From Actinocorallia herbida (GTDB lineage: Bacteria > Actinomycetota > Actinomycetes > Streptosporangiales > Streptosporangiaceae): a stretch of 64,000 bases of DNA. This document shows positions 1 through 64,000 of the stretch, piece by piece. Each line of letters begins with the position of its first letter. Positions within the stretch are counted from its first letter, which is position 1. The position numbers and the translations under genes were made by a program. The notes beneath the pieces were generated by a model. The model saw only the letters and a list, made by a program, of their open reading frames with translations, did no database searches and was not told the origin of the DNA. The DNA is taken from the NCBI RefSeq assembly GCF_003751225.1, contig NZ_RJKE01000001.1, positions 3,286,001 through 3,350,000 of the forward strand, written 5' to 3'.

Positions 1-77
1 CGGTCGGCCTCCGGACCCCGGGCGCGGCCCGGCGCGACCCACTGGAGGACCTGCGCACCGCCCTGCACGCCGACTGA
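1..77 (+). CDS. 3' end of an upstream gene (partial)
   Basis: An open frame (first full codon at base 3) runs from the window edge to a TGA at 75-77 and encodes about 24 residues ending LRTALHAD. The codons are GC-rich in the third position, as in neighbouring genes. Too little is present to name a product. Confidence 0.4.
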   Translation, partial: VGLRTPGAARRDPLEDLRTALHAD

Positions 78-136
78 CGTGACGGCGCATCCCGGCCCCG
101 CGTGAACGCACGGGGCCGGGTGTGCGCTGGGTCACA

Positions 137-180
137 TTGACGCCGGTCCGGGAGTGAGACATATTCATGCGGATGTCTCA
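137..180 (+). promoter_or_regulatory. Promoter and operator-like inverted repeat upstream of the P450 gene
   Basis: A -35 like TTGACG (137-142) is followed 17 bp later by CATATT (160-165). Overlapping the -10 is a perfect inverted repeat: TGAGACAT (155-162), a 10-bp spacer, and ATGTCTCA (173-180). Arms of 8 bp with centres 18 bp apart suit a dimeric repressor. The placement over the -10 and start region implies repression of the P450/ligase operon. The regulator is not identifiable here. Confidence 0.6.
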
Positions 181-198
181 GCGCTGACGAGGTGAACC

Positions 199-1515
199 GT
201 GTCCGCTCCTGCCGTGCCCCCGGAACTGCGTGAGTTCGAACTCACGGGAATGACGTTCTGGACGAAGCCCGAGTCTTTCCGGATGCAGGCCTTCGCGAAG
301 ATGCGCCAGATGGCGGCCATGCCCTTCGTGCCCCTGGTGAAGATCCCGTTCACCAAGTCCGCCCCCGGCTTCTATGTCGTCTCCCGGTACGCCGATGTGC
401 TCACCGCGAGCCGCAACGCCGAGCTGTTCAGCAGCGAGCCGGCCTCCAACACCCTCATGGAGATGCCGCTGTGGGCGAGCCGCTTCTACGGCTCGATGAT
501 CAACATGGACGATCCGGAGCACGCCCGCATCCGGCGCGTCGTCTCCCGCGCGTTCAGCCCCCGCATGCTGGAGCGGCTGGACGACGACCTGGTCCGCCGC
601 GCCGTCCGGATCGTCGACGACGTCATCGCCGAGGGGCCGCGCGACTTCGTCGCCCAGGTCGCGGCCCGGCTGCCGATCGAGATCATCTGCGACCTCATGG
701 GCATCCCGGACTCCTACCAGGACATGATCCTGCGGCACACGAACACGATCCTCGGCTACACCGACCCCGAGTACAACGGGATGAAGTCCGACGACCTGGA
801 CAAGCCGCCGGGCGTCGCGGACACGCTGCGCGGCGCGTACCGCATCGTCAAGGCGGGCAGCGACCTGTTCCGGCTCGTCCGCCGCCTAGGCAGGGAGCGG
901 GTCGGCTCGGGCGGCGAGGACCTCATCACCAAGCTCGTCACGCCCAACGCCGAAGGCGAGTCCCTGACGTCGCAGGAGATCGGCTCGTTCTTCGTGCTGC
1001 TCGTCGCGGCGGGCAACGAGACGACCCGCAACGCGATCGCGCACACGCTGCGGCTGCTCACCGAGCACCCCGGGCAGCGCGCGCTGCTGCTCGAGGACTT
1101 CGAGGGCAGGATCGGCGGGACCATCGACGAGGTGCTGCGCTACTCGCCGCCGGTCATCCAGTTCCGCCGCAACGTCACCCGGGACACCGAGCTGCACGGC
1201 GTGCGGCTGAAGAAGGGCGACATCGTCGTCATGGTCTACCCGTCGGCGAACCGGGACGAGACGGTCTTCACCGACCCCGATGTCTTCGACATCACCCGTT
1301 CGCCCAACCCGCACGTCGCCTTCGGCGCGCCCGGCCCGCACTACTGCATGGGCACTCATCTGGCCAAGCGCGAGATGACCGTGCTGCTCCGCGAGCTGCT
1401 GACCCGGCTGCCCGACGTCCGGATGGACGGCGAGCCCGAGTTCCTCGCCTCCTACTTCCTCAACGGCATCAAGCGGATGCCGTTCGCCTTCACCACGCCG
1501 GACGCGTCTTCGTGA
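199..1515 (+). CDS. Cytochrome P450
   Basis: A 438-aa soluble bacterial-type cytochrome P450, a heme-thiolate monooxygenase. Seen directly: the I-helix motif AGNETT (about 270-276) for oxygen activation, the K-helix ExxR as EVLR (311-314), and the heme loop FGAPGPHYCMG with Cys383 as proximal ligand. Length is normal for the family. The GTG start at 199 follows a GAGGTGA ribosome site. The stop overlaps the start of an acyl-CoA ligase, so the two are translationally coupled; such P450/ligase pairs often act on steroid, terpenoid or fatty side chains. It resembles the CYP125/CYP142-type branch by general look only; the substrate is unknown. Redox partners are not in the window. Confidence 0.93.
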   Translation: MSAPAVPPELREFELTGMTFWTKPESFRMQAFAKMRQMAAMPFVPLVKIPFTKSAPGFYVVSRYADVLTASRNAELFSSEPASNTLMEMPLWASRFYGSMINMDDPEHARIRRVVSRAFSPRMLERLDDDLVRRAVRIVDDVIAEGPRDFVAQVAARLPIEIICDLMGIPDSYQDMILRHTNTILGYTDPEYNGMKSDDLDKPPGVADTLRGAYRIVKAGSDLFRLVRRLGRERVGSGGEDLITKLVTPNAEGESLTSQEIGSFFVLLVAAGNETTRNAIAHTLRLLTEHPGQRALLLEDFEGRIGGTIDEVLRYSPPVIQFRRNVTRDTELHGVRLKKGDIVVMVYPSANRDETVFTDPDVFDITRSPNPHVAFGAPGPHYCMGTHLAKREMTVLLRELLTRLPDVRMDGEPEFLASYFLNGIKRMPFAFTTPDASS

Positions 1516-3080
1516 CCGCGGTCCTCGACCGGCTGGCGTGGGCCCGTGCGAGCGCCCGCGCCGGCCTGCTCGCCCCGATGGGCCCCGGCACCGCGCGCAA
1601 GGTCGCGCGTGCGCTGCGCGCGTACGGGGCGCTCGGCGCGGCGGCGGCCGTGGGCGCCGCGCGTTTCGGCGACCGCACCGCCGTGGTCGACGACTTCGGC
1701 ACACTGACCTACCGCGCGCTGGACGAGGCGGCGAACGGCGTGGCGACGGCCTGGGCGCGCCGGGGGATCGGCCTGGAGGACCGGGTCGGCGTCCTGTGCC
1801 GCAACCACCGAGGGTTCCTCATCGCGCTCACGGCGGCGGCCCGGCTGGGCGCCCGCGTCGTGCTGCTGAACACCGACTCCGCGGGACCGGAACTCGCCGC
1901 GATCACCGCGGCCCAGGGCCTCACCGCGCTCGCCCACGACACCGAGTTCGCCGCCCGCCTCGACGGCCTGGAACTGGTGCACGGGACCTTCACCGCCGAC
2001 GGCGAGGACAGCGACCTCGCCCGGCTGGGCCGCGAGCCCGGCACGACCCCGCCCGCGCCCGCCGAGCCCAGCACGCTGGTGATCCTGAGCAGCGGGACGA
2101 CCGGCAGGCCCAAGGGCGCGCGGCGCTCCTCCGCGCCGCCCGACCCGCTGGCCCTGCCCGGCGGCGTCCTCAGCCGGATCCCGTTCCGGGGCGGCGAGCC
2201 GGTGTTCGTCGGGCCGCCGCTCTTTCACGGATGGGGCCTGACGACCGCGTCGCTCGCGCTCTCGCTCGGCTGCCCGCTCGTGCTGCACCGCAGGTTCAGC
2301 GCCGGACGCGTGCTCGGCGTGCTCGCCGCGGAGCGCTGCGCGGCCTTCGTCGGGGTCCCGACGATGCTCGGCCGGCTGCTCGCCGAACCGGGTCTCGCCG
2401 AGGCCGATCTGGGCGCGCTGCGGATCGCGGTGAGCGGGGGCGGCCCGCTCGGCCCGGAGCTGAGCCGCCGCGCGCTGGCCGCCCTCGGCCCGGTGCTCTA
2501 CAACTTCTACGGCTCGACCGAGGCGTCGTGCGTCGCGATCGCGACCCCCGCCGACCTCGCCGCCGCGCCGGGCTGCGCGGGCACCCCGCCGCCCGGGACC
2601 CGGGTGCGCGTCCTCGACGCCGAGGGCGCGCCCGTCCCGTCCGGGACGATCGGCAGGCTGCACGTCACCAGCCCGACCCGGTTCGAGGGCTACACGTCGG
2701 GCGGGGGAGAGACCGACGAAGGGTCCGGCCTGGCCCTCGGCGACCTGGGCTTCCTCGACGACGCGGGCCGCCTGCACGTCACCGGACGGGCCGACGACAT
2801 GGTCGTGTCCGGCGGCGAGAACGTGCACCCGGCCGAGGTGGAGGAGCTCCTGGAGCGGCACCCGGACGTCGCCGAGGCGGCGGTCGTGGGGGTGCCGGAC
2901 GAGGACTTCGGCCGGAGGCTGCGCGCTTACGTCGTGACGTCCGGGGAACTCGACGCCGAAGGGGTCAAGGCACACGTCGCCGCCCACCTCTCGCGGGCGA
3001 AGGTCCCGCGCGACGTGGTGTTCCTCGACGCGCTTCCGCGGACCGCCACCGGCAAGGTGATCAAGCGCGACCTGCCCTGA
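1512..3080 (+). CDS. AMP-dependent acyl-CoA synthetase/ligase
   Basis: A 522-aa adenylate-forming enzyme that activates a carboxylic acid with ATP and joins it to CoA. Seen: the P-loop SSGTTGRPKG (about 193-202), FYGSTEAS (A5 motif), the block GDLGFLDDAGRLHVTGRADD and GGENVHPAEVE (A7/A8), and the C-terminal PRTATGKVIKR with the catalytic Lys. The GTG at 1512 forms GTGA with the P450 stop. The same frame stays open upstream to 471, but that part is the shadow of the P450. Context suggests it activates the acid produced by the P450 or a related lipid acid. A strong hairpin follows its stop. Confidence 0.92.
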   Translation: MTAVLDRLAWARASARAGLLAPMGPGTARKVARALRAYGALGAAAAVGAARFGDRTAVVDDFGTLTYRALDEAANGVATAWARRGIGLEDRVGVLCRNHRGFLIALTAAARLGARVVLLNTDSAGPELAAITAAQGLTALAHDTEFAARLDGLELVHGTFTADGEDSDLARLGREPGTTPPAPAEPSTLVILSSGTTGRPKGARRSSAPPDPLALPGGVLSRIPFRGGEPVFVGPPLFHGWGLTTASLALSLGCPLVLHRRFSAGRVLGVLAAERCAAFVGVPTMLGRLLAEPGLAEADLGALRIAVSGGGPLGPELSRRALAALGPVLYNFYGSTEASCVAIATPADLAAAPGCAGTPPPGTRVRVLDAEGAPVPSGTIGRLHVTSPTRFEGYTSGGGETDEGSGLALGDLGFLDDAGRLHVTGRADDMVVSGGENVHPAEVEELLERHPDVAEAAVVGVPDEDFGRRLRAYVVTSGELDAEGVKAHVAAHLSRAKVPRDVVFLDALPRTATGKVIKRDLP

Positions 3081-3091
3081 CCGGCCGGCCC

Positions 3092-3120
3092 GGTGGCGGG
3101 CTCTCCAAGAGCCTGCCACC
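3092..3120. terminator. Hairpin terminator after the ligase gene
   Basis: Arms GGTGGCGGGCTCT (3092-3104) and AGAGCCTGCCACC (3108-3120) pair over 13 bp with one G-T pair and a 3-base loop. No T-tract follows, as is usual in actinomycetes. It lies between convergent genes and could stop transcripts from both sides. Confidence 0.7.
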
Positions 3121-3155
3121 AGGGCCCGGTGCGTACGGCCCGGGTCGCGGACGCT

Positions 3156-3548
3156 CTAACCCGCGAGGGCGTCCTGCCGGATGCGGTCGAACTGGGCGCC
3201 CATCGCCTCGGCGAGGGCGTTGGCCCCGGACAGCGGCCGGACCATGACGGTGAGGTCGTCGATCTTCCCCTCGGCGTTGAAATGGAGGAAGTCGCAGCCC
3301 TGGATGACCTTGCCGTCGACGGCGGCCTCGAAGACCAGGGCGTGGTCGGGGCCCGCGTCGTCGCCGATCTCGCGCAGGTAGCGGAAGTCCTCGAAGACGC
3401 GCATGACGCCGCGCAGGATCGCGAGGGTCATCGCCTTGCCCTCGTAGGGGTGGAACGCGACGGGGCTGGTGAAGACCACGTCGTCGGCCAGCAGCGCCGC
3501 GAGGGCGTCCAGGTCGCGGGCCTCGACGGCGGCGCGGAAAGTGGTCAT
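3156..3548 (-). CDS. SnoaL-like / NTF2-fold protein
   Basis: A 130-aa small alpha+beta-barrel protein of the nuclear-transport-factor-2/SnoaL superfamily. The N-terminal pattern MTTFRAAVEARDLDALAALLADDVVFTSPV and the later DFLHFNAEGKIDDLTVMVRP are characteristic. Members are ketosteroid-isomerase-like enzymes, hydratases or ligand-binding proteins, and the reaction here is unknown. A GAGGAG site precedes the ATG. It is divergent from the PadR gene at 3676 and shares an operator-like palindrome with it, so it is probably the PadR target. Confidence 0.85.
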   Translation of the reverse strand: MTTFRAAVEARDLDALAALLADDVVFTSPVAFHPYEGKAMTLAILRGVMRVFEDFRYLREIGDDAGPDHALVFEAAVDGKVIQGCDFLHFNAEGKIDDLTVMVRPLSGANALAEAMGAQFDRIRQDALAG

Positions 3549-3631
3549 GGCTGCTCCTCGATCGTCGTAGGACGCGTGGTCCCCTCACCTTCGAGCCTAG
3601 GCACTCCTGCTCGGATATGTCCAGCGTTGAA

Positions 3632-3669
3632 TACTGAACAAGTTGAGTAGTAACCGTTGTGGGTATGAT
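3632..3669 (+). promoter_or_regulatory. PadR operator and leaderless promoter
   Basis: The inverted repeat TACTGAAC-AA-GTTGAGTA (3632-3649) matches in 7 of 8 arm positions and lies between divergent genes. A good -10, TATGAT (3664-3669), ends 6 bp before the PadR ATG at 3676, so the PadR transcript would start at or next to its ATG and be leaderless. On the other strand TTGTTC and CATATC, 16 bp apart, could drive the SnoaL gene. The palindrome overlaps the -35 zone of both promoters, fitting autoregulation plus target control. Confidence 0.6.
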
Positions 3670-3675
3670 CCGAGC

Positions 3676-4236
3676 ATGGCACTGCGCAACGCGATCATGG
3701 CCGCGCTCCTGGAGGGCGAGGCCTCCGGCTACGACCTGGCCAAGGAGTTCGACGCCTCGTTCGCCAACTTCTGGATGGCGACGCCGCAGCAGCTCTACCG
3801 CGAACTCGAGCGGATGGAGTCCGACGGGCTCCTGTGCGCCCGGGTCGTCCAGCAGGACCGCCGCCCCAACAAGCGGCTGTTCTCCCTCACCGCGCAGGGC
3901 CGCGCCGCGCTGCACGCCTTCACCGCCGCGGCCCCCCGCCCCGGCGCGATGCGCGAGGAGCTGATGGTCCAGGTCCAGGCCGTCGACGCGGGAGACCCCG
4001 CCGCGGTACGCGCCGCGATCGACGAGCGCAGGCAGTGGGCCGAGGCCAAGGCCGCCCGCTATGACCGCCTCCGCGTGCGCCTCCTCGACGGCCGCACCGA
4101 GGAGGAGTTCCTCGACCAGTCCGACCGCGTCGGCCCGTACCTCAGCCTCCTGCGCGGCCTGTCCTTCGAACGCGAGAACGTCCGCTGGGCCGAGCACGCC
4201 ATCGCCGCCCTCGACCGACGGGCCAGCCGCGTCTGA
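3676..4236 (+). CDS. PadR family transcriptional regulator
   Basis: A 186-aa PadR-type winged-helix repressor. Residues 1-80 carry the wHTH: MALRNAIMAALLEGEASGYDLAKEF, then PQQLYRELERMESDGLL and the wing NKRLFSLTAQGRAAL. The C-terminal half is the helical dimerisation domain of Vir/PadR proteins. An earlier ATG at 3643 is in frame but lies inside the operator/promoter; the ATG at 3676, directly after TATGAT, fits better. It probably controls itself and the divergent SnoaL-like gene. Ligand unknown. Confidence 0.88.
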   Translation: MALRNAIMAALLEGEASGYDLAKEFDASFANFWMATPQQLYRELERMESDGLLCARVVQQDRRPNKRLFSLTAQGRAALHAFTAAAPRPGAMREELMVQVQAVDAGDPAAVRAAIDERRQWAEAKAARYDRLRVRLLDGRTEEEFLDQSDRVGPYLSLLRGLSFERENVRWAEHAIAALDRRASRV

Positions 4237-4348
4237 TTCCCGCTGTACAGAGCGGCGCGAGGTGTCAGGGGGAAAGCACCACGGGTCGCGGGAGGTTCGT
4301 CTCACCGGCCGATGAACGGGCGGGGGCGGCCCGTGGATCCTGTGCCGC

Positions 4349-5506
4349 ATGAGAATGCGCAGCATCACCCTGGCCGCGGCCATGGCGTCGATCGTGGCGG
4401 TGCCGACGGCCGCCCACGCGGGCCCCGAGGACACGTGGCGCCATGTGTACTTCACCCCGATGAGCTCGATCGGCGACTTCGAGGCGGCCGGTCCGCACGA
4501 CGTGTGGCAGATCACCCAGAGGCAGGTCGCGCTCTTCCCGGCGGTCTCCCACTGGACCGGCGGTTCCACCTGGCAGACCCACTCCCTTCCCGGCCTGACG
4601 TCCCTGCTGGGGAACTGGCTCTCCGACGTCGACGCCGTGGGGCCGGACGAGGCGTGGATTCAGGGCTCGTCCCTGGTCAGCATCAGCATCTCCCAGTGGT
4701 CCACGTACCTCGCCCGCTGGGACGGCACGTCCTGGACCAAGGTGGCCCCGCCCACGCCCCTGCTCAACGGAGGCGGGGGCATCCTGACGGCGAACGCCGG
4801 AGGGGTGTGGTTCGCCGAGGGGAACCGCATCGCGCGCTGGAACGGCGCCGACTGGACGATCACCGGGACGCTCGACGCGACCGTCCGGCAGGTCCACTCC
4901 TTCGCCGCGGACAGCGCCCTGGCGACGACGAGCGACGGCGGCCTGTGGCGGTGGGACGGCGCCGTCTGGACCGAGGCGCAGGGCCAGTGGCCGCAGTCGG
5001 CGCGGATCACCGGTCCGGACGGCGCCTGGTACGTGGACCCGAGCGGCCTGCACACCTGGGACGGCGCGTCCTGGCGGACCGTCGCGTTCGAGGGCGGCCG
5101 GACGGTGGACGCCGCGACCGCGATCTCGGAGTCCGACGGCCTGTGGATGCGGCTGGAGGAGACGAACGGCCCGGATCTGATCTGGCGGTACAAGGACGGG
5201 ACGTGGACCTACCACGCCGATACGGTCTACCCGGTGAAGCAGGTGATCGTCGACGACGCCGGCCGGATCTGGGCGGTCGAGCGCGTCACCCGGTACGTGC
5301 CGAACGGCGGGAGCAACTACACGCCTGAGCACAAGGGACGGCTGCTCCGTCTCAGCGCCAACCGGCTCGAGTGGACGGCCGTCGGGGTGCCCGAGGCCGA
5401 CTACCGCGTGATCGCGCTTCCGGGCAGCGACCGCGTCTACGCCTACGGCCGCAACGGGTGGACCGGCACCGACCACATCACCACCAACGCCGCGCCGCCG
5501 CCCTGA
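4349..5506 (+). CDS. Secreted protein with W-x-G-x-x-W repeats
   Basis: A 385-aa protein with a clear signal peptide (MRMRSITLAAAMASIVAVPTA, cleavage near AHA at 22-24). The mature part has regularly spaced W[DN]Gx[SDV]W motifs: WDGTSW 124-129, WNGADW 164-169, WDGAVW 202-207, WDGASW 237-242, with a related WTGGSTW at 69. The 35-40 residue spacing and many beta-prone stretches suggest a beta-propeller. I do not recognise a named family and see no catalytic motif. It is probably an extracellular or cell-surface binding protein. A strong shared terminator follows. Confidence 0.8.
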   Translation: MRMRSITLAAAMASIVAVPTAAHAGPEDTWRHVYFTPMSSIGDFEAAGPHDVWQITQRQVALFPAVSHWTGGSTWQTHSLPGLTSLLGNWLSDVDAVGPDEAWIQGSSLVSISISQWSTYLARWDGTSWTKVAPPTPLLNGGGGILTANAGGVWFAEGNRIARWNGADWTITGTLDATVRQVHSFAADSALATTSDGGLWRWDGAVWTEAQGQWPQSARITGPDGAWYVDPSGLHTWDGASWRTVAFEGGRTVDAATAISESDGLWMRLEETNGPDLIWRYKDGTWTYHADTVYPVKQVIVDDAGRIWAVERVTRYVPNGGSNYTPEHKGRLLRLSANRLEWTAVGVPEADYRVIALPGSDRVYAYGRNGWTGTDHITTNAAPPP

Positions 5507-5512
5507 CCGGCC

Positions 5513-5539
5513 GCGGCGGTGGCGGGGCGCCACCGCCGC
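5513..5539. terminator. Bidirectional hairpin terminator
   Basis: GCGGCGGTGGC (5513-5523) and GCCACCGCCGC (5529-5539) form a perfect 11-bp stem with a 5-base loop, placed in the 41-bp gap between two convergent genes. Confidence 0.75.
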
Positions 5540-5547
5540 GCCGGGGG

Positions 5548-6570
5548 TCAGGCGAGACCGAAGAACACCGAGGCGTGGTACGGGCCGCAGATGGCGGCGT
5601 GGCCGGTACCGGGCTGTCCGCAGTTCGCGAGGCCGGAGCCGGGGTTCACCGGGGCCTCGTGGCCCATGCCGCCCACCGTGTAGGTCTCCACCTGGCCGCC
5701 GCCGTAGACGCGCTTGGTGACGCCGGAGACGGGCGTGGTGGTGGACGTGGCGATCCGGCTGATCCCGAACACGTCGGTCCACTGGTCGCGCTGGTAGTCC
5801 AGGGAGCGCGGCGAGATCACCGGGTCGTCGGCGCCGTGCCAGAGCTGTACCTTCGGCCGCGGGCCGGTGTAGCCCGGGTAGGCGCCGCGGGCCCGCGCGC
5901 CCCACGCGCTCGCCGTGGTGAAGTTGAGCGGCCCGGAGCACTGGCCGAGCGGCGGGGTCGTGAAGTAGGCGCTCTCGGTGTCGGCGCAGCCGTAGGCCAT
6001 GCCGAAGAACACCGCGCCGGCCTTGAAGAAGTCGGGGTAGGCCGCGAGCATCACGTTGGTCGCGGCGCCGCCGCCGGAGTACCCGGTGACGAACACGCGG
6101 CCGAGGTCGGCGTCGTGCTCGGCCGCCAGGTGCCGGACCATCGTGACGACCGAGGCGGCCTCGCCCTGGCCCGCGCGGGTCCGGTCGGCCTGGTTCCAGG
6201 CGCTGAAGCACTTGTGCGGGATCAGCCCGCCGGTACCGACGTTCTCGGGCCTCTGCTCGGGCATGACGAGGGCGAAGCCGAACGCGTCGGCGTACTTGCG
6301 CCAGCCCGTGTTGACGTCGAGGTTCTGCGCCTGGCCGCCGCAGCCGTGGAACAGCACGACGACGGGCGCGTGCGCGGGCAGGGACGGCGGGACGTAAGCG
6401 AACATGCGCAGGTCGCCGGGGTCGGCGCCGAAGTCCGCCACCTCGTGGAACCCGGTGGCCGCCGACGCGCGGACGGCGAAGGCCGCCGTGCCCGCGACCG
6501 CGGTGATGAGCACGGCGAGCAGCACGACGACCCTGCGCAGGGCCCGGTCGGGGGAGATGCGTTCGTACAT
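5548..6570 (-). CDS. Secreted PHB-depolymerase-type esterase (alpha/beta hydrolase)
   Basis: A 340-aa extracellular esterase of the PHB depolymerase/feruloyl esterase (LpqC-like) group. An N-terminal hydrophobic segment (VVVLLAVLITAVAGTAAFAV, about 14-33) is the signal peptide or anchor. Catalytic features: oxyanion loop LFHGCGG, nucleophile elbow GYSGGG with Ser165, Asp in WHGADDPV (about 247) and His304 in GMGHEAP. Cys residues near the ends (GYGCADTE, ANCGQ, AICGPY) could form disulfides. The frame is open upstream to 6918, but the ATG at 6570 begins the signal peptide. It likely hydrolyses polyester or plant phenolic esters outside the cell. Confidence 0.88.
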   Translation of the reverse strand: MYERISPDRALRRVVVLLAVLITAVAGTAAFAVRASAATGFHEVADFGADPGDLRMFAYVPPSLPAHAPVVVLFHGCGGQAQNLDVNTGWRKYADAFGFALVMPEQRPENVGTGGLIPHKCFSAWNQADRTRAGQGEAASVVTMVRHLAAEHDADLGRVFVTGYSGGGAATNVMLAAYPDFFKAGAVFFGMAYGCADTESAYFTTPPLGQCSGPLNFTTASAWGARARGAYPGYTGPRPKVQLWHGADDPVISPRSLDYQRDQWTDVFGISRIATSTTTPVSGVTKRVYGGGQVETYTVGGMGHEAPVNPGSGLANCGQPGTGHAAICGPYHASVFFGLA

Positions 6571-6585
6571 GGGGTGGGACCGCCT

Positions 6586-6598
6586 CTCAAGGCTTGAG
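6586..6598. promoter_or_regulatory. Small palindrome upstream of the esterase
   Basis: CTCAAG-G-CTTGAG, a perfect 6-bp-arm dyad 15 bp upstream of the esterase ATG. It could be an operator or part of the 5' leader; its short arms make chance possible. Confidence 0.35.
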
Positions 6599-6859
6599 GA
6601 ACGGGACGGGGACGCCGGCCGACCAGCGCGCCGGGCGGCCTCCCGGCTCCCTTTGTCCCGGTGCCGCCTCCCCTCGGGCAAGGGCGTGCGGGCAACGCGG
6701 GGCCGCCGCACACGACCCCGGTGCCTCCGCCCCCGAACCGGGCCCGGAAGCCTTCGCGGGCTAGTGTGTCCGTTGAGGAAACTCTGTTCCTGTAGTGGAA
6801 ACGTGCTTATGCTGTGGGGTCGGCTCGCGCGGGCCGGCCGAACGCCGGGAGGAAAGCGC

Positions 6860-7603
6860 ATGACGAACTCCGTGGGGCCCCGCGCCGTCTTCGGCGTGAT
6901 CGTGCCGAGCACGAACACCGTGGTCGAGCACGACTACTGGAGGGCCGCGGTGCCCGGGGTGGCGTTCCGGGCCGGGTCGATGTACATCCCGGATCCGGTC
7001 ATGGGCGACGACCACGCCTTCCAGGCGCTGCTCGGCCAGATCCGCGCGTCCATCGACGTCGCCGTGCGCGACGCGCTCACCGCCGAGCCCGACCGGATGG
7101 TGATGGGCATGTCGGCCGAGACGTTCTGGGGCGGGGTCGCGGGGAACGCCGCGTTCGAGCGGCGGCTGCGCGACCGGACCGGCCTGCCCGTCACGACCGG
7201 GGCGTCCGCGTGCAAGGCGGCGCTGGAGGAGATCGGCGCGCGGCGGATCGCGGTCTTCTCCCCGTACCAGCCGGTCGCCGACGTCGAGGTGGGCCGGTTC
7301 TTCACCGAGGCGGGGTTCCGGGTGGAGGCGATCACCGGGCTGCGCTGCGCGACCGCGATGGACATCGCCCGGGTCCCCGAGGACCGGCTGCGCGAGATGG
7401 TCGCGGAGATCGACGGCCCGGACGTCGAGGCGATCGTCCAGGTCGGCACGAACCTGTCGTTCGTGGAGCTCGCGGGCACCCTGGAGGAGGAGCTGGGCAA
7501 GCCCGTCATCCCCATCAACACCGCGACGCTCTGGCACGCGCTGCGCGCGCACGGCATCGGCGACCGCCTCCCGCACGCGGGCCGCCTCCTGCGCGACCAC
7601 TGA
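6860..7603 (+). CDS. Maleate isomerase / arylmalonate decarboxylase-like protein of the Asp/Glu racemase superfamily
   Basis: A 247-aa protein. The family look is clear: GVIVPSTNTVVEHDYWRAAVPG at the N-terminus (PSxNTVxExD), a central TGxxACKAALEEIGARRIAVFSPY block, and GTNLSF near 196-201. In maleate isomerases and arylmalonate decarboxylases one or two Cys act as acid/base. Here the positions I would align with them are MGMSAETF (about 82-89) and VGTNL (195-199), and neither has Cys. The chemistry may therefore differ, or the protein may bind ligand only. GGGAGGAAAG sits 3 bp before the ATG, fixing this start although the frame is open further upstream. It is convergent with the next gene. 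Confidence 0.8.
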   Translation: MTNSVGPRAVFGVIVPSTNTVVEHDYWRAAVPGVAFRAGSMYIPDPVMGDDHAFQALLGQIRASIDVAVRDALTAEPDRMVMGMSAETFWGGVAGNAAFERRLRDRTGLPVTTGASACKAALEEIGARRIAVFSPYQPVADVEVGRFFTEAGFRVEAITGLRCATAMDIARVPEDRLREMVAEIDGPDVEAIVQVGTNLSFVELAGTLEEELGKPVIPINTATLWHALRAHGIGDRLPHAGRLLRDH

Positions 7604-7615
7604 CGCGGCGGCCGC

Positions 7616-8335
7616 TCAGAACCCGGCGAACCACCAGGTCTCTGGATCTTCGGGATCCTCGGGGTCGAGGGGTTCCGGGCGAAGGCCGGTATCCGGTGCG
7701 TCGTCCAGCGCGCGGGTGCGGCGGACGACGGCGCGCAGGTCGCGGACGGGAGGGACCTCTGCCAGCTCGTCGGGAAGGCAGTGCCACCACGGGGATCCCT
7801 CGAGGAGGGCCTGGGCCCCGAGGGAGTACCAGAAGGCGATCAGGGAGACGTCGCCCTCGGCCTCCGCGGCGGCGGCGACCTCGGCGACCGCCTCGATCAG
7901 CGGCAGCCGGACGGGCGGCACGGCGTCGGCGCCGGTCAGCGCCCCGCACTCGACCATGCGCCGCCACAGGTCGGTGCCCGCCTCGCAGTACAGGTGGGGC
8001 GGGTCGACGTAGCCGTCCTCGAGCCAGGAGTCGTATCCGGCGAAGTCCTCGGCGTCCTCGTCGAACTCCCGCAGCCCGGTGAACTCGGTGATCCCGGCGA
8101 AGAACTCCCGGCGCGCGGCGTGCTCGGGATGGGCGTCGAGCGGAAAGCGGTAGGCGAAGCCGTGCCTGAGCAGGACGTCCATGAGCCGGAAGCGGGTGAA
8201 GGAGGTGTCCCAGGAGTCGTGGTGGCGGTAGAGCGCCGCGATCCAGGACCGCACGCGCGGGTCGCCCGCGGAATGGGCGGCATCCAGCAGCCGGATGGAG
8301 TCCGCGACCGCGTCCTCGATCTCGTGCATCGACAT
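7616..8335 (-). CDS. Hypothetical protein, Asp/Glu/Trp-rich
   Basis: A 239-aa cytoplasmic-looking protein with no signal peptide or membrane segment. It is acidic, with a helical middle ([25 protein letters not shown]) and a C-terminal PLDPEDPEDPETWWFAGF tail. I do not recognise the family. Start ATG 8335, or 8329 (MHE). It is divergent from the thioesterase at 8473 across a 137-bp gap holding CTCAT-G-ATGAG at 8406-8416. Codon use matches the neighbours, so it is very likely a real gene. Confidence 0.7.
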   Translation of the reverse strand: MSMHEIEDAVADSIRLLDAAHSAGDPRVRSWIAALYRHHDSWDTSFTRFRLMDVLLRHGFAYRFPLDAHPEHAARREFFAGITEFTGLREFDEDAEDFAGYDSWLEDGYVDPPHLYCEAGTDLWRRMVECGALTGADAVPPVRLPLIEAVAEVAAAAEAEGDVSLIAFWYSLGAQALLEGSPWWHCLPDELAEVPPVRDLRAVVRRTRALDDAPDTGLRPEPLDPEDPEDPETWWFAGF

Positions 8336-8472
8336 CGCGGGTCTCGCTCCTCGAGGGTGGGATTCGCTTCAGGGGGAGCCGCGTTCTCCGCGGGAAGGAC
8401 GGGGCCTCATGATGAGCATAACGCCGTTCGGTTTCCCGCCGGGGCGGCACTGAAGATCGAGCCGCACAGATT

Positions 8473-9354
8473 GTGATCACCCTTTTGACGCAGCACACAG
8501 AGACCACCACGCCGGCTCCCGGCGACGGGATCGAGGCGTTCTTCGCCCTCGAAGGCGACACCTTCTTCCCCGGCCGCCACGCGATCGGCCCGTGGGGCGC
8601 CGACATGATGAACGGCCGCACGGTCGGCGGCATCCTGGCGCACCGCCTGGAGGATCGGCACGGCGACCCGGCGTTCCAGCCCGCGCGGCTCACCGTCGAC
8701 CTGCTGCGCCCGACGGGGATGGCGCCCTTCACCGTCCGGACGACCTCGGTCCGGGAGGGCCGCCGGATCCGGATCGCCGACGCCGAACTCGTCCAGGTCG
8801 GGCACGTCACGGCGAGGGCGAGCCTCGTGCTGCTGCGCCGGTCCGAGCAGCCGCCCGGCGAGGTCTGGCAGGCCGCCGACCCGATCGGCGCCCCGCTGCC
8901 GCCCGCCGAGGTGCCCGAGAGCCGGCACGAGCTGCTCATGTGGCCGTTCGGGCACGGCGAGTTCGACGCGGGCAACCGCATGTCCGTCTGGGAGGGGGGC
9001 GCGCGCAAGGGCGCGTGGCTGCGGGAGAACCGCGCCCTGGTCGAGGGCGTCGAGCTCACCCCGTTCGTGCGGGCCGCGCTCGCGGGCGACGTCGCGAGCC
9101 CCCTCACCGGCTGGGGCACCGCGGGCCTCCAGTACATCAACGCCGACTACACGCTCACCCTGAGCCGCCTGCCCGAGGGCCCCGACATCGGCCTCCAGGC
9201 GGTGTCCCACCTCAGCGTGGACGGCGTCGCCACCGGATCCGTCACGGTCTACGACCGGCTGGGGCCGATCGGCACCTGCTCGATCATCGCCCTGGCGAAC
9301 TCGGCGGCGGCCTTCTACATCCCGCGTCCGACGGACGGGGCCGCGGCCGGGTAG
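8473..9354 (+). CDS. Acyl-CoA thioesterase-like, double hot-dog protein
   Basis: A 293-aa protein of the TesB-like thioesterase family. The N-terminal half has the pattern WGADMMNGRTVGGILAHRLE...FQPARLTVDLLRPTGMAPFTVRTTSVREGRRIRIADAEL, and the C-terminal half ends in a second hot-dog with INADYTLTLSRLPEGPDIGLQ. These proteins hydrolyse acyl-CoA or bind acyl thioesters. The first possible start is GTG 8473; the ribosome site is weak, so a later start is possible. It stands alone, divergent from 7616-8335. Confidence 0.8.
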   Translation: MITLLTQHTETTTPAPGDGIEAFFALEGDTFFPGRHAIGPWGADMMNGRTVGGILAHRLEDRHGDPAFQPARLTVDLLRPTGMAPFTVRTTSVREGRRIRIADAELVQVGHVTARASLVLLRRSEQPPGEVWQAADPIGAPLPPAEVPESRHELLMWPFGHGEFDAGNRMSVWEGGARKGAWLRENRALVEGVELTPFVRAALAGDVASPLTGWGTAGLQYINADYTLTLSRLPEGPDIGLQAVSHLSVDGVATGSVTVYDRLGPIGTCSIIALANSAAAFYIPRPTDGAAAG

Positions 9355-9394
9355 GCCCGGTTCGACCTTACTGCGTAAAGGCGTCGGATCGGTG

Positions 9395-9443
9395 TACTCC
9401 CCGGGTCGCACGGCCACCGGTCCCGCGTACCTCCGGGGACGTA
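9395..9443 (+). promoter_or_regulatory. Candidate response-regulator sites before the two-component operon
   Basis: Two related elements: ACTCCCCGGGTCGC (9396-9409), and TACCTCCGGGGACGTA (9428-9443), the latter with dyad symmetry TACnTCCnnGGAnGTA. The first recurs exactly, inverted, at 11326-11339, and a relative of the second lies at 11293-11308, just before the MMPL gene. The shared sites suggest that the encoded response regulator controls both its own operon and the transporter. Confidence 0.5.
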
Positions 9444-9500
9444 GGCGGCCCGCTCCGTCCGGAGGAGACATCGGCGCCCCGGACTTCCTAGGCTGGGGGG

Positions 9501-10625
9501 ATGCTCGAGAGGCTGCCCCGAGGGCGACGGAACGACTGGCTCGTCGCCGCCGCGGTGTTCGTCGTCCTCGCCACGGGCACCCTCTGGACGTTGAGCAACG
9601 AGGTCCGCGACAGCTGGCCCGTCACCGTGCTCGACTGGGCGCTGATGGCCGCCGGATGCGCGGCCCTGGGCCTCGTCCGGACCAGGCCCGTCACGGTCGC
9701 CGCGTTCGTCCTCGCGGTGACCATGGCGTTCTATCTGACCAGCACCGCGGACGGGCCGATGATCCTCGCCCTGGCCGTCGCGCTGTTCTGGGTCGCGGCC
9801 GAAGGCCATCTGGACTGGGCGGTCTCCCTGACGTGCGTGACGCTCCTGCTCACCGCCGCCGGGACCCACCAGGGCAGCGGCGACTTCAACAACGTGGCGC
9901 TGTTCATGATGGCGGGCTGGTTCATCGCCGTCGTCGCGATCGGCTGGCTCCGGCACAGCCGGCACGCCTACGGGCTGGAACGGGAGCGGCTCGCGGCGAC
10001 CGAGGAGCGGTTGCGGATCGCGCGGGAGCTGCACGATGTCGTCGGCCACCACCTGTCGCTGATCAACGTGCAGTCCACGGCGGCGCTGCGCAGGCTCGCC
10101 CGGCACCCCGACGGCGGCACCGCACAGGCCGAGGAGGCGCTCGGGGCGGTCCGGGAGGCCAGCGGGGAGGCGCTGCGCGAGCTGCGGGCGATGCTCGGGA
10201 TGCTGCGCGAGGAGGGAGAGGCGGCGCCGACGGCCCCCGCGCCGGGGCTCGCCAGGATCGACGACCTCGTCCAGGCCGCGCGGGTCGCCGGGCTCGAGGT
10301 GACCGCGGAGATCGACGGGTCGGGCGAGCCGCCGACCGAGATCGGGCTCGCCGCGTACCGGATCGTCCAGGAGTCCCTGACGAACGTGGCCCGGCACGCC
10401 GGCGCCCGCCGGGTCGAGATCCGGATCGGGCGCGCGCCGGACGCCGTCACCGTGGAGGTCCGCGACGACGGCCGCGGCGGGCCCGCGGGCCCGTCCGGCA
10501 GCGGCATCCGCGGGATGCGCGAGCGCGCCCACGCCCTCGGCGGTGACCTGCACGCCGGACCCGACGAGCGCGGCGGGTTCGCCGTCCGCGCCCGGCTGCC
10601 CTACCGGAACGGAGCCTCCCGATGA
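9501..10625 (+). CDS. Sensor histidine kinase (NarL/DesK type, HisKA_3)
   Basis: A 374-aa membrane histidine kinase. Residues about 10-155 form five or six transmembrane helices with very short loops, implying sensing in or at the membrane. The dimerisation/phosphoacceptor helix is ARELHDVVGHHLSLIN with His178. The ATPase domain has a recognisable N box (ESLTNVARHAGA) and G box (DDGRGG, SGIRGMRERA). The ATG at 9501 is not preceded by a strong ribosome site. The last codons overlap the response regulator start (ATGA), giving coupled synthesis. The nearby MMPL exporter suggests an envelope or drug stress signal. Confidence 0.93.
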   Translation: MLERLPRGRRNDWLVAAAVFVVLATGTLWTLSNEVRDSWPVTVLDWALMAAGCAALGLVRTRPVTVAAFVLAVTMAFYLTSTADGPMILALAVALFWVAAEGHLDWAVSLTCVTLLLTAAGTHQGSGDFNNVALFMMAGWFIAVVAIGWLRHSRHAYGLERERLAATEERLRIARELHDVVGHHLSLINVQSTAALRRLARHPDGGTAQAEEALGAVREASGEALRELRAMLGMLREEGEAAPTAPAPGLARIDDLVQAARVAGLEVTAEIDGSGEPPTEIGLAAYRIVQESLTNVARHAGARRVEIRIGRAPDAVTVEVRDDGRGGPAGPSGSGIRGMRERAHALGGDLHAGPDERGGFAVRARLPYRNGASR

Positions 10626-11290
10626 TCAGGATCCTGCTCGCCGACGACCAGCGCCTCGTGCGGGCCGGGTTCCGCTCGATCCTGGAGGACGAGGACGACC
10701 TGACGGTCGTGGGGGAGGCCGGCGACGGGGACACCGCCGTCGCCGTGTGCCGTGACCTGCGGCCCGACGTCGTGCTCATGGACGTCCGGATGCCCGGGAC
10801 CGACGGGCTCGAGGCGTCGCGCCGGATCACCGCCGACCCGCGCCTCTCGGACGTGCGGATCGTCATCCTCACCACCTTCGACCTCGACGACTACGTGTAC
10901 GGGGCGCTGCGGGCCGGGGCGACGGGCTTCCTGCTCAAGGACACCGATCCCGACGAGCTGATCCAGGCCGTCCGGGTGGCGCACCGGGGGGACGCGCTCA
11001 TCACGCCGGGCGTCACGCGCAGGCTCATCGCCGAGTTCGCGGGCAGGGCCGCGCCGCCCGTCCCCGGCGTCCGGCTGAACGCGCTCACCGACCGGGAGCG
11101 CGAGGTGATGGCTCTGGTCGCCGGAGGACTGTCGAACGACGAGATCGCCGCCCGGCTCGTGCTCAGCCCGGCGACCGCCAAGACCCATGTCAGCCGGATC
11201 ATGACCAAGCTCGGCGTGCGGGACCGGGCCCAGCTCGTCGTCCTGGCGTACGAGTGCGGGCTCGTCCGGCCGGGCTGGCTGGGCGGCTGA
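10622..11290 (+). CDS. LuxR/NarL family response regulator
   Basis: A 222-aa response regulator. The receiver domain (1-120) has acidic residues DD (about 8-9), phosphoacceptor Asp54 in VVLMDVRMPG, the conserved Thr in ILTTFD and Lys in FLLKDT. The C-terminal LuxR helix-turn-helix (about 150-215) reads LTDREREVMALVAGGLSNDEIAARL...TAKTHVSRIMTKLGVRDRAQ. It overlaps the kinase gene by 4 bp. It likely binds the GTACTCCCC-like sites before 9501 and 11400. Confidence 0.95.
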   Translation: MIRILLADDQRLVRAGFRSILEDEDDLTVVGEAGDGDTAVAVCRDLRPDVVLMDVRMPGTDGLEASRRITADPRLSDVRIVILTTFDLDDYVYGALRAGATGFLLKDTDPDELIQAVRVAHRGDALITPGVTRRLIAEFAGRAAPPVPGVRLNALTDREREVMALVAGGLSNDEIAARLVLSPATAKTHVSRIMTKLGVRDRAQLVVLAYECGLVRPGWLGG

Positions 11291-11292
11291 CC

Positions 11293-11340
11293 GACATCCC
11301 CGGGAGTACGCCTGGCGGGGCCGCCGCGACCCGGGGAGTA
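11293..11340 (+). promoter_or_regulatory. Candidate response-regulator sites before the MMPL gene
   Basis: GACATCCCCGGGAGTA (11293-11308) resembles the dyad at 9428-9443, and GCGACCCGGGGAGT (11326-11339) is the exact reverse complement of 9396-9409. They sit between the response regulator stop and the MMPL start, so the transporter may have its own regulated promoter. Confidence 0.5.
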
Positions 11341-11399
11341 GGGCCGAAGCCGCCCGGGGGCCGACGCGGCGGGCGGTGCCGGGCCCGGAGGCTGCGGGC

Positions 11400-13514
11400 A
11401 TGGAAACCGAACACCTGACCCCCGGCGGCTTCTTCGCCCGGCTCGGCGGCTGGGCGCAGCGCCGCCGTTGGCCGGCCCTCCTGCTCTGGCTCGTGACCGT
11501 CGCCGCCGTCACCGTGGGCGCCCAGGCCGCGGGCGGCGCCTGGCAGAACGACCACTCACTCCCCGGCACCGACTCCCAGGCGGCCCTGGAACTGATGGAG
11601 GAGCACGGCGCGGCCCAGGCGGGCGCGGCCGTGCAGATCGTCTTCCAGGACCCGTCGGGAGTCGCGGAAGCGGCGGTCGCGCCGCTGCTCACCGGGGTCC
11701 GCGCGCTGCCGCACGTCGCCGCGGTGGGCGAGCTGACGTCTTCCCGGGACGGCACCATCGGCTACGCGACGGTGACGCTCGACGCGCAGGCCACCCACGT
11801 GCCGAAGGAGGACGTGCGCGAGATCATCGACACCGCGCACGCCGCCGCGACCGGTGACCTGCGGGTCGAGCTGGGCGGCGAGGCCGTCGCCGGGGCCGAG
11901 GAGGCCGAAGGCGGCGCGGCCGAGGGCGCGGGCCTGCTCGCCGCGCTGGTGATCCTGGTGCTGCTGTTCGGCTCGCTGGCGGCCGCCGCCGTGCCGCTCG
12001 TCATCGCGGTCTTCGCGGTCGGCGGCGCGGTCGGGCTCATCACGCTGGCCTCGCACGCCTTCACCGTCGCCGACTTCACGCCGCCGGTCATGATGCTGGT
12101 GGGCCTCGGCGTGGGCGTCGACTACGCGCTGCTCATCTTCGCCAGGTTCCGGCAGGAGCTGACCGAAGGACGCGAGGCCCCCGACGCGATCCGCGCGGCC
12201 CTCGACGCGGCGGGGCGCACCGTGTTCTTCGCGGGCTGCACCGTCATCATCGCGATGCTCGGCCTCGTCGTGCTCGGGCTCGGGTCCCTGCAGGGGGTGG
12301 CCCTGGCCGTCGCGCTGACCGTCCTGGTGACGATGGCGGCGTCGCTGACCCTGCTGCCCGCGCTGCTGGCGTTCTTCGGCGAGCGGGTCCGCGGGCAGGT
12401 CCTGCGCAGGCACGCCAAGGCCACGGCCAAGGGCAAGCGGGAGGGAGCGCGCTGGTATGCGTTCGCGGGCGCCGTGCAGAAGCGGCCCGGCCCGATCCTC
12501 GTCGTTGCGGTCGCCGCGCTCGCCGCCCTCTCGGCGCCCGCGCTGGACCTGCGGCTCGGCTTCGCCGACGAGGGCACCAGGGCCCCGGCGACGACCTCCC
12601 GGCAGGCCTACGACCTCATGGCCGAGGGGTTCGGCCCCGGATTCGCCGGGCCGCTCGCCGTGGTCGTCGAAGGGGACGCGGCGGCCGCGGAACGGCTCAG
12701 GACCGTGCTCGCCGGGACCGACGGGATCGCCGCGACCACGCCCGCGCTGCCGTCCGGCGACGGGTCGGTCTCGACGGTCCTCGCCTTCCCCGAGACCGCG
12801 CCGCAGGACGCGGAGACCGCCGAACTCGTCGACGCCCTCCGCGACGACGTCCTGCCCGCACTGGGCGCGGAGACCGGGGCCGGGTACCTGGTCGGCGGGC
12901 CCACCGCCGCCGCCCGCGACTTCGCCGGCGCGGTCGCCGACCGGATGCCGCTGTTCGTCGCGGTCGTGGTCGGGCTGTCGGCGCTGCTGCTGATGCTGGT
13001 CTTCCGGTCGCTGCTGATCCCGCTGAAGGCCGCGGCGCTGAACCTGCTGTCGGTGTCGGCGGCGCTGGGCGTCATCGTCCTGGTCTTCCAGCACGGCCTG
13101 CTCGGCGCGCAGCCCGGCCCGGTCGAGGCGTTCGTCCCGGTCATGATCTTCGCGATCGTGTTCGGGCTCTCGATGGACTACGAGGTCTTCCTCGTTTCCC
13201 GAGTCCATGAGGAATGGGAGCGGACGGGCGACCACGCCCTCGCCGTCCGGGCGGGCCTCGCCGCGACCGGCCGCGTCATCACCGCGGCGGCCGCCATCAT
13301 GATCGTCGTCTTCGGCGCGTTCCTCCTGAGCCCCGACCGGATGCTCCAGCAGTTCGGCCTGGGCCTCGCCACCGCGATCCTCCTCGACGCCCTGGTCATC
13401 CGCTGCCTCATCGTCCCGGCCGCGCTCCAGCTCTTCGGCGCCCGCGCCTGGTGGCTGCCCCGCCCCCTCGCCGCGCGCCTGCCCCGCCTGGCCCTGGAGA
13501 AGCCCTCCACCTGA
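11400..13514 (+). CDS. MMPL/RND family transporter
   Basis: A 704-aa inner-membrane transporter of the MmpL-like RND family. It has two similar halves, each with a large extracytoplasmic loop after the first helix and a six-helix bundle. Marked blocks are VGLGVGVDYALLIFARFRQEL (first half) and VFGLSMDYEVFLVSRVHEEWE (second half), carrying the Asp-Tyr pair of the proton relay. About 12 transmembrane helices in all. The ATG at 11400 is chosen because GGAGG (11387-11391) precedes it at good spacing. Members export lipids, pigments or toxic compounds by proton motive force. Probably controlled by the adjacent two-component system. Confidence 0.93.
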   Translation: METEHLTPGGFFARLGGWAQRRRWPALLLWLVTVAAVTVGAQAAGGAWQNDHSLPGTDSQAALELMEEHGAAQAGAAVQIVFQDPSGVAEAAVAPLLTGVRALPHVAAVGELTSSRDGTIGYATVTLDAQATHVPKEDVREIIDTAHAAATGDLRVELGGEAVAGAEEAEGGAAEGAGLLAALVILVLLFGSLAAAAVPLVIAVFAVGGAVGLITLASHAFTVADFTPPVMMLVGLGVGVDYALLIFARFRQELTEGREAPDAIRAALDAAGRTVFFAGCTVIIAMLGLVVLGLGSLQGVALAVALTVLVTMAASLTLLPALLAFFGERVRGQVLRRHAKATAKGKREGARWYAFAGAVQKRPGPILVVAVAALAALSAPALDLRLGFADEGTRAPATTSRQAYDLMAEGFGPGFAGPLAVVVEGDAAAAERLRTVLAGTDGIAATTPALPSGDGSVSTVLAFPETAPQDAETAELVDALRDDVLPALGAETGAGYLVGGPTAAARDFAGAVADRMPLFVAVVVGLSALLLMLVFRSLLIPLKAAALNLLSVSAALGVIVLVFQHGLLGAQPGPVEAFVPVMIFAIVFGLSMDYEVFLVSRVHEEWERTGDHALAVRAGLAATGRVITAAAAIMIVVFGAFLLSPDRMLQQFGLGLATAILLDALVIRCLIVPAALQLFGARAWWLPRPLAARLPRLALEKPST

Positions 13515-13568
13515 CGCCCCGGGCCCGGCCGCTCCCGCAAGGCGTCCGGGCCGGTCACCGCTCAGGGG

Positions 13569-13671
13569 CCCGGTGTGTCGGGCTCTTGGGGGTCCCGGCT
13601 TCGCCGGGGAGCCCGTCACCGGGCTGTGTTCATGCGCCCGGTGTCGGGCTCTTGGGGAGCCCGTCACCGGG
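13569..13671. terminator. Two near-identical hairpin terminators in tandem
   Basis: Unit 1 (13569-13623) has arms CCCGGTG..CGGGCTC and GAGCCCG..CACCGGG around an inner hairpin CCCGGC-TTC-GCCGGG (13594-13608). Unit 2 (13637-13671) has the same arms with a 5-base loop. Each stem is about 14 bp with T-T mismatches. They separate the convergent MMPL and LLM genes, and unit 2 covers the LLM stop codon. The sequence identity of the arms points to a local duplication. Confidence 0.7.
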
Positions 13672-14515
13672 CGGGTCCCGCTCCGATCCGGGCGATCGCC
13701 GCCGCGTACTCCCCGGGACCCGGGCGGAACCCCTCAAGCCACCAGGTGGCCCCCGCGGCCTCGATGGCCTTGACCTCCGCGATCGCCCGCGCCGGATCGT
13801 CGGCCGGAGTCCGGCCCGTGATGACCACGTCGAAGGGCTCTTCCGGCGCCGCGCGCAGCGCGGTCACGGCCGCCACGAGCTCCGCCACCGCCTCCGGCGT
13901 CGCGTTCCACGTCCCGGTCGCGGGATCGGTCATCATCGGCGCGACGCCGTCCCAGCGCGCGGCCCGCCGCAGCGGCCTGCGGTGCGGCCAGTCGCACCCG
14001 ATCCACACCGGCGGCCGGGGCCGCTGCACCGGGGTGGGCAGGAACCTCACCTTCCGCGCGGTCAGGAACTCGCCCGTGCGGTCGACCTCGTCGCCCGACC
14101 ACAGCGCCGCGAGCAGATCGAGCCCCTCGTCGAGCCTGCGGGCCACCTCGCGCGGCTCGCTCGATTCGCCCCAGGTCCCGTACTCGGCGTCGAGGGTGAA
14201 CCCCAGGCCCGCCCCGAACACGAGCCGTCCCCCGGACAGCCGGTCCAGCGAGGTGGTCTGCCGGGCGAGCGTGCCCGGTCTGCGCCGCGCGACCGCGGTG
14301 ACCAGCGGCCCGAGCAGGATCCGGTCGGTCGCGGCGGCGGCCAGCGTCAGCGCCGTCCACGGGTCGCCCACCTCGAGTGGGGCGAACGGGAAGACCACGT
14401 GGTCCCAGACGAAGAGGCCGTCCCACCCCGCGTCCTCGGCACGCCTCGCCAGCTCCGCGACCCGTCGCGCGTCGGCGAACTCCCCGAGATTCGGCACACA
14501 CAGTCCCTGGCGCAT
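13664..14515 (-). CDS. LLM-class (F420/FMN) oxidoreductase
   Basis: A 283-aa luciferase-like monooxygenase-fold protein of the F420-dependent group. Seen: MRQGLCVPNLGEFADARRVAELARRAEDAGWDGLFVWDH at the N-terminus, a TALTLAAAATDRILLGPLVT strand, RRRPGTLARQTTSLDRLSGGRLVFGAGLG, and a C-terminal half with GVAPMMTD. In actinomycetes these enzymes use F420 or FMN to oxidise or reduce small organics; the substrate cannot be read. It is divergent from the small membrane gene at 14668, with two dyads in between. Confidence 0.88.
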   Translation of the reverse strand: MRQGLCVPNLGEFADARRVAELARRAEDAGWDGLFVWDHVVFPFAPLEVGDPWTALTLAAAATDRILLGPLVTAVARRRPGTLARQTTSLDRLSGGRLVFGAGLGFTLDAEYGTWGESSEPREVARRLDEGLDLLAALWSGDEVDRTGEFLTARKVRFLPTPVQRPRPPVWIGCDWPHRRPLRRAARWDGVAPMMTDPATGTWNATPEAVAELVAAVTALRAAPEEPFDVVITGRTPADDPARAIAEVKAIEAAGATWWLEGFRPGPGEYAAAIARIGAGPAR

Positions 14516-14525
14516 GCCCGCGACG

Positions 14526-14578
14526 CTAGCCGGATCTCCCTGGATCGGCTAGGCCCATTCTCATATTCGAGAATATGA
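14526..14578. promoter_or_regulatory. Two dyads in the LLM / membrane-protein intergenic region
   Basis: TCATATTC-GA-GAATATGA (14561-14578) is a perfect 18-bp palindrome with 8-bp arms and strikingly AT-rich for this genome. Next to it CTAGCCGGATC (14526-14536) and GATCGGCTAG (14543-14552) form a second inverted repeat with a 6-bp spacer and one bulged base. The position between divergent genes marks them as candidate operators for an unseen regulator. Confidence 0.55.
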
Positions 14579-14667
14579 CTTCCATATGGTCCGGGGCGCG
14601 TCCGAAAGGGTGGCGCGGGGAGCGGTACGCTCGGCGCCGGGCAGAGGTGCAGCGGGCGGAGGAACGC

Positions 14668-14910
14668 GTGGAAGACGGTCATACGCGGCTAGTCGCAGGT
14701 GTCCTCTGCGCGGTGCTCGTCCATGTACTTCTGCTGTTCTTCGGCCTGCCCTTCGTCGCACCCGTGCTCGCGGGCGTGGTCGTCCCGTCGGCGCTCGCCG
14801 CCGTCGGCGCGCTCGTGTGGGCGGTGCGCCGGAGCTTCGGCGCGTTCTGGCTGGCCTGGGGCGCGGGCCACGCGGGAATGTTCGCCGTGCTCGGTGCGGG
14901 CGTGCTCTAA
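14668..14910 (+). CDS. Small integral membrane protein
   Basis: An 80-aa protein with two or three hydrophobic helices (LVAGVLCAVLVHVLLLFFGL, VAPVLAGVVVPSALAAVGALVW, then FWLAWGAGHAGMFAVLGAGVL). The GTG at 14668 follows GGAGGA (14658-14663), which favours it over the in-frame ATG at 14575 that lies inside the palindrome. The family is not recognised. It lies entirely antisense to the 3' part of the gvpK reading frame. The hydrophobic pattern and good ribosome site make it the better-supported reading of this stretch. Confidence 0.6.
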   Translation: MEDGHTRLVAGVLCAVLVHVLLLFFGLPFVAPVLAGVVVPSALAAVGALVWAVRRSFGAFWLAWGAGHAGMFAVLGAGVL

Positions 14911-15255
14911 CCGGTCCTCGGGCGGAAGCAGGGTGCCGAGCGGGCCGAGATCGAGGTTGAGGTCGGCGCGGTCCAGGTGGAAGCGCTCCTCCAGTTCGGT
15001 CATCGCCTCCTCCAGCCGCATCAGGGCCAGGCCGAGTTCCTCGACCTTCTCCTCCGGCAGGTCGCCCGCGTCGACCCGGCGCAGCGCCTGCCGCTCCATG
15101 AGCTGGCGGATCAGCTCGACCAGGGTGAGGACGAGGCGGACCAGATCACGTTGGACGGCCTCGGGATCGGTCTCCAGGCGGTGCGCGAGCCTCCGCCCCT
15201 GTACCGCACGGCGTCCGGCACCGCCCTCCTCTCCGCTCCGCTGGGGGCGGTTCAC
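14689..15255 (-). CDS. gvpK: Gas vesicle protein GvpK
   Basis: A 188-aa frame; the first ~115 residues are a typical GvpK, with RLETDPEAVQRDLVRLVLTLVELIRQLMERQALRRVDAGDLPEEKVEELGLALMRLEEAMTEL and LNLDLGPLGTLL. GvpK is an accessory protein needed for vesicle assembly. The normal family end is about here, but the frame continues 70 more low-complexity residues (many H, E, R) through the antisense of the small membrane gene. The GTG start overlaps the gvpS stop as GTGA. It is the last gene of the gas vesicle operon. The tail is probably an accident of a lost stop, but could be real. Confidence 0.88.
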   Translation of the reverse strand: MNRPQRSGEEGGAGRRAVQGRRLAHRLETDPEAVQRDLVRLVLTLVELIRQLMERQALRRVDAGDLPEEKVEELGLALMRLEEAMTELEERFHLDRADLNLDLGPLGTLLPPEDRLEHARTEHGEHSRVARAPGQPERAEAPAHRPHERADGGERRRDDHAREHGCDEGQAEEQQKYMDEHRAEDTCD

Positions 15256-15488
15256 GGCGGCGCGTCCTCCACCGGCTCCCCGGCGATCCGCGCGATCTCC
15301 GGACGGACCGAGGCGATCACCGCGCGCAGAGAGATGTGCACGAGGTCCACGTCCGCGATCGAGATCACGACGTCCCCGGCGATGACGACGCCGCCCGCCA
15401 AGAGCCGGTCGAGCAGATCGACCAAGGCCACGGGTTCGCCGCGCACGTAGCCGTCGCGCTGCGGCTCCAGGGCCCGGCTGACGGTCAT
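15252..15488 (-). CDS. gvpS: Gas vesicle protein GvpS (GvpA/J-like)
   Basis: A 78-aa member of the GvpA/GvpJ/GvpM superfamily. The core VALVDLLDRLLAGGVVIAGDVVISIADVDLVHISLRAVIASV is the amphipathic helix-strand-strand-helix unit. Its place between gvpL and gvpK fits GvpS of actinobacterial clusters, thought to help nucleate or cap the vesicle. The ATG at 15488 overlaps the gvpL stop by 4 bp. Confidence 0.85.
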   Translation of the reverse strand: MTVSRALEPQRDGYVRGEPVALVDLLDRLLAGGVVIAGDVVISIADVDLVHISLRAVIASVRPEIARIAGEPVEDAPP

Positions 15489-16291
15489 GGCCCCTCCCGC
15501 GCGGCGACGGCGAACGAGTAGGGGGCCCACGGGCCGGTGATCCGTACCCGCAGCCGCGGATGGCGCGCCGCCTCGGCGGCGACCGAGTCCCGGAACCGCG
15601 CCCCGCCGGAGTCGTCCACGAGGTAGGCGGCGTTGAGTACCATCCAGCCGCGTTCGCCGGACAGCCCCGGGTCCTGGGCGCGGTGCCGTCTGCCGTCCAC
15701 CGCCGTGTCGCGCAGCGCAGCGTCGATCTCCTCGGCGGCGCGCAGCGCGGCGACGCGCTCGTCGCGTTCGGCGTGCCGCTCCGCCTGCCGCCGCCGCAGA
15801 TACGACGTGCCGGGGCGCGCTCCCGCCTCCCCGGATCCCGTCGCGGGCGCTGCGTGCTCGGGCGGGTCGGCGTAGACCTTGACGCCCCACTCGGTCCGGC
15901 CGCCGACCCGGTCGAGCGCCTCGGCGAACTCCGGGCCGCGCTCCCGCAGCGCCGCGCGCACCCGCTCCGCGGAACGGTAGACGGTGGCGAGGCCCAGGGG
16001 GACCAGGGCGGCGGACGCGGCGAGCGCGTCGATGACGCCGTGGTGGGCGCGCGCGGTGGACTCCAGCCAGTCCAGGCTCTCCAGGTTGCGGCGCAGCGGG
16101 TCCTCCCCGAACTCCGCGAGGCCGACCGGGCTGACGACCGCGGTGATCCCGCCCTCGTCGACCAGCCCGACGGGTGCGCCGCCGACGCCCCGCACCTCGG
16201 TGACGGCGTCGGGGGACAGCCCGCGGCCCACGCCGTAGACGTACCAGCCGGTCTCCGGCGTGCCGGGCCCCGGTCCTCCGGGCTCAGCCAC
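15485..16291 (-). CDS. gvpL: Gas vesicle protein GvpL (GvpL/GvpF family)
   Basis: A 268-aa GvpL/F-family protein. It starts TGWYVYGVGRG and has the ferredoxin-like N-terminal part with GGITAVVSPVGLAEFGE, LVPLGLATVYRS as the central strand, a charged helical hairpin with SYLRRRQAERHAERDERVAAL, and the C-terminal GERGWMVLNAAYLVDDS...RITGPWAPYSFA. Such proteins bind GvpA and assist assembly as minor components. It overlaps gvpJ by 8 bp and gvpS by 4 bp. Confidence 0.9.
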   Translation of the reverse strand: MAEPGGPGPGTPETGWYVYGVGRGLSPDAVTEVRGVGGAPVGLVDEGGITAVVSPVGLAEFGEDPLRRNLESLDWLESTARAHHGVIDALAASAALVPLGLATVYRSAERVRAALRERGPEFAEALDRVGGRTEWGVKVYADPPEHAAPATGSGEAGARPGTSYLRRRQAERHAERDERVAALRAAEEIDAALRDTAVDGRRHRAQDPGLSGERGWMVLNAAYLVDDSGGARFRDSVAAEAARHPRLRVRITGPWAPYSFAVAAREGP

Positions 16292-16718
16292 GACGGTCCT
16301 CCTCGGTCTCCTCCGCGTCCTCCACGGAGTAGTCGTCCTCTTCGTAAGACTCCGCCCCGGCCTCCAGTTCGGCGACCCGGTCGGCCTCCAGTTCGGCGAT
16401 CCTGTCGCGCAGCCGCCGGTTCTCCTCGTCCATCGACGACCTGGCCCCCGAGGAGAGCGTCGGATCGTGCTCCCACCAGTCGATGCCCATCTCCTTCGCC
16501 CGGTCGACCGACGCGACGACCAGGCGCAGCTTCACGGTGAGCAGTTCGATGTCCAGCAGGTTGACCTGAATGTCCCCGGCGATGACGATGCCCTTGTCCA
16601 GCACCCGTTCCAGGATGTCGGCGAGGTTCGCGGGCTCGCCGCCCCCGCGCCGGTAAGGGGACGGAGCCGAAGGCCGTGCGTAGGCGGACAGTTCGCTTCG
16701 GGTCACGGGTTCGCTCAT
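16284..16718 (-). CDS. gvpJ: Gas vesicle protein GvpJ
   Basis: A 144-aa GvpA-superfamily protein. Residues about 30-75 hold the core NLADILERVLDKGIVIAGDIQVNLLDIELLTVKLRLVVASVDRAKEMGIDWW. A C-terminal acidic helix with ENRRLRDRIAELEADRVAELEAG looks like a short coiled coil. GvpJ is a minor structural protein thought to act in early or tip assembly. It starts 16 bp after gvpG. Confidence 0.88.
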   Translation of the reverse strand: MSEPVTRSELSAYARPSAPSPYRRGGGEPANLADILERVLDKGIVIAGDIQVNLLDIELLTVKLRLVVASVDRAKEMGIDWWEHDPTLSSGARSSMDEENRRLRDRIAELEADRVAELEAGAESYEEDDYSVEDAEETEEDRRG

Positions 16719-16734
16719 CTCGGCCTCCGCGGGC

Positions 16735-16971
16735 TCAGGTCATCGGCCTCCGGCCGGTCAGCCGGTCCAGGAGCGCCTGCTCCAGTGCGTCCGCCTCGGC
16801 TTCGGTGAGTTCATCCGCCTCCCGGGCGCGGGCGACCTCGGCGAGTTCCCTGCGGATCTCGGCCGGGTCGTAGAGCTGTCGTTCCGCCTCGTCGCGGAGG
16901 CACTCGGCGAGCCAGACGACGCCGCGCACCGGGGCGAGCGGGAGGGTGACCAGCCCGGTGACCAGACCCAT
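16735..16971 (-). CDS. gvpG: Gas vesicle protein GvpG
   Basis: A 78-aa GvpG. It begins MGLVTGLVTLPLAPVRGVVWLAECLRDEAERQLYDPAEIRRELAEVARARE, the family signature, followed by an acidic helix. It is a small accessory assembly protein. It lies 3 bp after the gvpF stop. Confidence 0.88.
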   Translation of the reverse strand: MGLVTGLVTLPLAPVRGVVWLAECLRDEAERQLYDPAEIRRELAEVARAREADELTEAEADALEQALLDRLTGRRPMT

Positions 16972-16974
16972 CGC

Positions 16975-17769
16975 TCACACCTCCTCCAGGATCGGTACGA
17001 AGTCATAGGGGGCCAGGGGGCCGAGCAGCCGCAGCGAGACCCGGTCCGCCCAGCGTTCGCCGAGCGCGTCCACGGCGTCCTCGAAGGAGGGCCGGTCGTC
17101 GTCGGCGACGAGGAACGCGACGTTGGCCGCGGCGGCCTCGCCCGAGGGGTCGCGCAGCGCCGCGGCCACCGTGTGCGGCTCCAAGGCCGCCAGGAGGGTG
17201 TCCGTGTCGACGGCGCGCTTGTCGTCCAAGGCCCGCACGACGGCCTCGCCGAGCTGGATGCGCTCGCCGTACGAAGCCTCGACGGGCAGGTCCCCGATCT
17301 CCGCGCGCAGGTCCGCGACCTCGGGCCGCTCCGTCATGATCTCGCGCAGCACGGCCTCCTCCCGGTAGTCGCCCGTGACGACGAACTCGCGCCGTCCGCG
17401 CAGGTCCGACAGGACGTCGGCGAACCACGCGTGGTGGGGTGCGAGCAGCTCCTGGGCCACCGCGTCGTCCGCCGTGACGACCGCGCCGAAACGGAACGGA
17501 AGGATCACCTCGGCTTCGGCCGCCGCGGCGACCACGTCCTCATGGGCGAGCAGTTCGTCCCGGGCGCCCAGCGGACCGCGCGGGGCGATCCCGCCGACGA
17601 TCGCCGCGACGCCGCCGCGCTCGACGAGCCGTACGGGCTCGCCGTCCAGGCCGAGGAGATCGTCGGGCAGCCGCGTTCCGGCGGGCACGATGCCGAAGAC
17701 GTAGCAGGCGGTCTCCTCCACGGGCGGCCCTTCTCCGGCCGGTCGCGCTCCATTGGCCGATGCGGTCAT
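16975..17769 (-). CDS. gvpF: Gas vesicle protein GvpF (GvpL/GvpF family)
   Basis: A 264-aa GvpF/L-family protein. It has [49 protein letters not shown], the strand [11 protein letters not shown], and the C-terminal [42 protein letters not shown]. GvpF is thought to contact GvpA and start assembly. The start overlaps the gvpA stop (ATGA), so shell protein and assembly factor are translationally coupled. Confidence 0.9.
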
Positions 17770-18230
17770 CGTTCTCGCCTCCTCTCACGGCGGCGTGCCC
17801 CCGCCTCCGCGGGCGCGCGCTCCTCGTCCATCTCGGCGTACTCGGCCTCCCGGTCGTCCTCGTCGTCCGGCGCCAGGTCCGAGACGGCCTCCTTCGCCGC
17901 CTCGATGACCCCGTGCGCCTTGCTCTGCGCGACCTTGCGCGTCCCGCCCTCGGTGACGTCCTGGACGAGTTCGGGAAGCCCCTCCCCGCCTTTGCCCTCC
18001 TCGTAGAGGTTCAGCCGGTTCGTCGCCTCGGCGAACCGCAGGAAGGTGTCCACGCTCGCCACGACCACCCGGGCGTCGATGGTGATCAGTTCGATGCCGA
18101 CCAGCGACACCCGCACGAACGCGTCGATGACCAGGCCCTTGTCGAGGATCAGCGCGACCACGTCGGCGAGGCCGCCGCCCGGTGCCCGCTCGACGGGGGA
18201 AGGCGCCCCCCGGTAGGACGAAACCGTCAT
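17766..18230 (-). CDS. gvpA: Major gas vesicle shell protein GvpA
   Basis: A 154-aa GvpA. The core (about 20-70), [50 protein letters not shown], is the ribbed-shell subunit fold. After it comes a long charged tail (about 72-154) with [26 protein letters not shown] and an Arg-rich end, as in other actinobacterial GvpA but longer than cyanobacterial ones (about 70 aa). It is the only gvpA-like shell gene apart from gvpJ and gvpS. It lies 38 bp downstream of the SRPBCC gene in the same operon. Confidence 0.9.
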
Positions 18231-18268
18231 GGATGCTCACCTCCGTGGCCGAGCCGCGTGCACGCGGC

Positions 18269-19510
18269 TCACCTTCCCGTCCGGGGCGTCGGCTGCTTCG
18301 TCCGCGCCGACCGGTCCTCGGCGTCGGCGGGGCGCCTGCGCGCGGGCTGCCGTGCCGACTCGGCGGGCGGCCTGCGCCGGATCCGGCGCGGTTCGCGCTC
18401 CTCGCGTTCCTCGGCCGGTTCGTGCTCCGCGTGGTCGGGCGGGCGCCGACGCCGTTCGTGCTCCGCGAACTCCTCGTCCGCGGCGGGTGCCCGCCGAGGG
18501 CGGGCCTTGTGCTCCTCGTGCTCTTCGACCATCTCCTGCTCCGTGGCCCGCCGGGGGCGCGCGAAGTGCTCCTCGTGCTCCTCGGCGGTCTCGTGCTCCT
18601 CGGGCGCCCGCCGCGGGCGCGCCCTGTGCTCCTCGTGCTGCTCCTCGTGCCCGCGCCGCGGGCGTTCGCCGCGCTCCTCACGGGCGGCGCGCTCCTGCTC
18701 CTCCTCGGCGGCCTCCTCGCCGGTTCGGACGACCTCGCCGTCGCGGATCTCGCCGCGCCAGCCCTCGACCTCGTCGGGGTCCGCCAGGGCGTGCACCATG
18801 ACGTGCCGCGCGAAGTGCTTGAGCTCCAGCCTCGCCCGCCTGCCCTGGGCCCGCCACAGGTTGCCGGTGCGCTCGAAGAGGCCCTGCGGGTGGTACTCCA
18901 TGACCAGGCAGATCCGGGTGAGGTTCGGGCCGAGGCCGGTGAACGACACCGCGCCGTCCGCGTGGCCCTTGGCCCCCTTGGAGCGCCAGATGATGTGGCT
19001 GTCGGGGACCTGCTCGACGATCGTGGACTCCCACTCGCGGTGCGACCAGAAGACCTGGGCCTTCCAGCGCACCTCCCCGTCCTCGGGCTGCTCGGCGTGC
19101 TCGACCTTCTTCATGAAGGTGGGGAAGTCCTCGAACCGCGTCCACTGGTCGTAGGCGAGCCGGACGGGCACGCCCACATCTATCGTCTCGACGATCGCGG
19201 TCAGCTTCAGCTTCTTCTTCCCGCCGCCGCCCTTGAGCTTCGCGGTGAGGCCCGCCATGCCCGCGCTGAGCGCGGCGCGTATCGGCCCCTTGCCGTCGCT
19301 GAGGGCGCCGAGCCCGGACATCGCGGCCTGGACCCCCGGGCCGCCACCGTCCTCCCGGCCCGCCTTGTCCATCAGGCCGTGCGCCGTCTCGTCGATCTTG
19401 TGCGAGACCTTGTCGGCCGCCGCTCTCAGCGCCTTGTCCGCGAGTCCCGTCAGGAGACGTCCGGCCGCGTCGGCCGTCCGCTCGCCCCGCGCGTGCCTGT
19501 CCTCGGCCAT
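18269..19510 (-). CDS. SRPBCC-domain gas vesicle cluster protein with charged repeats
   Basis: A 413-aa protein. Residues 1-95 are helical; 103-245 form an SRPBCC (polyketide cyclase/START-like) domain (VETIDVGVPVRLAYDQWTRFEDFPTFM, VRWKAQVFWSHREWESTI, GNLWRAQGRRARLELKHF). From about 262 the chain is almost only E, H, R, A and P, with three copies of HEEH-x-ARPRRA at 292-302, 312-322 and 331-341 (period 19-20). Similar SRPBCC genes (gvpZ/gvpQ-like) occur in actinobacterial gvp clusters, but their role is unclear. The repeat tail recalls, in style only, the repeat protein GvpC that clamps the shell. The ATG at 19510 is preferred over the open frame extending to 19696, which overlaps the previous gene. 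Confidence 0.8.
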   Translation of the reverse strand: MAEDRHARGERTADAAGRLLTGLADKALRAAADKVSHKIDETAHGLMDKAGREDGGGPGVQAAMSGLGALSDGKGPIRAALSAGMAGLTAKLKGGGGKKKLKLTAIVETIDVGVPVRLAYDQWTRFEDFPTFMKKVEHAEQPEDGEVRWKAQVFWSHREWESTIVEQVPDSHIIWRSKGAKGHADGAVSFTGLGPNLTRICLVMEYHPQGLFERTGNLWRAQGRRARLELKHFARHVMVHALADPDEVEGWRGEIRDGEVVRTGEEAAEEEQERAAREERGERPRRGHEEQHEEHRARPRRAPEEHETAEEHEEHFARPRRATEQEMVEEHEEHKARPRRAPAADEEFAEHERRRRPPDHAEHEPAEEREEREPRRIRRRPPAESARQPARRRPADAEDRSARTKQPTPRTGR

Positions 19511-19535
19511 GTCGGCCTCCCCCTCGCCGCGCCCG

Positions 19536-20093
19536 TCACCGGGCCGCCGTCGTCTTGCGCGAGGCCGCGGCTCTGCGGGCGTCCCGCCGCCCGACCTCCG
19601 CCGCCCGAGAAGGCGCGCCGCGGGCCGGCTCCTCCTCGTCCGGGTACTCCTCGCTCTCGGCGTAGTCCTCGTACTCGTCGTCGTAGCCCTGCTCATACTC
19701 GTCCCGGTCCTCGTCGCGGTGCCGCGCGCCGGACGGCCGGCGGGCCTTGCCGGATTGCTCCGCCCTGTCGGACTGCGCAGCCTTGTCGGACTCCTCGCGG
19801 TCCGCGGAGCCGGAGTCGCGGGAACCCAGCAGGGAGTCCGCGAGTTCGCTGAGCGAACCCGTGCCCGCCGTGCCGGCCTTCTCCGCGATCCCCTTGCCCG
19901 TCTCGGCGAGCTGCCCGCGCAGGTCGGTGAGGACCTTGTCGAATCCGGCGCGGCGCAGCATCTCGGCGATGTCCCCCGAGGAGCGCCCCGCCGCGACCAT
20001 CAGGGCGAGCATCGCCGCGGTCCTGGCCTTGTGACTGCGTCCCAGCAGGTAGCCGAAGAGCACAGAGAGCGCTATCTGACCTCCGCCTTTCAT
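19536..20093 (-). CDS. YtxH-like small protein, first gene of the gas vesicle operon
   Basis: A 185-aa protein. The N-terminal MKGGGQIALSVLFGYLLGRSHKARTAAMLALMVAAG is a glycine-zipper-like membrane-associated helix as in YtxH proteins. A helical middle (IAEMLRRAGFDKVLTDLRGQLAETGKGIAEKAG) follows, then a very acidic Tyr/Glu/Asp stretch (YEQGYDDEYEDYAESEEYPDEEE) and a basic Ala/Arg end. Position corresponds to gvpY-type genes of actinobacterial clusters. GGAGGGG lies 5 bp before ATG 20093, deciding the start over an upstream ATG at 20117. Function unknown; perhaps membrane or nucleoid tethering. Confidence 0.72.
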   Translation of the reverse strand: MKGGGQIALSVLFGYLLGRSHKARTAAMLALMVAAGRSSGDIAEMLRRAGFDKVLTDLRGQLAETGKGIAEKAGTAGTGSLSELADSLLGSRDSGSADREESDKAAQSDRAEQSGKARRPSGARHRDEDRDEYEQGYDDEYEDYAESEEYPDEEEPARGAPSRAAEVGRRDARRAAASRKTTAAR

Positions 20094-20402
20094 GCCTGCC
20101 CCCTCCACGTCGGGCATGTCAAGCCGTCCTTTTCAGGCTATGCCCGGAGGCCTTGATCGAAGTGGAGTCCAAACCCGATGAAGCCGACGTTTTGGCGGTC
20201 CGGTGAATGCGAGGAGGTGGATCACCCCGCAGTTGGCCGTGGGATGAGCGCGGTGCGGGACACGCGGATTCCGCACGGGGGACGTCATGGGCGGCACCCG
20301 ACATCCGTATTGCTCGTTCACACCCGTCTCCATGGCCGGTTCACGTCCGTGTGCGAGGGTGGAGTTTCCGGATCGCTCATCCATGATGAGGAGGAACCGA
20401 AA
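20094..20402. other. Intergenic region between gas vesicle operon and Gly-rich gene
   Basis: This 309-bp divergent region must hold the promoters of the gas vesicle operon (leftward) and of the small secreted protein (rightward). I see no convincing -35/-10 pair for either; a TTGACA read leftward near 20115 lies too close to the 20093 start to be used as a normal -35. Alternative-sigma control is possible. An open frame from 20178 in phase with the Gly-rich gene lacks a ribosome site and has no recognisable protein character. Confidence 0.5.
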
Positions 20403-20678
20403 ATGATGTCTTCCACGACCGTGCGCCGGATGCTCGCGGCAGGAGCCGTCGCGGCCGGGGCAGTGCTCGCGGCGGCGTCAGGAGCTTCGGCCGGAGACGG
20501 ACCGGGCGACGGATACCACGGTGATCACGGAAACTACGACAACGGAGGCTGGCACGGAGACTGGGGCGGCGGCCACGGTGACTGGGGCGGCCACGGCGAC
20601 TGGGGCGGCGATGGCGGCTACGGTGGCTGGGGCGGCGACGGAGGCTACGGTGGTGGCGGAGGCTACGGCGGCTGGTGA
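20403..20678 (+). CDS. Small secreted Gly/Trp/His/Tyr-rich protein
   Basis: A 91-aa protein. Signal peptide to about residue 30 (TTVRRMLAAGAVAAGAVLAAAS, ASA cleavage). The mature chain of about 60 residues is low complexity: GDYHGDHGNYDNGGWHGDWGG-like units, with DWGGHGDWGGDGGYGGWGG repeats ending in GYGGW. There are no Cys. AGGAGGAACC before the ATG at 20403 marks the start. The repeat style suggests an extracellular structural, adhesive or metal-binding (His/Asp) peptide; no family recognised. A strong terminator follows. Confidence 0.75.
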   Translation: MMSSTTVRRMLAAGAVAAGAVLAAASGASAGDGPGDGYHGDHGNYDNGGWHGDWGGGHGDWGGHGDWGGDGGYGGWGGDGGYGGGGGYGGW

Positions 20679-20736
20679 CCACCGGAGGCCACGTCCCTGA
20701 TCGCTTCGTAACAGCCCACCCATGAACGACAAGTCT

Positions 20737-20766
20737 GAAGGGCACCTCTCTCGAGAGGTGCCCTTC
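20737..20766. terminator. Strong hairpin terminator after the Gly-rich gene
   Basis: GAAGGGCACCTC (20737-20748) and GAGGTGCCCTTC (20755-20766) form a perfect 12-bp stem with a 6-base loop, 59 bp after the stop codon. Confidence 0.8.
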
Positions 20767-20789
20767 GGGCATTCAGGGCACCGATCCGC

Positions 20790-20845
20790 TTGACATCCTG
20801 AGGATACCTCGACTTCTATGCCGGGGAAGATGAGGTTGCCTCAGG
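20790..20845 (+). promoter_or_regulatory. Promoter with two TGAGG-N3-CCTCA operators
   Basis: A consensus -35 TTGACA (20790-20795) and a -10-like TTCTAT (20814-20819) are 18 bp apart. Between them is CCTGAGG-ATA-CCTC (20797-20810), and just past the expected transcription start is TGAGG-TTG-CCTCA followed by GG (20831-20845). Centres are about 32 bp, three helical turns, apart. The same motif occurs twice at 29737-29788. The arrangement is that of a repressed promoter for the LLM gene and possibly the ABC genes behind it. Confidence 0.65.
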
Positions 20846-20859
20846 ATGGAGGATTCCCG

Positions 20860-21834
20860 GTGTTCGTATCGGTGCACGACACGGTCCCGGTGTGGCGGGG
20901 CGACACCAATGGCGCGGCCCTGTGGCGCAGCGTCGAGTTGGCCAAGGCCGTCGAAGGGTTCGGCTACCGCAGGTACTGGGTCGCCGAGCACCACGCGACC
21001 CCCGCGCTGGCCACGTCGGCCCCTGCCGTCCTGGCCGCGCAGATCCTCGCGTCGACCTCGACGCTGACCGTCGGCTCCGGCGCGGTGCTGCTGCCCAACC
21101 ACGCGCCCTACGCCGTCGCCGAGCAGTTCGGCGTGCTCGCCTCCCTCCACCCCGGACGGGTCGACCTCGGCCTCGGCAGAGCCACCGGGGGAGCGCCCCG
21201 CGCCGCGGCCCGGCTCGGAGATCCCCGCCGCTCCGCCTTTCCCGCGCAGATCGCCGAACTGCGCGCCTACCTCGCCGGCGGAGACGACGGGCTGCGGGCC
21301 GTGCCCGAACCGGAGACGCCCCCGCGCCTATGGCTCGTCGGCTCCAGCGCGTCGAGCGCCGTCACCGCCGGAAGGCTCGGACTTCCCTACGTGTACGCGC
21401 ACGCGATCGTGCCCGGCGGCGAGGACGAGGCGCTCGCCGCCTACCGCGCGGCGTTCGCCCCGTCGGCCGATCTCGCCGAACCCTACGCGGGCGTCGCGGC
21501 GATCGTGGTCGCCGCCGATGACGACGCCCGGGCGCACCGGCTGGCCCGCGCCTTCGTCCTCGGCCAGATCCGCATGCGCACCACCGATCCCGACACCCTC
21601 CTGCCGACCGAGGCCGAGGCCGCCGCCCACCGCTTCACCCCGGCCGAGGAGGAGTTCGCCCGGCAGCGCGTCGACCCCCAGTTCATCGGCTCGCCCACCG
21701 CACTGGCCCCTCGCCTGTCCGACCTGGTCTCCCGCACCCGCCCCGACGAACTGTTCGCCCTCACCCAGGTCCCCGACCACACCGCCCGCATCCGGTCCTA
21801 CGAACTCCTCGCCGAACTCAACGCGTCCCTCTGA
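20860..21834 (+). CDS. LLM-class flavin-dependent monooxygenase
   Basis: A 324-aa bacterial luciferase-like (MsnO8-type) flavin oxidoreductase: VFVSVHDTVPVWRGDTNGAALWRSVELAKAVEGFGYRRYWVAEHH, TVGSGAVLLPNHAPYAVAEQFGVLASLHPGRVDLGLGRATGG and PRLWLVGSSASSA are signature blocks. The GTG at 20860 is chosen because GGAGGA (20848-20853) precedes it and an ATG at 20818 lies upstream of the predicted transcription start. Such FMNH2-using enzymes oxidise small molecules. It precedes an oligopeptide-type ABC importer by 73 bp on the same strand and may act on its cargo. Confidence 0.88.
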   Translation: MFVSVHDTVPVWRGDTNGAALWRSVELAKAVEGFGYRRYWVAEHHATPALATSAPAVLAAQILASTSTLTVGSGAVLLPNHAPYAVAEQFGVLASLHPGRVDLGLGRATGGAPRAAARLGDPRRSAFPAQIAELRAYLAGGDDGLRAVPEPETPPRLWLVGSSASSAVTAGRLGLPYVYAHAIVPGGEDEALAAYRAAFAPSADLAEPYAGVAAIVVAADDDARAHRLARAFVLGQIRMRTTDPDTLLPTEAEAAAHRFTPAEEEFARQRVDPQFIGSPTALAPRLSDLVSRTRPDELFALTQVPDHTARIRSYELLAELNASL

Positions 21835-21907
21835 CCAGCGCGTTCAGCGCTTCTTCAGCGGCCGGCTCCACCGTGGGCGGGAACGACGGGCGACACGAGG
21901 AACGGCG

Positions 21908-23542
21908 ATGCGGACGAGCAGACGGTGGAGAACGGCGGCGGGCGCCGCGGCGGCACTGGCACTGGTGACGGGCTGCTCCGGTGGCCCGAAGGAGACCGGG
22001 ACGGGCGGCGGGCAGCCCCGCGACGGAGGCGTGCTCACCCTGGCGCTGGAGAAGGAGCCGGAGTGCCTCGACCCGCACCAGACCCCCACCCAGTCGGGCA
22101 GGCTGCTCGCTCGCCCGATCCTGGACTCCCTGGTCCACCAGGACGTCCAGGGCGGCCTGCACCCCTGGCTCGCCACCGCATGGACGGTCGCGGACGACGG
22201 GCTGAAGTACACCTTCACCCTCCGCGACGGCGTCACCTTCACCGACGGCACGACGTTCGACGCCGCCGCGGTCGTCGCCAACCTCGACCACGTGGTCGAT
22301 CCGGAGACGAAGTCCCTCCTGGCCGCGAGCCTCATCAGCGCCTATGCCAAGGCCGAGGCGGTGGATGCCCGGACCGTCGCGGTCACCCTGCGGGAACCCG
22401 ACTCGGGCTTCCTCGCCGCCCTCGCGTCACCCAACCTCGGCATCCACTCCCCGGCGACGCTCAAGGGCGCCCCGTCGGACCTCTGCGCAAAGATCGTCGG
22501 CTCCGGGCCGTTCCGGAGCGAGGGCGGGTTCGTCCCGCAGCAGGGCATCACCTACACCAGGAACCCCGCCTACGCCTGGGCGCCGGAGGACGCCGCGTAC
22601 CGGGGACCGGCCCGGCTCGACGGCGTCGAGGTCAGGATCGTGCCCGACGACCCGGCCCGCGCGGGCGCCCTCACCAGCGGCCAGGTGGACGCGGTGACGG
22701 CGCTGCCGCCGACCGAGGTCCGCGCGCTCAAGGGCGACGCGGCCTTCCAGGTGCACTCGGTGCTGTATCCGGGCGCCAACTACAGCTACTGGCCCAACAC
22801 CGCCGAGGGACCGCTCAGCGACGTGCGGGTCCGCAAGGCGCTGCGCGCCGGGGTCGACTGGGACCGGATCGTCCAGAACGTCTTCTTCGGCGTCTACAGC
22901 GGCGCAGAAGGGGTCCTGTCCAAGACGACGCCCGGCTTCGACCCGTCCGTCGGGCCCTCCTACGCCCATGATCCCGCCGCCGCCGCGCGCCTCCTGGACG
23001 AGGCGGGCTGGACCGGCCGCGACGCCCAGGGATACCGGACCAAGGACGGGGTCCGCCTCAAGCTGCGGCACCTGTGGTCGGAGCCTTCGGTCGAGACCCT
23101 CGCGGTGCAGGTCCAGGCCGCCGCCAAGGACCTCGGCATCGAACTCGTCGAGGAGAACCTCGACGGCGGCACGTTCGTCGAACGCCTCCTGGCGGGGGAC
23201 TACGAGCTCATCGACACGAGCTTCTCCGCACCCGGCCCCGACGTCCTGCGGGTGCTGTTCGGCGCGGCGAACATCCCGACGCCCGAGCGCGGCATCAGCA
23301 ACAACATGGCGAGATACGACGACGCCGACGTCGAAGCCGACTTCACCCTGGCGCTGCGCGCCACCGACCCGGCCGAACGGCTCGAGGTCTACCAGCGGAT
23401 CCAGCAGCGGATCACCGAGGACGCCGCGGTCCTGCCGATCTACTCGCCGCAGTCGTCCCTCGCGGTCCGGACGGGCGTCCAGGGCGTCTCCTTCTCCATC
23501 GACGGCACCCCCGACCTCACCGCGATATGGCTGGAGTCCTGA
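21908..23542 (+). CDS. ABC transporter substrate-binding lipoprotein (SBP_bac_5, peptide/nickel type)
   Basis: A 544-aa extracellular binding protein. The lipobox LVTGC gives Cys23 as the lipid-modified residue. Family 5 features: VLTLALEKEPECLDPHQT, PWLATAWTVADDGLKYTFTLRDGVTFTDGTTFDAAAV near the N-terminus, VRKALRAGVDWDRI in the middle, and AVLPIYSPQS near the end. It captures an oligopeptide-sized or other solute for the permeases that follow. Its stop overlaps the first permease start by 16 bp. GAGGAA precedes the ATG. Confidence 0.93.
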   Translation: MRTSRRWRTAAGAAAALALVTGCSGGPKETGTGGGQPRDGGVLTLALEKEPECLDPHQTPTQSGRLLARPILDSLVHQDVQGGLHPWLATAWTVADDGLKYTFTLRDGVTFTDGTTFDAAAVVANLDHVVDPETKSLLAASLISAYAKAEAVDARTVAVTLREPDSGFLAALASPNLGIHSPATLKGAPSDLCAKIVGSGPFRSEGGFVPQQGITYTRNPAYAWAPEDAAYRGPARLDGVEVRIVPDDPARAGALTSGQVDAVTALPPTEVRALKGDAAFQVHSVLYPGANYSYWPNTAEGPLSDVRVRKALRAGVDWDRIVQNVFFGVYSGAEGVLSKTTPGFDPSVGPSYAHDPAAAARLLDEAGWTGRDAQGYRTKDGVRLKLRHLWSEPSVETLAVQVQAAAKDLGIELVEENLDGGTFVERLLAGDYELIDTSFSAPGPDVLRVLFGAANIPTPERGISNNMARYDDADVEADFTLALRATDPAERLEVYQRIQQRITEDAAVLPIYSPQSSLAVRTGVQGVSFSIDGTPDLTAIWLES

Positions 23543-24516
23543 AGACCGCCCCGGCGGGGAACGGCGCCCCCGCCGGGGCCGCGGCCGGGATCGTCCGCCC
23601 GGTGCTGCTGCGGGCGGGCGGCGCGGCGGCGGTCCTGTGGGGCGCCGCCACCGCGACCTTCGTGCTGCTGCGGGCGATGCCGGGCGGCACCGCCGACGTG
23701 CTCCTCGCCCGCTCGACGGTCTCGCCGGAGATCCGGGCCAGGCTCATCGCCGACTACCGGCTCGACGACGGACTCGGCACCCAGTACCTCGCCTACCTGG
23801 GGCGGCTCGCCCGCGGCGACTTCGGCGACTCCCACGTGCTGCGCAGGCCCGTCACCGAGGTCCTCGCCGCCCAGGTCCCGCACACCTTCGCGCTGCTCGG
23901 CACGACCATCGCGGTCACGATCGGGGCGTCGCTCCTGCTCGCGGTCGTGAGCGCGCGGGCGGGCCGCCTCGTGCGCGGCGCCTTCGCCGCCGTGGAGGCG
24001 CTGCTCGTCGCGGTGCCGCCGTTCTGGCTCGGGCTCGTGCTGCTCACCGCGTTCTCCTTCACGCTGCCGCTGTTCCCCGCGGTCGGCTCCTCGGCGCCGA
24101 GCGGACTGGTCCTGCCGACGCTCGCGCTCGCCGCGGGGCCCGTCGCGCTCGTCACGGGCGTGCTGCGGGAGGGCATGCTGCGCGCGCTGGAGGAGCCGTT
24201 CGTGCTCACCGCGCGGACCCGCGGCATCGGCGAGACCGCCGTGCACGTCCGGCACGTGCTCCGGCACGCCCTGCTGCCCGCGGCCGGGGTGCTCGGCTGG
24301 GTCGGCGGCACCCTGCTCGGCGGCGCGGTGATCATCGAGATCGTCTTCTCCCGGCAGGGCGTCGGCAGGCTCGTGCTGTCCTCCGTGCAGAACAAGGACC
24401 TGCCGGTCGTCGTCGCCGTCGTGCTGCTGTCGGCGCTGGTGTTCGTGCTGTTCAGCGTGCTCGTCGACGTGCTGACCTGGCTCGCCGACCCGCGCACCAG
24501 GCAGGAGGCCCCATGA
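23527..24516 (+). CDS. ABC transporter permease (DppB/OppB type)
   Basis: A 329-aa inner-membrane permease with about six helices. It has the DppB signature RAMPGGTADVLLARSTVSPEIRARLIADYRLDDGLGTQYLAYLGRLARGDFGDS and the EAA loop around FVLTARTRGIGETAVHVRHVLRHALLPA. The start ATG (23527) lies inside the end of the binding-protein gene, so the two are tightly coupled. It pairs with the DppC-type permease that overlaps its stop. Confidence 0.92.
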   Translation: MAGVLKTAPAGNGAPAGAAAGIVRPVLLRAGGAAAVLWGAATATFVLLRAMPGGTADVLLARSTVSPEIRARLIADYRLDDGLGTQYLAYLGRLARGDFGDSHVLRRPVTEVLAAQVPHTFALLGTTIAVTIGASLLLAVVSARAGRLVRGAFAAVEALLVAVPPFWLGLVLLTAFSFTLPLFPAVGSSAPSGLVLPTLALAAGPVALVTGVLREGMLRALEEPFVLTARTRGIGETAVHVRHVLRHALLPAAGVLGWVGGTLLGGAVIIEIVFSRQGVGRLVLSSVQNKDLPVVVAVVLLSALVFVLFSVLVDVLTWLADPRTRQEAP

Positions 24517-25322
24517 GGGCGGCCAGGCCCGGGTTGTGGCTCGCCGTGGGAGGGCTCGTCGTCCTCGCCGCCATGGCCGCGATGCCCGGCCTGTTCACCG
24601 GCGCCGACCCCGACGCCGCGGACCTGTCCGGAACCTTCGCGCCGCCGGGCGCGGGCCACTGGCTCGGCACCGACGAGAACGGCCGCGACCTGTGGGCCCG
24701 CATCGTCTACGGGGCACGCCCTTCCCTGCTCATCGGCGCCGGGTCGGTCCTCCTCGCGCTGGCCGCCGGGACGGCCATCGGGGTCGGCTCCGCCCAGCTC
24801 GGCAGGTGGGCCGACCAGGTGCTCGGCCGTGCGCTCGAGGTACTGCTCTCGGTGCCCTGGCTACTGCTGGTGTTCCTTGTCGTCGCCGCGATGGGCCCGG
24901 GCACCTTTCCGGCCATGGTCGGACTCGCCCTGGTCTGTCTGCCCGGCTTCGCCAGGGTCGTGCGGGCGGAGGTGCTCCGGCTGCGCGCGGCCCCCTTCGT
25001 CGAGGCGGCGCACGGGTTCGGCTGGAGCCGAGCGCGGGTGACGCTCCAGCATGTGGTGCCGAACGCGCTCGGGCCGGTCCTCGCCCTGGCCACGGTCTCG
25101 CTCGGCGCGATGATCGTCGCCGGGTCGTCCCTCGGCTTCGTCGGGCTCGGCCCGCAGCCGCCGACCGCGGAATGGGGCGCGATGCTCGCCACCAGCAGGC
25201 GCACCCTGTCCGTCGCCTGGTGGCCCGCCGCGTTCCCCGGCATCGCCCTCACGCTCTCCGTCCTGGCCGTCACCGCGGTCGGGCAGGAACTCCAGCGACG
25301 GGTCTCCGGGAGGCGGCCATGA
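24513..25322 (+). CDS. ABC transporter permease (DppC/OppC type)
   Basis: A 269-aa inner-membrane permease. HWLGTDENGRDLWARIVYGARPSLLIG is the classic DppC entry motif, and APFVEAAHGFGWSRARVTLQHVVPNALGPVL is the EAA loop that contacts the ATPase. Five or six helices. It overlaps the previous gene (ATGA) and the ATPase gene (ATGA). Confidence 0.92.
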   Translation: MRAARPGLWLAVGGLVVLAAMAAMPGLFTGADPDAADLSGTFAPPGAGHWLGTDENGRDLWARIVYGARPSLLIGAGSVLLALAAGTAIGVGSAQLGRWADQVLGRALEVLLSVPWLLLVFLVVAAMGPGTFPAMVGLALVCLPGFARVVRAEVLRLRAAPFVEAAHGFGWSRARVTLQHVVPNALGPVLALATVSLGAMIVAGSSLGFVGLGPQPPTAEWGAMLATSRRTLSVAWWPAAFPGIALTLSVLAVTAVGQELQRRVSGRRP

Positions 25323-26893
25323 CCGAACCGCTCCTGGACGTCCGGGACCTGACGGTGCGGTTTCCCGGGCCCGTCGAGGCGGTCCGCGGGGTCTCCTTCA
25401 CCGTCGGACGCGGCAGGATCGTCGCGATGGTGGGGGAGTCGGGGTCGGGCAAGAGCGTCACCGCCCGCAGTCTCGTCGGCCTCGCCGGGGACCGGGCCGA
25501 GGTGAACGCCGCCGCACTCTCCTTCGCCGGGCGCGACCTGCGCGGGCTCGACGCGCGCGGCTGGCGGGCGGTGCGCGGGCGCCGTATCGGCTTCGTCCTC
25601 CAGGACGCGCTCGGCTCGCTCGATCCGCTCCGGCGGGTCGGCGCCGAGATCGCCGAGCCGCTGCGCGAGCACCGGACGGTTCCTCCCGCGGGGATTCCCG
25701 CCGAAGTGGCGCGGCTGCTCAAGGCGGTCGGCGTGCCCTCGCCCGGCACGCGCGCGCGGCAGTACCCGCACGAGCTGTCCGGCGGCCTGCGCCAGCGGGC
25801 ACTGCTCGCCTCGGCGCTGGCCGCCCGGCCCGACCTGCTCATCGCCGACGAGCCCACCACCGCCCTCGACGCCACGGTGCGCCGCCAGGTGCTCACGCTG
25901 CTGCGGGCGCTCGCCGACACGGGCACCGCGGTCCTGCTCATCACGCACGACCTCGGGGTGGTCGCCGAGATCGCCGACCACGTGCACGTCATGCGCGAAG
26001 GCGGGTTCGTCGAGAACGGGCCCGCCCGGCGCGTTCTCGACGAACCCGCGCACGCCTACACCCGGAGCCTGGTCGGGGCGGCCTCCGGACCGCGAGCCGA
26101 ACCCGCGATCGGCCCCGCCCGGACCGTCCTGCGGGGAGAGAACCTGGTGAAGCGGTTCCCGGTCCCCGGCCGAGGCGTGCTGACCGCCGTCTCCGGGGTG
26201 TCCCTCGATGTGCGCGAGGGCCGGGTCCTCGGGCTCGTCGGCGAGTCGGGCTCCGGCAAGACGACGGTGGGGCGGATCCTCGCCGGCCTCGCCCGTCCGG
26301 ACTCCGGCGCCGTCCGGCTCGACGGGAGGCCGTGGGAGGCGCTGCGCGGCCGGGCACGGCGTGCCGCCCGCCGTCGCGTCCAGATGGTCTACCAGTACCC
26401 GCTCGGGTCCTTCGATCCCAGGCGTACCGCGGGCCGGCTGCTGGTGGAACCGCTGCGCGCGGGCGGCGTTCCGGCGGACGAGCGGCCCGACCGCTGCGCG
26501 GCCCTCCTGGACGGCGTCGGGCTGCCCGCCGACGTCCTGGGCCGCAAGGGCAGCGAGCTGTCCGGAGGGCAGGCCCAGCGCCTGGCCATCGCCCGTGCCC
26601 TCGCCTGCGACCCCGACGTGATCGTCTGCGACGAGCCGGTCTCGGCGCTCGACGCCTCGGTCCAGGCCCGCGTCCTCGACGTGTTCGCCGAGATCCGCGC
26701 CCGCCGATCCGTAGCGTTCGTCCTGATCTCCCATGATCTGGGGGTCGTACGGCGGCTCGCCGACGACGTCGCGGTCATGAAGGACGGCGCCGTCGTGGAG
26801 TCCGGCCCGGCGGACCGGGTGCTCGACGAACCCGCGCACCCCTACACGCGGGAGTTGCTCGCCGCGGTCCCGAGGCTGGACCGGTCCGGGTGA
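25319..26893 (+). CDS. ABC transporter ATP-binding protein, two fused ATPase domains (DppD-DppF)
   Basis: A 524-aa protein with two complete ABC domains. Domain 1 (about 5-260): Walker A GESGSGKS, signature LSGGLRQRALLASAL, Walker B LLIADEP, switch His in LITHDLG. Domain 2 (about 275-520): GESGSGKT, LSGGQAQRLAIARAL, VIVCDEP, ISHDLG. Each half ends with the oligopeptide-type DEPAHxYTR motif. It energises the two permeases. Its last 52 bp overlap, tail to tail, the LuxR gene on the other strand. Confidence 0.94.
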   Translation: MTEPLLDVRDLTVRFPGPVEAVRGVSFTVGRGRIVAMVGESGSGKSVTARSLVGLAGDRAEVNAAALSFAGRDLRGLDARGWRAVRGRRIGFVLQDALGSLDPLRRVGAEIAEPLREHRTVPPAGIPAEVARLLKAVGVPSPGTRARQYPHELSGGLRQRALLASALAARPDLLIADEPTTALDATVRRQVLTLLRALADTGTAVLLITHDLGVVAEIADHVHVMREGGFVENGPARRVLDEPAHAYTRSLVGAASGPRAEPAIGPARTVLRGENLVKRFPVPGRGVLTAVSGVSLDVREGRVLGLVGESGSGKTTVGRILAGLARPDSGAVRLDGRPWEALRGRARRAARRRVQMVYQYPLGSFDPRRTAGRLLVEPLRAGGVPADERPDRCAALLDGVGLPADVLGRKGSELSGGQAQRLAIARALACDPDVIVCDEPVSALDASVQARVLDVFAEIRARRSVAFVLISHDLGVVRRLADDVAVMKDGAVVESGPADRVLDEPAHPYTRELLAAVPRLDRSG

Positions 26894-29604
26894 GGGGCGC
26901 GCCCGGCATCGCGCAACGCCAGCGCGAGCTGCATCCGGGAGCGCACCCCGGCCTTGCGGTACACCCGGGTGAGGTGGACGTCCACGGTCCGCGGGCTGAT
27001 GGTCAGGCGCGCGGCGATCTCACGGCGGCTGAGTCCAGCGCAGAGCAGCAGCGCCACCTCGCGCTCCCGCCCGGTGAGGCGCCCGTAGGACTCCCAGGCG
27101 GTGACCGGGTCCCCGTCCTCCGGCCCGCCGATCCGGGCGCGCAGCCAGGCCGTCAGCCTCTCCGCGCCCACCCGCCGCGCGATGGCCAGCGCGAGGTCGA
27201 CCGCCTGTGCGGCGTCCCCGGCACGGCCGAGCCCGGCGAGGACGGCGGCCCTATGGCCGAGGGCGCGGGACTGCGCGACGGCCATCCCGGCCGACGCGAA
27301 CGCGGCGGCGGCCTCGAGGTAGCGGCGCTCGGCCTCCGCGAGGGAGCCGCGGACCCGGCACAGGTGCCCCTGCGCCAGAGCGGCATGGCCGCGGTGGTGC
27401 GGCAGCGGAGCTTCGGCGGCGTGCCGGACGCACGCGGCCACCCAGGGCTCCAGCGCGAGCCCCGCATCCATGCCCGCCGCGCACAGCAGCTCCCACACCG
27501 CGGTCCGCTGCCCCGACGGCACCCCGGACAGCCCCGGGCCGCGGCCCTCGTCGAGCAGCAGCGCCACGCAGTGCCCGGGATCGCCGTCGAGCCACGCGGC
27601 CTGCGCGAGCGCGAACACCGCGAGCGCGGCGCTGCCGTTGGCGTTCACGCGCAGCGGCGTCTTGCGGGCCAGCGCCTGCTCGGCGAGCGCCCGCGCCCGG
27701 CCGCTGCCCGCCGGCTGCGCCCACACCTCCGCCGCGGCCTTGAGCGCGAGCGCCTGAGCCTGCCGCAGCGTGTTGCCCGCCGGAGACTCGATGACCGCGG
27801 CGTCGGCGGCGTCACGCGCGGCGGAGAGCAGGCCGAGATGCCGCTCCGCCTCGCTCGTCAGCACCAGCAGCGTCGGGAGCAGGTGCGTGCGCTCCCTGCG
27901 CCGCGCTACCGCGATGGCCCGGCGGAGCTGCCTTTGCGCCTCGCCGTGGCGGCCCAGGTAGAGGGTGGCCAGCGCGTAGGCGCAGACCGTCTCCAGATAT
28001 CGCGCCGCCTGATGTTCGGGAAGACGGTCGAGGAGCCTTCCGGCCTCCCCGGCCTGCTCCGCCGCCGCCGAGGTCCTGCCGTCGGCGAGCGCGGCGAGGG
28101 CCGACAGCGCGAGCAGCCCCGCGCGTAGCGGGGAGGTCGCGCCGCACGCCGCCAGCCCTTCGGCGACCCCGGCCGCGTCGGGGGGACCGCCGACCATCGC
28201 GCTGCGGAACCCGAGCGCGAACAGCAGGAGCGGGCCGACCGGGCCGCCGCGCAGCTCCGGCCTGCCCGCGTACTCCTGGAGCAGGTCGAGCGTCTGGACG
28301 TCCTGGCTCAGCACCGCCTCGGCGCCGGACACGAACGCGACGGCCGCGGCCAGCGCCTCCGCGTCGGCGTCCGGCCGCGCAAGGCACGCCTCGTGCACGG
28401 CGAACAGGAGGTCGCGGCTCTCCGCCAGCCGGCCGAGCCGCCCGAAGGCGGTGCTCAGCGCCAGGCGCGCCCGCGCCCCGAGCGGATCGCCGGCCGCGGT
28501 CTCGGCCAGCACGGGCGTCAGGCAGTAGACGGCCTCGGCGAGGTCTTCGTCCATCAGTTCTTCGGCTGCCGAGAGGATCCTGGCGGGTTCCCCGGTGCGC
28601 GGGGGCAGGCTGGCGAGGTGGAAGCCGAGCCTCCGCCCGTCCTGGGCGCGCGCCGACAGCAGCCCGACCGCCCTGCGGTGCGCCCGCTCCGCCCGGACCG
28701 GGTCGATCGTGCGGCGCAGAAGGGTGCCGAAGACCTCGTCGCGGATGGCGAACAGCGTCTCGACCGGCTCCTCGACGCGCAGGAGTCCGCGCCGCACGAG
28801 CCCGCGGGCCGCGGCGGCCGCCACGCCTTGGCCGACCTCGGCGACCTCGGCGAGCAGTGCGACGTCGAAGCCGTCGCGCAGGACGGCCGCGGCGTGCAGC
28901 ACGGCGCGCTCGTGCCCGCCGAGACCGCGGGTCTCGTGCAGCACCGCGAACTCGAAAGGGGCGACCTCCGCGGCGTCCCCGGTTCCGGCCGCCCGCTCCA
29001 GTGCCTGGAGCGCCAGAAGTCGGAAGGGGTTGCCGCCGCTGCGTCTGCGCAGTTCGAACGGGACAGGCGCGAGCGCCGTCATCTGCTCGTCGGTGAGGGG
29101 CGGCAGCTCGATGCGCACGGTCCGGCCGAACGCCTCGGTGAGCGCGATCGCCTCGGCGAGTTCGGGGGCCGCCTGCCCGGGGCGCAGCGCCAGCACCACG
29201 TCCACCGGCGGGGCGGGCGCGGCATGCGCGTGCGCGACGAGGTCGCGCACGGTCGCCGCTCCGGCGAGATGCGCGTCCTCCAGCACCACAAGGGGCCTGA
29301 CGGGTTCGGGGCGCGGGGCTGAGGCGGCGATCGTGGTAGGCGCGGAGGAGGGGCGCCGTGCCAGGTCGGCCGGCGACGGCTGGTCCGCGCCTTCTCCGGC
29401 GCACCGGTGAAAGGCGGCGGGAAGGGCGCTCCACCGGCGCTCGCGTACCAGTGCCGCGAGCAGACGCGTCTTCCCGGATCCCGGCTCGCCGACGACGGCG
29501 ATGAGACGTCCCTCCTCACCAGGGGCCGAGGTGAGCGCATGGAGCCGGTCGAGAAGGCCGACCCGGACGGTGCCCGACCCGCCGTAGAACACCTCGACCG
29601 TCAT
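26842..29604 (-). CDS. Large ATP-binding LuxR-family regulator (LAL type)
   Basis: A 920-aa regulator. Near the N-terminus is an AAA/STAND ATPase with Walker A GEPGSGKT (39-46) and a later LVVLEDAHLAG Walker-B-like strand. A long Ala/Leu-rich helical array (TPR-like, about 300-830) follows, then a C-terminal LuxR helix-turn-helix LTGREREVALLLCAGLSRREIAARLTISPRTVDVHLTRVYRKAGVRSR. LAL proteins usually activate catabolic or secondary-metabolite operons. ATG 29604 begins the conserved FYGGSGTVRVGLLDRLHAL start; the frame stays open to 29697. Upstream lie two CTGAGG-N3-CCTCAG sites. It may control the adjacent ABC/LLM genes. Confidence 0.9.
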   Translation of the reverse strand: MTVEVFYGGSGTVRVGLLDRLHALTSAPGEEGRLIAVVGEPGSGKTRLLAALVRERRWSALPAAFHRCAGEGADQPSPADLARRPSSAPTTIAASAPRPEPVRPLVVLEDAHLAGAATVRDLVAHAHAAPAPPVDVVLALRPGQAAPELAEAIALTEAFGRTVRIELPPLTDEQMTALAPVPFELRRRSGGNPFRLLALQALERAAGTGDAAEVAPFEFAVLHETRGLGGHERAVLHAAAVLRDGFDVALLAEVAEVGQGVAAAAARGLVRRGLLRVEEPVETLFAIRDEVFGTLLRRTIDPVRAERAHRRAVGLLSARAQDGRRLGFHLASLPPRTGEPARILSAAEELMDEDLAEAVYCLTPVLAETAAGDPLGARARLALSTAFGRLGRLAESRDLLFAVHEACLARPDADAEALAAAVAFVSGAEAVLSQDVQTLDLLQEYAGRPELRGGPVGPLLLFALGFRSAMVGGPPDAAGVAEGLAACGATSPLRAGLLALSALAALADGRTSAAAEQAGEAGRLLDRLPEHQAARYLETVCAYALATLYLGRHGEAQRQLRRAIAVARRRERTHLLPTLLVLTSEAERHLGLLSAARDAADAAVIESPAGNTLRQAQALALKAAAEVWAQPAGSGRARALAEQALARKTPLRVNANGSAALAVFALAQAAWLDGDPGHCVALLLDEGRGPGLSGVPSGQRTAVWELLCAAGMDAGLALEPWVAACVRHAAEAPLPHHRGHAALAQGHLCRVRGSLAEAERRYLEAAAAFASAGMAVAQSRALGHRAAVLAGLGRAGDAAQAVDLALAIARRVGAERLTAWLRARIGGPEDGDPVTAWESYGRLTGREREVALLLCAGLSRREIAARLTISPRTVDVHLTRVYRKAGVRSRMQLALALRDAGRAPHPDRSSLGTAASNSRV

Positions 29605-29638
29605 GGCCCCTCCACTCACTGACCCGCGCATTAATCCA

Positions 29639-29658
29639 ACTAAAACAGTAGATTTAGT
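29639..29658 (-). promoter_or_regulatory. AT-rich inverted repeat before the LAL gene
   Basis: ACTAAA (29639-29644), 8 bp, TTTAGT (29653-29658), 35 bp upstream of the LAL start, in one of the most AT-rich patches of the window. It probably lies in the LAL promoter and could be a regulator site. Confidence 0.45.
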
Positions 29659-29736
29659 AGAATTTACGTCATGGGCCGGCCGCTTGTCTTCCCCCATGGG
29701 GGTCGCCTCGTGCGGTGGAAACGTCTCCGCGGTTAT

Positions 29737-29788
29737 CTGAGGCGGCCTCAGCCTACCCTCCCGGGCACTAACCTGAGGAGACCTCAGG
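29737..29788. promoter_or_regulatory. Two CTGAGG-N3-CCTCAG operators between SARP and LAL genes
   Basis: CTGAGG-CGG-CCTCAG (29737-29751) and CCTGAGG-AGA-CCTCAGG (29772-29788) are perfect dyads with centres 36 bp apart. They match the two sites in the promoter of the LLM gene at 20.8 kb. They sit 24 bp after the SARP stop and about 135 bp upstream of the LAL start, so they more likely act on the LAL gene. Confidence 0.65.
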
Positions 29789-29811
29789 ATACTCGGGCGC
29801 CGGATTCGGGT

Positions 29812-30555
29812 TCAGCCCGCGACGGGGAGTGCCGCCTCGTCGGCGATCTGCGACCGGAGCCGCAGCATCGCGGCGCGAGGGCCGATCCCCAGCTCGGTCC
29901 GCAGCACTCTCTCCGCCTGGTGGAACGCCGCCAGCGCCTCGGCCCGCCGCCCCGACCGGTGCAGCGCGAGCATGAGCTGCTCGCGCAGCGTCTCGTTGAG
30001 CGGATGCTCTTCGACCCATCGCGTCAGATCGCCGACCAGCTCCCGATGTCGGCCCGCGCGCAGCGCACAGGAGGCGATGCCCTCCAGGCACTCCAGCCTG
30101 CACTCCTCGGCCCAGCGCGCGAACGCCCCCGCCACCGGTCCGTACGGAACCCCCGCCAGCACAGGTCCGCGGAACAGGGCGGCGGCCGCGCTGAACCGGT
30201 CGAGCGCGAGCACGGGATCGGCGATGCTCGCCGCCACCGCCTCCCCTCGCAGCCGCTCCAGTCTCGCCGCGTCGGTCACCGCACCCACGAGCGCGTATCC
30301 CCGGGCCCCCGTCACGATCCGCGCCCCCTCCGGCGGCAGCACCCTGCGCCGCAACTGCGAGACGTAGACGTGCAGCGCCGCCCGCGCCCGCCGCGGAGGG
30401 CCCTCCGGCCACAACTCGTCGATGAGCTCATCGAACGAGACGGTCTCACCTGCCCGGACCAGCAGCACCGCGAGCAGTGCCGTCACCTTGGGCGCCCCGA
30501 CCGTCCCACCCCCCGGCCCTCCGGCCCGAAGCGGCCCCAAGACCAGGAACTCCAT
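29812..30555 (-). CDS. SARP/AfsR-type transcriptional regulator with BTAD domain
   Basis: A 247-aa SARP. Residues 1-90 are the OmpR-like winged helix (MEFLVLGPLRAGG, APKVTALLAVLLVRAGETVSFDELIDELWPEGPPRRARAALHVYVSQLRRRV). Residues about 95-245 are the bacterial transcriptional activation domain with HPLNETLREQLMLALHRSGRRAEALAAFHQAERVLRTELG. GGAGGA precedes ATG 30555. SARPs activate biosynthetic or accessory operons, binding direct repeats. Likely targets are the neighbouring LLM/ABC/LAL genes, though no biosynthetic core enzymes are in the window. Confidence 0.92.
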   Translation of the reverse strand: MEFLVLGPLRAGGPGGGTVGAPKVTALLAVLLVRAGETVSFDELIDELWPEGPPRRARAALHVYVSQLRRRVLPPEGARIVTGARGYALVGAVTDAARLERLRGEAVAASIADPVLALDRFSAAAALFRGPVLAGVPYGPVAGAFARWAEECRLECLEGIASCALRAGRHRELVGDLTRWVEEHPLNETLREQLMLALHRSGRRAEALAAFHQAERVLRTELGIGPRAAMLRLRSQIADEAALPVAG

Positions 30556-30724
30556 GCTTCCTCCCCACGGGCCACCCCAAGACCCGCGGTGGCCCAACCA
30601 CCAAGAATCCTCCCTCTCCCTCCACCCCGCCACATCAGCGAAACCACCTACACCCCCGTCTCCCGTCCCTGCTCACCTGGAGAAATGTGGGCGGAACCCG
30701 GTGCGCCGGCGTGCGCGTCGAAGG

Positions 30725-31261
30725 TCAGGGGGATCCGGTGGACGGGCGGGCGGGCCGTTCGAAGAGGAGTTCAAGGCCGTCCTCTTCGTCCCATTGCCGG
30801 CCGACCTGGTGGAATCCGGCCCCGGCGATGGTCGCCAGCGAACCCGCGTTGTCCGGGCTGATGGCGGCCCTGACCGTGGTGACACCGGGTTCGGCGGCGG
30901 CCCAGCGCAGGAGTTCGCCGAGCATCGCCCTGGCGAATCCCTGCCGACGGTGCAGCGGATCCACCGAGTAGGAGATCTCGGCCGTGCCCGCCGGATCCGG
31001 TGGGCCATGGAACCCGGCGAAGCCGACCACGGTCGCGGTGTCGCCCGTCGTCGCCGCCCGCGCGATCCAGTGCGCGGCGCGGGGATCCGCCGCGATCTGC
31101 CGCAGCCGCAGCGCCCAGAGCGCACGTGCCTCCCCTGTCACGAAATACCCCCCGAGCGCCAGCCCGGCCACCTCGCCGGCGACCGCGAGCTCCCCGGCGG
31201 ACAACGCCTCGATCGCCCGCACGGGCAGCCCCACCAGCCGAACCCCTTTCACCCCTCCCAC
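30725..31261 (-). CDS. GNAT family N-acetyltransferase
   Basis: About 178 aa. The acetyl-CoA-binding motif A is DPLHRRQGFARAMLGELLRWA, preceded by the strand AEISYSVD and followed by VRAAISPDNAGSLATIAGAGFHQVG. It transfers an acetyl group to an unknown amine. The start is uncertain: the frame is open to an ATG at 31339. I favour the GTG at 31261 because G-rich sequence lies just before it and the protein character begins at VRLVGLPVRAIEAL. Monocistronic by spacing. Confidence 0.8.
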   Translation of the reverse strand: MGGVKGVRLVGLPVRAIEALSAGELAVAGEVAGLALGGYFVTGEARALWALRLRQIAADPRAAHWIARAATTGDTATVVGFAGFHGPPDPAGTAEISYSVDPLHRRQGFARAMLGELLRWAAAEPGVTTVRAAISPDNAGSLATIAGAGFHQVGRQWDEEDGLELLFERPARPSTGSP

Positions 31262-31437
31262 ATGAACCCCCGTCCTCGCGATCCCGATCCGAAAGACCCC
31301 ATCCTGCCCTCCCGCCCCCACCTTCGAGCCCCTTTCCACCCGAACGCCCCGAGACCACCACCCGGCCCGTCACGGGCACGCCCCGGAGACCACCCGGGCC
31401 CACGCTCTCCCCGCGACGCGGCCCCGGCCGTAGCGGC

Positions 31438-32796
31438 TCATTCCGGGGCGGTGGGTTCGGGGAACGGCGGCGCGGTCCTCATGTGGGCCGGGGCCAGGGC
31501 CCGGAGGGCGTGGTAGCCGATGACGACGATCAGCGTGCCGAGGGCGATGCCGCTGAGCTGGAAGTTGTCGGTGAACTTCAGGCTGACGTCGCCGATGCCG
31601 ATGATGAGTCCCGCGGCCACCGGCACGAGGTGGAGGGGGTTGGCCAGGTCGACGCGGGCGCGGATCCAGATCTGGGCGCCCAGCAGGCCGATCATGCCGT
31701 AGAGGATGACGGTGATGCCGCCGAGGACCCCGCCGGGGACGGCGGCGACGACGGTGCCGAACTTGGGGCAGAGGCCGAACAGGATCGCGAAGCCCGCGGC
31801 GCACCAGTAGGCGGCGGTCGAGTAGACGCGGGTGGCCGCCATGACGCCGATGTTCTCGGCGTAGGTGGTCGTGGCGGGGCCGCCGACGGAGGTGGACAGC
31901 ACGGTGGCGGCGCCGTCGGCCAGGATCGCGGTGCCCAGTTCGTCGTCCAGCGGGTCTCCGGTCATCTCGCCGACGGCCTTGACGTGCCCGGCGTTCTCGG
32001 CGATGAGCGCGACCACGACGGGCAGGGCGACGAGCGCCGCGGAGAGGGAGAAGCTCGGGGCGTGGAGGGCGGGAAGCCCGATCCAGTCGGCCTTCTCCAC
32101 CGGGGAGAGGTCGAGCCGCCAGTGGTCGACCGCTTCCGTGCCGCCCGCGGGGGAGTGGATCCTGCCGAGGACGCGGTCGAGGACCCAGGAGACCAGGTAG
32201 CCGAAGGTCAGGCCGAGGAAGATCGCGATCCGGGACCAGAAGCCGCGCGGCACGACTAGGGCGAAGCCGGTGAAGAGCATGGTGAGGAGCGCCGTCCACT
32301 GGTCCTGGGGCCAGTAGGTGCCCGCGGTGACGGGCGCGAGGTTGAACCCGATGAGCATGACGACCGCGCCGGTGACCACCGGCGGCAGGACGGCGTGGAT
32401 GACACGGGCGCCCAGTGCGCGGATGACCGCCCCGCACAGGATGAGGACCGCGCCGACGACCAGCAGCGCGCCGGTGAGGGTCGCCGCGTTCCCGCCCTGG
32501 GCCGAGATGACGGCCGCCACGCCGACGAACGACAGGCTGCTGCCGAGATAGCTGGGGATCCGGCCGCGGGTGATGAGCAGGAAGACGATGGTCGCCACCC
32601 CGGAAGCCATGACGGCGAGGTTGGCGTTCAGCCCCATCAGGATGGGCGCGACGAAGCAGGCCCCGATCATGGAGACCACATGCTGCGCGCCCAGCCCGAC
32701 CGTGCGCCCCCAGGTGAGCCGCTCGTCCGGCTTCACGACCTCGCCCGGCGCGAGGTGCCTCCCGTCCTCGTGCAGCTTCCACCCGAAGCCCGCCAT
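31438..32796 (-). CDS. Uracil/xanthine permease (NCS2 family)
   Basis: A 452-aa integral membrane carrier of the nucleobase:cation symporter-2 family with about 14 helices. Signature blocks: LTWGRTVGLGAQHVVSMIGACFVAPI at the start, ALPVVVALIAENAGHVKAV, and SVGGPATTTYAENIGVMAATRVYST (the substrate-site motif of UraA/PyrP types). It imports uracil, xanthine or a related cyclic imide/amide with protons. It lies after the orphan 115-aa gene on the same strand, separated by a terminator from the flavoprotein operon. Confidence 0.9.
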   Translation of the reverse strand: MAGFGWKLHEDGRHLAPGEVVKPDERLTWGRTVGLGAQHVVSMIGACFVAPILMGLNANLAVMASGVATIVFLLITRGRIPSYLGSSLSFVGVAAVISAQGGNAATLTGALLVVGAVLILCGAVIRALGARVIHAVLPPVVTGAVVMLIGFNLAPVTAGTYWPQDQWTALLTMLFTGFALVVPRGFWSRIAIFLGLTFGYLVSWVLDRVLGRIHSPAGGTEAVDHWRLDLSPVEKADWIGLPALHAPSFSLSAALVALPVVVALIAENAGHVKAVGEMTGDPLDDELGTAILADGAATVLSTSVGGPATTTYAENIGVMAATRVYSTAAYWCAAGFAILFGLCPKFGTVVAAVPGGVLGGITVILYGMIGLLGAQIWIRARVDLANPLHLVPVAAGLIIGIGDVSLKFTDNFQLSGIALGTLIVVIGYHALRALAPAHMRTAPPFPEPTAPE

Positions 32797-32847
32797 GCTC
32801 CCGCTCCTTGAATCCGAGGGGCCGACCGTCAGGTCGCCGACGCCGGG

Positions 32848-33195
32848 TCAGGTCTGGACGAGACCGACCTGTCCGGCCGCCGAGCACGGCCGGTAGCGGC
32901 TGTCCTGGGCGGTGCTGCAGATCGCGGGTGTGTACTGATAGCCGGGACCGGCGCTCGGCGTGGTGATCTGAAGCTTGGTGAGGAGGAGTGCGTACGCGTC
33001 GGCCTGCCTGCCCGTGAACTCCTGGAACGGCGTCTGCGGCTGCGCCATGACGTCCGTCAGCGACGAGGACGGCACGGTGTACCAGGCCATGCCCACGTAG
33101 CTGGCGCCCCCTTCCACCAGGACGGGGTCGTCGTCCTGCAGGACGCTCTGGAAGTAGACCCACTTGGCCATCTGCGGAGACGGCGTCGCTGCCAT
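32848..33195 (-). CDS. Hypothetical 115-aa protein
   Basis: An unrecognised small protein. There is no signal peptide; it is rich in aromatic and polar residues (KWVYFQSVLQDDDPVLVEGGASYVGMAWYTV), with two Cys near the end (ICSTAQDSRYRPCSAA) and an all-beta look. GGGAGAG lies upstream of ATG 33195. It is followed after 51 bp by the permease on the same strand, so the two may be an operon. No function can be proposed from the sequence alone. Confidence 0.6.
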   Translation of the reverse strand: MAATPSPQMAKWVYFQSVLQDDDPVLVEGGASYVGMAWYTVPSSSLTDVMAQPQTPFQEFTGRQADAYALLLTKLQITTPSAGPGYQYTPAICSTAQDSRYRPCSAAGQVGLVQT

Positions 33196-33315
33196 GGTTG
33201 CTCTCCCGGTGTCCGGCGAAGCGGTGACCGGGTGAGGATGCCCGCCCGCCGCCGCGCCGCAACGCCGGGTCCGCGATCTTGACCGGAAACCGGCGTTCCA
33301 CTGGTCACGCGGGTC

Positions 33316-33342
33316 GCGGCGGGGCCGAGGCGGCCCCGCCGC
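33316..33342 (-). terminator. Hairpin terminator of the flavoprotein operon
   Basis: GCGGCGGGGCC (33316-33326) and GGCCCCGCCGC (33332-33342) form a perfect 11-bp stem with a 5-base loop, 6 bp past the stop of the last gene of the minus-strand operon. It separates that operon from the 115-aa gene and permease. Confidence 0.75.
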
Positions 33343-33348
33343 GCGGGG

Positions 33349-34674
33349 TCAGGCGGTCCGGGACAGGGCGTTGCCGATGATCCAGGCCATGCCGAAGGCG
33401 GACAGAAGGCCGTTGCCCGACATGTAGCCGTCGGAGTGGGCGCCCGCGAGGCCGCAGGCGGTGCCTCCGCCCGCGAACAGACGGGGGATCGGGGTACCTG
33501 AGGCGTCGAGGACGCGCCCGGACGGGTCGATGACGAGGCCGCCCTGGGTGGCGAGGAGGCCGTGGGTCACCCAGGCCAGGTGGTACGGGGCGGTGAGCGC
33601 GCGGCGGCCGGGCAGCGGGGCCAGGAGCCGCTCGGTCTCCTCGACCGTGCGGCCCAGGTCGGCGGCCACGTCGGCGAGGGCCGCCCGGTCGCGGATGGCG
33701 CCCGCGGCCAGGCATTCGCGCATCATCTCGGACTCGCGGGTGGCCTCCATGGCGGTGGCGTCCCAGATCATGGCCGCCCGTTCGCCGGGTTGGCGCTGGA
33801 GGACGCCCGCCATGGACGAGTAGCCCTTGGTGTCCTCCTCGACGAAGCGCTCGCCGTCCAGGTTGACCAGGACCGCGCCGTTGAAGGGGAGGGCGGGGGA
33901 GACCCGGGTGCCGTGGTCGACCACCACCAGGCCCGAGCGCAGGCCGGCGCCCATGTTGCGGAGCCGGGCGCCGAGCGGGAGCACCCAGGCCAGGGCGTCG
34001 CCGGTCGCGGTGGAGACGCCGCCGTAGAACGGCGCGCCCAGATGGGACAGGTGCTCCTTGACCAGGGCCGGGGAGCCCGCGAAGCCGTCGGAGGCCAGCA
34101 CGACGGCGTTCGCGCGCACCCGCTGCGTCGTGCCGTTCTGCTGGACGACGACGCCCGCCACCTCGCCGTCCTCGACCACGAGGTCGACGACGGGGGCCTC
34201 GTCGACGAACGCGACGTTGTCGCACGCGTCGAGCAGGGTGCGCAGATGGCGCATGAGCCTGACGCCGCCCAGCCGTCCCACGTCGGTGTGCAGCCGCGGC
34301 ACGGACATGCCTGCGCGCGGCATGTCCGTGCCTATCTCCATCGGGTAGCCGGTGTCGGCGATCCACTCGACGAACTCGGGGGCCGCCGCGCACAGGGCCT
34401 CGACGACGGGGCGCCATTCCTCGTCGCCGCTGGCCGCGATGATGTCTTCGGCGTGCCGCTGCGGCGAGTCCTCGATGCCCGCCGCCGCCTGGAAGCGGGT
34501 GCCTCCGGCGGCGAGGGAGCCCGAGGAGATGGCGGCGTTGCAGCCTTCGCGGGTGGACTTCTCGAAGACGGCGATGACGAGGTCCGGATTCCGGGCCGCG
34601 CGCAGGGCCGACATCACCCCGCACGCCCCGCCGCCGACGACGGCGACGTCGACCTCGGAGTCCCACCCGCTCAT
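33349..34674 (-). CDS. FAD-dependent dehydrogenase, fumarate-reductase/ketosteroid-dehydrogenase family (third in operon)
   Basis: A 441-aa flavoprotein. N-terminal dinucleotide fold VDVAVVGGGACGVMSALRAA; internal NAVVLASDGFAG; substrate-domain block NLDGERFVEEDTKGYSSM; C-terminal FAD site LFAGGGTACGLAGAHSDGYMSGNGLLSAFGMAWIIG. The family covers fumarate reductases, 3-ketosteroid dehydrogenases and tricarballylate dehydrogenases, which add or remove a C=C next to a carbonyl. The ATG overlaps the stop of the upstream racemase-like gene. Last gene of the operon. Confidence 0.85.
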   Translation of the reverse strand: MSGWDSEVDVAVVGGGACGVMSALRAARNPDLVIAVFEKSTREGCNAAISSGSLAAGGTRFQAAAGIEDSPQRHAEDIIAASGDEEWRPVVEALCAAAPEFVEWIADTGYPMEIGTDMPRAGMSVPRLHTDVGRLGGVRLMRHLRTLLDACDNVAFVDEAPVVDLVVEDGEVAGVVVQQNGTTQRVRANAVVLASDGFAGSPALVKEHLSHLGAPFYGGVSTATGDALAWVLPLGARLRNMGAGLRSGLVVVDHGTRVSPALPFNGAVLVNLDGERFVEEDTKGYSSMAGVLQRQPGERAAMIWDATAMEATRESEMMRECLAAGAIRDRAALADVAADLGRTVEETERLLAPLPGRRALTAPYHLAWVTHGLLATQGGLVIDPSGRVLDASGTPIPRLFAGGGTACGLAGAHSDGYMSGNGLLSAFGMAWIIGNALSRTA

Positions 34675-35474
34675 CCGAGCGCCCCGTCGGTGCCGTAGAA
34701 GCGCCGCGCGGCGTCGATCAGCGGCCGGGCGGGCTGCGCGCCGTAGAACCCGACGCGCGACGGCTTCAGTCCCGTCGCCCGGTACTGCGCCGCCCGCAGT
34801 TCCGCGACGCGGACGCAGGTGCCGAGCGAGTCCAGCACCGGCACGTCGTCCACCCGGGAGACGCCCTGGTCGGCGAGGAACACGTTGAGCGGCCCCTCGC
34901 CGGGGACGATCACGTTCGCGCCGTCCGCGATGGCCCGTCGCGCGGCCCGGGTGAACGCCTCGATCAGCGGCTGCGGGTCGGCGTAGGCGCCCATGACGTC
35001 GTGGAACTCGGCCTCGACCTGGACGATCGGGCCGACCAGCGCGTCGAGCCGGTAGTTGCGCAGGTTGCGGCGGAGCTGCGGCTCCAGTGCGGCGATGAAG
35101 TTGACGATCCCGATCCGGTCGCCCAGCGCCCCGGCCATCAGCACCGAGGTCTGCCCGAACGCGACGACCGGGATGTCCACGACCGTGCGGACCTCCTCGT
35201 AGGCGGTGTCCGGGATCGTGGCGATCAGGAAGGCGTCGTACCCCTCGTCCTGCGCCCGCAGCGCCGCGTGCACGAACTGCTCGCGGTGCAGCCCCGCGAG
35301 GTAGGCGTAGCCGATGTGGGTGCCGGGATAGTCCGACGGGTAGGTGCCCGGCTTCATCCCGTGAAAGTCGATCTCGGTGCCGGGCGCGGCCTGCGCCCGC
35401 AGGTGCCGGGCGAGGGCGTCGCGGTAGTGCGGGACGTCGTCCAGGACGGTGAAGGACTGGTGCCAGACGCGCAT
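34671..35474 (-). CDS. Aspartate/glutamate (hydantoin) racemase-family protein
   Basis: A 267-aa protein of the Asp/Glu/hydantoin racemase superfamily. Seen: VWHQSFTVLDDVPHYRDALARHL, GYAYLAGLHREQFVHAALRAQDEGYDAFLIATIPDTAYEEVRTVVDIPVVAFGQTSVLMAGALGDRIGIV and ANVIVPGEGPLNVFL. The usual acid/base Cys pair is not evident: the expected positions read ATIPDT and PGEGPL. Reactions in the family include racemisation, cis-trans isomerisation and decarboxylation. AAGGAGG lies 7 bp before ATG 35474; an in-frame GTG at 35480 is too close to that site. It is embedded in the flavoprotein operon. Confidence 0.78.
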   Translation of the reverse strand: MRVWHQSFTVLDDVPHYRDALARHLRAQAAPGTEIDFHGMKPGTYPSDYPGTHIGYAYLAGLHREQFVHAALRAQDEGYDAFLIATIPDTAYEEVRTVVDIPVVAFGQTSVLMAGALGDRIGIVNFIAALEPQLRRNLRNYRLDALVGPIVQVEAEFHDVMGAYADPQPLIEAFTRAARRAIADGANVIVPGEGPLNVFLADQGVSRVDDVPVLDSLGTCVRVAELRAAQYRATGLKPSRVGFYGAQPARPLIDAARRFYGTDGALG

Positions 35475-35476
35475 GC

Positions 35477-36937
35477 TCACGCCTCCTTCGCCGCGGCCGC
35501 CGCGGCGTTCGCCCCGGCGATCCGGCCGAACGTCGCACCGCGCAGCACCGAGGTGGAGCCCGTGTAGTTCGAGTAGTACAACCCGGTCAGCTCACCGGCC
35601 GCGTACAGCCCGGTCATCGGGTCGCCGTCCCGGTCGACGACCTCGGCGTCCGGCGTGGTCTTGAGACCGCCGAAGGTGAAGACGTTCGCCGCCATGATCG
35701 GGTAGGCCGCGAACGGGCCTTCCGCGATGGGCAGGCTCCAGTTCGACTTCGGCGGGACCAGCCCGTCGGTCGCGAGCCCGTCGGTCCGCGCGTGGTCGAA
35801 TCCGGACGGATCGGGGCATGCCGCGTTGTAGGCCGCGATCGTCTCCTCCACCACCGCGACCGGGAGCCCCAGCTTCGCCGCGAGTTCCCCGACCGTCGCC
35901 GCGGTGACCGGCGCGATATCGGTGCGGATGCCCGCCGTCAGGTTCGGCACCGCGAGGCCCCGCTGGTCGAGGACCACCCAGGCGATCCCGTCGGTCTGGT
36001 CCTGGATCGCGCGGGTGGTCCGCTCGTACCAGGCGTCGACGGTACCGCGCGCCTCGTCGACGAACCGCCGCCCCTCGGCGTTGACCAGCACGCCGTACGG
36101 GAAGCAGAAGATCGCGGCCTCGGCCTCGCCGCTGCGCGGGTCGACGGGTTCGGCGTGGAAGAGCGCGAAGTTGCCGGCGGTGGCGGCGCCGAGCGCGAGC
36201 GCCATCTCCAGGCCCTCGCCCTTGTTGAAGTTGCCGCCCCTGGCGACCGGACGGCAGGTCAGCGCCCGCTCGCCGTGGTAGCGGGCCATCAGCTCGAAGT
36301 TGCCCTGGTAGCCGCCGCTCGCGAGCACCACGGCGCCCTGGAAGACCGCGGGGCCGTTCGGCGTGTGCGCGAAGACGCCGTCGATGCCCTGGTCGCCGAA
36401 GGTGAGCCGCCGGGCGGTGGTCTCGAAGTGGAACTCCACGCCTAGCCCGCGGGCCGCCTTGCCCATGGTCTCGATGATGGCGAGACCGCCGCCGACCGGC
36501 GCCATCCGGGTCGTCGACTGGGTGAGGAACGGGGTCGGCACGAAGTCGAAGCGCACCCCGTGGCCGCTCATCCAGGCGAGGGCCCGCGGCGCCTCCTCGG
36601 CGAGCGTCGACACGTAGTCCGGGTCGATGGTGTGGGTCGCCCGGTAGAGGGGGCCGCGCCGGTGCGGCGGGAGCGCCGCGTCGTGGACGAGCGACGGGTC
36701 CGGGTGGCCCATGAAGTCGTCGACGAGGACGTCCGCGAAGCCGTCGGCGACCTCGTCGACCGACTGCATCCGCAGGAACGCCTCGGTGTGCCGGGTGTTG
36801 CCGCCGGTCTCCGCCTCGGTCGAGCGCTCCAGGATCGCGACGCGCGCGCCCTTCTCGGACGCCGCGACCGCGGCCGACAGGCCGGCGACGCCGCCGCCGA
36901 CCACGACCACGTCATAGCTGTGGATCTGCTGGGTCAT
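35477..36937 (-). CDS. FAD-dependent dehydrogenase, tricarballylate-dehydrogenase-like (second in operon)
   Basis: A 486-aa flavoprotein. FAD fold YDVVVVGGGVAGLSAAVAASEKGARVAILERS; then GGNTRHTEAFLRM; ALTCRPVARGGNFNKGEGLEMALALGA; VLVNAEGRRFVDEARGTVDAWYE; C-terminal GLYAAGELTGLYYSNYTGSTSVLRGATFGRIAGANAA. The whole-length pattern is close to FAD-dependent tricarballylate dehydrogenases (TcuA-like), but those work on short tricarboxylates, which does not fix the substrate here. Spacing to the isochorismatase-like gene is 14 bp. Confidence 0.87.
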   Translation of the reverse strand: MTQQIHSYDVVVVGGGVAGLSAAVAASEKGARVAILERSTEAETGGNTRHTEAFLRMQSVDEVADGFADVLVDDFMGHPDPSLVHDAALPPHRRGPLYRATHTIDPDYVSTLAEEAPRALAWMSGHGVRFDFVPTPFLTQSTTRMAPVGGGLAIIETMGKAARGLGVEFHFETTARRLTFGDQGIDGVFAHTPNGPAVFQGAVVLASGGYQGNFELMARYHGERALTCRPVARGGNFNKGEGLEMALALGAATAGNFALFHAEPVDPRSGEAEAAIFCFPYGVLVNAEGRRFVDEARGTVDAWYERTTRAIQDQTDGIAWVVLDQRGLAVPNLTAGIRTDIAPVTAATVGELAAKLGLPVAVVEETIAAYNAACPDPSGFDHARTDGLATDGLVPPKSNWSLPIAEGPFAAYPIMAANVFTFGGLKTTPDAEVVDRDGDPMTGLYAAGELTGLYYSNYTGSTSVLRGATFGRIAGANAAAAAAKEA

Positions 36938-36951
36938 GAGTGCGGTCTCCC

Positions 36952-37551
36952 TCAGAACTTGAGCTCGGCGGAGCCGATGACGGCGCCGAACAGCGGCAGC
37001 ATGTTCTCGACGGAGAACGCGTGGAAGTCGGCGCGGAAGGAGGCGCACATGTCCTCCACCACGGTCACCTGGAGACCGGAGTCCGAGGCGTGCCGGGCGG
37101 CCGACTCGACGACGAGGTTGGTCGCGACGCCGCCGAGCACCACCTCGGTGACGCCTTCGGCGGCCAGGACCTCGCGCAGCGGGGTGCCGACGAACGGGTC
37201 GACGCAGCCCTTGTCGATCACCGGCTCGCCCGAGATCGGCGCGAGCGCCTTGACGATCTGGGCCTCGGGGGAGTCCGCGAGCATCGCCCTGTTCTGCTCG
37301 TAGGGGTCGAACCGCGGCAGCCGGTTCGTTCGCAGCCGGTACGACGGGTCGAAGGCCAGCCGCACATGGACGACGAACACGCCCGCGGCGCGGGCGGAGG
37401 TCAGCACCTTCTCCGCGGTGGCGAGCACGCCGCGCTCGGCGATCTGCGCGGCGAGCGGGGGCATGCGGAGGTACGGGCCCTCCTCGCACAGCGCGACCTG
37501 GTAGTCGAGCATGAGCAGGGCCTTCTTGGTGGGAGCCGTCGTGGCGGTCAT
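36952..37551 (-). CDS. Isochorismatase-fold hydrolase
   Basis: A 199-aa protein. The fold is shown by ALLMLDYQ (catalytic Asp), VFVVHVRLAF, PVIDKGCVDPF (catalytic Lys) and GVTEVVLGGVATNLVVESAARHASDSGLQVTVVEDMCAS. In cysteine-hydrolase members (nicotinamidase, RutB, biuret hydrolase) the TNxC position is Cys; here it is Val in TNLVV, so a Cys-nucleophile amide hydrolysis is unlikely. True isochorismatases also lack that Cys and cleave a vinyl ether. Position in the operon suggests hydrolysis of a ring-derived intermediate. Confidence 0.85.
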   Translation of the reverse strand: MTATTAPTKKALLMLDYQVALCEEGPYLRMPPLAAQIAERGVLATAEKVLTSARAAGVFVVHVRLAFDPSYRLRTNRLPRFDPYEQNRAMLADSPEAQIVKALAPISGEPVIDKGCVDPFVGTPLREVLAAEGVTEVVLGGVATNLVVESAARHASDSGLQVTVVEDMCASFRADFHAFSVENMLPLFGAVIGSAELKF

Positions 37552-37587
37552 CGCGATGTCCTCAGAGTTGACGCGGAAGGGGTGGGG

Positions 37588-38394
37588 TTACCAGGCGGAC
37601 CAGCCGCCGTCGACGTAGACGACCTGGCCGGTCATGTACGCCGAGGCGGGGCTCGCGAGCAGGAGCAGCGGTCCTGCGAAGTCGGTCTCGGGGTCGCCGA
37701 GGCGGCCGAGCATCGTGCGCTCGCCGAACCAGCGGAGCCGGTCGGGCTGGGCGCCGAGCGGGGCCGTCATCTCGGTCGGGTAGAAGACGCCGGGGGCCAG
37801 GCAGTTGACGGTGATCCCGTGCGGTCCGAGCTCCCCGGCGAGCGCCCGGGTCACGTTCACGACCCCGGCCTTGGAGGAGTAGTACGCCGATTCCGGGAGG
37901 GGCCCCACCCGCTCGGCATAGACCGTGGTGAGGTTGACGATCCGGCCGCCGCCCCCCTGCCGGGTGAGGGTCTTGCCCGCCTCGCGGCCGACCAGCCAGG
38001 TCCCGGTCAGATTCACCCGGACGACCCGCTCGAACTCCTCGAGCGTGGTCTCGTCATAGGCCTTGCGGAGCATGACGCCGGCCGCGTTGACGACGATGTC
38101 GAGCCTGCCGTGCGCGGCGACCACGTTCTCGAAGAGCGCGGCGACCGATCGCTCGTCGGTCACGTCGACCCGGTGCGCGCTCGCCTGGTTCTCGACGGCC
38201 TGGTGCCCGCCGGTCCAGGTAGCCCGAGCCGTCGTCGTGAGCGCGTCCCTTCGGTCGGCGAGGTCCGCGACGGCGACGATCGCGCCCGCCGCGGCCAGCG
38301 CCTTCGCGGCGCGCTCACCGAGCCCGCCGGCCGCCGCGCCGACGACCAGCGCCACCTTCCCCGACAGGTCGAACAGGTCGGTTCCGGTCACCAT
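37588..38394 (-). CDS. Short-chain dehydrogenase/reductase (SDR)
   Basis: A 268-aa classical SDR. Cofactor loop VGAAAGGLG (variant of TGxxxGxG), NAAG motif (VVNAAGVM), catalytic Ser-Tyr-Lys with YYSSKAG, and a C-terminal GQVVYVDGGWSAW. The acidic residue after the second strand (VADLAD) suggests NAD(H). It oxidises or reduces an alcohol/ketone, probably on the same ring compound as the three flavoproteins. The gene overlaps the upstream flavoprotein stop by 7 bp. Confidence 0.92.
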   Translation of the reverse strand: MVTGTDLFDLSGKVALVVGAAAGGLGERAAKALAAAGAIVAVADLADRRDALTTTARATWTGGHQAVENQASAHRVDVTDERSVAALFENVVAAHGRLDIVVNAAGVMLRKAYDETTLEEFERVVRVNLTGTWLVGREAGKTLTRQGGGGRIVNLTTVYAERVGPLPESAYYSSKAGVVNVTRALAGELGPHGITVNCLAPGVFYPTEMTAPLGAQPDRLRWFGERTMLGRLGDPETDFAGPLLLLASPASAYMTGQVVYVDGGWSAW

Positions 38395-39794
38395 TCGAGG
38401 TCACTCTCCTCTGCTGCCGCGTGGATTCCGGCGATCCGTCCGAAGACGCCGGACTTTCCGATGGACGTGCCGGTCATGTAGCCGGCCCCGTGGAATCCGC
38501 CGGTGATCTCGCCCGCCGCGTACAGCCGCTCGATCGGCTCGCCCCACCAGTCGAGGACCCGCATCCGGGTGTCGACGGTGAGACCGCAGTAGGTGGCGAG
38601 CACGACGGTGCCGGACGGGTGGGCGTAGAACGGGCCCTGATCGATGGGCGTCGGCCGTCCGACCCCGCCGGACAGGTGCGCCCGGCCGTGCGGGTCGTCC
38701 CCGCCTCCGGCGAGCGCCGCGTTGTACTCCGCGACGGTCTCTTGCAACGAGCCCTCCGGCAGCCCGATCGCGGCTTCCAGCCCGGCGATCGTGTCGGCCT
38801 TGAGGAGCATCCCGGCCCGCTCCCGGCCCGCGAACTCGTAGATCGGCACCTCATCGTTCGACAGGGCCATGGTCCGCGCGTCGAAGACCTGCCAGGTGGT
38901 CACTCCGGGCTGGACGAGCGCGGCGTCGCCGATCTCCTTGTAGTTCCGCGACTCGTCGACGAACCTGCGGCCCTCCCGGTTGACCGCGATCGCGCCCTTG
39001 TAGACGGCGAGGATGCCTGTGCCGTCCTCGTCGGGGTGCTCGGTGTGGAAATGCCCGTAGGTGCCCTTGATGTACGGGGTGTCGCGGAGCCCGGCGCCGA
39101 GCGCCATCGCCATCTTCAGGCCGTCGCCCTGGTTGCCCGTGCCGCCCTGGCGCAGCGCGTGCGCCATCTGCGGCGCGAACGTCGCGAGCAGGTCGGGGTT
39201 CATCGAGAAACCGCCGGTGCCGAGCACCACCGCGTCGGCGAGCACCTCGCGGCCGTCGGCGAGCCGGACGCCGGTGACCCGTGCCCCGTCGTGCAGCAGC
39301 CGCTCGGCCGGCGCGTCGAACACGATCCGCGCGCCGAGCTCCCCGGCCGCCCTGAGCAGCTGGACCAGCATGCGGGTCGTGTCGGTCGGGTGGCTGCGCG
39401 GGGCCGACTGGCCCGACGCCGCGTGGATCTCGCCGTAGACGACGCCGTGCGCCTTCAACCAGCGGTAGGTCTCCAGCTGGTGCGCGCAGTACAGCTCGAC
39501 GAGCGCGGGATCGTTGCGCTCCTTGCCCACCTCGAGGAGGTCCTTGCGGAGCAGCTCGACGGAGTCGGCGATGCCCTGCTCGGCCTGCTCGTCGGTCCCG
39601 GCGAACGCCGACAGGCCCGCCGATTTCACCGTGGAGCCGCCGATCTCATCGGTCTTCTCCAGCAGCAGGGCGTACTGCCCCGCCTCGGCGGCGGCCAGCA
39701 GCGCGGCGCAGCCCGCGAGACCCGCGCCGAGCACCAGCACACCGACCCGTTCCGGCAGCTCGGTGTCGACGGGCAGCCCGGGGATCTCGCTCAC
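38388..39794 (-). CDS. FAD-dependent dehydrogenase, fumarate-reductase family (first in operon)
   Basis: A 468-aa flavoprotein. FAD fold VGVLVLGAGLAGCAALLAAAEAGQYALLLEKTDEIGGST; substrate-domain GTGNQGDGLKMAMALGAGL and AVNREGRRFVDESRNYKEIG; C-terminal RLYAAGEITGGFHGAGYMTGTSIGKSGVFGRIAG. It is a paralogue of the two other flavoproteins in this operon but clearly diverged from them. The GTG start (39794) overlaps the stop of the lyase gene as GTGA. Confidence 0.87.
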   Translation of the reverse strand: MSEIPGLPVDTELPERVGVLVLGAGLAGCAALLAAAEAGQYALLLEKTDEIGGSTVKSAGLSAFAGTDEQAEQGIADSVELLRKDLLEVGKERNDPALVELYCAHQLETYRWLKAHGVVYGEIHAASGQSAPRSHPTDTTRMLVQLLRAAGELGARIVFDAPAERLLHDGARVTGVRLADGREVLADAVVLGTGGFSMNPDLLATFAPQMAHALRQGGTGNQGDGLKMAMALGAGLRDTPYIKGTYGHFHTEHPDEDGTGILAVYKGAIAVNREGRRFVDESRNYKEIGDAALVQPGVTTWQVFDARTMALSNDEVPIYEFAGRERAGMLLKADTIAGLEAAIGLPEGSLQETVAEYNAALAGGGDDPHGRAHLSGGVGRPTPIDQGPFYAHPSGTVVLATYCGLTVDTRMRVLDWWGEPIERLYAAGEITGGFHGAGYMTGTSIGKSGVFGRIAGIHAAAEESDLEW

Positions 39795-40792
39795 TCGACC
39801 CTCCCGAGCTCCTGGTCGAGCGCCGTCTCGGCGGCGCTGAACGCGGGCAGGTTGAACAGGCTCTGCCGCTCCTGCCAGCTCGCCATCCGGTCGGCGCGCG
39901 AGGCGGTCTCGCCGTGCTCGCGCAGGTGCGCCAGCGCCTCGCGTCCGGCCAGGTGCATCGAGCGCATCAGGTAGTTGGCGAACAGGACGACTCCGAAGCC
40001 GAGCTCGGCGTACTCCTTGAGCTCGAGCTGGGGCGTCTTGCCGCCCTCGACCACGTTGACGATCAGGGGAGTCCCGGCCAGCTCGCGGCCCACCAGGGCG
40101 AGTTCCTCGACGGTCCGGGGCGCCTCGATGAACAGCGCGTCGGCTCCGGCCGCGACATAGGCCCGGCCGCGCTCGATCGCCTCGTCGATCCCGTAGGCGG
40201 ACCTCGCGTCGGTGCGCGCGATGATCACCAGCGCGTCATCGGCGCGCGCGTCGCAGGCGGCGGCGATCTTCGTCTCCATGTGCCCGGACGGGATCAGCGT
40301 GTGCGCGTCGAAATGGCCGCACCGCTTGGGCATCTCCTGGTCCTCCAGCTGGAGTCCGGCCACCCCGGCGCGCTCCAGCAGCCGGACCGTGCGCATCGCC
40401 GAGAGGGGGCCGCCGTAGCCGGTGTCGGCGTCGCAGATCAGCGGGATCCCGGTCGCCTCGGACAGCCGCCCGGCGTGGTCGACCACCTCGGTCTGGGAGA
40501 TCAGCCCGAGGTCCGGCAGGCCGTAGACGGCGTTGGCGAGACCGGCGCCCGTGGCGTAGACGGCGGCGAATCCGGCCTGCTCGATCAGCCGGGCGCCCAG
40601 GGCGTCGGTCGCGCCGGGCAGCACCAGCGGCTCGATCGGCAGCCCCGGACGCGCGGCGGCGCCGGCCAGCGCGGCGCGCAGCGAGAGGCGCTTGTCGTGG
40701 GCGCTCGGGCCGGGCCCGACGCCCGTCAACGACGCGGTGAGGCTCGGGTCCCAGGGGTGGGTGTGCGACACGGACACTCCAGGCTTTTCCAT
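39791..40792 (-). CDS. Isocitrate lyase / PEP mutase superfamily lyase
   Basis: A 333-aa C-C lyase of the ICL/PEP-mutase superfamily. Seen: DADTGYGG (121-128, metal-binding Asp pair), LEDQEMPKRCGH (150-160, catalytic Cys loop as in methylisocitrate/2,3-dimethylmalate lyases), ALVIIARTDAR and a C-terminal AELGFGVVLFANYLMRSM. It likely cleaves a branched hydroxy-acid or oxaloacetate-type product. It is the first gene of the seven-gene operon; GGAGGAG precedes the ATG and the operator TGTAGCGATCGCTACA ends on the upstream side 16 bp away. Confidence 0.88.
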   Translation of the reverse strand: MEKPGVSVSHTHPWDPSLTASLTGVGPGPSAHDKRLSLRAALAGAAARPGLPIEPLVLPGATDALGARLIEQAGFAAVYATGAGLANAVYGLPDLGLISQTEVVDHAGRLSEATGIPLICDADTGYGGPLSAMRTVRLLERAGVAGLQLEDQEMPKRCGHFDAHTLIPSGHMETKIAAACDARADDALVIIARTDARSAYGIDEAIERGRAYVAAGADALFIEAPRTVEELALVGRELAGTPLIVNVVEGGKTPQLELKEYAELGFGVVLFANYLMRSMHLAGREALAHLREHGETASRADRMASWQERQSLFNLPAFSAAETALDQELGRVE

Positions 40793-40807
40793 CTAGGGGC
40801 TCCTCCA

Positions 40808-40823
40808 TGTAGCGATCGCTACA
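40808..40823. promoter_or_regulatory. Operator TGTAGCGATCGCTACA before the lyase/flavoprotein operon
   Basis: A perfect 16-bp palindrome directly upstream of the ribosome site of the 40792 gene. The identical sequence is at 58963-58978 and close copies are at 40930, 40954, 57486 and 57507. The size and symmetry fit a TetR-family dimer, and two TetR genes are inside the regulon (57624, 58256). Confidence 0.85.
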
Positions 40824-40919
40824 GGAGTGAACTGTGACACCAGTCACCGGTGGTTGGCAAGTGCAAGGGTGCTGATCAGAGGGCTTGTGGTCGCAGTCAC
40901 AGAAATTTCGGAAGACCTC

Positions 40920-40969
40920 TTGCACTCCCTGGAGCGATCGCTCTACTGTTCCGTGTAGTGACTGCTACA
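40920..40969 (+). promoter_or_regulatory. Promoter of the meta-cleavage operon with two operator variants
   Basis: TTGCAC (40920-40925) and TACTGT (40944-40949), 18 bp apart, form a plausible promoter. TGGAGCGATCGCTCTA (40930-40945, 13 of 16 matches to the perfect site) fills the spacer, and TGTAGTGACTGCTACA (40954-40969, 13 of 16) covers the expected transcription start. This is a textbook repression layout for the operon starting at 41026. Confidence 0.75.
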
Positions 40970-41025
40970 GAGATTCACGTCACCTTTACTTCGCCTTTCG
41001 TCTCACCCCCGAAGGACTGACGCCG

Positions 41026-42201
41026 ATGACCGTCTTGGACGAGATTCGCCGGCTCGAACCCGAGTTCCGCGCCGAGGAGGAGCTTTCGGCCGAGCAGCGC
41101 TCGCTGACCGACCGGACGTTCAAGCACATGCAGGAGACCGGCCTGATGCGCGGTCTGCTGCCCGAGCGCTGGGGCGGCGCCGAGCTCTCGCTCCGCGAAC
41201 ACCTCACGTCCGTCTACGAACTGGGCCGCGTCGCCCCGTCGGCGGGCTGGGTCGCGGGCGTCATGGGGTCCCACCCGTGGCAGCTCTCGCTCTTCCCCGA
41301 GGAGACCCAGGCCGAGATCTGGGAGGGGAACCCGGACTGGAACGCCTCCTCCTCCTACGCCCCGACCGGCAAGATCGAGCCCGTCCCCGGCGGCTACAAG
41401 GTCTCCGGCCGCTGGTCGTTCTCCTCCGGCAGCGACCACGCCCAGGGCGTCATCCTCGGCGGATTCGCCGGGAAGGTCGAGGTCGCGCCGGGCGTCGAGG
41501 TGCCGAACTACGGGTCCGCGCTGCTCTTCCGCGACGAGTACGTCATCGAGGACACCTGGCACGTGCGCGGCTCGCGCGGCACGGGCAGCAAGGACATCGT
41601 CGTCGCGGACGTCCTCATCCCCGAGCGCCGCTTCCTGTCCAGCCCGCTGTACGAGTACAACCCCGAGCGCCCCGCGCCGGGCATGCTGACCAACCCCGGC
41701 AGCCTCTACAAGCTGCCCTGGGCCGTCATGTTCAACCTGGTGCTCGTCGCGCCGATGCTCGGCCTCGGCCGCCGCTTCCTCGACGACTGGACCGCCGAGA
41801 CCAGTGTCCGCAAGGCCAACTGGGGCGGCACCTACGCCGACGACGCGCTCATGCAGATGCACCTGGCCGAGGCCGAGTGGATCCACGACGCCGCCGTCGC
41901 CAAGATGTACAACGCGATCGACACGATCACCCAGGCGGCCGAGGCCGGCGTCCATCTCGAGCGCCAGGAGCGCGCCCGGATGCGCTGGAACATCACCAAG
42001 GGCTGCCAGGAGGTCGGCTTCTCGATCAACAAGCTGATGCGGGTCGCCTCGGGCCGGACGGTCTTCGTGGACCACCCCCTGCACCGCCTCTACCAGGACG
42101 TGGTCGCCGAGCTCGGCCACGCCTTCCTCGTCTCCGACGGCTGCGGCCAGTACTACGGCGCCGCGCTTCTCGGTTCGTCCGCTCCGGAGGTCATGCTGTG
42201 A
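41026..42201 (+). CDS. Flavin-dependent monooxygenase, oxygenase subunit (HsaA-like), copy 1
   Basis: A 391-aa acyl-CoA-dehydrogenase-fold FADH2-dependent hydroxylase. Seen: MRGLLPERWGGAELSLREHLTSVYELGRVAPSAGWVAGVMGSHPWQLSLFPEETQAEIW, YKVSGRWSFSSGSDHA, WHVRGSRGTGSKDIVV and C-terminal INKLMRVASGRTVFVDHPLHRLYQDV. Relatives such as HsaA hydroxylate phenols ortho to the hydroxyl to make catechols, using flavin from a separate reductase. That reductase is probably 58993-60162, under the same operator. AAGGA lies 9 bp before the ATG. The stop overlaps the dioxygenase start. Confidence 0.9.
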   Translation: MTVLDEIRRLEPEFRAEEELSAEQRSLTDRTFKHMQETGLMRGLLPERWGGAELSLREHLTSVYELGRVAPSAGWVAGVMGSHPWQLSLFPEETQAEIWEGNPDWNASSSYAPTGKIEPVPGGYKVSGRWSFSSGSDHAQGVILGGFAGKVEVAPGVEVPNYGSALLFRDEYVIEDTWHVRGSRGTGSKDIVVADVLIPERRFLSSPLYEYNPERPAPGMLTNPGSLYKLPWAVMFNLVLVAPMLGLGRRFLDDWTAETSVRKANWGGTYADDALMQMHLAEAEWIHDAAVAKMYNAIDTITQAAEAGVHLERQERARMRWNITKGCQEVGFSINKLMRVASGRTVFVDHPLHRLYQDVVAELGHAFLVSDGCGQYYGAALLGSSAPEVML

Positions 42202-43121
42202 TTTCGCAACTCGCTTACCTGGGAATCGCGTCCCCGAAGGCCGAGGAGTGGCGTCAGTACGCCACCCGCCTGCTCGGCGCCGTCCTCGCCGAGGACGGGT
42301 CCGACGGCGCGGTCCGCGTCAAGGTCGACGACGCGGGCTACCGCATCGCCGTGCACCCGGCCGCGGAGGACGAGCTCCGCTACGTCGGCTGGGCCTGCAA
42401 CAACGAGACCGCGCTGCGGTCCTACGTCGCGGAGCTGCGGGCCAAGGGCGTCGAGCTGCACGAGGGCGACGCGGAGGTGCTCAAGGAGCGCCAGGTCGCC
42501 GAGCTGTACTGGTTCACCGACCCGTTCGGCAATCGCCACGAACTCGTCTGGGGCCAGCACTCGACCCCCAACTCGTTCTTCCCCGGACGTCCGATGCGCG
42601 GCAGGTTCGTCACCGGCGACCTGGGCCTCGGGCACGTCGTGCTGATCGTCCCCGACCTCCAGGCGGCCGACGACTTCTACGCCGCGACCCTCGGCTTCCG
42701 CCTCTCCGACCGGGTCAAGAGCGACATCTTCAACCTGCGCTTCTACCACTGCAACGGCCGCCACCACTCCCTGGCCGTCGCGGAGATCCCCGGCATGACC
42801 GGCATCAACCACCTGATGCTGGAGGTCGAGTCCTTCGACGACCTGGGCACCGCCATCGACCTGTTCACCGAGGACGCCGACCGGGAGATCCTCCTGTCCC
42901 TGGGCCGGCACACCAACGACCTGATGACCTCGATCTACGTGCAGACGCCGTCGTCGCTCCAGATCGAGTACGGCCATGGCGGCATCGCCGTCGACGACCT
43001 CACCTGGGTCGCCGGGTCGCACGACCTCCCGTCCATCTGGGGCCACCACCGCTCCCAGGCCTACATCGACGGCCCTCCCGGGATCTTCCGCGAGCTCGAA
43101 GGAACGGAGGCGGCCCAGTGA
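42198..43121 (+). CDS. Extradiol ring-cleavage dioxygenase (type I, HsaC/BphC-like)
   Basis: A 307-aa two-domain vicinal-oxygen-chelate dioxygenase. The C-terminal domain has the Fe(II) ligands His146 (GLGHVVL), His205 (GINHLMLE) and Glu257 (LQIEYGHG), plus the nearby Tyr. Length is close to BphC/HsaC (about 300). It opens a catechol beside the two hydroxyls (meta cleavage). The GTG start forms GTGA with the monooxygenase stop. It is the only ring-cleaving dioxygenase in the window, serving both monooxygenases. Confidence 0.94.
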   Translation: MISQLAYLGIASPKAEEWRQYATRLLGAVLAEDGSDGAVRVKVDDAGYRIAVHPAAEDELRYVGWACNNETALRSYVAELRAKGVELHEGDAEVLKERQVAELYWFTDPFGNRHELVWGQHSTPNSFFPGRPMRGRFVTGDLGLGHVVLIVPDLQAADDFYAATLGFRLSDRVKSDIFNLRFYHCNGRHHSLAVAEIPGMTGINHLMLEVESFDDLGTAIDLFTEDADREILLSLGRHTNDLMTSIYVQTPSSLQIEYGHGGIAVDDLTWVAGSHDLPSIWGHHRSQAYIDGPPGIFRELEGTEAAQ

Positions 43122-43963
43122 CCGCCGAACTGCGCGTCTCGGACATCGCGATCAAGGGCGGCCGCCACCTCCGGGTGAACGAGACCGGCACGCCCGGACA
43201 GCCCGCCCTGCTGTTCCTGCACGGCTCGGGCCCCGGCGTCACCGCCGCGTCCAACTGGCGCGAGGTCCTGCTCGGCCTCGGCGACACGTACCACTGCGTC
43301 GCGCCCGACATCCTCGGGTTCGGTGACTCCTCCTACCCGGACCCGCAGCCGCAGGGCTTCGCCGCCCAGGCCGAGGTCCGCATCGAGGCGCTGCTGGAGC
43401 TGGTCGACGCGCTCGGGCTGGAGAAGGTCGTGCTCGTCGGCAACTCGATGGGCGGCATGTACTCGCTGCGCATCGCCCAGCTGCGGCCCGAGCTCGTCGA
43501 CCGGATCATCCTCATGGGCTCCGGCGGCATGCCCGGCCTCGCCCCGGCCCCCGGCCTGATCAAGCTGATCACCTACTTCGACGACCCGACCGTCGAGGCG
43601 ATGGCCGATCTGCTCATCCAGTTCGTCCACGACAAGTCGGCCTTCGGGGACAAGGTCGAGGAGGTCGCGGCCGAGCGGATGCCGATCGTGCGGCGGCCGT
43701 GGATCGAGGAGGGCCACCGGGCCATGTTCGCCCCGGAGATGCTCACCTTCGCGCCGGAGGAACTCGCCGAGATCGACCTGCCGACCCTGGTCGTGCACGG
43801 CCGCCAGGACGTCATCGTGCCGATCGAGTGCAGCTACTACCTGGCGGAGAACCTGCCGCAGGCGGACCTGTACGTCATGAACAAGTGCGGCCACTGGACC
43901 CAGATCGAGCAGGCCGCGCGATTCCAGGCGATCGTCCGGGACTTCGTCCCGAGCGGCCGCTAG
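43118..43963 (+). CDS. Meta-cleavage product hydrolase (HsaD/BphD-like), copy 1
   Basis: A 281-aa alpha/beta hydrolase. Catalytic triad Ser110 (GNSMGG), Asp231 (HGRQDVIV), His259 (CGHWTQIE); oxyanion region LFLHGSGPGVTAASNWREVL, typical of BphD/HsaD/MhpC. It hydrolyses the C-C bond of the 2-hydroxy-6-oxo-dienoate made by the dioxygenase. GTG start overlaps the dioxygenase stop (GTGA). Confidence 0.92.
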   Translation: MTAELRVSDIAIKGGRHLRVNETGTPGQPALLFLHGSGPGVTAASNWREVLLGLGDTYHCVAPDILGFGDSSYPDPQPQGFAAQAEVRIEALLELVDALGLEKVVLVGNSMGGMYSLRIAQLRPELVDRIILMGSGGMPGLAPAPGLIKLITYFDDPTVEAMADLLIQFVHDKSAFGDKVEEVAAERMPIVRRPWIEEGHRAMFAPEMLTFAPEELAEIDLPTLVVHGRQDVIVPIECSYYLAENLPQADLYVMNKCGHWTQIEQAARFQAIVRDFVPSGR

Positions 43964-43978
43964 AGGGGGAACCGACAC

Positions 43979-45154
43979 ATGAGCATGATCGACAAGGCGA
44001 GGGCGGCGGCGCCGACCCTCGCCGCGGCCGACGCCGAAGGCGCGGCCCAGGGCCGCCTCACCGACGAGGCGGTCGCGGCGCTCGACTCGATCGGGGTGCT
44101 CCGCGCCCTCCAGCCCGCCCGCTGGGGCGGCGGCGAGGTCCACCTCACCGAGTACGCCGAGACCGTCATCGAGATCGGCCGCAGCTCGGCCTCCGCCGGC
44201 TGGGTGGCGTCGGTGGTCGGCGTGCACCCGTGGCAGATCGCCCTCTTCCCCGAGGAGACGCAGACCGAGATCTGGGGCGAGGACCCGGCGCGCAAGATCG
44301 CCTCCTCCTACACCCCGACCGGCAGGATCGAGAAGGTCCCCGGCGGCTACCAGGTCTCCGGCCGCTGGAGCTTCTCCTCCGGATCCGGCATCTGTGACGG
44401 CGTCATCCTCGGCGGCATCGCCGGACGCCGCGAGGTGAACGGCGTCGAGTACCCCGACTTCACCTCGGTGATCCTCGACCGCGCGGACTACCGGATCGAG
44501 GAGACCTGGAACGTCGCGGGCCTGCGCGGGACCGGGTCGAACGACATCGTCGTCGACGGCGTCTTCGTGCCCGAGCACCGCGGCCAGTCGCACGTCCTCT
44601 ACACGCACGGCCTCGGCACCCCGCTGCCCGGCCAGGAGCTCAACGACGGCCCCCTCTACCGGACGCCCTGGGCGGTCACCTTCAACCTGATCATCGCGGC
44701 CGGGGCCGTCGGCGCGTCGCTCGGCTTCTACGACCAGTGGGTCGCCGAGACCCGCGCCCGCCGCACCAACTACGGCCAGCTCCTCCGCGAGGAGCACCTC
44801 GTGCAGAACCACCTCGCCGAGGCCGCCTGGCAGCTCGACGCGGCGGTGCTCAAGGTCAAGCGCGCGGCGGACGAGCTGATGGAGGCCGCCTCCCGGCACG
44901 AGATCCCCTCCCTGGAGCAGCGCGCCTTCTGGCGCTGGGACGTCGCCCGCGCGGCGAACGGCGCCACCGACGCCGTCCAGGAGCTGATGCGGGTCTCCTC
45001 GGGCCGCGCGGCCTTCGTCGACCACCCGCTCCAGACCAGGTTCCAGGACGCGATCAGCGCGAGCAGCCACGCCTTCCTGTTCGACGACCCGCTGGCCAAG
45101 GCCTGGGCCGGGCGCCATCTCGGCGCCGAGAAGCTCGAGGCGGTGCACCTGTGA
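43979..45154 (+). CDS. Flavin-dependent monooxygenase, oxygenase subunit (HsaA-like), copy 2
   Basis: A 391-aa paralogue of the product of 41026 with the same length and shared blocks: LQPARWGGGEVHLTEYAETVIEIGRSSASAGWVASVVGVHPWQIALFPEETQTEIW, YQVSGRWSFSSGSGICDG, WNVAGLRGTGSNDIVVDG and VQELMRVSSGRAAFVDHPLQTRFQDA. Together with the hydrolase that follows it repeats the monooxygenase-hydrolase order of the first half of the operon, but without a second dioxygenase. It probably hydroxylates a later or alternative phenolic intermediate. GAGGGGGAACC precedes the ATG. Confidence 0.9.
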   Translation: MSMIDKARAAAPTLAAADAEGAAQGRLTDEAVAALDSIGVLRALQPARWGGGEVHLTEYAETVIEIGRSSASAGWVASVVGVHPWQIALFPEETQTEIWGEDPARKIASSYTPTGRIEKVPGGYQVSGRWSFSSGSGICDGVILGGIAGRREVNGVEYPDFTSVILDRADYRIEETWNVAGLRGTGSNDIVVDGVFVPEHRGQSHVLYTHGLGTPLPGQELNDGPLYRTPWAVTFNLIIAAGAVGASLGFYDQWVAETRARRTNYGQLLREEHLVQNHLAEAAWQLDAAVLKVKRAADELMEAASRHEIPSLEQRAFWRWDVARAANGATDAVQELMRVSSGRAAFVDHPLQTRFQDAISASSHAFLFDDPLAKAWAGRHLGAEKLEAVHL

Positions 45155-46011
45155 GCGCCCTGATCACCTCCGGCGACGTCACGGTCTCCGTCCGCGGCGA
45201 GTCGCTGACGTTCCGCCTGCACGAGAGCGGCGAGCGGAACTCCGAGGCCGTGCTGTTCCTGCACGGCTCGGGCCCCGGCGCGACCGGGCTGTCGAACTGG
45301 GAACGGGTCATCGCCGACCTCGGGCACCGGTTCTGGTGCCTCGCGCCCGACCAGATCGGGTTCGGCGACTCCGCCCACCCGCTCGACGCCCCGCGCGGCA
45401 TGGGCCCGTTCAACGAACTGCGCGCCGAGGCGCTGCTGGCGCTGGTCGACGCGCTGGGCCTGACCAAGGTCCACCTGGTCGGCAACTCGATGGGCGGGCA
45501 GCTCGCGCTCCTGATGACGCTGGCCCGTCCCGAGCTGGTCGGGAAGATCCTGCTCATGGGCAGCGGGGGAGCGCCGGGGATGCCGGTCAGCCCGGGTCTC
45601 ACCCACCTGCGCGAGTTCTACGCCGATCCTTCCGCCGCGTCGCTGGAAGGCCTCCTCACGGAGTTCGTGTACGACCTCGAACCGCTGCGCGGCACCGTCG
45701 ACCGGGTCGTCAAGGAGCGGATGTCCTACGTGACCCGCGAGGACGTCCGCCGCTCCCACGAGGCGTCCTTCGACCCGCAGGGCGCGCGCCGCTTCTTCAC
45801 CCCCGAGGAACTGGCGACCGTCACCCACGAGGTGCTGTGCGTGCACGGCCGCGACGACCGCATCATCCCGGTCGACGCGAGCCGGTACTTCGCCGACAAC
45901 CTCCCCAACGCCGACCTCTACGTCCTCGCCCAGTGCGGCCACTGGACCCAGATCGAGCACCCCGAGAAGTTCGAGACGCTCCTCCTGGCCCTCGTCGACG
46001 GACGCATCTAA
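45151..46011 (+). CDS. Meta-cleavage product hydrolase-like alpha/beta hydrolase, copy 2
   Basis: A 286-aa paralogue of the product of 43118. Triad Ser113 (GNSMGG), Asp236 (HGRDDRII), His264 (CGHWTQIE); LFLHGSGPGATGLSNWERVI near the N-terminus. GTG 45151 overlaps the monooxygenase stop. It may act on a second ring-fission product or have diverged to an ester/diketone substrate. Confidence 0.9.
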   Translation: MSALITSGDVTVSVRGESLTFRLHESGERNSEAVLFLHGSGPGATGLSNWERVIADLGHRFWCLAPDQIGFGDSAHPLDAPRGMGPFNELRAEALLALVDALGLTKVHLVGNSMGGQLALLMTLARPELVGKILLMGSGGAPGMPVSPGLTHLREFYADPSAASLEGLLTEFVYDLEPLRGTVDRVVKERMSYVTREDVRRSHEASFDPQGARRFFTPEELATVTHEVLCVHGRDDRIIPVDASRYFADNLPNADLYVLAQCGHWTQIEHPEKFETLLLALVDGRI

Positions 46012-46024
46012 AGGAACCCGCACC

Positions 46025-46867
46025 ATGCGCATCGCCAATCACGCGGGCCGCGCCGTCCTGGTCCTCTCGGACGACAAGGCCGCGGACATCGCCACGGCCT
46101 CCCGCGGCCTGTTCAGCCCCCGGATCCAGGGCGTCTACGACCGCTGGGCCGAGTTCACGGCCTGGGCCGCGACCGCAGACCCCGTCGCGGACGTGGACCT
46201 CGACAAGGCCCGGCTCGGCTCGCCTTCGCCGACCCCTTCCCAGGTCGTCGCCATCGGCCTGAACTACGCCGACCACGCCGCGGAGACGGGCTTCGAACCG
46301 CCGAAGGACCTTCCGCCGGTCTTCACCAAGTTCGCCTCGTCGATCACGGGTCCCTACGGCGACATCGCCCTCCCCGAGGGCGGCCACACCGACTGGGAGG
46401 TCGAGGTCGTCGCGGTCATCGGCAAGAAGGCCCACAAGGTCCCCGAATCCGACGCCTGGTCCTATGTCGCGGGCCTGACCGTCGGCCAGGACCTCTCCGA
46501 ACGCATCCTCCAGTTCGTGGGCCAGGCCCCCCAGTTCGGCTTCGCCAAGTCCTACCCGGGCTTCGCCCCCATCGGCCCCTGGCTCACCACCCTGGACGAC
46601 GTCCCCGACAAGGACGACCTGGCCCTCGGCTGCTCCATCGACGGCGAGACCGTCCAGGACGGCCGCACCTCAAAACTGATCTTCTCCATCCCGAAGACCA
46701 TCGCCGAACTCACCGAAGTCATCACCCTTCACCCCGGCGACGTCATCTTCACCGGCACCCCCGACGGCGTGGGCCTGGGCATGACCCCCCAGCGCTTCCT
46801 CCAGCCGGGCGAAACCCTCCGCACCTGGGTCGAGGGCCTGGGCGAGATGACCCACACCTTCCACTGA
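46025..46867 (+). CDS. Fumarylacetoacetate hydrolase (FAH) family protein
   Basis: A 280-aa FAH-fold enzyme. VVAIGLNYADHAAETGFEPPKDLPPVFTKFASSITGPYGDI and HTDWEVEVVAVIGKKAHKV carry the metal-binding Glu/Asp pattern (ExE). The C-terminal ITLHPGDVIFTGTPDGVGLG closes the family signature. Members hydrolyse beta-diketo/acylpyruvate acids or hydrate/decarboxylate dienoates. As last gene of the operon it likely splits an acylpyruvate-like product, replacing the usual hydratase/aldolase route. AAGGAAC precedes the ATG, and a large hairpin follows. Confidence 0.9.
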   Translation: MRIANHAGRAVLVLSDDKAADIATASRGLFSPRIQGVYDRWAEFTAWAATADPVADVDLDKARLGSPSPTPSQVVAIGLNYADHAAETGFEPPKDLPPVFTKFASSITGPYGDIALPEGGHTDWEVEVVAVIGKKAHKVPESDAWSYVAGLTVGQDLSERILQFVGQAPQFGFAKSYPGFAPIGPWLTTLDDVPDKDDLALGCSIDGETVQDGRTSKLIFSIPKTIAELTEVITLHPGDVIFTGTPDGVGLGMTPQRFLQPGETLRTWVEGLGEMTHTFH

Positions 46868-47188
46868 GAACCTCCGCACGACCCGGGCCCCGGGGCGCCC
46901 TGCCCCGGGGGCCGGGTCGGGCGCGGTCGAGGAAGCGCTGGAGCCGGGAGGACGGAGAGGAGCGGGCCGCGGGGACTTGGGGGAGGGGGCGCGGGATGGA
47001 CGGTGCTGCGCGCTCACCATGCGCGCCACTGTCCCTGCGCGGGAGCCGGAAGCGACGGCTGTGCGGGGAATCTCCCCGACCGGGAGAGACCGATCGCCCT
47101 GTGGCCACCGCCCACCGACGGTGGCCACGGCGCGAGCACCGCTGCCGACGGCGGCCTTCGACGACGAGGGCGCAGGCCCCTCGGGCGG
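46868..47188. other. Gene-free region between convergent FAH and phosphatase genes
   Basis: These 321 bp hold the terminator at 46880-46918 and otherwise GC-rich sequence. Several open frames cross it on both strands, but none has a ribosome site or a protein-like composition, so I call no gene here. Confidence 0.55.
46880..46918. terminator. Large hairpin terminator of the meta-cleavage operon
   Basis: GACCCGGGCCCCGGGGC (46880-46896) pairs with GCCCCGGGGGCCGGGTC (46902-46918): 17-bp stem, one mismatch, 5-base loop, 13 bp after the FAH stop. Confidence 0.78.
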
Positions 47189-48256
47189 TCAGCCGACCAG
47201 GAGGGCGGCCTTGAGGTGCTTCAGTTCGGCGGCGGTGAGGCCGAGGCCGTCCTTCTCGTAGGCGGGGAAGGTGCCGAAGGTCTCTTTGACCTGGTCGAAG
47301 CCGGCGTTGAGATAGGCGGGGCGGACGTCCAGGAGGGGCTTGTAGACCTTCGCCAGGAACGGGGGAAGGGCGTCGAGGGTCGAGGCGTTGGCGGCGGCGC
47401 GGTAGTCGTTGCTGGCGAGGTAGTCGCGCATGATCGTGGCGCGGGGGACGCCGAGCGCGGTGAGCAGCGCGGCGGCGGCCCAGCCGGTGCGGTCCTTGCC
47501 CGCGGTGCAGTGGAAGAGGACGGCGTGGGAGCCGGTGCCGGCCAGGCCGTCGAAGACGCTGGTGTAGGCGGCTCGGCCGCTGTCGGAGGCGACCATGGCC
47601 CGCTCACCGTCGATCATCATCTGCTCGGCGGCCTGCTCGCTCGTCGGCAGGGTGTAGCCGGAGCCGCCGCCGGACACGTCAGCGATCACGAGGCGGATGC
47701 CGGAGGGCAGCTTGTCACGGCCGAGGGCGCGCTCGAAGCCGGTGCGCAGGTCGTAGGCGAGTTCGATGCCGAGGCGCTTCAGTTTCGCCTGGTCTGCGGT
47801 GGTGAGCTTGTTGAGCGCGTCGGTCCGGTAGACCTTGCCCATGCGCACCCACTTGCCGTTCTTGGTCCGGTAGCCGCCGGCGTCGCGGAAGTTGACGGTG
47901 CCGGAGAGCCGCACGAGGCGGTCGGCGAGGTGCAGCGAGCCGCCGTGGTCGGGGACGAGGGAGAACCACCGGCGGTCGGCGGCGGGCAGGCCCCGCACGG
48001 TGACGGTCGCGGCGCCGTCGCCGCGGGCCACTGTCCTGCCGACCGCCTTGACGGCCACGCGCTTCACCCCGGGGGCCTTCCAGGAGACGGTGAACGAGCC
48101 GTCGTCGTTGGCCGTGACGGTGGCCGCGGTGAAGGGGATGCGCGCGGCGCGGAGGTCCTGGGGGAGTCGAGGGGCGGCGAGCGCGCCGGTGGCGACGCCG
48201 TCGAGGATGAGGACGGCCACGGTCAGGGTCGATGCGGCCGATGCCAGGTTCTTCAT
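47189..48256 (-). CDS. Secreted tyrosine-phosphatase-family protein
   Basis: A 355-aa exported dual-specificity/tyrosine phosphatase of the bacterial (IphP/LipA-like) type. Signal peptide to about residue 27 (STLTVAVLILDGVATGALAA). A short beta domain (about 35-105; FTAATVTANDDGSFTVSWKAPGVKRVAVKAVG, fibronectin-like) precedes the catalytic domain: SGTVNFRDAGGYRT, the general-acid region, and the P-loop HCTAGKDRTG with Cys250. Substrate unknown: phosphoprotein, phosphoinositide or sugar phosphate. It is 105 bp downstream of a Ser/Thr kinase on the same strand. ATG 48256 starts the signal peptide. Confidence 0.87.
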   Translation of the reverse strand: MKNLASAASTLTVAVLILDGVATGALAAPRLPQDLRAARIPFTAATVTANDDGSFTVSWKAPGVKRVAVKAVGRTVARGDGAATVTVRGLPAADRRWFSLVPDHGGSLHLADRLVRLSGTVNFRDAGGYRTKNGKWVRMGKVYRTDALNKLTTADQAKLKRLGIELAYDLRTGFERALGRDKLPSGIRLVIADVSGGGSGYTLPTSEQAAEQMMIDGERAMVASDSGRAAYTSVFDGLAGTGSHAVLFHCTAGKDRTGWAAAALLTALGVPRATIMRDYLASNDYRAAANASTLDALPPFLAKVYKPLLDVRPAYLNAGFDQVKETFGTFPAYEKDGLGLTAAELKHLKAALLVG

Positions 48257-48309
48257 GGGTGGGAAGGTTCCTCTCGGCGGATGAGACGACGGGGAACTCG
48301 CGTCCACGG

Positions 48310-48330
48310 GATCTTAAATGTTGGAAGATC
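48310..48330 (-). promoter_or_regulatory. Inverted repeat before the phosphatase gene
   Basis: GATCTT (48310-48315), 9 bp, AAGATC (48325-48330) in the 105-bp gap between kinase and phosphatase. This AT-rich patch is a candidate promoter or operator for the phosphatase alone. Confidence 0.4.
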
Positions 48331-48361
48331 TCCAGAAAATAGCCGTTATGCGAAGGGCGGG

Positions 48362-49822
48362 CTACGGGTAGGAGAGACAGGTGGTGCCGTTCGCCCGGAC
48401 GTTCGGTTCGGCGGGGAAGAGCCAGCGGCACACCGTCGTGAGGGGGATCGCCTTCGAGCCGTTGCCCTGACAGGTGAGGGAGCCGTTGAGGTAGAAGTAC
48501 ACCGGGTAGCCGTGGGACGAGCAGTACCGGGCCATGTCCTGTGTGGCGACGGTGCCGAGCGTTCTCGGGTTCGAGGACGGCGACGGCGAGGGCTTCGGGC
48601 TCGCGGAGGACGACGGCTTCGAGGGGGACGGCGTGGTGGCGCCGGTGCCGCCGCCCGGTTTCGGTGTGTTGTCCGGAGCCGGGGCGCCGCCCTGGCTCTT
48701 CGGGGTCTTGGACGGGCGGGGCGTCTTCGTGGGCGGAGGCGTCACGACGGCCTGCGCCGCCGCGGAGCCCGTGGGGCTCGTGGGCTCGACGGCCGCGTCG
48801 AGGGCGGTCCGCGGCGGGTCGGCGGGCTCCTGCGTCCGGAGGGCGGGGACGGCGAAGTAGCCGATTCCGGCGAGTGCCAGCGCGGTCAGGGCCGCGGCGG
48901 CGAGCCGGACGCGGCGGCCTCGCCCGCCCAGGGACGCGAGTGCGCCGGGCCGTGCCCGCTCGTCGGCGCCGGGTTCGGGGGCGGGGCCGTCGCCGGTGAC
49001 CCAGGCGGGCGCGGGAAGAGCGCGGAGGAGCTCGCCGACGTCGACGGCGGTGGGGCGCCCGGCGGGGTCCTTGTCGAGGCAGGACCGGACGATCGCTTTG
49101 AGCCGGCCGTCCAGGCCGTCCAGGTCCGGTTCGCCGTGGAGGACCGCGTACATGACGCCGGAGATCGTCGTGCCGCCGAAGGCGGGCTTCCCCGTGGCGG
49201 CGTAGGCCATGGTCGCGCCCCAGGCGAACAGGTCGCCCGCCGGACCCGCCTCGTCCCCGCGGAAGTACTCGGGGGCGGTGTATCCGGGGGTGCCCACGGT
49301 CTGGCTGCCGGTGAGCGACTGGCTGAGGTCCAGGGCGCGGGCGATCCCGAAGTCGATCACCACGGGTCCGTCAGGGCCGAGGATCACGTTGCCCGGCTTG
49401 AAGTCGCGGTGGACCACCCCGGCGCCGTGGATCGCGGCGAGCGCCGTCACCGTGTTGAGGGCCAGTCGCTCAAGGGCCGCCCCGCCGCGCACTCCGTCGG
49501 TGTGCACCGAGAGCTGCAACGACGGTCCGTCCACGAACTCGCTGACGATGTAGGGCTGCCCGTCCAGGACCCCGCTGTCGAGCACCTGGGCGGTGCAGAA
49601 GGGCGCGACCCGTTTGGCGAGCTCCACCTCATCGAGGAAACGTGTGCGCGCGACCTCGTTGGCGATCAGATGGGCGTGCAGGAGCTTGACCGCGGCACGC
49701 CGACCGCCCTCGGCGCACCCGAGGAAAACGGTCCCCTGCCCCCCGGCCCCGAGCCTGCCCTGCAGAAGATACGGCCCCACACTCGTCGGATCCGCCGACA
49801 GAAGCGGTGACGGTCCAGCCAC
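48362..49822 (-). CDS. Membrane Ser/Thr protein kinase (PknB type) with extracellular domain
   Basis: A 486-aa transmembrane kinase. Kinase domain about 17-270: glycine loop GRLGAGGQGTVF, Lys46 in AAVKLL, HRDFKPGN (138-145), DFG (157-159) and TVGTPGYTAPEYF. A membrane helix lies near 310-330 (LAAAALTALALAGIGYFAV), then a Pro/Ser/Thr-rich stalk, then a C-terminal domain with three Cys (ARYCSSHGYPVYFYLNGSLTCQGNGSK...TVCRWLFPAEPNVRANGTTCLSYP has four). The extracellular part is not a PASTA domain. GTG 49822 with GGAGG close upstream is the chosen start. Probably senses a ligand outside the cell, possibly opposed by the secreted phosphatase next to it only in an indirect way. Confidence 0.9.
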   Translation of the reverse strand: MAGPSPLLSADPTSVGPYLLQGRLGAGGQGTVFLGCAEGGRRAAVKLLHAHLIANEVARTRFLDEVELAKRVAPFCTAQVLDSGVLDGQPYIVSEFVDGPSLQLSVHTDGVRGGAALERLALNTVTALAAIHGAGVVHRDFKPGNVILGPDGPVVIDFGIARALDLSQSLTGSQTVGTPGYTAPEYFRGDEAGPAGDLFAWGATMAYAATGKPAFGGTTISGVMYAVLHGEPDLDGLDGRLKAIVRSCLDKDPAGRPTAVDVGELLRALPAPAWVTGDGPAPEPGADERARPGALASLGGRGRRVRLAAAALTALALAGIGYFAVPALRTQEPADPPRTALDAAVEPTSPTGSAAAQAVVTPPPTKTPRPSKTPKSQGGAPAPDNTPKPGGGTGATTPSPSKPSSSASPKPSPSPSSNPRTLGTVATQDMARYCSSHGYPVYFYLNGSLTCQGNGSKAIPLTTVCRWLFPAEPNVRANGTTCLSYP

Positions 49823-49989
49823 ACATCCTCCACAACTCGGACGATTCCAAGATCCTATCCACCCCCGAACCCGGTTCGGCGACGATCGGAGGACTCCGCA
49901 CTCCGTCTGGTCCCGGCCATGAGTCGGCCAAGCGCGATTACCCGGCGCTCGATCCGGGGGATCTGTACCGAGCACGATCGGAGGTGGGC

Positions 49990-51036
49990 ATGGAGGTCGT
50001 GACCGGCCGGCGGACGCCGCCCCTGCCCCCCGCGCTGGCGCTTCTGCTGGGCGGGGCCGCCGCCGTCATCGTCCTCGCCGGGTTGAAGGCCGCGGCGGGG
50101 ATCGCCGGACCCGCCTTCGTCGCCCTCGTCCTGACCCTCGCCGTGGCGCCGTTGCGCCGGCTTCTCGCCGAACGGAACGCCCCGGCTCTCGTCTGCGTCG
50201 TCGTGCCGCTCACCGCCGCGCTCGCCGTGCTCGTGCTGATCGGCGGGTCGCTCGCCTACTCGGCGGTGCGGCTGGCGACCGAGCTGCCCGCCTACGAGGA
50301 GCAGCTCGCCGCGCTGGGCGCGTCGGTCACCGGCTTCCTGAACCGGCACGGCGTCGGCGGATCGCAGGCGGCGGAGATCACCGGGACGTTCGACCCGGCC
50401 AAGCTCGTCCCGCTCATCGAAGGGTTCCTGTCGGGGCTCGCCGGGGCACTGGCGGGGGCGGTGCTGGTCGTCATGCTGCTCTACGCGATGAGCCTCGACG
50501 CGCTCGGCCTGCGCCGCGCGCTCGCCGACCTCGCCGGGGAGCGCCCCGCGATGGTCGGCGCGCTGCGCGGCTACGCGACGGACACCTGCCGCTTCCTCGT
50601 GGTCACCACGGCCTTCGGCCTGGTCGTCGCGGTCGCCGACACCACCGCGCTGGCCCTGCTCGGCGTCCCTCTCCCGCTCCTGTGGGGGCTGCTGTCCTTC
50701 ATCACCAACTACATCCCCAACGTCGGATTCTTCATCGGCCTCGTCCCGCCCGCCCTCATGGCACTCCTCGACTCCGGGGTCGGCACCATGCTCTGGGTCA
50801 TCGCCCTGTACTGCGTGCTGAACTTCGTCATCCAGTCGCTCATCCAGCCGAAGATCGTCGGCGACGCCGCGCGCTTGTCCGTCACCCTCACCCTGCTGTC
50901 CCTCGCCGTTTGGAGCTACGTTCTCGGCCCCGTCGGCGCCGTTCTCGCCGTCCCCCTGACCCTGTTGGTCCGCGCCCTCCTCATCGACGCCGCCGCGGGC
51001 CGGGGCTGGGTCGACCGCCTGCTCGCCGCGTCCTGA
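49990..51036 (+). CDS. AI-2E family membrane transporter
   Basis: A 348-aa integral membrane protein of the AI-2E/PerM family with about seven or eight helices. Seen: the early pair of helices ALALLLGGAAAVIVLAGLKAAAG / AFVALVLTLAVAPLRRLL, the soluble middle region, and the conserved LWGLLSFITNYIPNVGFFIGLVPPALMALL and FVIQSLIQPKIVGDAARLSVTLTLLSLAVWSYVLGPVGAVLAVPLT. The substrate is uncertain (exporters of signals, or Na+/H+ antiport are reported in the family). GGAGGTGGGC precedes ATG 49990. Divergent from the kinase. Confidence 0.9.
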   Translation: MEVVTGRRTPPLPPALALLLGGAAAVIVLAGLKAAAGIAGPAFVALVLTLAVAPLRRLLAERNAPALVCVVVPLTAALAVLVLIGGSLAYSAVRLATELPAYEEQLAALGASVTGFLNRHGVGGSQAAEITGTFDPAKLVPLIEGFLSGLAGALAGAVLVVMLLYAMSLDALGLRRALADLAGERPAMVGALRGYATDTCRFLVVTTAFGLVVAVADTTALALLGVPLPLLWGLLSFITNYIPNVGFFIGLVPPALMALLDSGVGTMLWVIALYCVLNFVIQSLIQPKIVGDAARLSVTLTLLSLAVWSYVLGPVGAVLAVPLTLLVRALLIDAAAGRGWVDRLLAAS

Positions 51037-51135
51037 ACCGCGGGCACGGGAGGACGCCGACGAGCTCCGGCGCGGTGCGCGATCATTCCCGCGGATCGCC
51101 ATGAACCCGGGTGAAGCGCCGGATAGGTTGGGCCG

Positions 51136-51891
51136 ATGCCCTTCACGGTGAGCCATGTGGCCGCGGTCCTGCCGTTGCGACGGGGGCGGCTCGTGCCGTC
51201 CGCCCTGGTGGTCGGGGCGATGGCTCCGGACGTGCCGTTGTTCGCACCGGTCAGCGATCGCCCCGCGACGCATCGGGCGCGGGCGATCCTCACCGTCGAC
51301 CTGCTGTTCGGGGTGGTGCTGCTCGGCGTGTTCCACGCGGTCAAGCGGCCTCTGGTCGCGTTGCTGCCGCGGTGGGTCCGTGCGCGGGTCGGGAAGCCGA
51401 TGCGGGGCTTCCGGATGCGGGGGATCGACGACGCGTTCTGGACGCTGGTGTCCTTGGCGCTCGGTTCGGCGACCCACGTGGTGTGGGATGCGTTCACGCA
51501 CGAGGACGGGAAGGTCGTGCTCGAGTTCCCCCTGCTGGAGCGGCCGGTCCTCGGGATGCCCTTCTATCGGTGGGCGCAGGCCGGGTCGGGGGTGTTCGGG
51601 CTCGTGGTCCTGGGTCTCTGGTCGGCCCGCTGGCTGGAGCACGCGCCGGCCGGCGCGCCCGTGCCGGGCGTGCCGACCCGGGTCCGGGTCTCGCTGGGAG
51701 GGCTGGTGCTGGCCTCCGCCACCGCGGCGGCGTTGCACGGGGCGTTCGTCCGGGAGCCGAAGACGTTCTTCACCCGGATCCCGCACGCGGTGGCGGGGGC
51801 GATGTCGGCGGCGTTCTGCTGCGTCCTGCTCTACGCGGTCCTCTGGTGGGCGCGGCCGACGGACGTCAGTCGTCTTCGTCGGCGGTGGTGA
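51136..51891 (+). CDS. DUF4184 family membrane protein
   Basis: A 251-aa protein starting MPFTVSHVAAVLPLRRGRLVPSALVVGAMAPDVPLF, the DUF4184 signature (PFTxSHxAAVLP, His and Asp at the membrane face). Five or so transmembrane helices, with HVVWDAFTHEDG in the middle. The conserved His/Asp pattern recalls membrane metal-dependent hydrolases, but no activity is known to me. Its end overlaps the MgtC gene by 26 bp, tail to tail. Confidence 0.87.
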   Translation: MPFTVSHVAAVLPLRRGRLVPSALVVGAMAPDVPLFAPVSDRPATHRARAILTVDLLFGVVLLGVFHAVKRPLVALLPRWVRARVGKPMRGFRMRGIDDAFWTLVSLALGSATHVVWDAFTHEDGKVVLEFPLLERPVLGMPFYRWAQAGSGVFGLVVLGLWSARWLEHAPAGAPVPGVPTRVRVSLGGLVLASATAAALHGAFVREPKTFFTRIPHAVAGAMSAAFCCVLLYAVLWWARPTDVSRLRRRW

Positions 51892-52558
51892 GGGAGAGGA
51901 TGCCGGGCAGGTCGGTGAGGGTGGTGACGAGGTCGGTGAGGGGGCGGCGGCCCTGGACGAGGAGGGCCACGGTGACCCGGGCGTGGGGGTCGGGGGAGCG
52001 GTCCACGTCGGTCTGGGTGACGGAGTAGCCCAGGTCGCTGCAACTGACGAGGACGTCGCGCAGGACGCCGTTGCCGGGGGCGTAGGTGAAGGTGACGCGG
52101 TGGGCGGGCCGGGTGCCGAGGGACAGGCGGCGGGTGAGCCGGTCAAGGCCGAGGACGATGACGAAGTGGCCGACCGTGACCGCGACGGCCAGCACGGGAA
52201 GGCCCGCCCCGCAGGCCATTCCCACAGCGGCCGTCACCCAGACGACGGCGGCGGTGGTCAGGCCGCGGACGGCGTCGCGCCGGACGAAGATGAGGCCGCC
52301 GCCGATGAATCCGATCCCGGACACGATCTGCGACGCCACCCGGGACGGGTCGAGCGACGCGTTCTCGTCCGAGACCGCGGAGAACCCGTAGATCGACACC
52401 AGCATGAACAGCGCGGAACCGACGCCGACCAGCGTGTGGGTGCGCAGGCCCGCGCTCTTGTTGCGCAGCCCCCGCTCCAGCCCGATCGACGCCGACAGCA
52501 GCAGCGCCAGCCCGAGCTCGCCGAGCTGCGCCCAGCCCTGCCCGGGACTCAGTACCAT
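51866..52558 (-). CDS. MgtC/SapB family membrane protein
   Basis: A 230-aa protein. The N-terminal MgtC block ALLLSASIGLERGLRNKSAGLRTHTLVGVGSALFMLVSIYGF and SQIVSGIGFIGGGLIFVRRDAVRGLTTAAVVWVTAAVGMACG give about five helices; a C-terminal ACT-like cytoplasmic domain starts near 150. MgtC-like proteins support growth in low magnesium or acid and inhibit ATP synthase in some bacteria. AGGAAAGGCGG precedes the ATG. No magnesium-sensing leader was recognised upstream. Confidence 0.9.
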   Translation of the reverse strand: MVLSPGQGWAQLGELGLALLLSASIGLERGLRNKSAGLRTHTLVGVGSALFMLVSIYGFSAVSDENASLDPSRVASQIVSGIGFIGGGLIFVRRDAVRGLTTAAVVWVTAAVGMACGAGLPVLAVAVTVGHFVIVLGLDRLTRRLSLGTRPAHRVTFTYAPGNGVLRDVLVSCSDLGYSVTQTDVDRSPDPHARVTVALLVQGRRPLTDLVTTLTDLPGILSLTTADEDD

Positions 52559-52622
52559 CCGCCTTTCCTATCACTCAGGTAGGTTTTTCCGGAAGTCTCG
52601 GAAAGGTGGAAAAATGCTGACT

Positions 52623-52663
52623 CCCGCGCCGGGCCCGCTCCGGTGGGAGCGACCCGGCGCGGG
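52623..52663 (-). terminator. Two-tier hairpin terminator of the Liv-type ABC operon
   Basis: Outer arms CCCGCGCCGGG (52623-52633) and CCCGGCGCGGG (52653-52663) pair perfectly; inside, CGCTCC (52636-52641) and GGAGCG (52646-52651) close a GGTG loop. It lies 15 bp beyond the stop of the last ABC gene on the minus strand. Confidence 0.78.
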
Positions 52664-52678
52664 CGTCCGCGGTCCGGG

Positions 52679-53416
<738 letters not shown>

Positions 53417-53427
53417 CGTGTCTCCCC

Positions 53428-55122
53428 TTACTGGGCGCCGAAGTAGGCCTCGGCCAGGCGTGCGGACCCGGTCAGGTCGGCGATGGTGCCGGACGCGGTG
53501 ATCTCGCCGAGTTCCATGAAGTAGGTGTGGTCGGCGAGCTCGCGGACGACGTCGAGGTTGTGCTCGACGAGGCAGACGGTGCGGCCTTCGGCGCGGACGG
53601 CGGCGACCATCTCCAGCATGGTGCCGACCCAGGTGGCGTCGACGCCGGAGGCGGGCTCGTCCAGGAGCAGGACGTCGCCGCGGGTGGCCAGCGCCCGAGC
53701 CAGGGACACGAGCTTCGACTGCCCGTAGGACAGGGCGTCGGCGGGAGTGGCCGCCTGGTCGGCGAGCCCGACGAAGTCGAGCCATTCCATCGCCTCGGCG
53801 GCCACCTCGCGGTCGGCGCGCCCGACACCGGGCGTGCACAGCCGGCCGATCCTCTCCCCGGCCTGGTCCGGCACGGCGAGCATGACGTTCTCCAGGCACG
53901 TCAGCCGGTTGAGCAGCCGGACGTCCTGGAAGGTGCGCACCAGCCCGGCCCGGACGATCCGGTCAGGCCGCATGCCGACGAGCTCCACGCCGTTCAGCAG
54001 CACCGACCCGGTGTCGGCGACGACGGTGCCGGTGAGCAGGTTGAACGCGGTGGTCTTCCCGGCCCCGTTCGGTCCGACGAGCGCGGTGATGGTGCCGCGC
54101 CGCAGTTCAAGGCTGATGTCCTTGGCCGCGGTGATGCCCCCGAACCGCTTCGACAGCCCCTCGGCCCGCAGCACCACCTCGGCGTCCGCGTAGGCCGCGG
54201 GCGGCGCGACCCGGTCCGCGACGACCGCGCGCGGCCTGTCCCCGGGGGAGGGCGGCGCGACCCGGCGGAACCGTTCGGCGAACAGCCCCTGCGGCCGGAC
54301 GATCATGACGAGCACCAGCAGCACCCCGTACAGGACGAGCTGGAGCAGCGCCGCCTGCGAGCTCTGCACGCCGAGCCCCTCGCGCAGCGCGGGCTCGATC
54401 ATGGTGAGCACGACGCCCGCGACGACCGAGCCGAGCAGGTTGGCGTTGCCGCCGACGATCACCATCGCGAACACCGCCATGGCCAGCGGGAAGCCGAACG
54501 CCGACGGGGTCGCCTGGCCGAGCCAGCCCGAGTACAGGCCGCCGATGAGCCCCGCGAGACCACTGGTGATCGCGAAGACGCCGATCTTGTAGCCGAAGGT
54601 GTTCTTGCCCAGCGCGCGGGTGGCGACGGTGTCCTCGCGGACGCCCTTGAGCACCCGTCCGTAGGGCGACTCGCCGAGCCGCCAGCAGACGGCGAAGACC
54701 AGCACGAGGACGAGCGCCGACGGGATCAGCCAGTCGCGCGGCCCGTCGAGCTCCAGTCCGAACAGGCTCAGCCCGTCGACGCCGGTGAGGCCCATGACGC
54801 CGCCGAGGGAGTCGAAGGTGGCGAAGATGCCGATGACCGCCAGCGAGAACGCCAGCGTCATGAGGATGAGGAACTCCTCGGGCAGGCCGAGCGCGATCAG
54901 TCCGACGACGACCCCGAAGGCCGTCGCGAGGACGATGGCGACGCCGAGCGCCGCGGCGTAGGGCCAGCCGTGCACCCCGGCGAGGAAGCAGATGGTGTAA
55001 CCGCCGATGCCCGCGAAGGCGGCATGCGCGACGGAGACCTGCCCGGCGTAGCCGACGAGCAGGTTGACGGTGACGGCGAGCGCCGCGAGGAGCAGCGCCT
55101 GGTCGAGGTAGTTGATCCACAT
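53428..55122 (-). CDS. LivM-LivG fusion: ABC permease with C-terminal ATPase
   Basis: A 564-aa fusion. Residues 1-290 are a LivM-type permease (LLVGYAGQVSVAHAAFAGIGGYT, YGRVLKGVREDTVATRALGKNTFGYKIGVFAITSGLAGLIGGLYSG). Residues about 320-560 are a LivG-type ATPase (VGPNGAGKTTAFNLLTG, VRTFQDVRLLNRLTCLENVMLA, LSYGQSKLVSLARALA, LLLDEPASGVD, CLVEHNLDVV). The linker is short and rich in Pro/Ala/Arg. In Escherichia coli these are separate genes; the single chain here fixes their 1:1 ratio. It starts 4 bp after the LivH stop. Confidence 0.92.
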   Translation of the reverse strand: MWINYLDQALLLAALAVTVNLLVGYAGQVSVAHAAFAGIGGYTICFLAGVHGWPYAAALGVAIVLATAFGVVVGLIALGLPEEFLILMTLAFSLAVIGIFATFDSLGGVMGLTGVDGLSLFGLELDGPRDWLIPSALVLVLVFAVCWRLGESPYGRVLKGVREDTVATRALGKNTFGYKIGVFAITSGLAGLIGGLYSGWLGQATPSAFGFPLAMAVFAMVIVGGNANLLGSVVAGVVLTMIEPALREGLGVQSSQAALLQLVLYGVLLVLVMIVRPQGLFAERFRRVAPPSPGDRPRAVVADRVAPPAAYADAEVVLRAEGLSKRFGGITAAKDISLELRRGTITALVGPNGAGKTTAFNLLTGTVVADTGSVLLNGVELVGMRPDRIVRAGLVRTFQDVRLLNRLTCLENVMLAVPDQAGERIGRLCTPGVGRADREVAAEAMEWLDFVGLADQAATPADALSYGQSKLVSLARALATRGDVLLLDEPASGVDATWVGTMLEMVAAVRAEGRTVCLVEHNLDVVRELADHTYFMELGEITASGTIADLTGSARLAEAYFGAQ

Positions 55123-55126
55123 GGCG

Positions 55127-56050
55127 TCAGGCCTTCTGGAGCGAGGCGGGTCGGAGGGGCCGGAGCCGGGGCATACGGCCCTTCCCGGCGAGGAACGCGA
55201 GGTAGACGGCGAGCACGGTGAAGACCGCGGTCTGCGCCCACTGCACCGACAGCCAGATCGACGCCCACTGCTCCAGCAGCCCGAGCCCGATGCCGACGGG
55301 CAGGGCGCGCAGCGGCGAGGTGCGGGTGCCGGCGAGGAACGCGACGACGAAGCCGTAGATGACCGTCGAGTCGCCCATCGTCGGCTGGACGGTGTAGAGC
55401 AGGCCGTACCAGAGCGCGCACGCGCCGGAGACGAGCCCGGCGATCGCGAAGCACGCGAGGTTCACCCGGCGCACGCTGATCCCGAGCACGCCCGCGAGCC
55501 CGGGGTTGCTGCGGACCGCCTTGACCGAGCGGCCGAGCGGCGTGAACGCCAGGAAGGCGGCGAGGCCGAGCACGAGCACCAGCCCGGTGCCGGCGAGGCC
55601 GAGCTCGAACGTCGAGATCCGCACGGGGCCGAGGTCGAGCAGGACGACGTCGGGCCCGTAGAACGGCAGGCTGCTGGTGCCCAGCCACAGTTGCAGCAGC
55701 GCGATGCCCGCGGTGCTGACGCCGAGCGAGGTGACCAGCACGGCCAGCATCGAGCGGTCTCCGGCGCGCCGGGCGACGGGCTCATAGACACCGAGCTCGA
55801 GCAGGACGCTCACCACGACGGCCGTGGCGAGCCCGGTGAGGGCCGCGGGCCAGAACGGCATGCCGAGCGCGTCCATGACCCAGTAGGCGGCGTAAGGGGC
55901 GACGGTGTAGGTGAGCGCGTAGGCGAAGTGGAAACGCGTGGTGACCCCGATGACCAGCGCGAGGCCCGCGCCGAGTGCGGCGTAGAACGCGCCCCGGGTC
56001 AGGCCGTTGGCGGTCAGCTGCCAGAGGTCGGCGTCTAGCAGGTCGTGCAT
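55127..56050 (-). CDS. Branched-chain amino acid-type ABC permease (LivH-like)
   Basis: A 307-aa inner-membrane permease with about eight helices. GLTRGAFYAALGAGLALVIGVTTRFHFAYALTYTVAPYAAYWV and FTPLGRSVKAVRSNPGLAGVLGISVRRVNLACFAIAGLVSGACALWYGLL are LivH family blocks. CCGGAGGATCC puts a ribosome site 4 bp before ATG 56050; the frame is open to 56119 but that part overlaps the 5' side untypically. Forms the channel with the LivM half of the fusion. Confidence 0.9.
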   Translation of the reverse strand: MHDLLDADLWQLTANGLTRGAFYAALGAGLALVIGVTTRFHFAYALTYTVAPYAAYWVMDALGMPFWPAALTGLATAVVVSVLLELGVYEPVARRAGDRSMLAVLVTSLGVSTAGIALLQLWLGTSSLPFYGPDVVLLDLGPVRISTFELGLAGTGLVLVLGLAAFLAFTPLGRSVKAVRSNPGLAGVLGISVRRVNLACFAIAGLVSGACALWYGLLYTVQPTMGDSTVIYGFVVAFLAGTRTSPLRALPVGIGLGLLEQWASIWLSVQWAQTAVFTVLAVYLAFLAGKGRMPRLRPLRPASLQKA

Positions 56051-56115
56051 GGATCCTCCGGAACCGAGGGATGGGGGACGGCTCGTACGGCCGTCCCCCG
56101 GACTGCAGATGCGCG

Positions 56116-57423
56116 TCATTCCGCGAGGCGGAAGTCCTTCGCGCCGACGTCGTAGGTGGCCAGCGGGGTGACCTTGCCGGCCTTGTACTCGAAGACGCCC
56201 ATCGGACGGTGCGCGACCCCGTGCGTCTTCAGGTCGATCTCCAGGGCGCCGACGGTGGCGTCGTCACCGCCGTAGACCGAGGCGAACTTCGGGTCCTTCT
56301 CCAGCGCGGCCTTGAGCTGGGCGCTGTCGGTCGCGTCGCCGCCCGCGGCGGTGACGCGACGGATCAGGTCCCACACCATGAGGGTCTCCTCGTAGGCGTT
56401 GGCCGCGTAGAAGTCGGGCTCGGCGTCGTAGGCCTTGCGGTAGGCGTCGACGAACAGCTTCGCCAGCGGGTTGGCCGGGGTGGCGGCGTCGAAGTAGTCC
56501 ATGGCGAACTTGAAGCCGTCGCTGTCGAACGCGCCCTTGGAGGCCTTGGTCGCCTCGTCGGTGAACTCGATGCCGAGGAGCTCGCTGCCGATGCCCGCGG
56601 TCTTGGCCTGGGCGGCGAACGCGCCGGGGGCGGCGCCGCCGAAGGCGACCCAGAGGAGGTCGGGCTCGTTCTTCTCGACCTTGGCGATCACGCTCGCGTA
56701 GTCCTGCGAGGTCGGCGCGACCGTCTCCCACAGGCCGTTGAAGGTGAGGCCCGCGGCTTCGATCTTCGCCTTCACGTCGGCCTGGATGGCCTGGTTGAGC
56801 GGGCCGAGGTCGACGCCGACGAGGCCGACGGTCTTGCCTTCGGGGTGGGCCTGCTTGAACCACTCCAGGGCCCCGGGGACGGCGTCGGACGGGGCGACCT
56901 CGCGGGTGCCGTAGAAGTACTCGGTGCCCTGGGTGAAGACCTGGGCGCCGCCCACGCCGTCGAGGCTGAGGATCTTGTCCTTGTCGGTGTCGGCGAGCAT
57001 CGAGCCGAGGCCGTCGCCCATCGAGGTGATCTTCGCGGGGACGCCTTCGGCGGCGAGCTCCGACGCGGCCTGCTTGGCCGCGACGGGGTCGGGGCCCTTG
57101 ATGTCCTTGACGCTGAGCTGCAGGGCGGGGCCTCCTGCGGCCTTGATCTGCTCGATCGCGAGCTCGATGGCGTTCTGCATCGAGGCGCCGTTGGCGGCGG
57201 ACGCGCCCGAGAGGGTGAGCGCCGCACCGAGCTTGAACTGGACGTCGGCGCCGAGGTCGCCGTCGATGCCGAGGATCTGCACCAGGTCGGCGGCCTGGCT
57301 CTTGGCGTCCGCCTCGCTGACGCCGGAGTCGGCCGATCCGCAGGCGGTGAGGGCGAGTGCCGTGGTGACGGCGAGGACGGGGGCGATCAGCCGCCGAAGG
57401 GAGGTGCTGCGTGGGGTGGGCAT
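56116..57423 (-). CDS. ABC transporter substrate-binding lipoprotein (LivJ-like, periplasmic-binding type 1)
   Basis: A 435-aa extracellular receptor. Lipobox LTAC with Cys28. The mature domain has FKLGAALTLSGASAANGASMQNAIELAIEQIKAAGGPALQLSVKDIKGPDPVAAKQAASELAAEGVPAKITS and further ligand-domain strands such as KTVGLVGVDLGPLNQAIQADV. It binds the solute for the LivH/LivMG/LivF importer. GGAGAAGGAAAT precedes ATG 57423. Two operator copies lie 63-99 bp upstream, putting importer expression under the same control as the catabolic operons. Confidence 0.92.
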   Translation of the reverse strand: MPTPRSTSLRRLIAPVLAVTTALALTACGSADSGVSEADAKSQAADLVQILGIDGDLGADVQFKLGAALTLSGASAANGASMQNAIELAIEQIKAAGGPALQLSVKDIKGPDPVAAKQAASELAAEGVPAKITSMGDGLGSMLADTDKDKILSLDGVGGAQVFTQGTEYFYGTREVAPSDAVPGALEWFKQAHPEGKTVGLVGVDLGPLNQAIQADVKAKIEAAGLTFNGLWETVAPTSQDYASVIAKVEKNEPDLLWVAFGGAAPGAFAAQAKTAGIGSELLGIEFTDEATKASKGAFDSDGFKFAMDYFDAATPANPLAKLFVDAYRKAYDAEPDFYAANAYEETLMVWDLIRRVTAAGGDATDSAQLKAALEKDPKFASVYGGDDATVGALEIDLKTHGVAHRPMGVFEYKAGKVTPLATYDVGAKDFRLAE

Positions 57424-57446
57424 ATTTCCTTCTCCGTTTCGCTGAC

Positions 57447-57463
57447 CAACGCGGTGCGCGTTG
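57447..57463 (-). promoter_or_regulatory. Dyad in the leader of the importer operon
   Basis: CAACGCG-GTG-CGCGTTG, a perfect 7-bp-arm dyad 24-40 bp upstream of the receptor ATG. It would form a small hairpin in the mRNA leader or serve as another protein site. Confidence 0.4.
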
Positions 57464-57485
57464 CCAGGAACCAAGCACGCGAGTC

Positions 57486-57522
57486 CGTATTGATCGCTAC
57501 AGTGATTGGAGCGATCGCTACA
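57486..57522. promoter_or_regulatory. Two operator copies between importer and TetR genes
   Basis: CGTATTGATCGCTACA (57486-57501, 13 of 16) and TGGAGCGATCGCTACA (57507-57522, 15 of 16) match the palindrome TGTAGCGATCGCTACA. Their centres are exactly 21 bp, two helical turns, apart, so two dimers could bind on one face. They lie between the divergent importer and TetR operons and could control both. Confidence 0.8.
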
Positions 57523-57623
57523 GGGACGCGGCTGTGACGGTACCCAGAATGTGACCGCTGACACAAGCCCTGATGGGGTCGAGTTTCTGGCGGTCGGTTC
57601 GGGAGGCACGGGAGTATGGGCAG

Positions 57624-58259
57624 ATGAGGAAGACGACGCGACGCCACCAGCAGGGCGAGGAATCGAGGCTGCGGATCCTGGAGGCGACCCTCGCCATAGC
57701 CGCGGAGCGGGGGTACGACGGCACGTCGATCGCTCTGGTGACCGAGGCCACGGGGCTGCCCGCGAGCTCGGTCTACTGGCATTTCCGCAACAAGGACGAG
57801 CTGCTGGCGGAGACCCTCGAGTACAGCTACCGGCGCTGGCGGGAGACCGCCCCGACCTGGCGGGACCGGGTCGGCATCGCCGACCCGGCCGAGGAGGTGC
57901 GCGACCGGCTCCAGCGGGCGTCGCGCGCGATCGTCGAGAGCCCCGAGTTCTGGCGGCTCGGCCTCATGCTCGGCCTGCTGAACCGGCAGCACGTCCCGGC
58001 CGCGCGGCTGCGCTACCTGGAGGTCCGCGAGGAGACCAGGCTCGCGATCCAGCAGTGGTGGGAGCAGATCCTCCCGGGCGGTGATCCCGCGGCGCGGCGC
58101 GACGTGGCGGGCCGGGTGGCCCGGTTCCACCTGTCCGTCATGGACGGGCTCTACCTGGGCGTCCGCTCCGACCGGGGCTGGAAGCTCGACCGGCTCGTCG
58201 ATCTGATCGCCGCGGGCGTCCACGCGCAGGCCGTGAGCTGGCTGGAGGAGGCCGCGTGA
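57624..58259 (+). CDS. TetR family transcriptional regulator (first of a coupled pair)
   Basis: A 211-aa TetR-type repressor. The helix-turn-helix is IAAERGYDGTSIALVTEATGLPASSVYWHFRNKDELLAETLEYSYRRW (about 25-72); the rest is the helical ligand/dimer domain. The ATG at 57624 follows GGGAG at 9 bp; an in-frame ATG at 57573 is possible. Its stop overlaps the second TetR start as GTGA. The best guess is that it binds the TGTAGCGATCGCTACA sites beside it and releases them on binding a pathway compound or CoA ester. Confidence 0.9.
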   Translation: MRKTTRRHQQGEESRLRILEATLAIAAERGYDGTSIALVTEATGLPASSVYWHFRNKDELLAETLEYSYRRWRETAPTWRDRVGIADPAEEVRDRLQRASRAIVESPEFWRLGLMLGLLNRQHVPAARLRYLEVREETRLAIQQWWEQILPGGDPAARRDVAGRVARFHLSVMDGLYLGVRSDRGWKLDRLVDLIAAGVHAQAVSWLEEAA

Positions 58260-58888
58260 GCACCAAGGAGAAGCCCGGACCGCAGTCCGCCGACCGCGAG
58301 GTGTCGCGCATCCGCATCGTCCGGGCGGCCGCGGAGATCGCCGCGGAGAGCGGCTACGAGGCCACCACGATCTCGAAGGTCACCAAGCGGTCCGGGCTGC
58401 CCGCCAGCTCGGTCTACTGGTTCTTCCGGGACAAGGACCACCTGATGGCCGAGGTCGTCCGGCACAGCTTCGAGCAGTGGATCTCCAGCCAGCCGCGCTG
58501 GGAGCGTGACCCGCGCGACGAGCGCTCGCCGACCGAGGGGCTGCGCGCGATCCTCTCGCGGTCGGTGCGCTCCCTGGTCGACTCGCCCGACTTCGTGCGG
58601 ATCGGCCTGATGCTGCTGCTGGAGACCCGGGACGTCGAGCCCGAGGCGCGCCAGTACTTCCTGGCCACCCGTGACGAGGTGACCAGCAGCATCGCGGCCT
58701 GGTTCACCTCGTACTTCGACACCGCGCTCCGGGCCCGCCGGCCGGAGCTGGCGATGGACCTCGCCCGGGTCGTGCTCGCCGCCACCGACGGGTTCTTCTT
58801 CTCCCGGCAGATTCACGACGACCTGGATCCGGAGGACGTCGTGGCGATCGTGGTGGCCGTCGTCGAGCAGGCGATGGCGGGGGAGTGA
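58256..58888 (+). CDS. TetR family transcriptional regulator (second of a coupled pair)
   Basis: A 210-aa TetR protein with IAAESGYEATTISKVTKRSGLPASSVYWFFRDKDHLMAEVVRHSFEQW as DNA-binding part. The recognition helix region SGLPASSVYWFF is nearly the same as in the first protein (TGLPASSVYWHF), so both may read the same operator; the C-terminal domains differ more. Translational coupling (GTGA) would give equal amounts and could favour a heterodimer. Confidence 0.9.
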   Translation: MSTKEKPGPQSADREVSRIRIVRAAAEIAAESGYEATTISKVTKRSGLPASSVYWFFRDKDHLMAEVVRHSFEQWISSQPRWERDPRDERSPTEGLRAILSRSVRSLVDSPDFVRIGLMLLLETRDVEPEARQYFLATRDEVTSSIAAWFTSYFDTALRARRPELAMDLARVVLAATDGFFFSRQIHDDLDPEDVVAIVVAVVEQAMAGE

Positions 58889-58962
58889 CCGGGTTTTCGG
58901 CCCGCTGTTCGGGTTTTCAGTGAGGAGACGGTTGTCACAGTGGGGTCTTGCGTGGCAAGCTC

Positions 58963-58978
58963 TGTAGCGATCGCTACA
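58963..58978. promoter_or_regulatory. Operator TGTAGCGATCGCTACA before the flavin reductase
   Basis: A perfect copy (with flanks CTG...CAG an 18-bp palindrome, 58962-58979), ending 14 bp before the ATG and directly before the GGGAGGAG ribosome site, just as at 40808-40823. A small dyad CTTGC-GTG-GCAAG lies at 58947-58959, and TTGTCA at 58932 may be part of the promoter. Confidence 0.85.
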
Positions 58979-58992
58979 GGGAGGAGCCCGTC

Positions 58993-60162
58993 ATGCCACT
59001 GACCGTTCAGAGGTCCGGGGTCATCGAGTCGGCCCGCTACCGGCAGGTGCTGGGCCAGTACCCCACCGGCGTCGTCGTGGTGACGGCGCTCGACGCGGCG
59101 GGCACCGCCGTCGGCATGGTGGTCGGCTCGTTCACCTCGGTCTCGCTCGACCCGCCGCTCGTGGCGTTCCTGCCGGACAAGAACTCCAGCTCGTGGCGGT
59201 CGCTGCGCGAGTCGGGCGACCGGTTCTGCGTGAACGTCCTCGCCGCCGCGCAGGAGGACGTCTGCCGGGCCGTCGCGACCCGCAAGACCGACAAGTTCCA
59301 CGACATCGGCTGGCAGCCGTCGCCCCAGGGCAACCCGATCATCGACGGCGCGGTCGCCTGGATCGACTGCGTCACCGAGCAGATCCACGACGCCGGAGAC
59401 CACGACATCGTCATCGGCCGGGTCCTCGACCTGGATCTCGGCGACGGCGAGCCGCTGCTGTTCTACCGGGGCGGCTACGGCTCGTTCATGCCGCACTCGC
59501 TGGCCGCGGGCGACGCCGACCTTCTCGACCAGCTCCGCCGGATCGACCTCGCCCGTCCGCACATGGAGGGCCTCGCCGACCTGTTCGGCACCGAGGTCAC
59601 GGCGATCACGCTGGTCCGCGACGAGCTCGTGCTGGCCGCCTCCGCGGGCCGCACCGAGCTCGCGGCGAGCCCGACCCGGGTCGGGCAGCGGCTGCCCTTC
59701 GCCGCGCCGCTGGGCAGCTGCTACGCGGCCTACGGCGACGCCGCGCTCCGCGAGCGCTGGCTGTCGACGATCAGCGAGCAGCTGACCCCGGAGCAGCTGG
59801 AGCGCTTGCGCGAGGTGCCGGACACCGTCCGCGGCCGGGGCTACGCGATCGCGCTCGGCCACTCGGAGCTGAGCGACCTCGAGCGGATCAGCACCCTCCT
59901 GCACGAGCGCGCCCCCGACGTCTCCCCGGAGACCCTGCGCGAGGCGATGGCCCGGGTCACCGACGGCTACAACCCCGCCGACCCCATCCCGGCCGACGTG
60001 GAACTGCGCTCCCTCAGCGCCCCGGTCTTCGCCCCCGACGGCACGGTCGCCTTCACCCTCACCGTCTGGGGCCCCGCCGAGCCCGTCGCCCCCGAAGAGG
60101 TCACCCGCTACGCCAACGCCCTCCTCGCGACCGCGACGAACGCCACCCGCGCGATCGCCTGA
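58993..60162 (+). CDS. Flavin reductase fused to an IclR-like effector-binding domain
   Basis: A 389-aa two-domain protein. Residues about 10-165 are a flavin-reductase-like (HsaB/HpaC type) domain: YRQVLGQYPTGVVVVTALDAAGTAVGMVVGSFTSVSLDPPLVAFLPDKNSSSW and DRFCVNVLAAAQEDV. Residues about 185-385 look like an IclR effector (GAF-like) domain: VTAITLVRDELVLAASAGRTELAASPTRVGQRLPFAAPLGSCYAAYGDAALRERWL and RGRGYAIALGHSELSDL. It supplies reduced flavin to the HsaA-like oxygenases 18 kb away that share its operator. The sensor domain may gate NAD(P)H oxidation by substrate or product. A helix-turn-helix is absent. Confidence 0.88.
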   Translation: MPLTVQRSGVIESARYRQVLGQYPTGVVVVTALDAAGTAVGMVVGSFTSVSLDPPLVAFLPDKNSSSWRSLRESGDRFCVNVLAAAQEDVCRAVATRKTDKFHDIGWQPSPQGNPIIDGAVAWIDCVTEQIHDAGDHDIVIGRVLDLDLGDGEPLLFYRGGYGSFMPHSLAAGDADLLDQLRRIDLARPHMEGLADLFGTEVTAITLVRDELVLAASAGRTELAASPTRVGQRLPFAAPLGSCYAAYGDAALRERWLSTISEQLTPEQLERLREVPDTVRGRGYAIALGHSELSDLERISTLLHERAPDVSPETLREAMARVTDGYNPADPIPADVELRSLSAPVFAPDGTVAFTLTVWGPAEPVAPEEVTRYANALLATATNATRAIA

Positions 60163-60312
60163 CGGCCCGGGGCCGCCGCCGCGGCGGGCGCTCCGGGACC
60201 CGCCCGACGGGCTCGGCGGCGGTCGCGGCCGGCGCCGTCGCGGCCTGGCGGATCGGCCCGCGATCGGATCGTCGGCCGCCGTCCCGATCGGCCCCGGCCG
60301 GGTGGCGTGCGG

Positions 60313-60954
60313 TCAGGCTCCGGGCGGTAGGCGGCGGGCCGCGTCGGCGAAGTAGGCGCTGAGGAGGCGCCGGGTCTGCTCGATCATGGCGGGGTCGCCG
60401 TCGCGGGAGGTGCGGAAGGCCAGGTCGATGCCGACGGCGGCGGCCTGGATCGCGAGGCTGGTGACGCGGTAGGGGTCGGCGAGCGGGGGCAGGCCGGCCT
60501 CCTCGACCGCGAACCGGTAGAGCGACTCGGCCATGATGTCGCCCCCGGCCTCGGTGGTGCCCTCGGGCAGGTACTTCTCTCCGCCGGGACGTGCCTCGCC
60601 GAAGTCCACGACGGTGAAGCCCGGGATCACCCGGCGCATCCGCACCGTCTCGTCGATGACGATCTCGCCCGCGCGCGGCCAGGTCAGCCCGGGTTCCGCC
60701 GCGGCGCGGGCGCGCAGCCGGCCGAGCAGGATCTCCAGATGCCGCAGGGCGAGCTGCCGGAGCAGACCGAGCCTGCCGTCGAAGAACTGGTAGACGGTGC
60801 CGGACGGGACCCCGGCCCGGCGGGCGACCTCGGTGACGGTCAGGCCCTCGGAACCGACCTCGTCCAGCAGTTCCGCGCAGGCGTCGAGGATGCGCTCGAC
60901 CCGTTCCCGGCTGCGCCGCTGCACCGGAGCGCGCCGTACCCCTTGACTCTCCAC
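60313..60954 (-). CDS. TetR family transcriptional regulator of the glycoside locus
   Basis: A 213-aa TetR protein. HTH: ILDACAELLDEVGSEGLTVTEVARRAGVPSGTVYQFFDGRLGLLRQLALRHLE (about 22-74). GTG 60954 begins 6 bp after a TATGAC -10 read on the minus strand (with TTAGAA 18 bp before it), so the transcript may be leaderless. It is divergent from the MFS transporter, with a perfect 21-bp palindrome between them, indicating control of MFS/GH2 and of itself. Confidence 0.9.
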   Translation of the reverse strand: MESQGVRRAPVQRRSRERVERILDACAELLDEVGSEGLTVTEVARRAGVPSGTVYQFFDGRLGLLRQLALRHLEILLGRLRARAAAEPGLTWPRAGEIVIDETVRMRRVIPGFTVVDFGEARPGGEKYLPEGTTEAGGDIMAESLYRFAVEEAGLPPLADPYRVTSLAIQAAAVGIDLAFRTSRDGDPAMIEQTRRLLSAYFADAARRLPPGA

Positions 60955-60986
60955 AGAACAGTCATAACATGACGAACCGTCATGTT
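60943..60986. promoter_or_regulatory. Divergent promoter and operator of the TetR/MFS locus
   Basis: Plus strand: TTGACT (60943-60948), 16 bp, TAACAT (60965-60970). The operator AACATGACG (60966-60974), AAC, CGTCATGTT (60978-60986) is a perfect 21-bp inverted repeat that covers the -10 and start site. A further half site TCATGTT lies about 20 bp on. Bound TetR would block the MFS promoter and its own promoter on the other strand. Confidence 0.75.
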
Positions 60987-61030
60987 CTAACGTGGCGACC
61001 CCTCATGTTCTCGTAAAGGCAGGTGACGCC

Positions 61031-62296
61031 GTGTCGGAGCAGACCGCGCCCACGGGTCGTACCCACGGGCCTGGTGACCGGCCCCCGGACGTCTCGTTCC
61101 GCTGGATGTCCCTGCTCGCCCTGGTCCAGCTCGGGGTGATCATGGCCTCGAACGCGTCGACGCAGATCCTGCTGCCCTCGCACGTCGAGCGGATCGACGC
61201 GGCGCACAAGGAGTCTTCGCTGGCCCTCGTGTTCGCGGTCGGCGCGATCGTCACCGCGATAGCCAACCCGCTGGCCGGAGCCCTGTCGGACCGCACCCGC
61301 ACCCGCTTCGGCCGACGGCGGCCCTGGGTGGTCGGCGGATCCCTGCTGGGTGCGGCCTCCCTCGGGTTCCTCGGCGGGCAGGAGTCCATCGCCGGCCTCG
61401 TCCTCGGCTGGTCGCTGGCGCAGCTCGCGTTCACGCTGGTGCAGGCCACGGCGGTCGCCGCGGTGCCGGACCAGGTGCCGGTCGGCCAGCGCGGAAGGGC
61501 GTCCGCGCTGGCCGGCGTGGCGGTGCTGATCGGGCCGCTGATCGGCGGCGCCGTGGTGACCTTCGCGGTCCAGGACCTGTTCGCGGGCTATCTGGCGATG
61601 GGCGCGCTGCTGCTGGTGGCCGCCCTGCCGTTCCCGCTGCGCTACCGCGAGCCCGCACTGCCGCCCCCGGGCCCGCGCCCCTCGATCTGGTCCGGGCTTT
61701 GGGTCAGCCCGCGCCGGCATCCGGACTTCGCCTGGGCCTGGCTCAGCAGGTTCCTGGTGAACCTCGCGCTCTCGATGGGGATCGGCTACCTCCTGTACTA
61801 CCTGAGGGATTCGGTGCAGTACGAGCGGCTCTTTCCCGGCTCGACCAACCAGCAGGGCGTGCTGATCATGGTGACGGTCTTCTCGCTGAGCAGCGTGCTG
61901 CCCGGCCTCGCCGCGGGCTGGTGGTCCGACCGCAGCGGCAGGACCCGGGTCGTGGTCTTCCTCGGGGGAACGGTGATGGCGCTCGCCGCGCTGACCCTCG
62001 CCGTCGGCGACAGCTGGACGACGGCCCTGGTCGCGGCCGGGCTGCTGGGGGCGGGGACCGGCGTCTTCGTCTCCGTCGACCAGGCGATGGTGACCCGGCT
62101 GCTGCCCGCCGGCGCCGATCGCGGCAAGGACCTCGGCGTGATCAGCCTGGCCACCGCCCTCGGCTTCGTGCTCGGCCCGGTCGTGGCCGCGCCGCTGGTC
62201 ACCTCGCCCGGCGGCTACCCCCTGATGTTCGGCGTCGCGGCGCTCGCCGCCCTGACCGGAGCCGCGCTGGTCTGGCGGATCCGGGGCGTCCGGTGA
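61031..62296 (+). CDS. MFS transporter (GPH/sucrose-transporter-like)
   Basis: A 421-aa major facilitator with 12 helices. The loop 2-3 motif LSDRTRTRFGRRRPWVVGG is typical of glycoside/sugar carriers (GPH, SLC45-like), and SDRSGRTRVVVFLGG repeats it in the second half. The following GH2 gene suggests import of a beta-linked glycoside. GTG 61031 follows GGCAGGTGA; the frame is open to 60992 without a better site. Confidence 0.88.
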   Translation: MSEQTAPTGRTHGPGDRPPDVSFRWMSLLALVQLGVIMASNASTQILLPSHVERIDAAHKESSLALVFAVGAIVTAIANPLAGALSDRTRTRFGRRRPWVVGGSLLGAASLGFLGGQESIAGLVLGWSLAQLAFTLVQATAVAAVPDQVPVGQRGRASALAGVAVLIGPLIGGAVVTFAVQDLFAGYLAMGALLLVAALPFPLRYREPALPPPGPRPSIWSGLWVSPRRHPDFAWAWLSRFLVNLALSMGIGYLLYYLRDSVQYERLFPGSTNQQGVLIMVTVFSLSSVLPGLAAGWWSDRSGRTRVVVFLGGTVMALAALTLAVGDSWTTALVAAGLLGAGTGVFVSVDQAMVTRLLPAGADRGKDLGVISLATALGFVLGPVVAAPLVTSPGGYPLMFGVAALAALTGAALVWRIRGVR

Positions 62297-62310
62297 AGAA
62301 CGGAGAACCC

Positions 62311-64000
62311 GTGCTCGACGAGTACCCGCGGCCGCAGCTGGCCCGCGACGGCCATCTGAACCTGAACGGCAGGTGGGACTACGCGATCACCGCGGCGGAC
62401 GCCGCGGAGCCCGTGGAGTACGACGGCGAGATCGTCGTGCCCTACTCGCCGGAGGCCGAACTGTCGGGCGTCGGGCGTACGCTGCTGCCGGACCAGGCGC
62501 TCTGGTACCGGCGCACGCTGGAGCCACCCGAGGGCTTCTTGAAGGACCGGGTGCTGCTGCACTTCGGCGCGGTGGACCAGAGCTGCGAGGTACTGCTCAA
62601 CGGGGTCGCGGTGGGCGGCCACGTGGGGGGTTACCTGCCGTTCGCGCTGGACGTCACCGAGGCGCTGACGCAGGGGGAGAACACCCTCGTGGTGAAGGTC
62701 CGGGACATCTCGGATGCCGCCCATCACTCGCGGGGCAAGCAGCGCGGCAAGCACGGCGGGATCTGGTACACCCCGCAGTCGGGCATCTGGCAGACGGTCT
62801 GGGCGGAGTCCGTACCGACGGCACATGTCCGGGATCTGGTGATCGTTCCGCAGCTGGCGGAGGGGTGCGTGGAGATCACCGTGTGCGCGGAGCGGGCCGA
62901 AGGGCTTCCCGCCCGCGTGGACGTGCTGCGCGACGGGGTCGTCATCGCCGGTGCGGAGGCCGTGCCCGGGGAGCCGGTGCGGCTGCCCGTCGCGGACGTG
63001 CGGCCGTGGACGCCCGAGGATCCGTTCCTGTACGACCTCGAGGTCCACCTGGGCGACGACCGAGTGCGCTCCTACTTCGGGATGCGGTCGTTCGGGGTCG
63101 GCCCGGACGCTTCCGGGCTGCCCAGGCTGCTGCTCAACGGGCGGCCGTACTTCCACGCCGGGGTGCTCGATCAGGGCTACTGGGAGGGCGGCCTGTACAC
63201 GCCGCCGTCCGACGCGGCGATGGCGCGCGACATCCAGGCCATGAAGGACCTCGGCTTCACCATGCTGCGCAAGCACGCCAAGATCGAGCCGCTGCGCTGG
63301 TACCACCACTGCGACCGGCTCGGCATGCTGGTCTGGCAGGACATGGTCAACGGCGGTGAGGGCTACCGGCCGGCGGTCGTGACGGTCCCGGCCGTCGCCC
63401 CGTTCGTCCGGTTGCGCGACAGCGGGGCCCGTGCGCTCCGCCGTTTCGGCCGTGCCGACGCCGAGGGGCGCGCGGAGTTCGAGCGGGAGCTGCGGGACAC
63501 CGTCGAGCACCTGCGCAACGTGGTCGGCCTCGCCGTCTGGGTGCCGTTCAACGAGGGCTGGGGCCAGTTCGACGCGGCCCGGATCGCCGCCGACCTCGCC
63601 GCGCTCGACCCGACCCGGACCGTCGACCACGCCAGCGGCTGGCACGACCAGGGCGGCGGCGACCTCCACAGCCTGCACGTCTACTTCCGCCGCTTCCGCG
63701 TGCCCGCCCGCCGCGCCCGGCTCCCTCGCCGGGACACCCGGGTGCTCGCCCTGACCGAGTACGGCGGCTACAGCCTGCCCGTCGAAGGGCACCGCAGCAG
63801 CGCCCGTCTCTTCGGCTACCGCCGCTACACCTCCCCCGACGCCCTGACCCGCGCCTTCGTCCGCCTCCACGAACAACAGATCATCCCGGCCATCCCGCAC
63901 GGCCTGAGCGCCACCGTCTACACCCAGCTCAGTGACGTCCAGGACGAGATGAACGGCCTCCTCACCCAGGACCGCGAGGTCACCAAACTCGACGCGGAAG
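62311..64000 (+). CDS. Glycoside hydrolase family 2 enzyme (3' end outside the window)
   Basis: At least 563 aa, running off the edge. GH2 layout: N-terminal sugar-binding beta domain (YPRPQLARDGHLNLNGRWDYAI, LNGVAVGGHVGGYLPFALDVT, HGGIWYTPQSGIWQTVWAE), immunoglobulin-like middle, then the TIM barrel. Catalytic acid/base Glu415 in PFNEGWG and probable nucleophile Glu483 in LTEYGG. The family includes beta-galactosidases, glucuronidases and mannosidases; specificity is open. No signal peptide, so it acts on imported glycoside. GTG 62311 follows GGAG by 5 bp; GTG 62293, forming GTGA with the MFS stop, is the alternative. Confidence 0.88.
   Translation, partial: MLDEYPRPQLARDGHLNLNGRWDYAITAADAAEPVEYDGEIVVPYSPEAELSGVGRTLLPDQALWYRRTLEPPEGFLKDRVLLHFGAVDQSCEVLLNGVAVGGHVGGYLPFALDVTEALTQGENTLVVKVRDISDAAHHSRGKQRGKHGGIWYTPQSGIWQTVWAESVPTAHVRDLVIVPQLAEGCVEITVCAERAEGLPARVDVLRDGVVIAGAEAVPGEPVRLPVADVRPWTPEDPFLYDLEVHLGDDRVRSYFGMRSFGVGPDASGLPRLLLNGRPYFHAGVLDQGYWEGGLYTPPSDAAMARDIQAMKDLGFTMLRKHAKIEPLRWYHHCDRLGMLVWQDMVNGGEGYRPAVVTVPAVAPFVRLRDSGARALRRFGRADAEGRAEFERELRDTVEHLRNVVGLAVWVPFNEGWGQFDAARIAADLAALDPTRTVDHASGWHDQGGGDLHSLHVYFRRFRVPARRARLPRRDTRVLALTEYGGYSLPVEGHRSSARLFGYRRYTSPDALTRAFVRLHEQQIIPAIPHGLSATVYTQLSDVQDEMNGLLTQDREVTKLDAE

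What the first reader, a model, noticed from the sequence alone, without database searches (positions are those of the whole stretch)
40808..58978. A shared palindrome TGTAGCGATCGCTACA links units 18 kb apart into one regulon
Perfect copies stand at 40808-40823 (before the lyase/flavoprotein operon) and 58963-58978 (before the flavin reductase). Variants with 13-15 of 16 matches are at 40930-40945, 40954-40969, 57486-57501 and 57507-57522. Each cluster lies in a promoter or directly before a ribosome site, and the two sites before the ABC receptor are spaced by exactly two helical turns. Two TetR genes lie inside the set. Importer, reductase, oxygenases and dehydrogenases are thus probably expressed together.
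Basis: partly seen in the sequence, partly recalled or inferred. Interest (0 to 1): 0.85.

Follow-up and report, generated by a model that had tools for sequence, protein, structure and literature searches.

The report
Shared switch for a degradation pathway
A soil bacterium carries the same 16-letter DNA signal in front of four neighbouring groups of genes for taking up and breaking down an unidentified, probably ring-shaped compound, and related bacteria keep such signals in the same places beside the same two regulator genes, so the groups are very probably switched on together; the kind of switch is ordinary, but the paired and sometimes fused regulators are unusual.

Summary
All six sites are at the stated places. 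In the 9.8-Mb genome every copy with at most 2 mismatches (3 of 3) lies in this cluster; at 3 mismatches 6 of 11 do, against 9 for the reversed control. One local regulon under TetR control is well supported. In 13 of 13 loci of other genera (11 Actinomadura, 2 Nocardioides) the TetR pair 57624/58256 is adjacent and sites stand before the flavin reductase and the first TetR; the 21-bp tandem spacing recurs in 11 of 13. Distant clusters with one TetR1-type gene keep much of the pathway and the core TGTARY-N4-RYTACA. The 18-kb distance is incidental: one Actinomadura has the halves about 70 bp apart. The palindrome class also stands beside other TetR genes, so it is not unique to this pair, and site 40930 is not kept in relatives. 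TetR1 and TetR2 match the N and C halves of natural double-TetR proteins, one predicted to fold like Mce3R. A heterodimer is plausible, unproven. Binding, inducer and substrate are untested.

The parts
40808..40823 (.). operator 1, perfect palindrome, directly before the ribosome site of the minus-strand lyase/flavoprotein operon
   Evidence: same place in 4 of 4 Actinomadura loci that cover it, there as TGTAGTGATTACTACA, 3 mismatches
40930..40945 (.). operator 2, degenerate (3 mismatches), inside the spacer of the inferred oxyA1 promoter
   Evidence: not found at 4 mismatches or better in any of the 5 relatives that cover it, so the weakest of the six
40954..40969 (.). operator 3 (3 mismatches; exact core match), just downstream of the inferred -10 of oxyA1
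   Evidence: 3-4 mismatches in 4 of 5 relatives
40920..40949 (+). inferred oxyA1 promoter TTGCAC-N18-TACTGT
   Evidence: my reading of the alignment, where TTGC and TAC-GT are kept; the consensus scan found no promoter here
57486..57501 (.). operator 4, livK-side member of a tandem pair 21 bp apart
57507..57522 (.). operator 5 (1 mismatch), in the region between livK and tetR1, which are divergent
58963..58978 (.). operator 6, perfect palindrome, directly before the ribosome site of the flavin reductase
   Evidence: 13 of 13 related loci have it with 0-2 mismatches
57624..58259 (+). TetR1, TetR-family regulator, likely reader of the operators
   Evidence: PF00440 E 5.7e-14; homologues beside the same operators
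58256..58888 (+). TetR2, TetR-family regulator overlapping the end of TetR1, 39-42% identical to it
   Evidence: PF00440 E 8.5e-12; identity
58993..60162 (+). HsaB-like flavin reductase with a C-terminal IclR_C domain
   Evidence: PF01613 and PF01614; NCBIfam HsaB below cut-off
39791..40792 (-). PEP mutase/methylisocitrate-lyase-like protein, first gene of the minus-strand operon
33349..39794 (-). rest of that operon: FAD flavoprotein, SDR, isochorismatase-like, FAD flavoprotein, Asp/Glu racemase-like, FAD flavoprotein
   Evidence: same order in relatives
41026..46867 (+). oxygenase operon: HsaA-like monooxygenase, extradiol dioxygenase, alpha/beta hydrolase, second HsaA-like monooxygenase, second hydrolase, FAH-family protein
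   Evidence: same order in Actinomadura
52679..57423 (-). Liv-type ABC importer LivF, LivM-LivG fusion, LivH, LivK
   Evidence: ORFs; LivK (below cut-offs); LivF, LivMG and LivH named from their sequence, not scanned; 78-85% orthologues

Best explanation
The six palindromes are operators of one local regulon. The TetR-family proteins encoded at 57624 and 58256 bind them through near-identical recognition helices. They shut four transcription units in the absence of an inducer: the lyase/flavoprotein operon, the oxygenase operon, the Liv-type importer (with the regulator genes themselves on the divergent side) and the flavin reductase. An inducer, probably the imported compound or an early pathway intermediate, would release them, so that import, ring hydroxylation, extradiol cleavage and downstream steps are switched on together. 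Shown: the sites, their confinement to this cluster, their conserved placement and the conserved linkage to these TetR genes. Inferred: binding, repression rather than activation, the inducer, and the TetR1-TetR2 assembly; I put a heterodimer at about 0.4.
For: Sites and genome-wide confinement. Footprints: mean identity to the window in sites against flanks is 0.79/0.52, 0.86/0.57 and 0.96/0.64 in the three intergenic regions (gaps count as differences, and one of five relatives covers only part of the first region). In 13 of 13 loci with TetR1 at least 58% identical, TetR2 follows and sites stand before the flavin reductase (0-2 mismatches) and before TetR1. Up to 3 mismatches these loci hold 34 sites, 31 of them at these two places, against 0 for the reversed control over 248,544 bp. 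In the family, 6 of 6 genomes with a 79-83% TetR1 orthologue hold a site with at most 1 mismatch, against 29 of 290 others. Six distant TetR1 genomes: exact core 12, control 0, over 125,001 bp, at least one in each genome; in five of them most pathway genes stand in one block.
Against: No binding or expression data. The operator class is not specific to this pair: 20 of 29 family loci that hold a copy with at most 1 mismatch have some TetR gene within 1.5 kb; 3 of the 20 are orthologues of this pair, 17 are not. Another TetR of this genome could read the sites; one search found none as close to TetR1 besides TetR2, but it scored only 7 of 233 candidates (10). Site 40930 is not kept at 4 mismatches or better in 5 of 5 relatives. 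The five single-TetR blocks lack matches to the importer and the FAH protein. A Nocardioides locus (L143) keeps the tandem sites without a Liv match beside them. The double-TetR loci examined have no such site. Of six further loci with TetR1 at 39-47%, two (L146, a 4-kb contig, and L150) have none. No promoter passed the consensus scan in the two regions tested.
Confidence: 0.83

Rival explanations
1. TetR1 alone reads the operators as an ordinary homodimer; TetR2 is a second homodimer with the same half-site that responds to another ligand, or a spare copy.
For: Five genomes run a related pathway block with a single TetR1-type gene and the same core operators. The sites show no fixed asymmetry: TGTAGTGATCGCTACA and TGTAGCGATCACTACA both occur before the reductase.
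Against: TetR2 is adjacent to TetR1 in 13 of 13 close loci, and seven matches to fused TetR1-TetR2-type proteins exist in 4 of 17 genomes of another family, which favours a joint function.
Confidence: 0.45
2. The proteins activate rather than repress, or the sites mainly serve a different TetR-type regulator of the genome.
For: The palindrome class occurs beside many other TetR genes in the family.
Against: Sites 40808 and 58963 sit next to the ribosome sites, and 40930/40954 overlap or follow the inferred -10, which suits repression. The sites follow this TetR pair across genera.
Confidence: 0.1
3. The palindrome is a chance or repeat-like element without regulatory role.
For: None found beyond its small size and the loss of site 40930 in relatives.
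Against: Shuffles (mean 0.09 against 6), confinement to the cluster, footprint conservation and 34 against 0 in the control.
Confidence: 0.02

Closest known systems
Mce3R of Mycobacterium tuberculosis (PMC11667970; PDB 9b7y)
   Same: Two TetR domains working as one autoregulated repressor of metabolic and transport genes (outline, abstract and passages seen). Relatives of the window pair are fused in the same N-C order, and the model of one fusion has Mce3R as its top PDB match over 435 columns (TM 0.58 by query, 0.64 by target).
   Different: In the window the two are separate genes. Their recognition stretches are nearly identical and the operators are near-perfect 16-bp palindromes, whereas Mce3R binds two 25-bp asymmetric sequences (abstract). 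Sequence identity in the structural match is only 18%.
KstR/KstR2 TetR regulons with the HsaACDB steroid pathway
   Same: TetR repressors over HsaA/B/C/D-like enzymes (recalled) with palindromic operators (stated in a passage of PMC4482099).
   Different: TetR1 and TetR2 score 30-32 bits against the KstR cut-off of 280; the enzymes miss the HsaA-D cut-offs. The KstR operator letters differ (recalled, not tested).
   Same: TetR1/TetR2-like proteins (36-47%). 11 of 16 loci hold at least one copy of the palindrome with at most 3 mismatches; 7 hold two, 20 bp apart in 6 of the 7; 14 of 16 have hydrolase and dioxygenase relatives nearby.
   Different: Other pathway content; 5 of 16 loci have no such site; only weak single matches to Liv genes.

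Membership tests
TetR family of transcriptional regulators | N-terminal TetR helix-turn-helix domain (PF00440) | tested here: met
   TetR1 E 5.7e-14, TetR2 E 8.5e-12, both above the gathering score
TetR family of transcriptional regulators | binds a short palindromic operator near its own gene | not testable with these tools
   palindromes stand in the livK-tetR1 region and are conserved, but no binding assay was possible
Mce3R-type double TetR repressor | two TetR domains in one polypeptide | tested here: not met
   two overlapping genes in different frames in the window. Met in relatives G395, G558, G651, G654
Mce3R-type double TetR repressor | single-chain omega fold with two recognition helices | tested here: inconclusive
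   the model of the fused relative L128:1468-2781 is confident (pLDDT 90.7, pTM 0.89) and its top match is 9b7y; not tested for the separate window proteins
Mce3R-type double TetR repressor | asymmetric, non-palindromic 25-bp operator | tested here: not met
   the window's sites are perfect or near-perfect palindromes
KstR/KstR2 cholesterol regulators | NCBIfam KstR equivalog cut-off (280 bits) | tested here: not met
   29.8 and 32.4 bits
HsaACDB steroid ring-cleavage pathway | NCBIfam HsaA, HsaB, HsaC and HsaD equivalog cut-offs | tested here: not met
   HsaA 280 and 313 of 450, HsaB 184.5 of 230, HsaC 240 of 450, HsaD 151 and 169 of 400 bits: same enzyme kinds, not the same pathway by these models

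The most novel reading that the evidence does not exclude
TetR1 and TetR2 are the split form of a Mce3R-like regulator: a heterodimer of two anciently diverged TetR paralogues with the same recognition stretch but different ligand halves. It reads a symmetric operator while sensing with an asymmetric pocket, so that one switch could answer to two signals or to a bulky unsymmetrical inducer. In another family the pair has been fused into one chain.
Probability: 0.4. Interest if true: 0.62.

Novelty: new member of a known kind. Interest (0 to 1): 0.45.

Why it matters
It ties an importer, two HsaA-like monooxygenases, an extradiol dioxygenase and a lyase/flavoprotein operon into one pathway of unknown substrate, and it gives a ready induction readout for finding that substrate. 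It also offers a series (single TetR, adjacent pair, fused pair) in which the origin of double TetR repressors such as Mce3R can be tested. The core TGTARY-N4-RYTACA can help to annotate a class of actinobacterial TetR regulators.

Tried and rejected
Rejected: a TetR1-TetR2 fusion in G130 (suggested by the 436-aa open frame). One search showed that this frame is TetR1 with an upstream extension, while TetR2 lies in another frame.

Rejected: the 31438-32796 permease as a regulon member. It lies 552 bp beyond the last flavoprotein gene, and no relative of it was listed after FAD1 in L057 or L073, where the stretch continues.

Rejected as specific to the pair: the palindrome itself.

Weakened: the idea that the tandem sites decay when livK is lost. 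G208 (KC345) has one site before TetR1 and no Liv match in the stretches fetched, but Nocardioides L143 keeps two sites without a Liv match.

Led nowhere: searches for a paper on this pathway or regulator type (2,657 papers, 15 listed; 270 papers, 15 listed; 2 papers; 21 papers, 8 listed, two opened by passages: 0 papers). Searches (3 papers; 11 papers, 10 listed) led to the Mce3R paper (abstract, passages, one section), to PMC4482099 and to PMC6768106 (passages of each). The substrate stays unknown. Letters of the operator: 0 papers for the 16-mer, the 14-mer TAGCGATCGCTACA and the 12-mer TAGCGATCGCTA; (three variant 12-mers and two 9-mers) gave 214 papers, and none of the 40 listed held a 12-mer.

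Left out of counts: loci L152-L167 (weak matches) were not examined; one search left out L058, L060, L061, L065, L066, L071, L072, L074, L075 and L077; the tree holds a chosen 39 of the TetR sequences. The fifth protein was given in a wrong frame (no family found) and was given rightly. Not done: a structure job for the separate TetR1 or TetR2 (1 of 2 jobs used).
Full report
What was checked. In the whole 9.8-Mb genome the three matches with at most 2 mismatches all lie in this cluster. At 3 mismatches 6 of 11 do, against 9 for the reversed pattern, so the remaining five are about what chance gives. Two degenerate forms, TGTARYGATCRYTACA with up to 2 mismatches (5 of 5 in the cluster, control 2) and the exact core TGTARYNNNNRYTACA (3 of 3, control 0), likewise find nothing elsewhere.

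Anatomy. Two sites are perfect and stand immediately before the ribosome sites of the lyase gene (minus strand) and of the flavin reductase. Two lie 24 bp apart before the first monooxygenase. In an alignment with five Actinomadura loci (one cut off at a contig end) the elements TTGCNY-N18-TACNGT are kept there, with one site in the spacer and one just after the -10. That promoter is my reading of the alignment; the consensus scan did not report it. Two lie 21 bp apart between livK and tetR1, which are divergent. The units are: a seven-gene lyase/flavoprotein operon (33349-40792); a six-gene operon with two HsaA-like monooxygenases, an extradiol dioxygenase, two hydrolases and an FAH-family protein (41026-46867); a Liv-type importer (52679-57423); TetR1-TetR2 (57624-58888); and a flavin reductase with a C-terminal IclR_C domain (58993-60162).

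Conservation. A search of 297 genomes of the family for copies with at most 1 mismatch found 36 genomes, the window's own included. A search of the same 297 for TetR1 found six genomes, besides the window's own, with an orthologue of 79-83% identity, and six more at 44-46%. All six of the first group are among the 36, against 29 of the other 290. Reading these loci shows the same units with sites in the same places. Mean identity to the window is 0.79 inside sites against 0.52 outside (lyase-oxygenase region), 0.86 against 0.57 (livK-tetR1) and 0.96 against 0.64 (before the reductase). The sites are not kept equally: the 40808 equivalent has 3 mismatches in 4 of 4 loci that cover it, the 40954 equivalent 3-4 mismatches in 4 of 5, and the 40930 equivalent was not found at 4 mismatches or better in any of 5. 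A scan of named genomes returned 35 loci, of which I examined 19. Thirteen have TetR1 at least 58% identical: 11 Actinomadura and 2 Nocardioides. In 13 of 13 TetR2 follows TetR1, a site with 0-2 mismatches precedes the reductase, and at least one site precedes TetR1. A tandem pair 21 bp apart, each member with at most 4 mismatches, stands in 11 of 13; one Nocardioides has 32 bp, and one Actinomadura (KC345) has a single site. Up to 3 mismatches the 13 loci hold 34 sites and the reversed control none in 248,544 bp; three of the 34 lie elsewhere (L135, L136, L137). Of the other six loci examined (TetR1 39-47%), four hold a site with at most 3 mismatches and two do not.

The 18-kb distance. In G246 (contig length equal to that of A. 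latina) the importer and the oxygenase operon end about 70 bp apart. Four other Actinomadura loci have about 2 to 8 kb between them, and the window has 5.8 kb of other genes there (46868-52678), which I did not compare with relatives. The sites are thus the two ends of what is a compact cluster in at least one relative.

Deeper relatives. Five genomes (G023, G067, G197, G228, G237) have a single TetR1-type gene beside a block of the monooxygenases, dioxygenase, a hydrolase, the reductase and the lyase/flavoprotein genes. The stretch of G023 ends inside the SDR gene, so its lyase and first flavoprotein were not seen. No match to the importer or to the FAH protein was listed in these stretches. 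With G057, which has an adjacent TetR pair, their loci hold 12 exact core sites, control 0, in 125,001 bp; G228 has one exact and one with a single mismatch. In the class-wide search 19 of 394 genomes, the window's own included, had a TetR1 relative. In 16 fetched loci of genera g71 and g85, 14 have hydrolase and extradiol-dioxygenase relatives nearby and 11 have the palindrome with at most 3 mismatches; in all there were 18 sites, control 1, in 302,521 bp.

Limits on specificity. Of 29 family loci fetched for a copy with at most 1 mismatch (one per genome; six further genomes and the window's own not counted), 20 have a TetR gene within 1.5 kb, 3 of them orthologues of this pair, against 0 of 5 chance loci in the window's own genome. 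Fourteen of the 29 have an SDR gene related to the window's. The palindrome is therefore a class of TetR operator; the pair in the window is probably one of its readers.

The two regulators. TetR1 and TetR2 are 39-42% identical and share the stretch GLPASSVYW. Two genomes of another family (f38) code for single proteins whose N half is 46-49% identical to TetR1 and whose C half is 44-48% identical to TetR2. A search of 17 genomes of f38 found seven such matches in four genomes; one runs to a contig end and was not seen whole. In a tree of 39 chosen sequences TetR1 groups with the N halves (98/96), while the C halves and TetR2 fall outside that group; several branches are long and the TetR2 side is not resolved. 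AlphaFold2 gives one fusion a confident fold (pLDDT 90.7, pTM 0.89). Its best PDB match is Mce3R, 9b7y, over 435 columns with TM 0.58/0.64 and 18% identity; the other 49 hits listed cover about one half. Mce3R is described as a double TetR repressor with a single ligand-binding domain that binds asymmetric 25-bp sites (abstract and passages of PMC11667970). The fused proteins examined have no copy of the palindrome nearby, so they do not show what the pair reads. The single-TetR blocks suggest that a TetR1-type protein can suffice. I therefore hold the heterodimer at about 0.4.

Mechanism, with steps marked. Shown: sites, confinement, placement, linkage. Inferred: repression (sites cover or follow the inferred promoters), release by a substrate or intermediate, co-expression, heterodimer. 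The substrate is unknown. The HsaA/B/C/D-like enzymes miss the cut-offs of the steroid pathway. The flavoproteins and SDR resemble ring-dehydrogenating enzymes among many others, all below cut-offs, so ring dehydrogenation followed by hydroxylation and extradiol cleavage is a guess.

Novelty. The kind is known: a TetR regulon with palindromic operators over a catabolic cluster. The full operator letters were found in no paper of the library searched (variants), which does not include most subscription journals. The paired, sometimes fused regulators make it more than routine.

Noticed in passing
40833-40848, 40886-40901, 57550-57565: CRP/GlxR-like motifs (TGTGAN6TCACA, consensus recalled) with 1 mismatch stand in the same two intergenic regions: 3 of the 4 such matches in the window, expected 0.48, with 1 of 100 shuffles reaching 4. 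A motif with 1 mismatch stands in the livK-tetR1 region of 9 of 11 related loci examined; in the lyase-oxygenase region of five loci it is mostly at 2 mismatches or absent. A second, catabolite-type input is possible.
   Followed up: partly
58993-60162: The flavin reductase carries an IclR_C domain and is 389 aa here, 386 and 393 aa in two Nocardioides loci, but only 166-171 aa in 11 Actinomadura loci, so the possible sensor domain was gained or lost.
   Followed up: partly
L109:9000-11710, L128:44-2781: Two double-TetR genes lie in tandem in each of two genomes of family f38.
   Followed up: partly
L012-L040 (family loci): The same palindrome class stands near other TetR genes and SDR genes in many genomes of the family; these regulators and their targets were not studied.
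   Followed up: partly
L149:15248-20605 (Nocardioides ferulae): The lyase/flavoprotein module is 70-89% identical here beside more distant oxygenase genes, so it may be a movable pathway module.
   Followed up: no
60313-60954 and 60992-62296: A third TetR gene, divergent from an MFS transporter gene, lies just beyond the reductase; no palindrome with at most 3 mismatches stands there.
   Followed up: no
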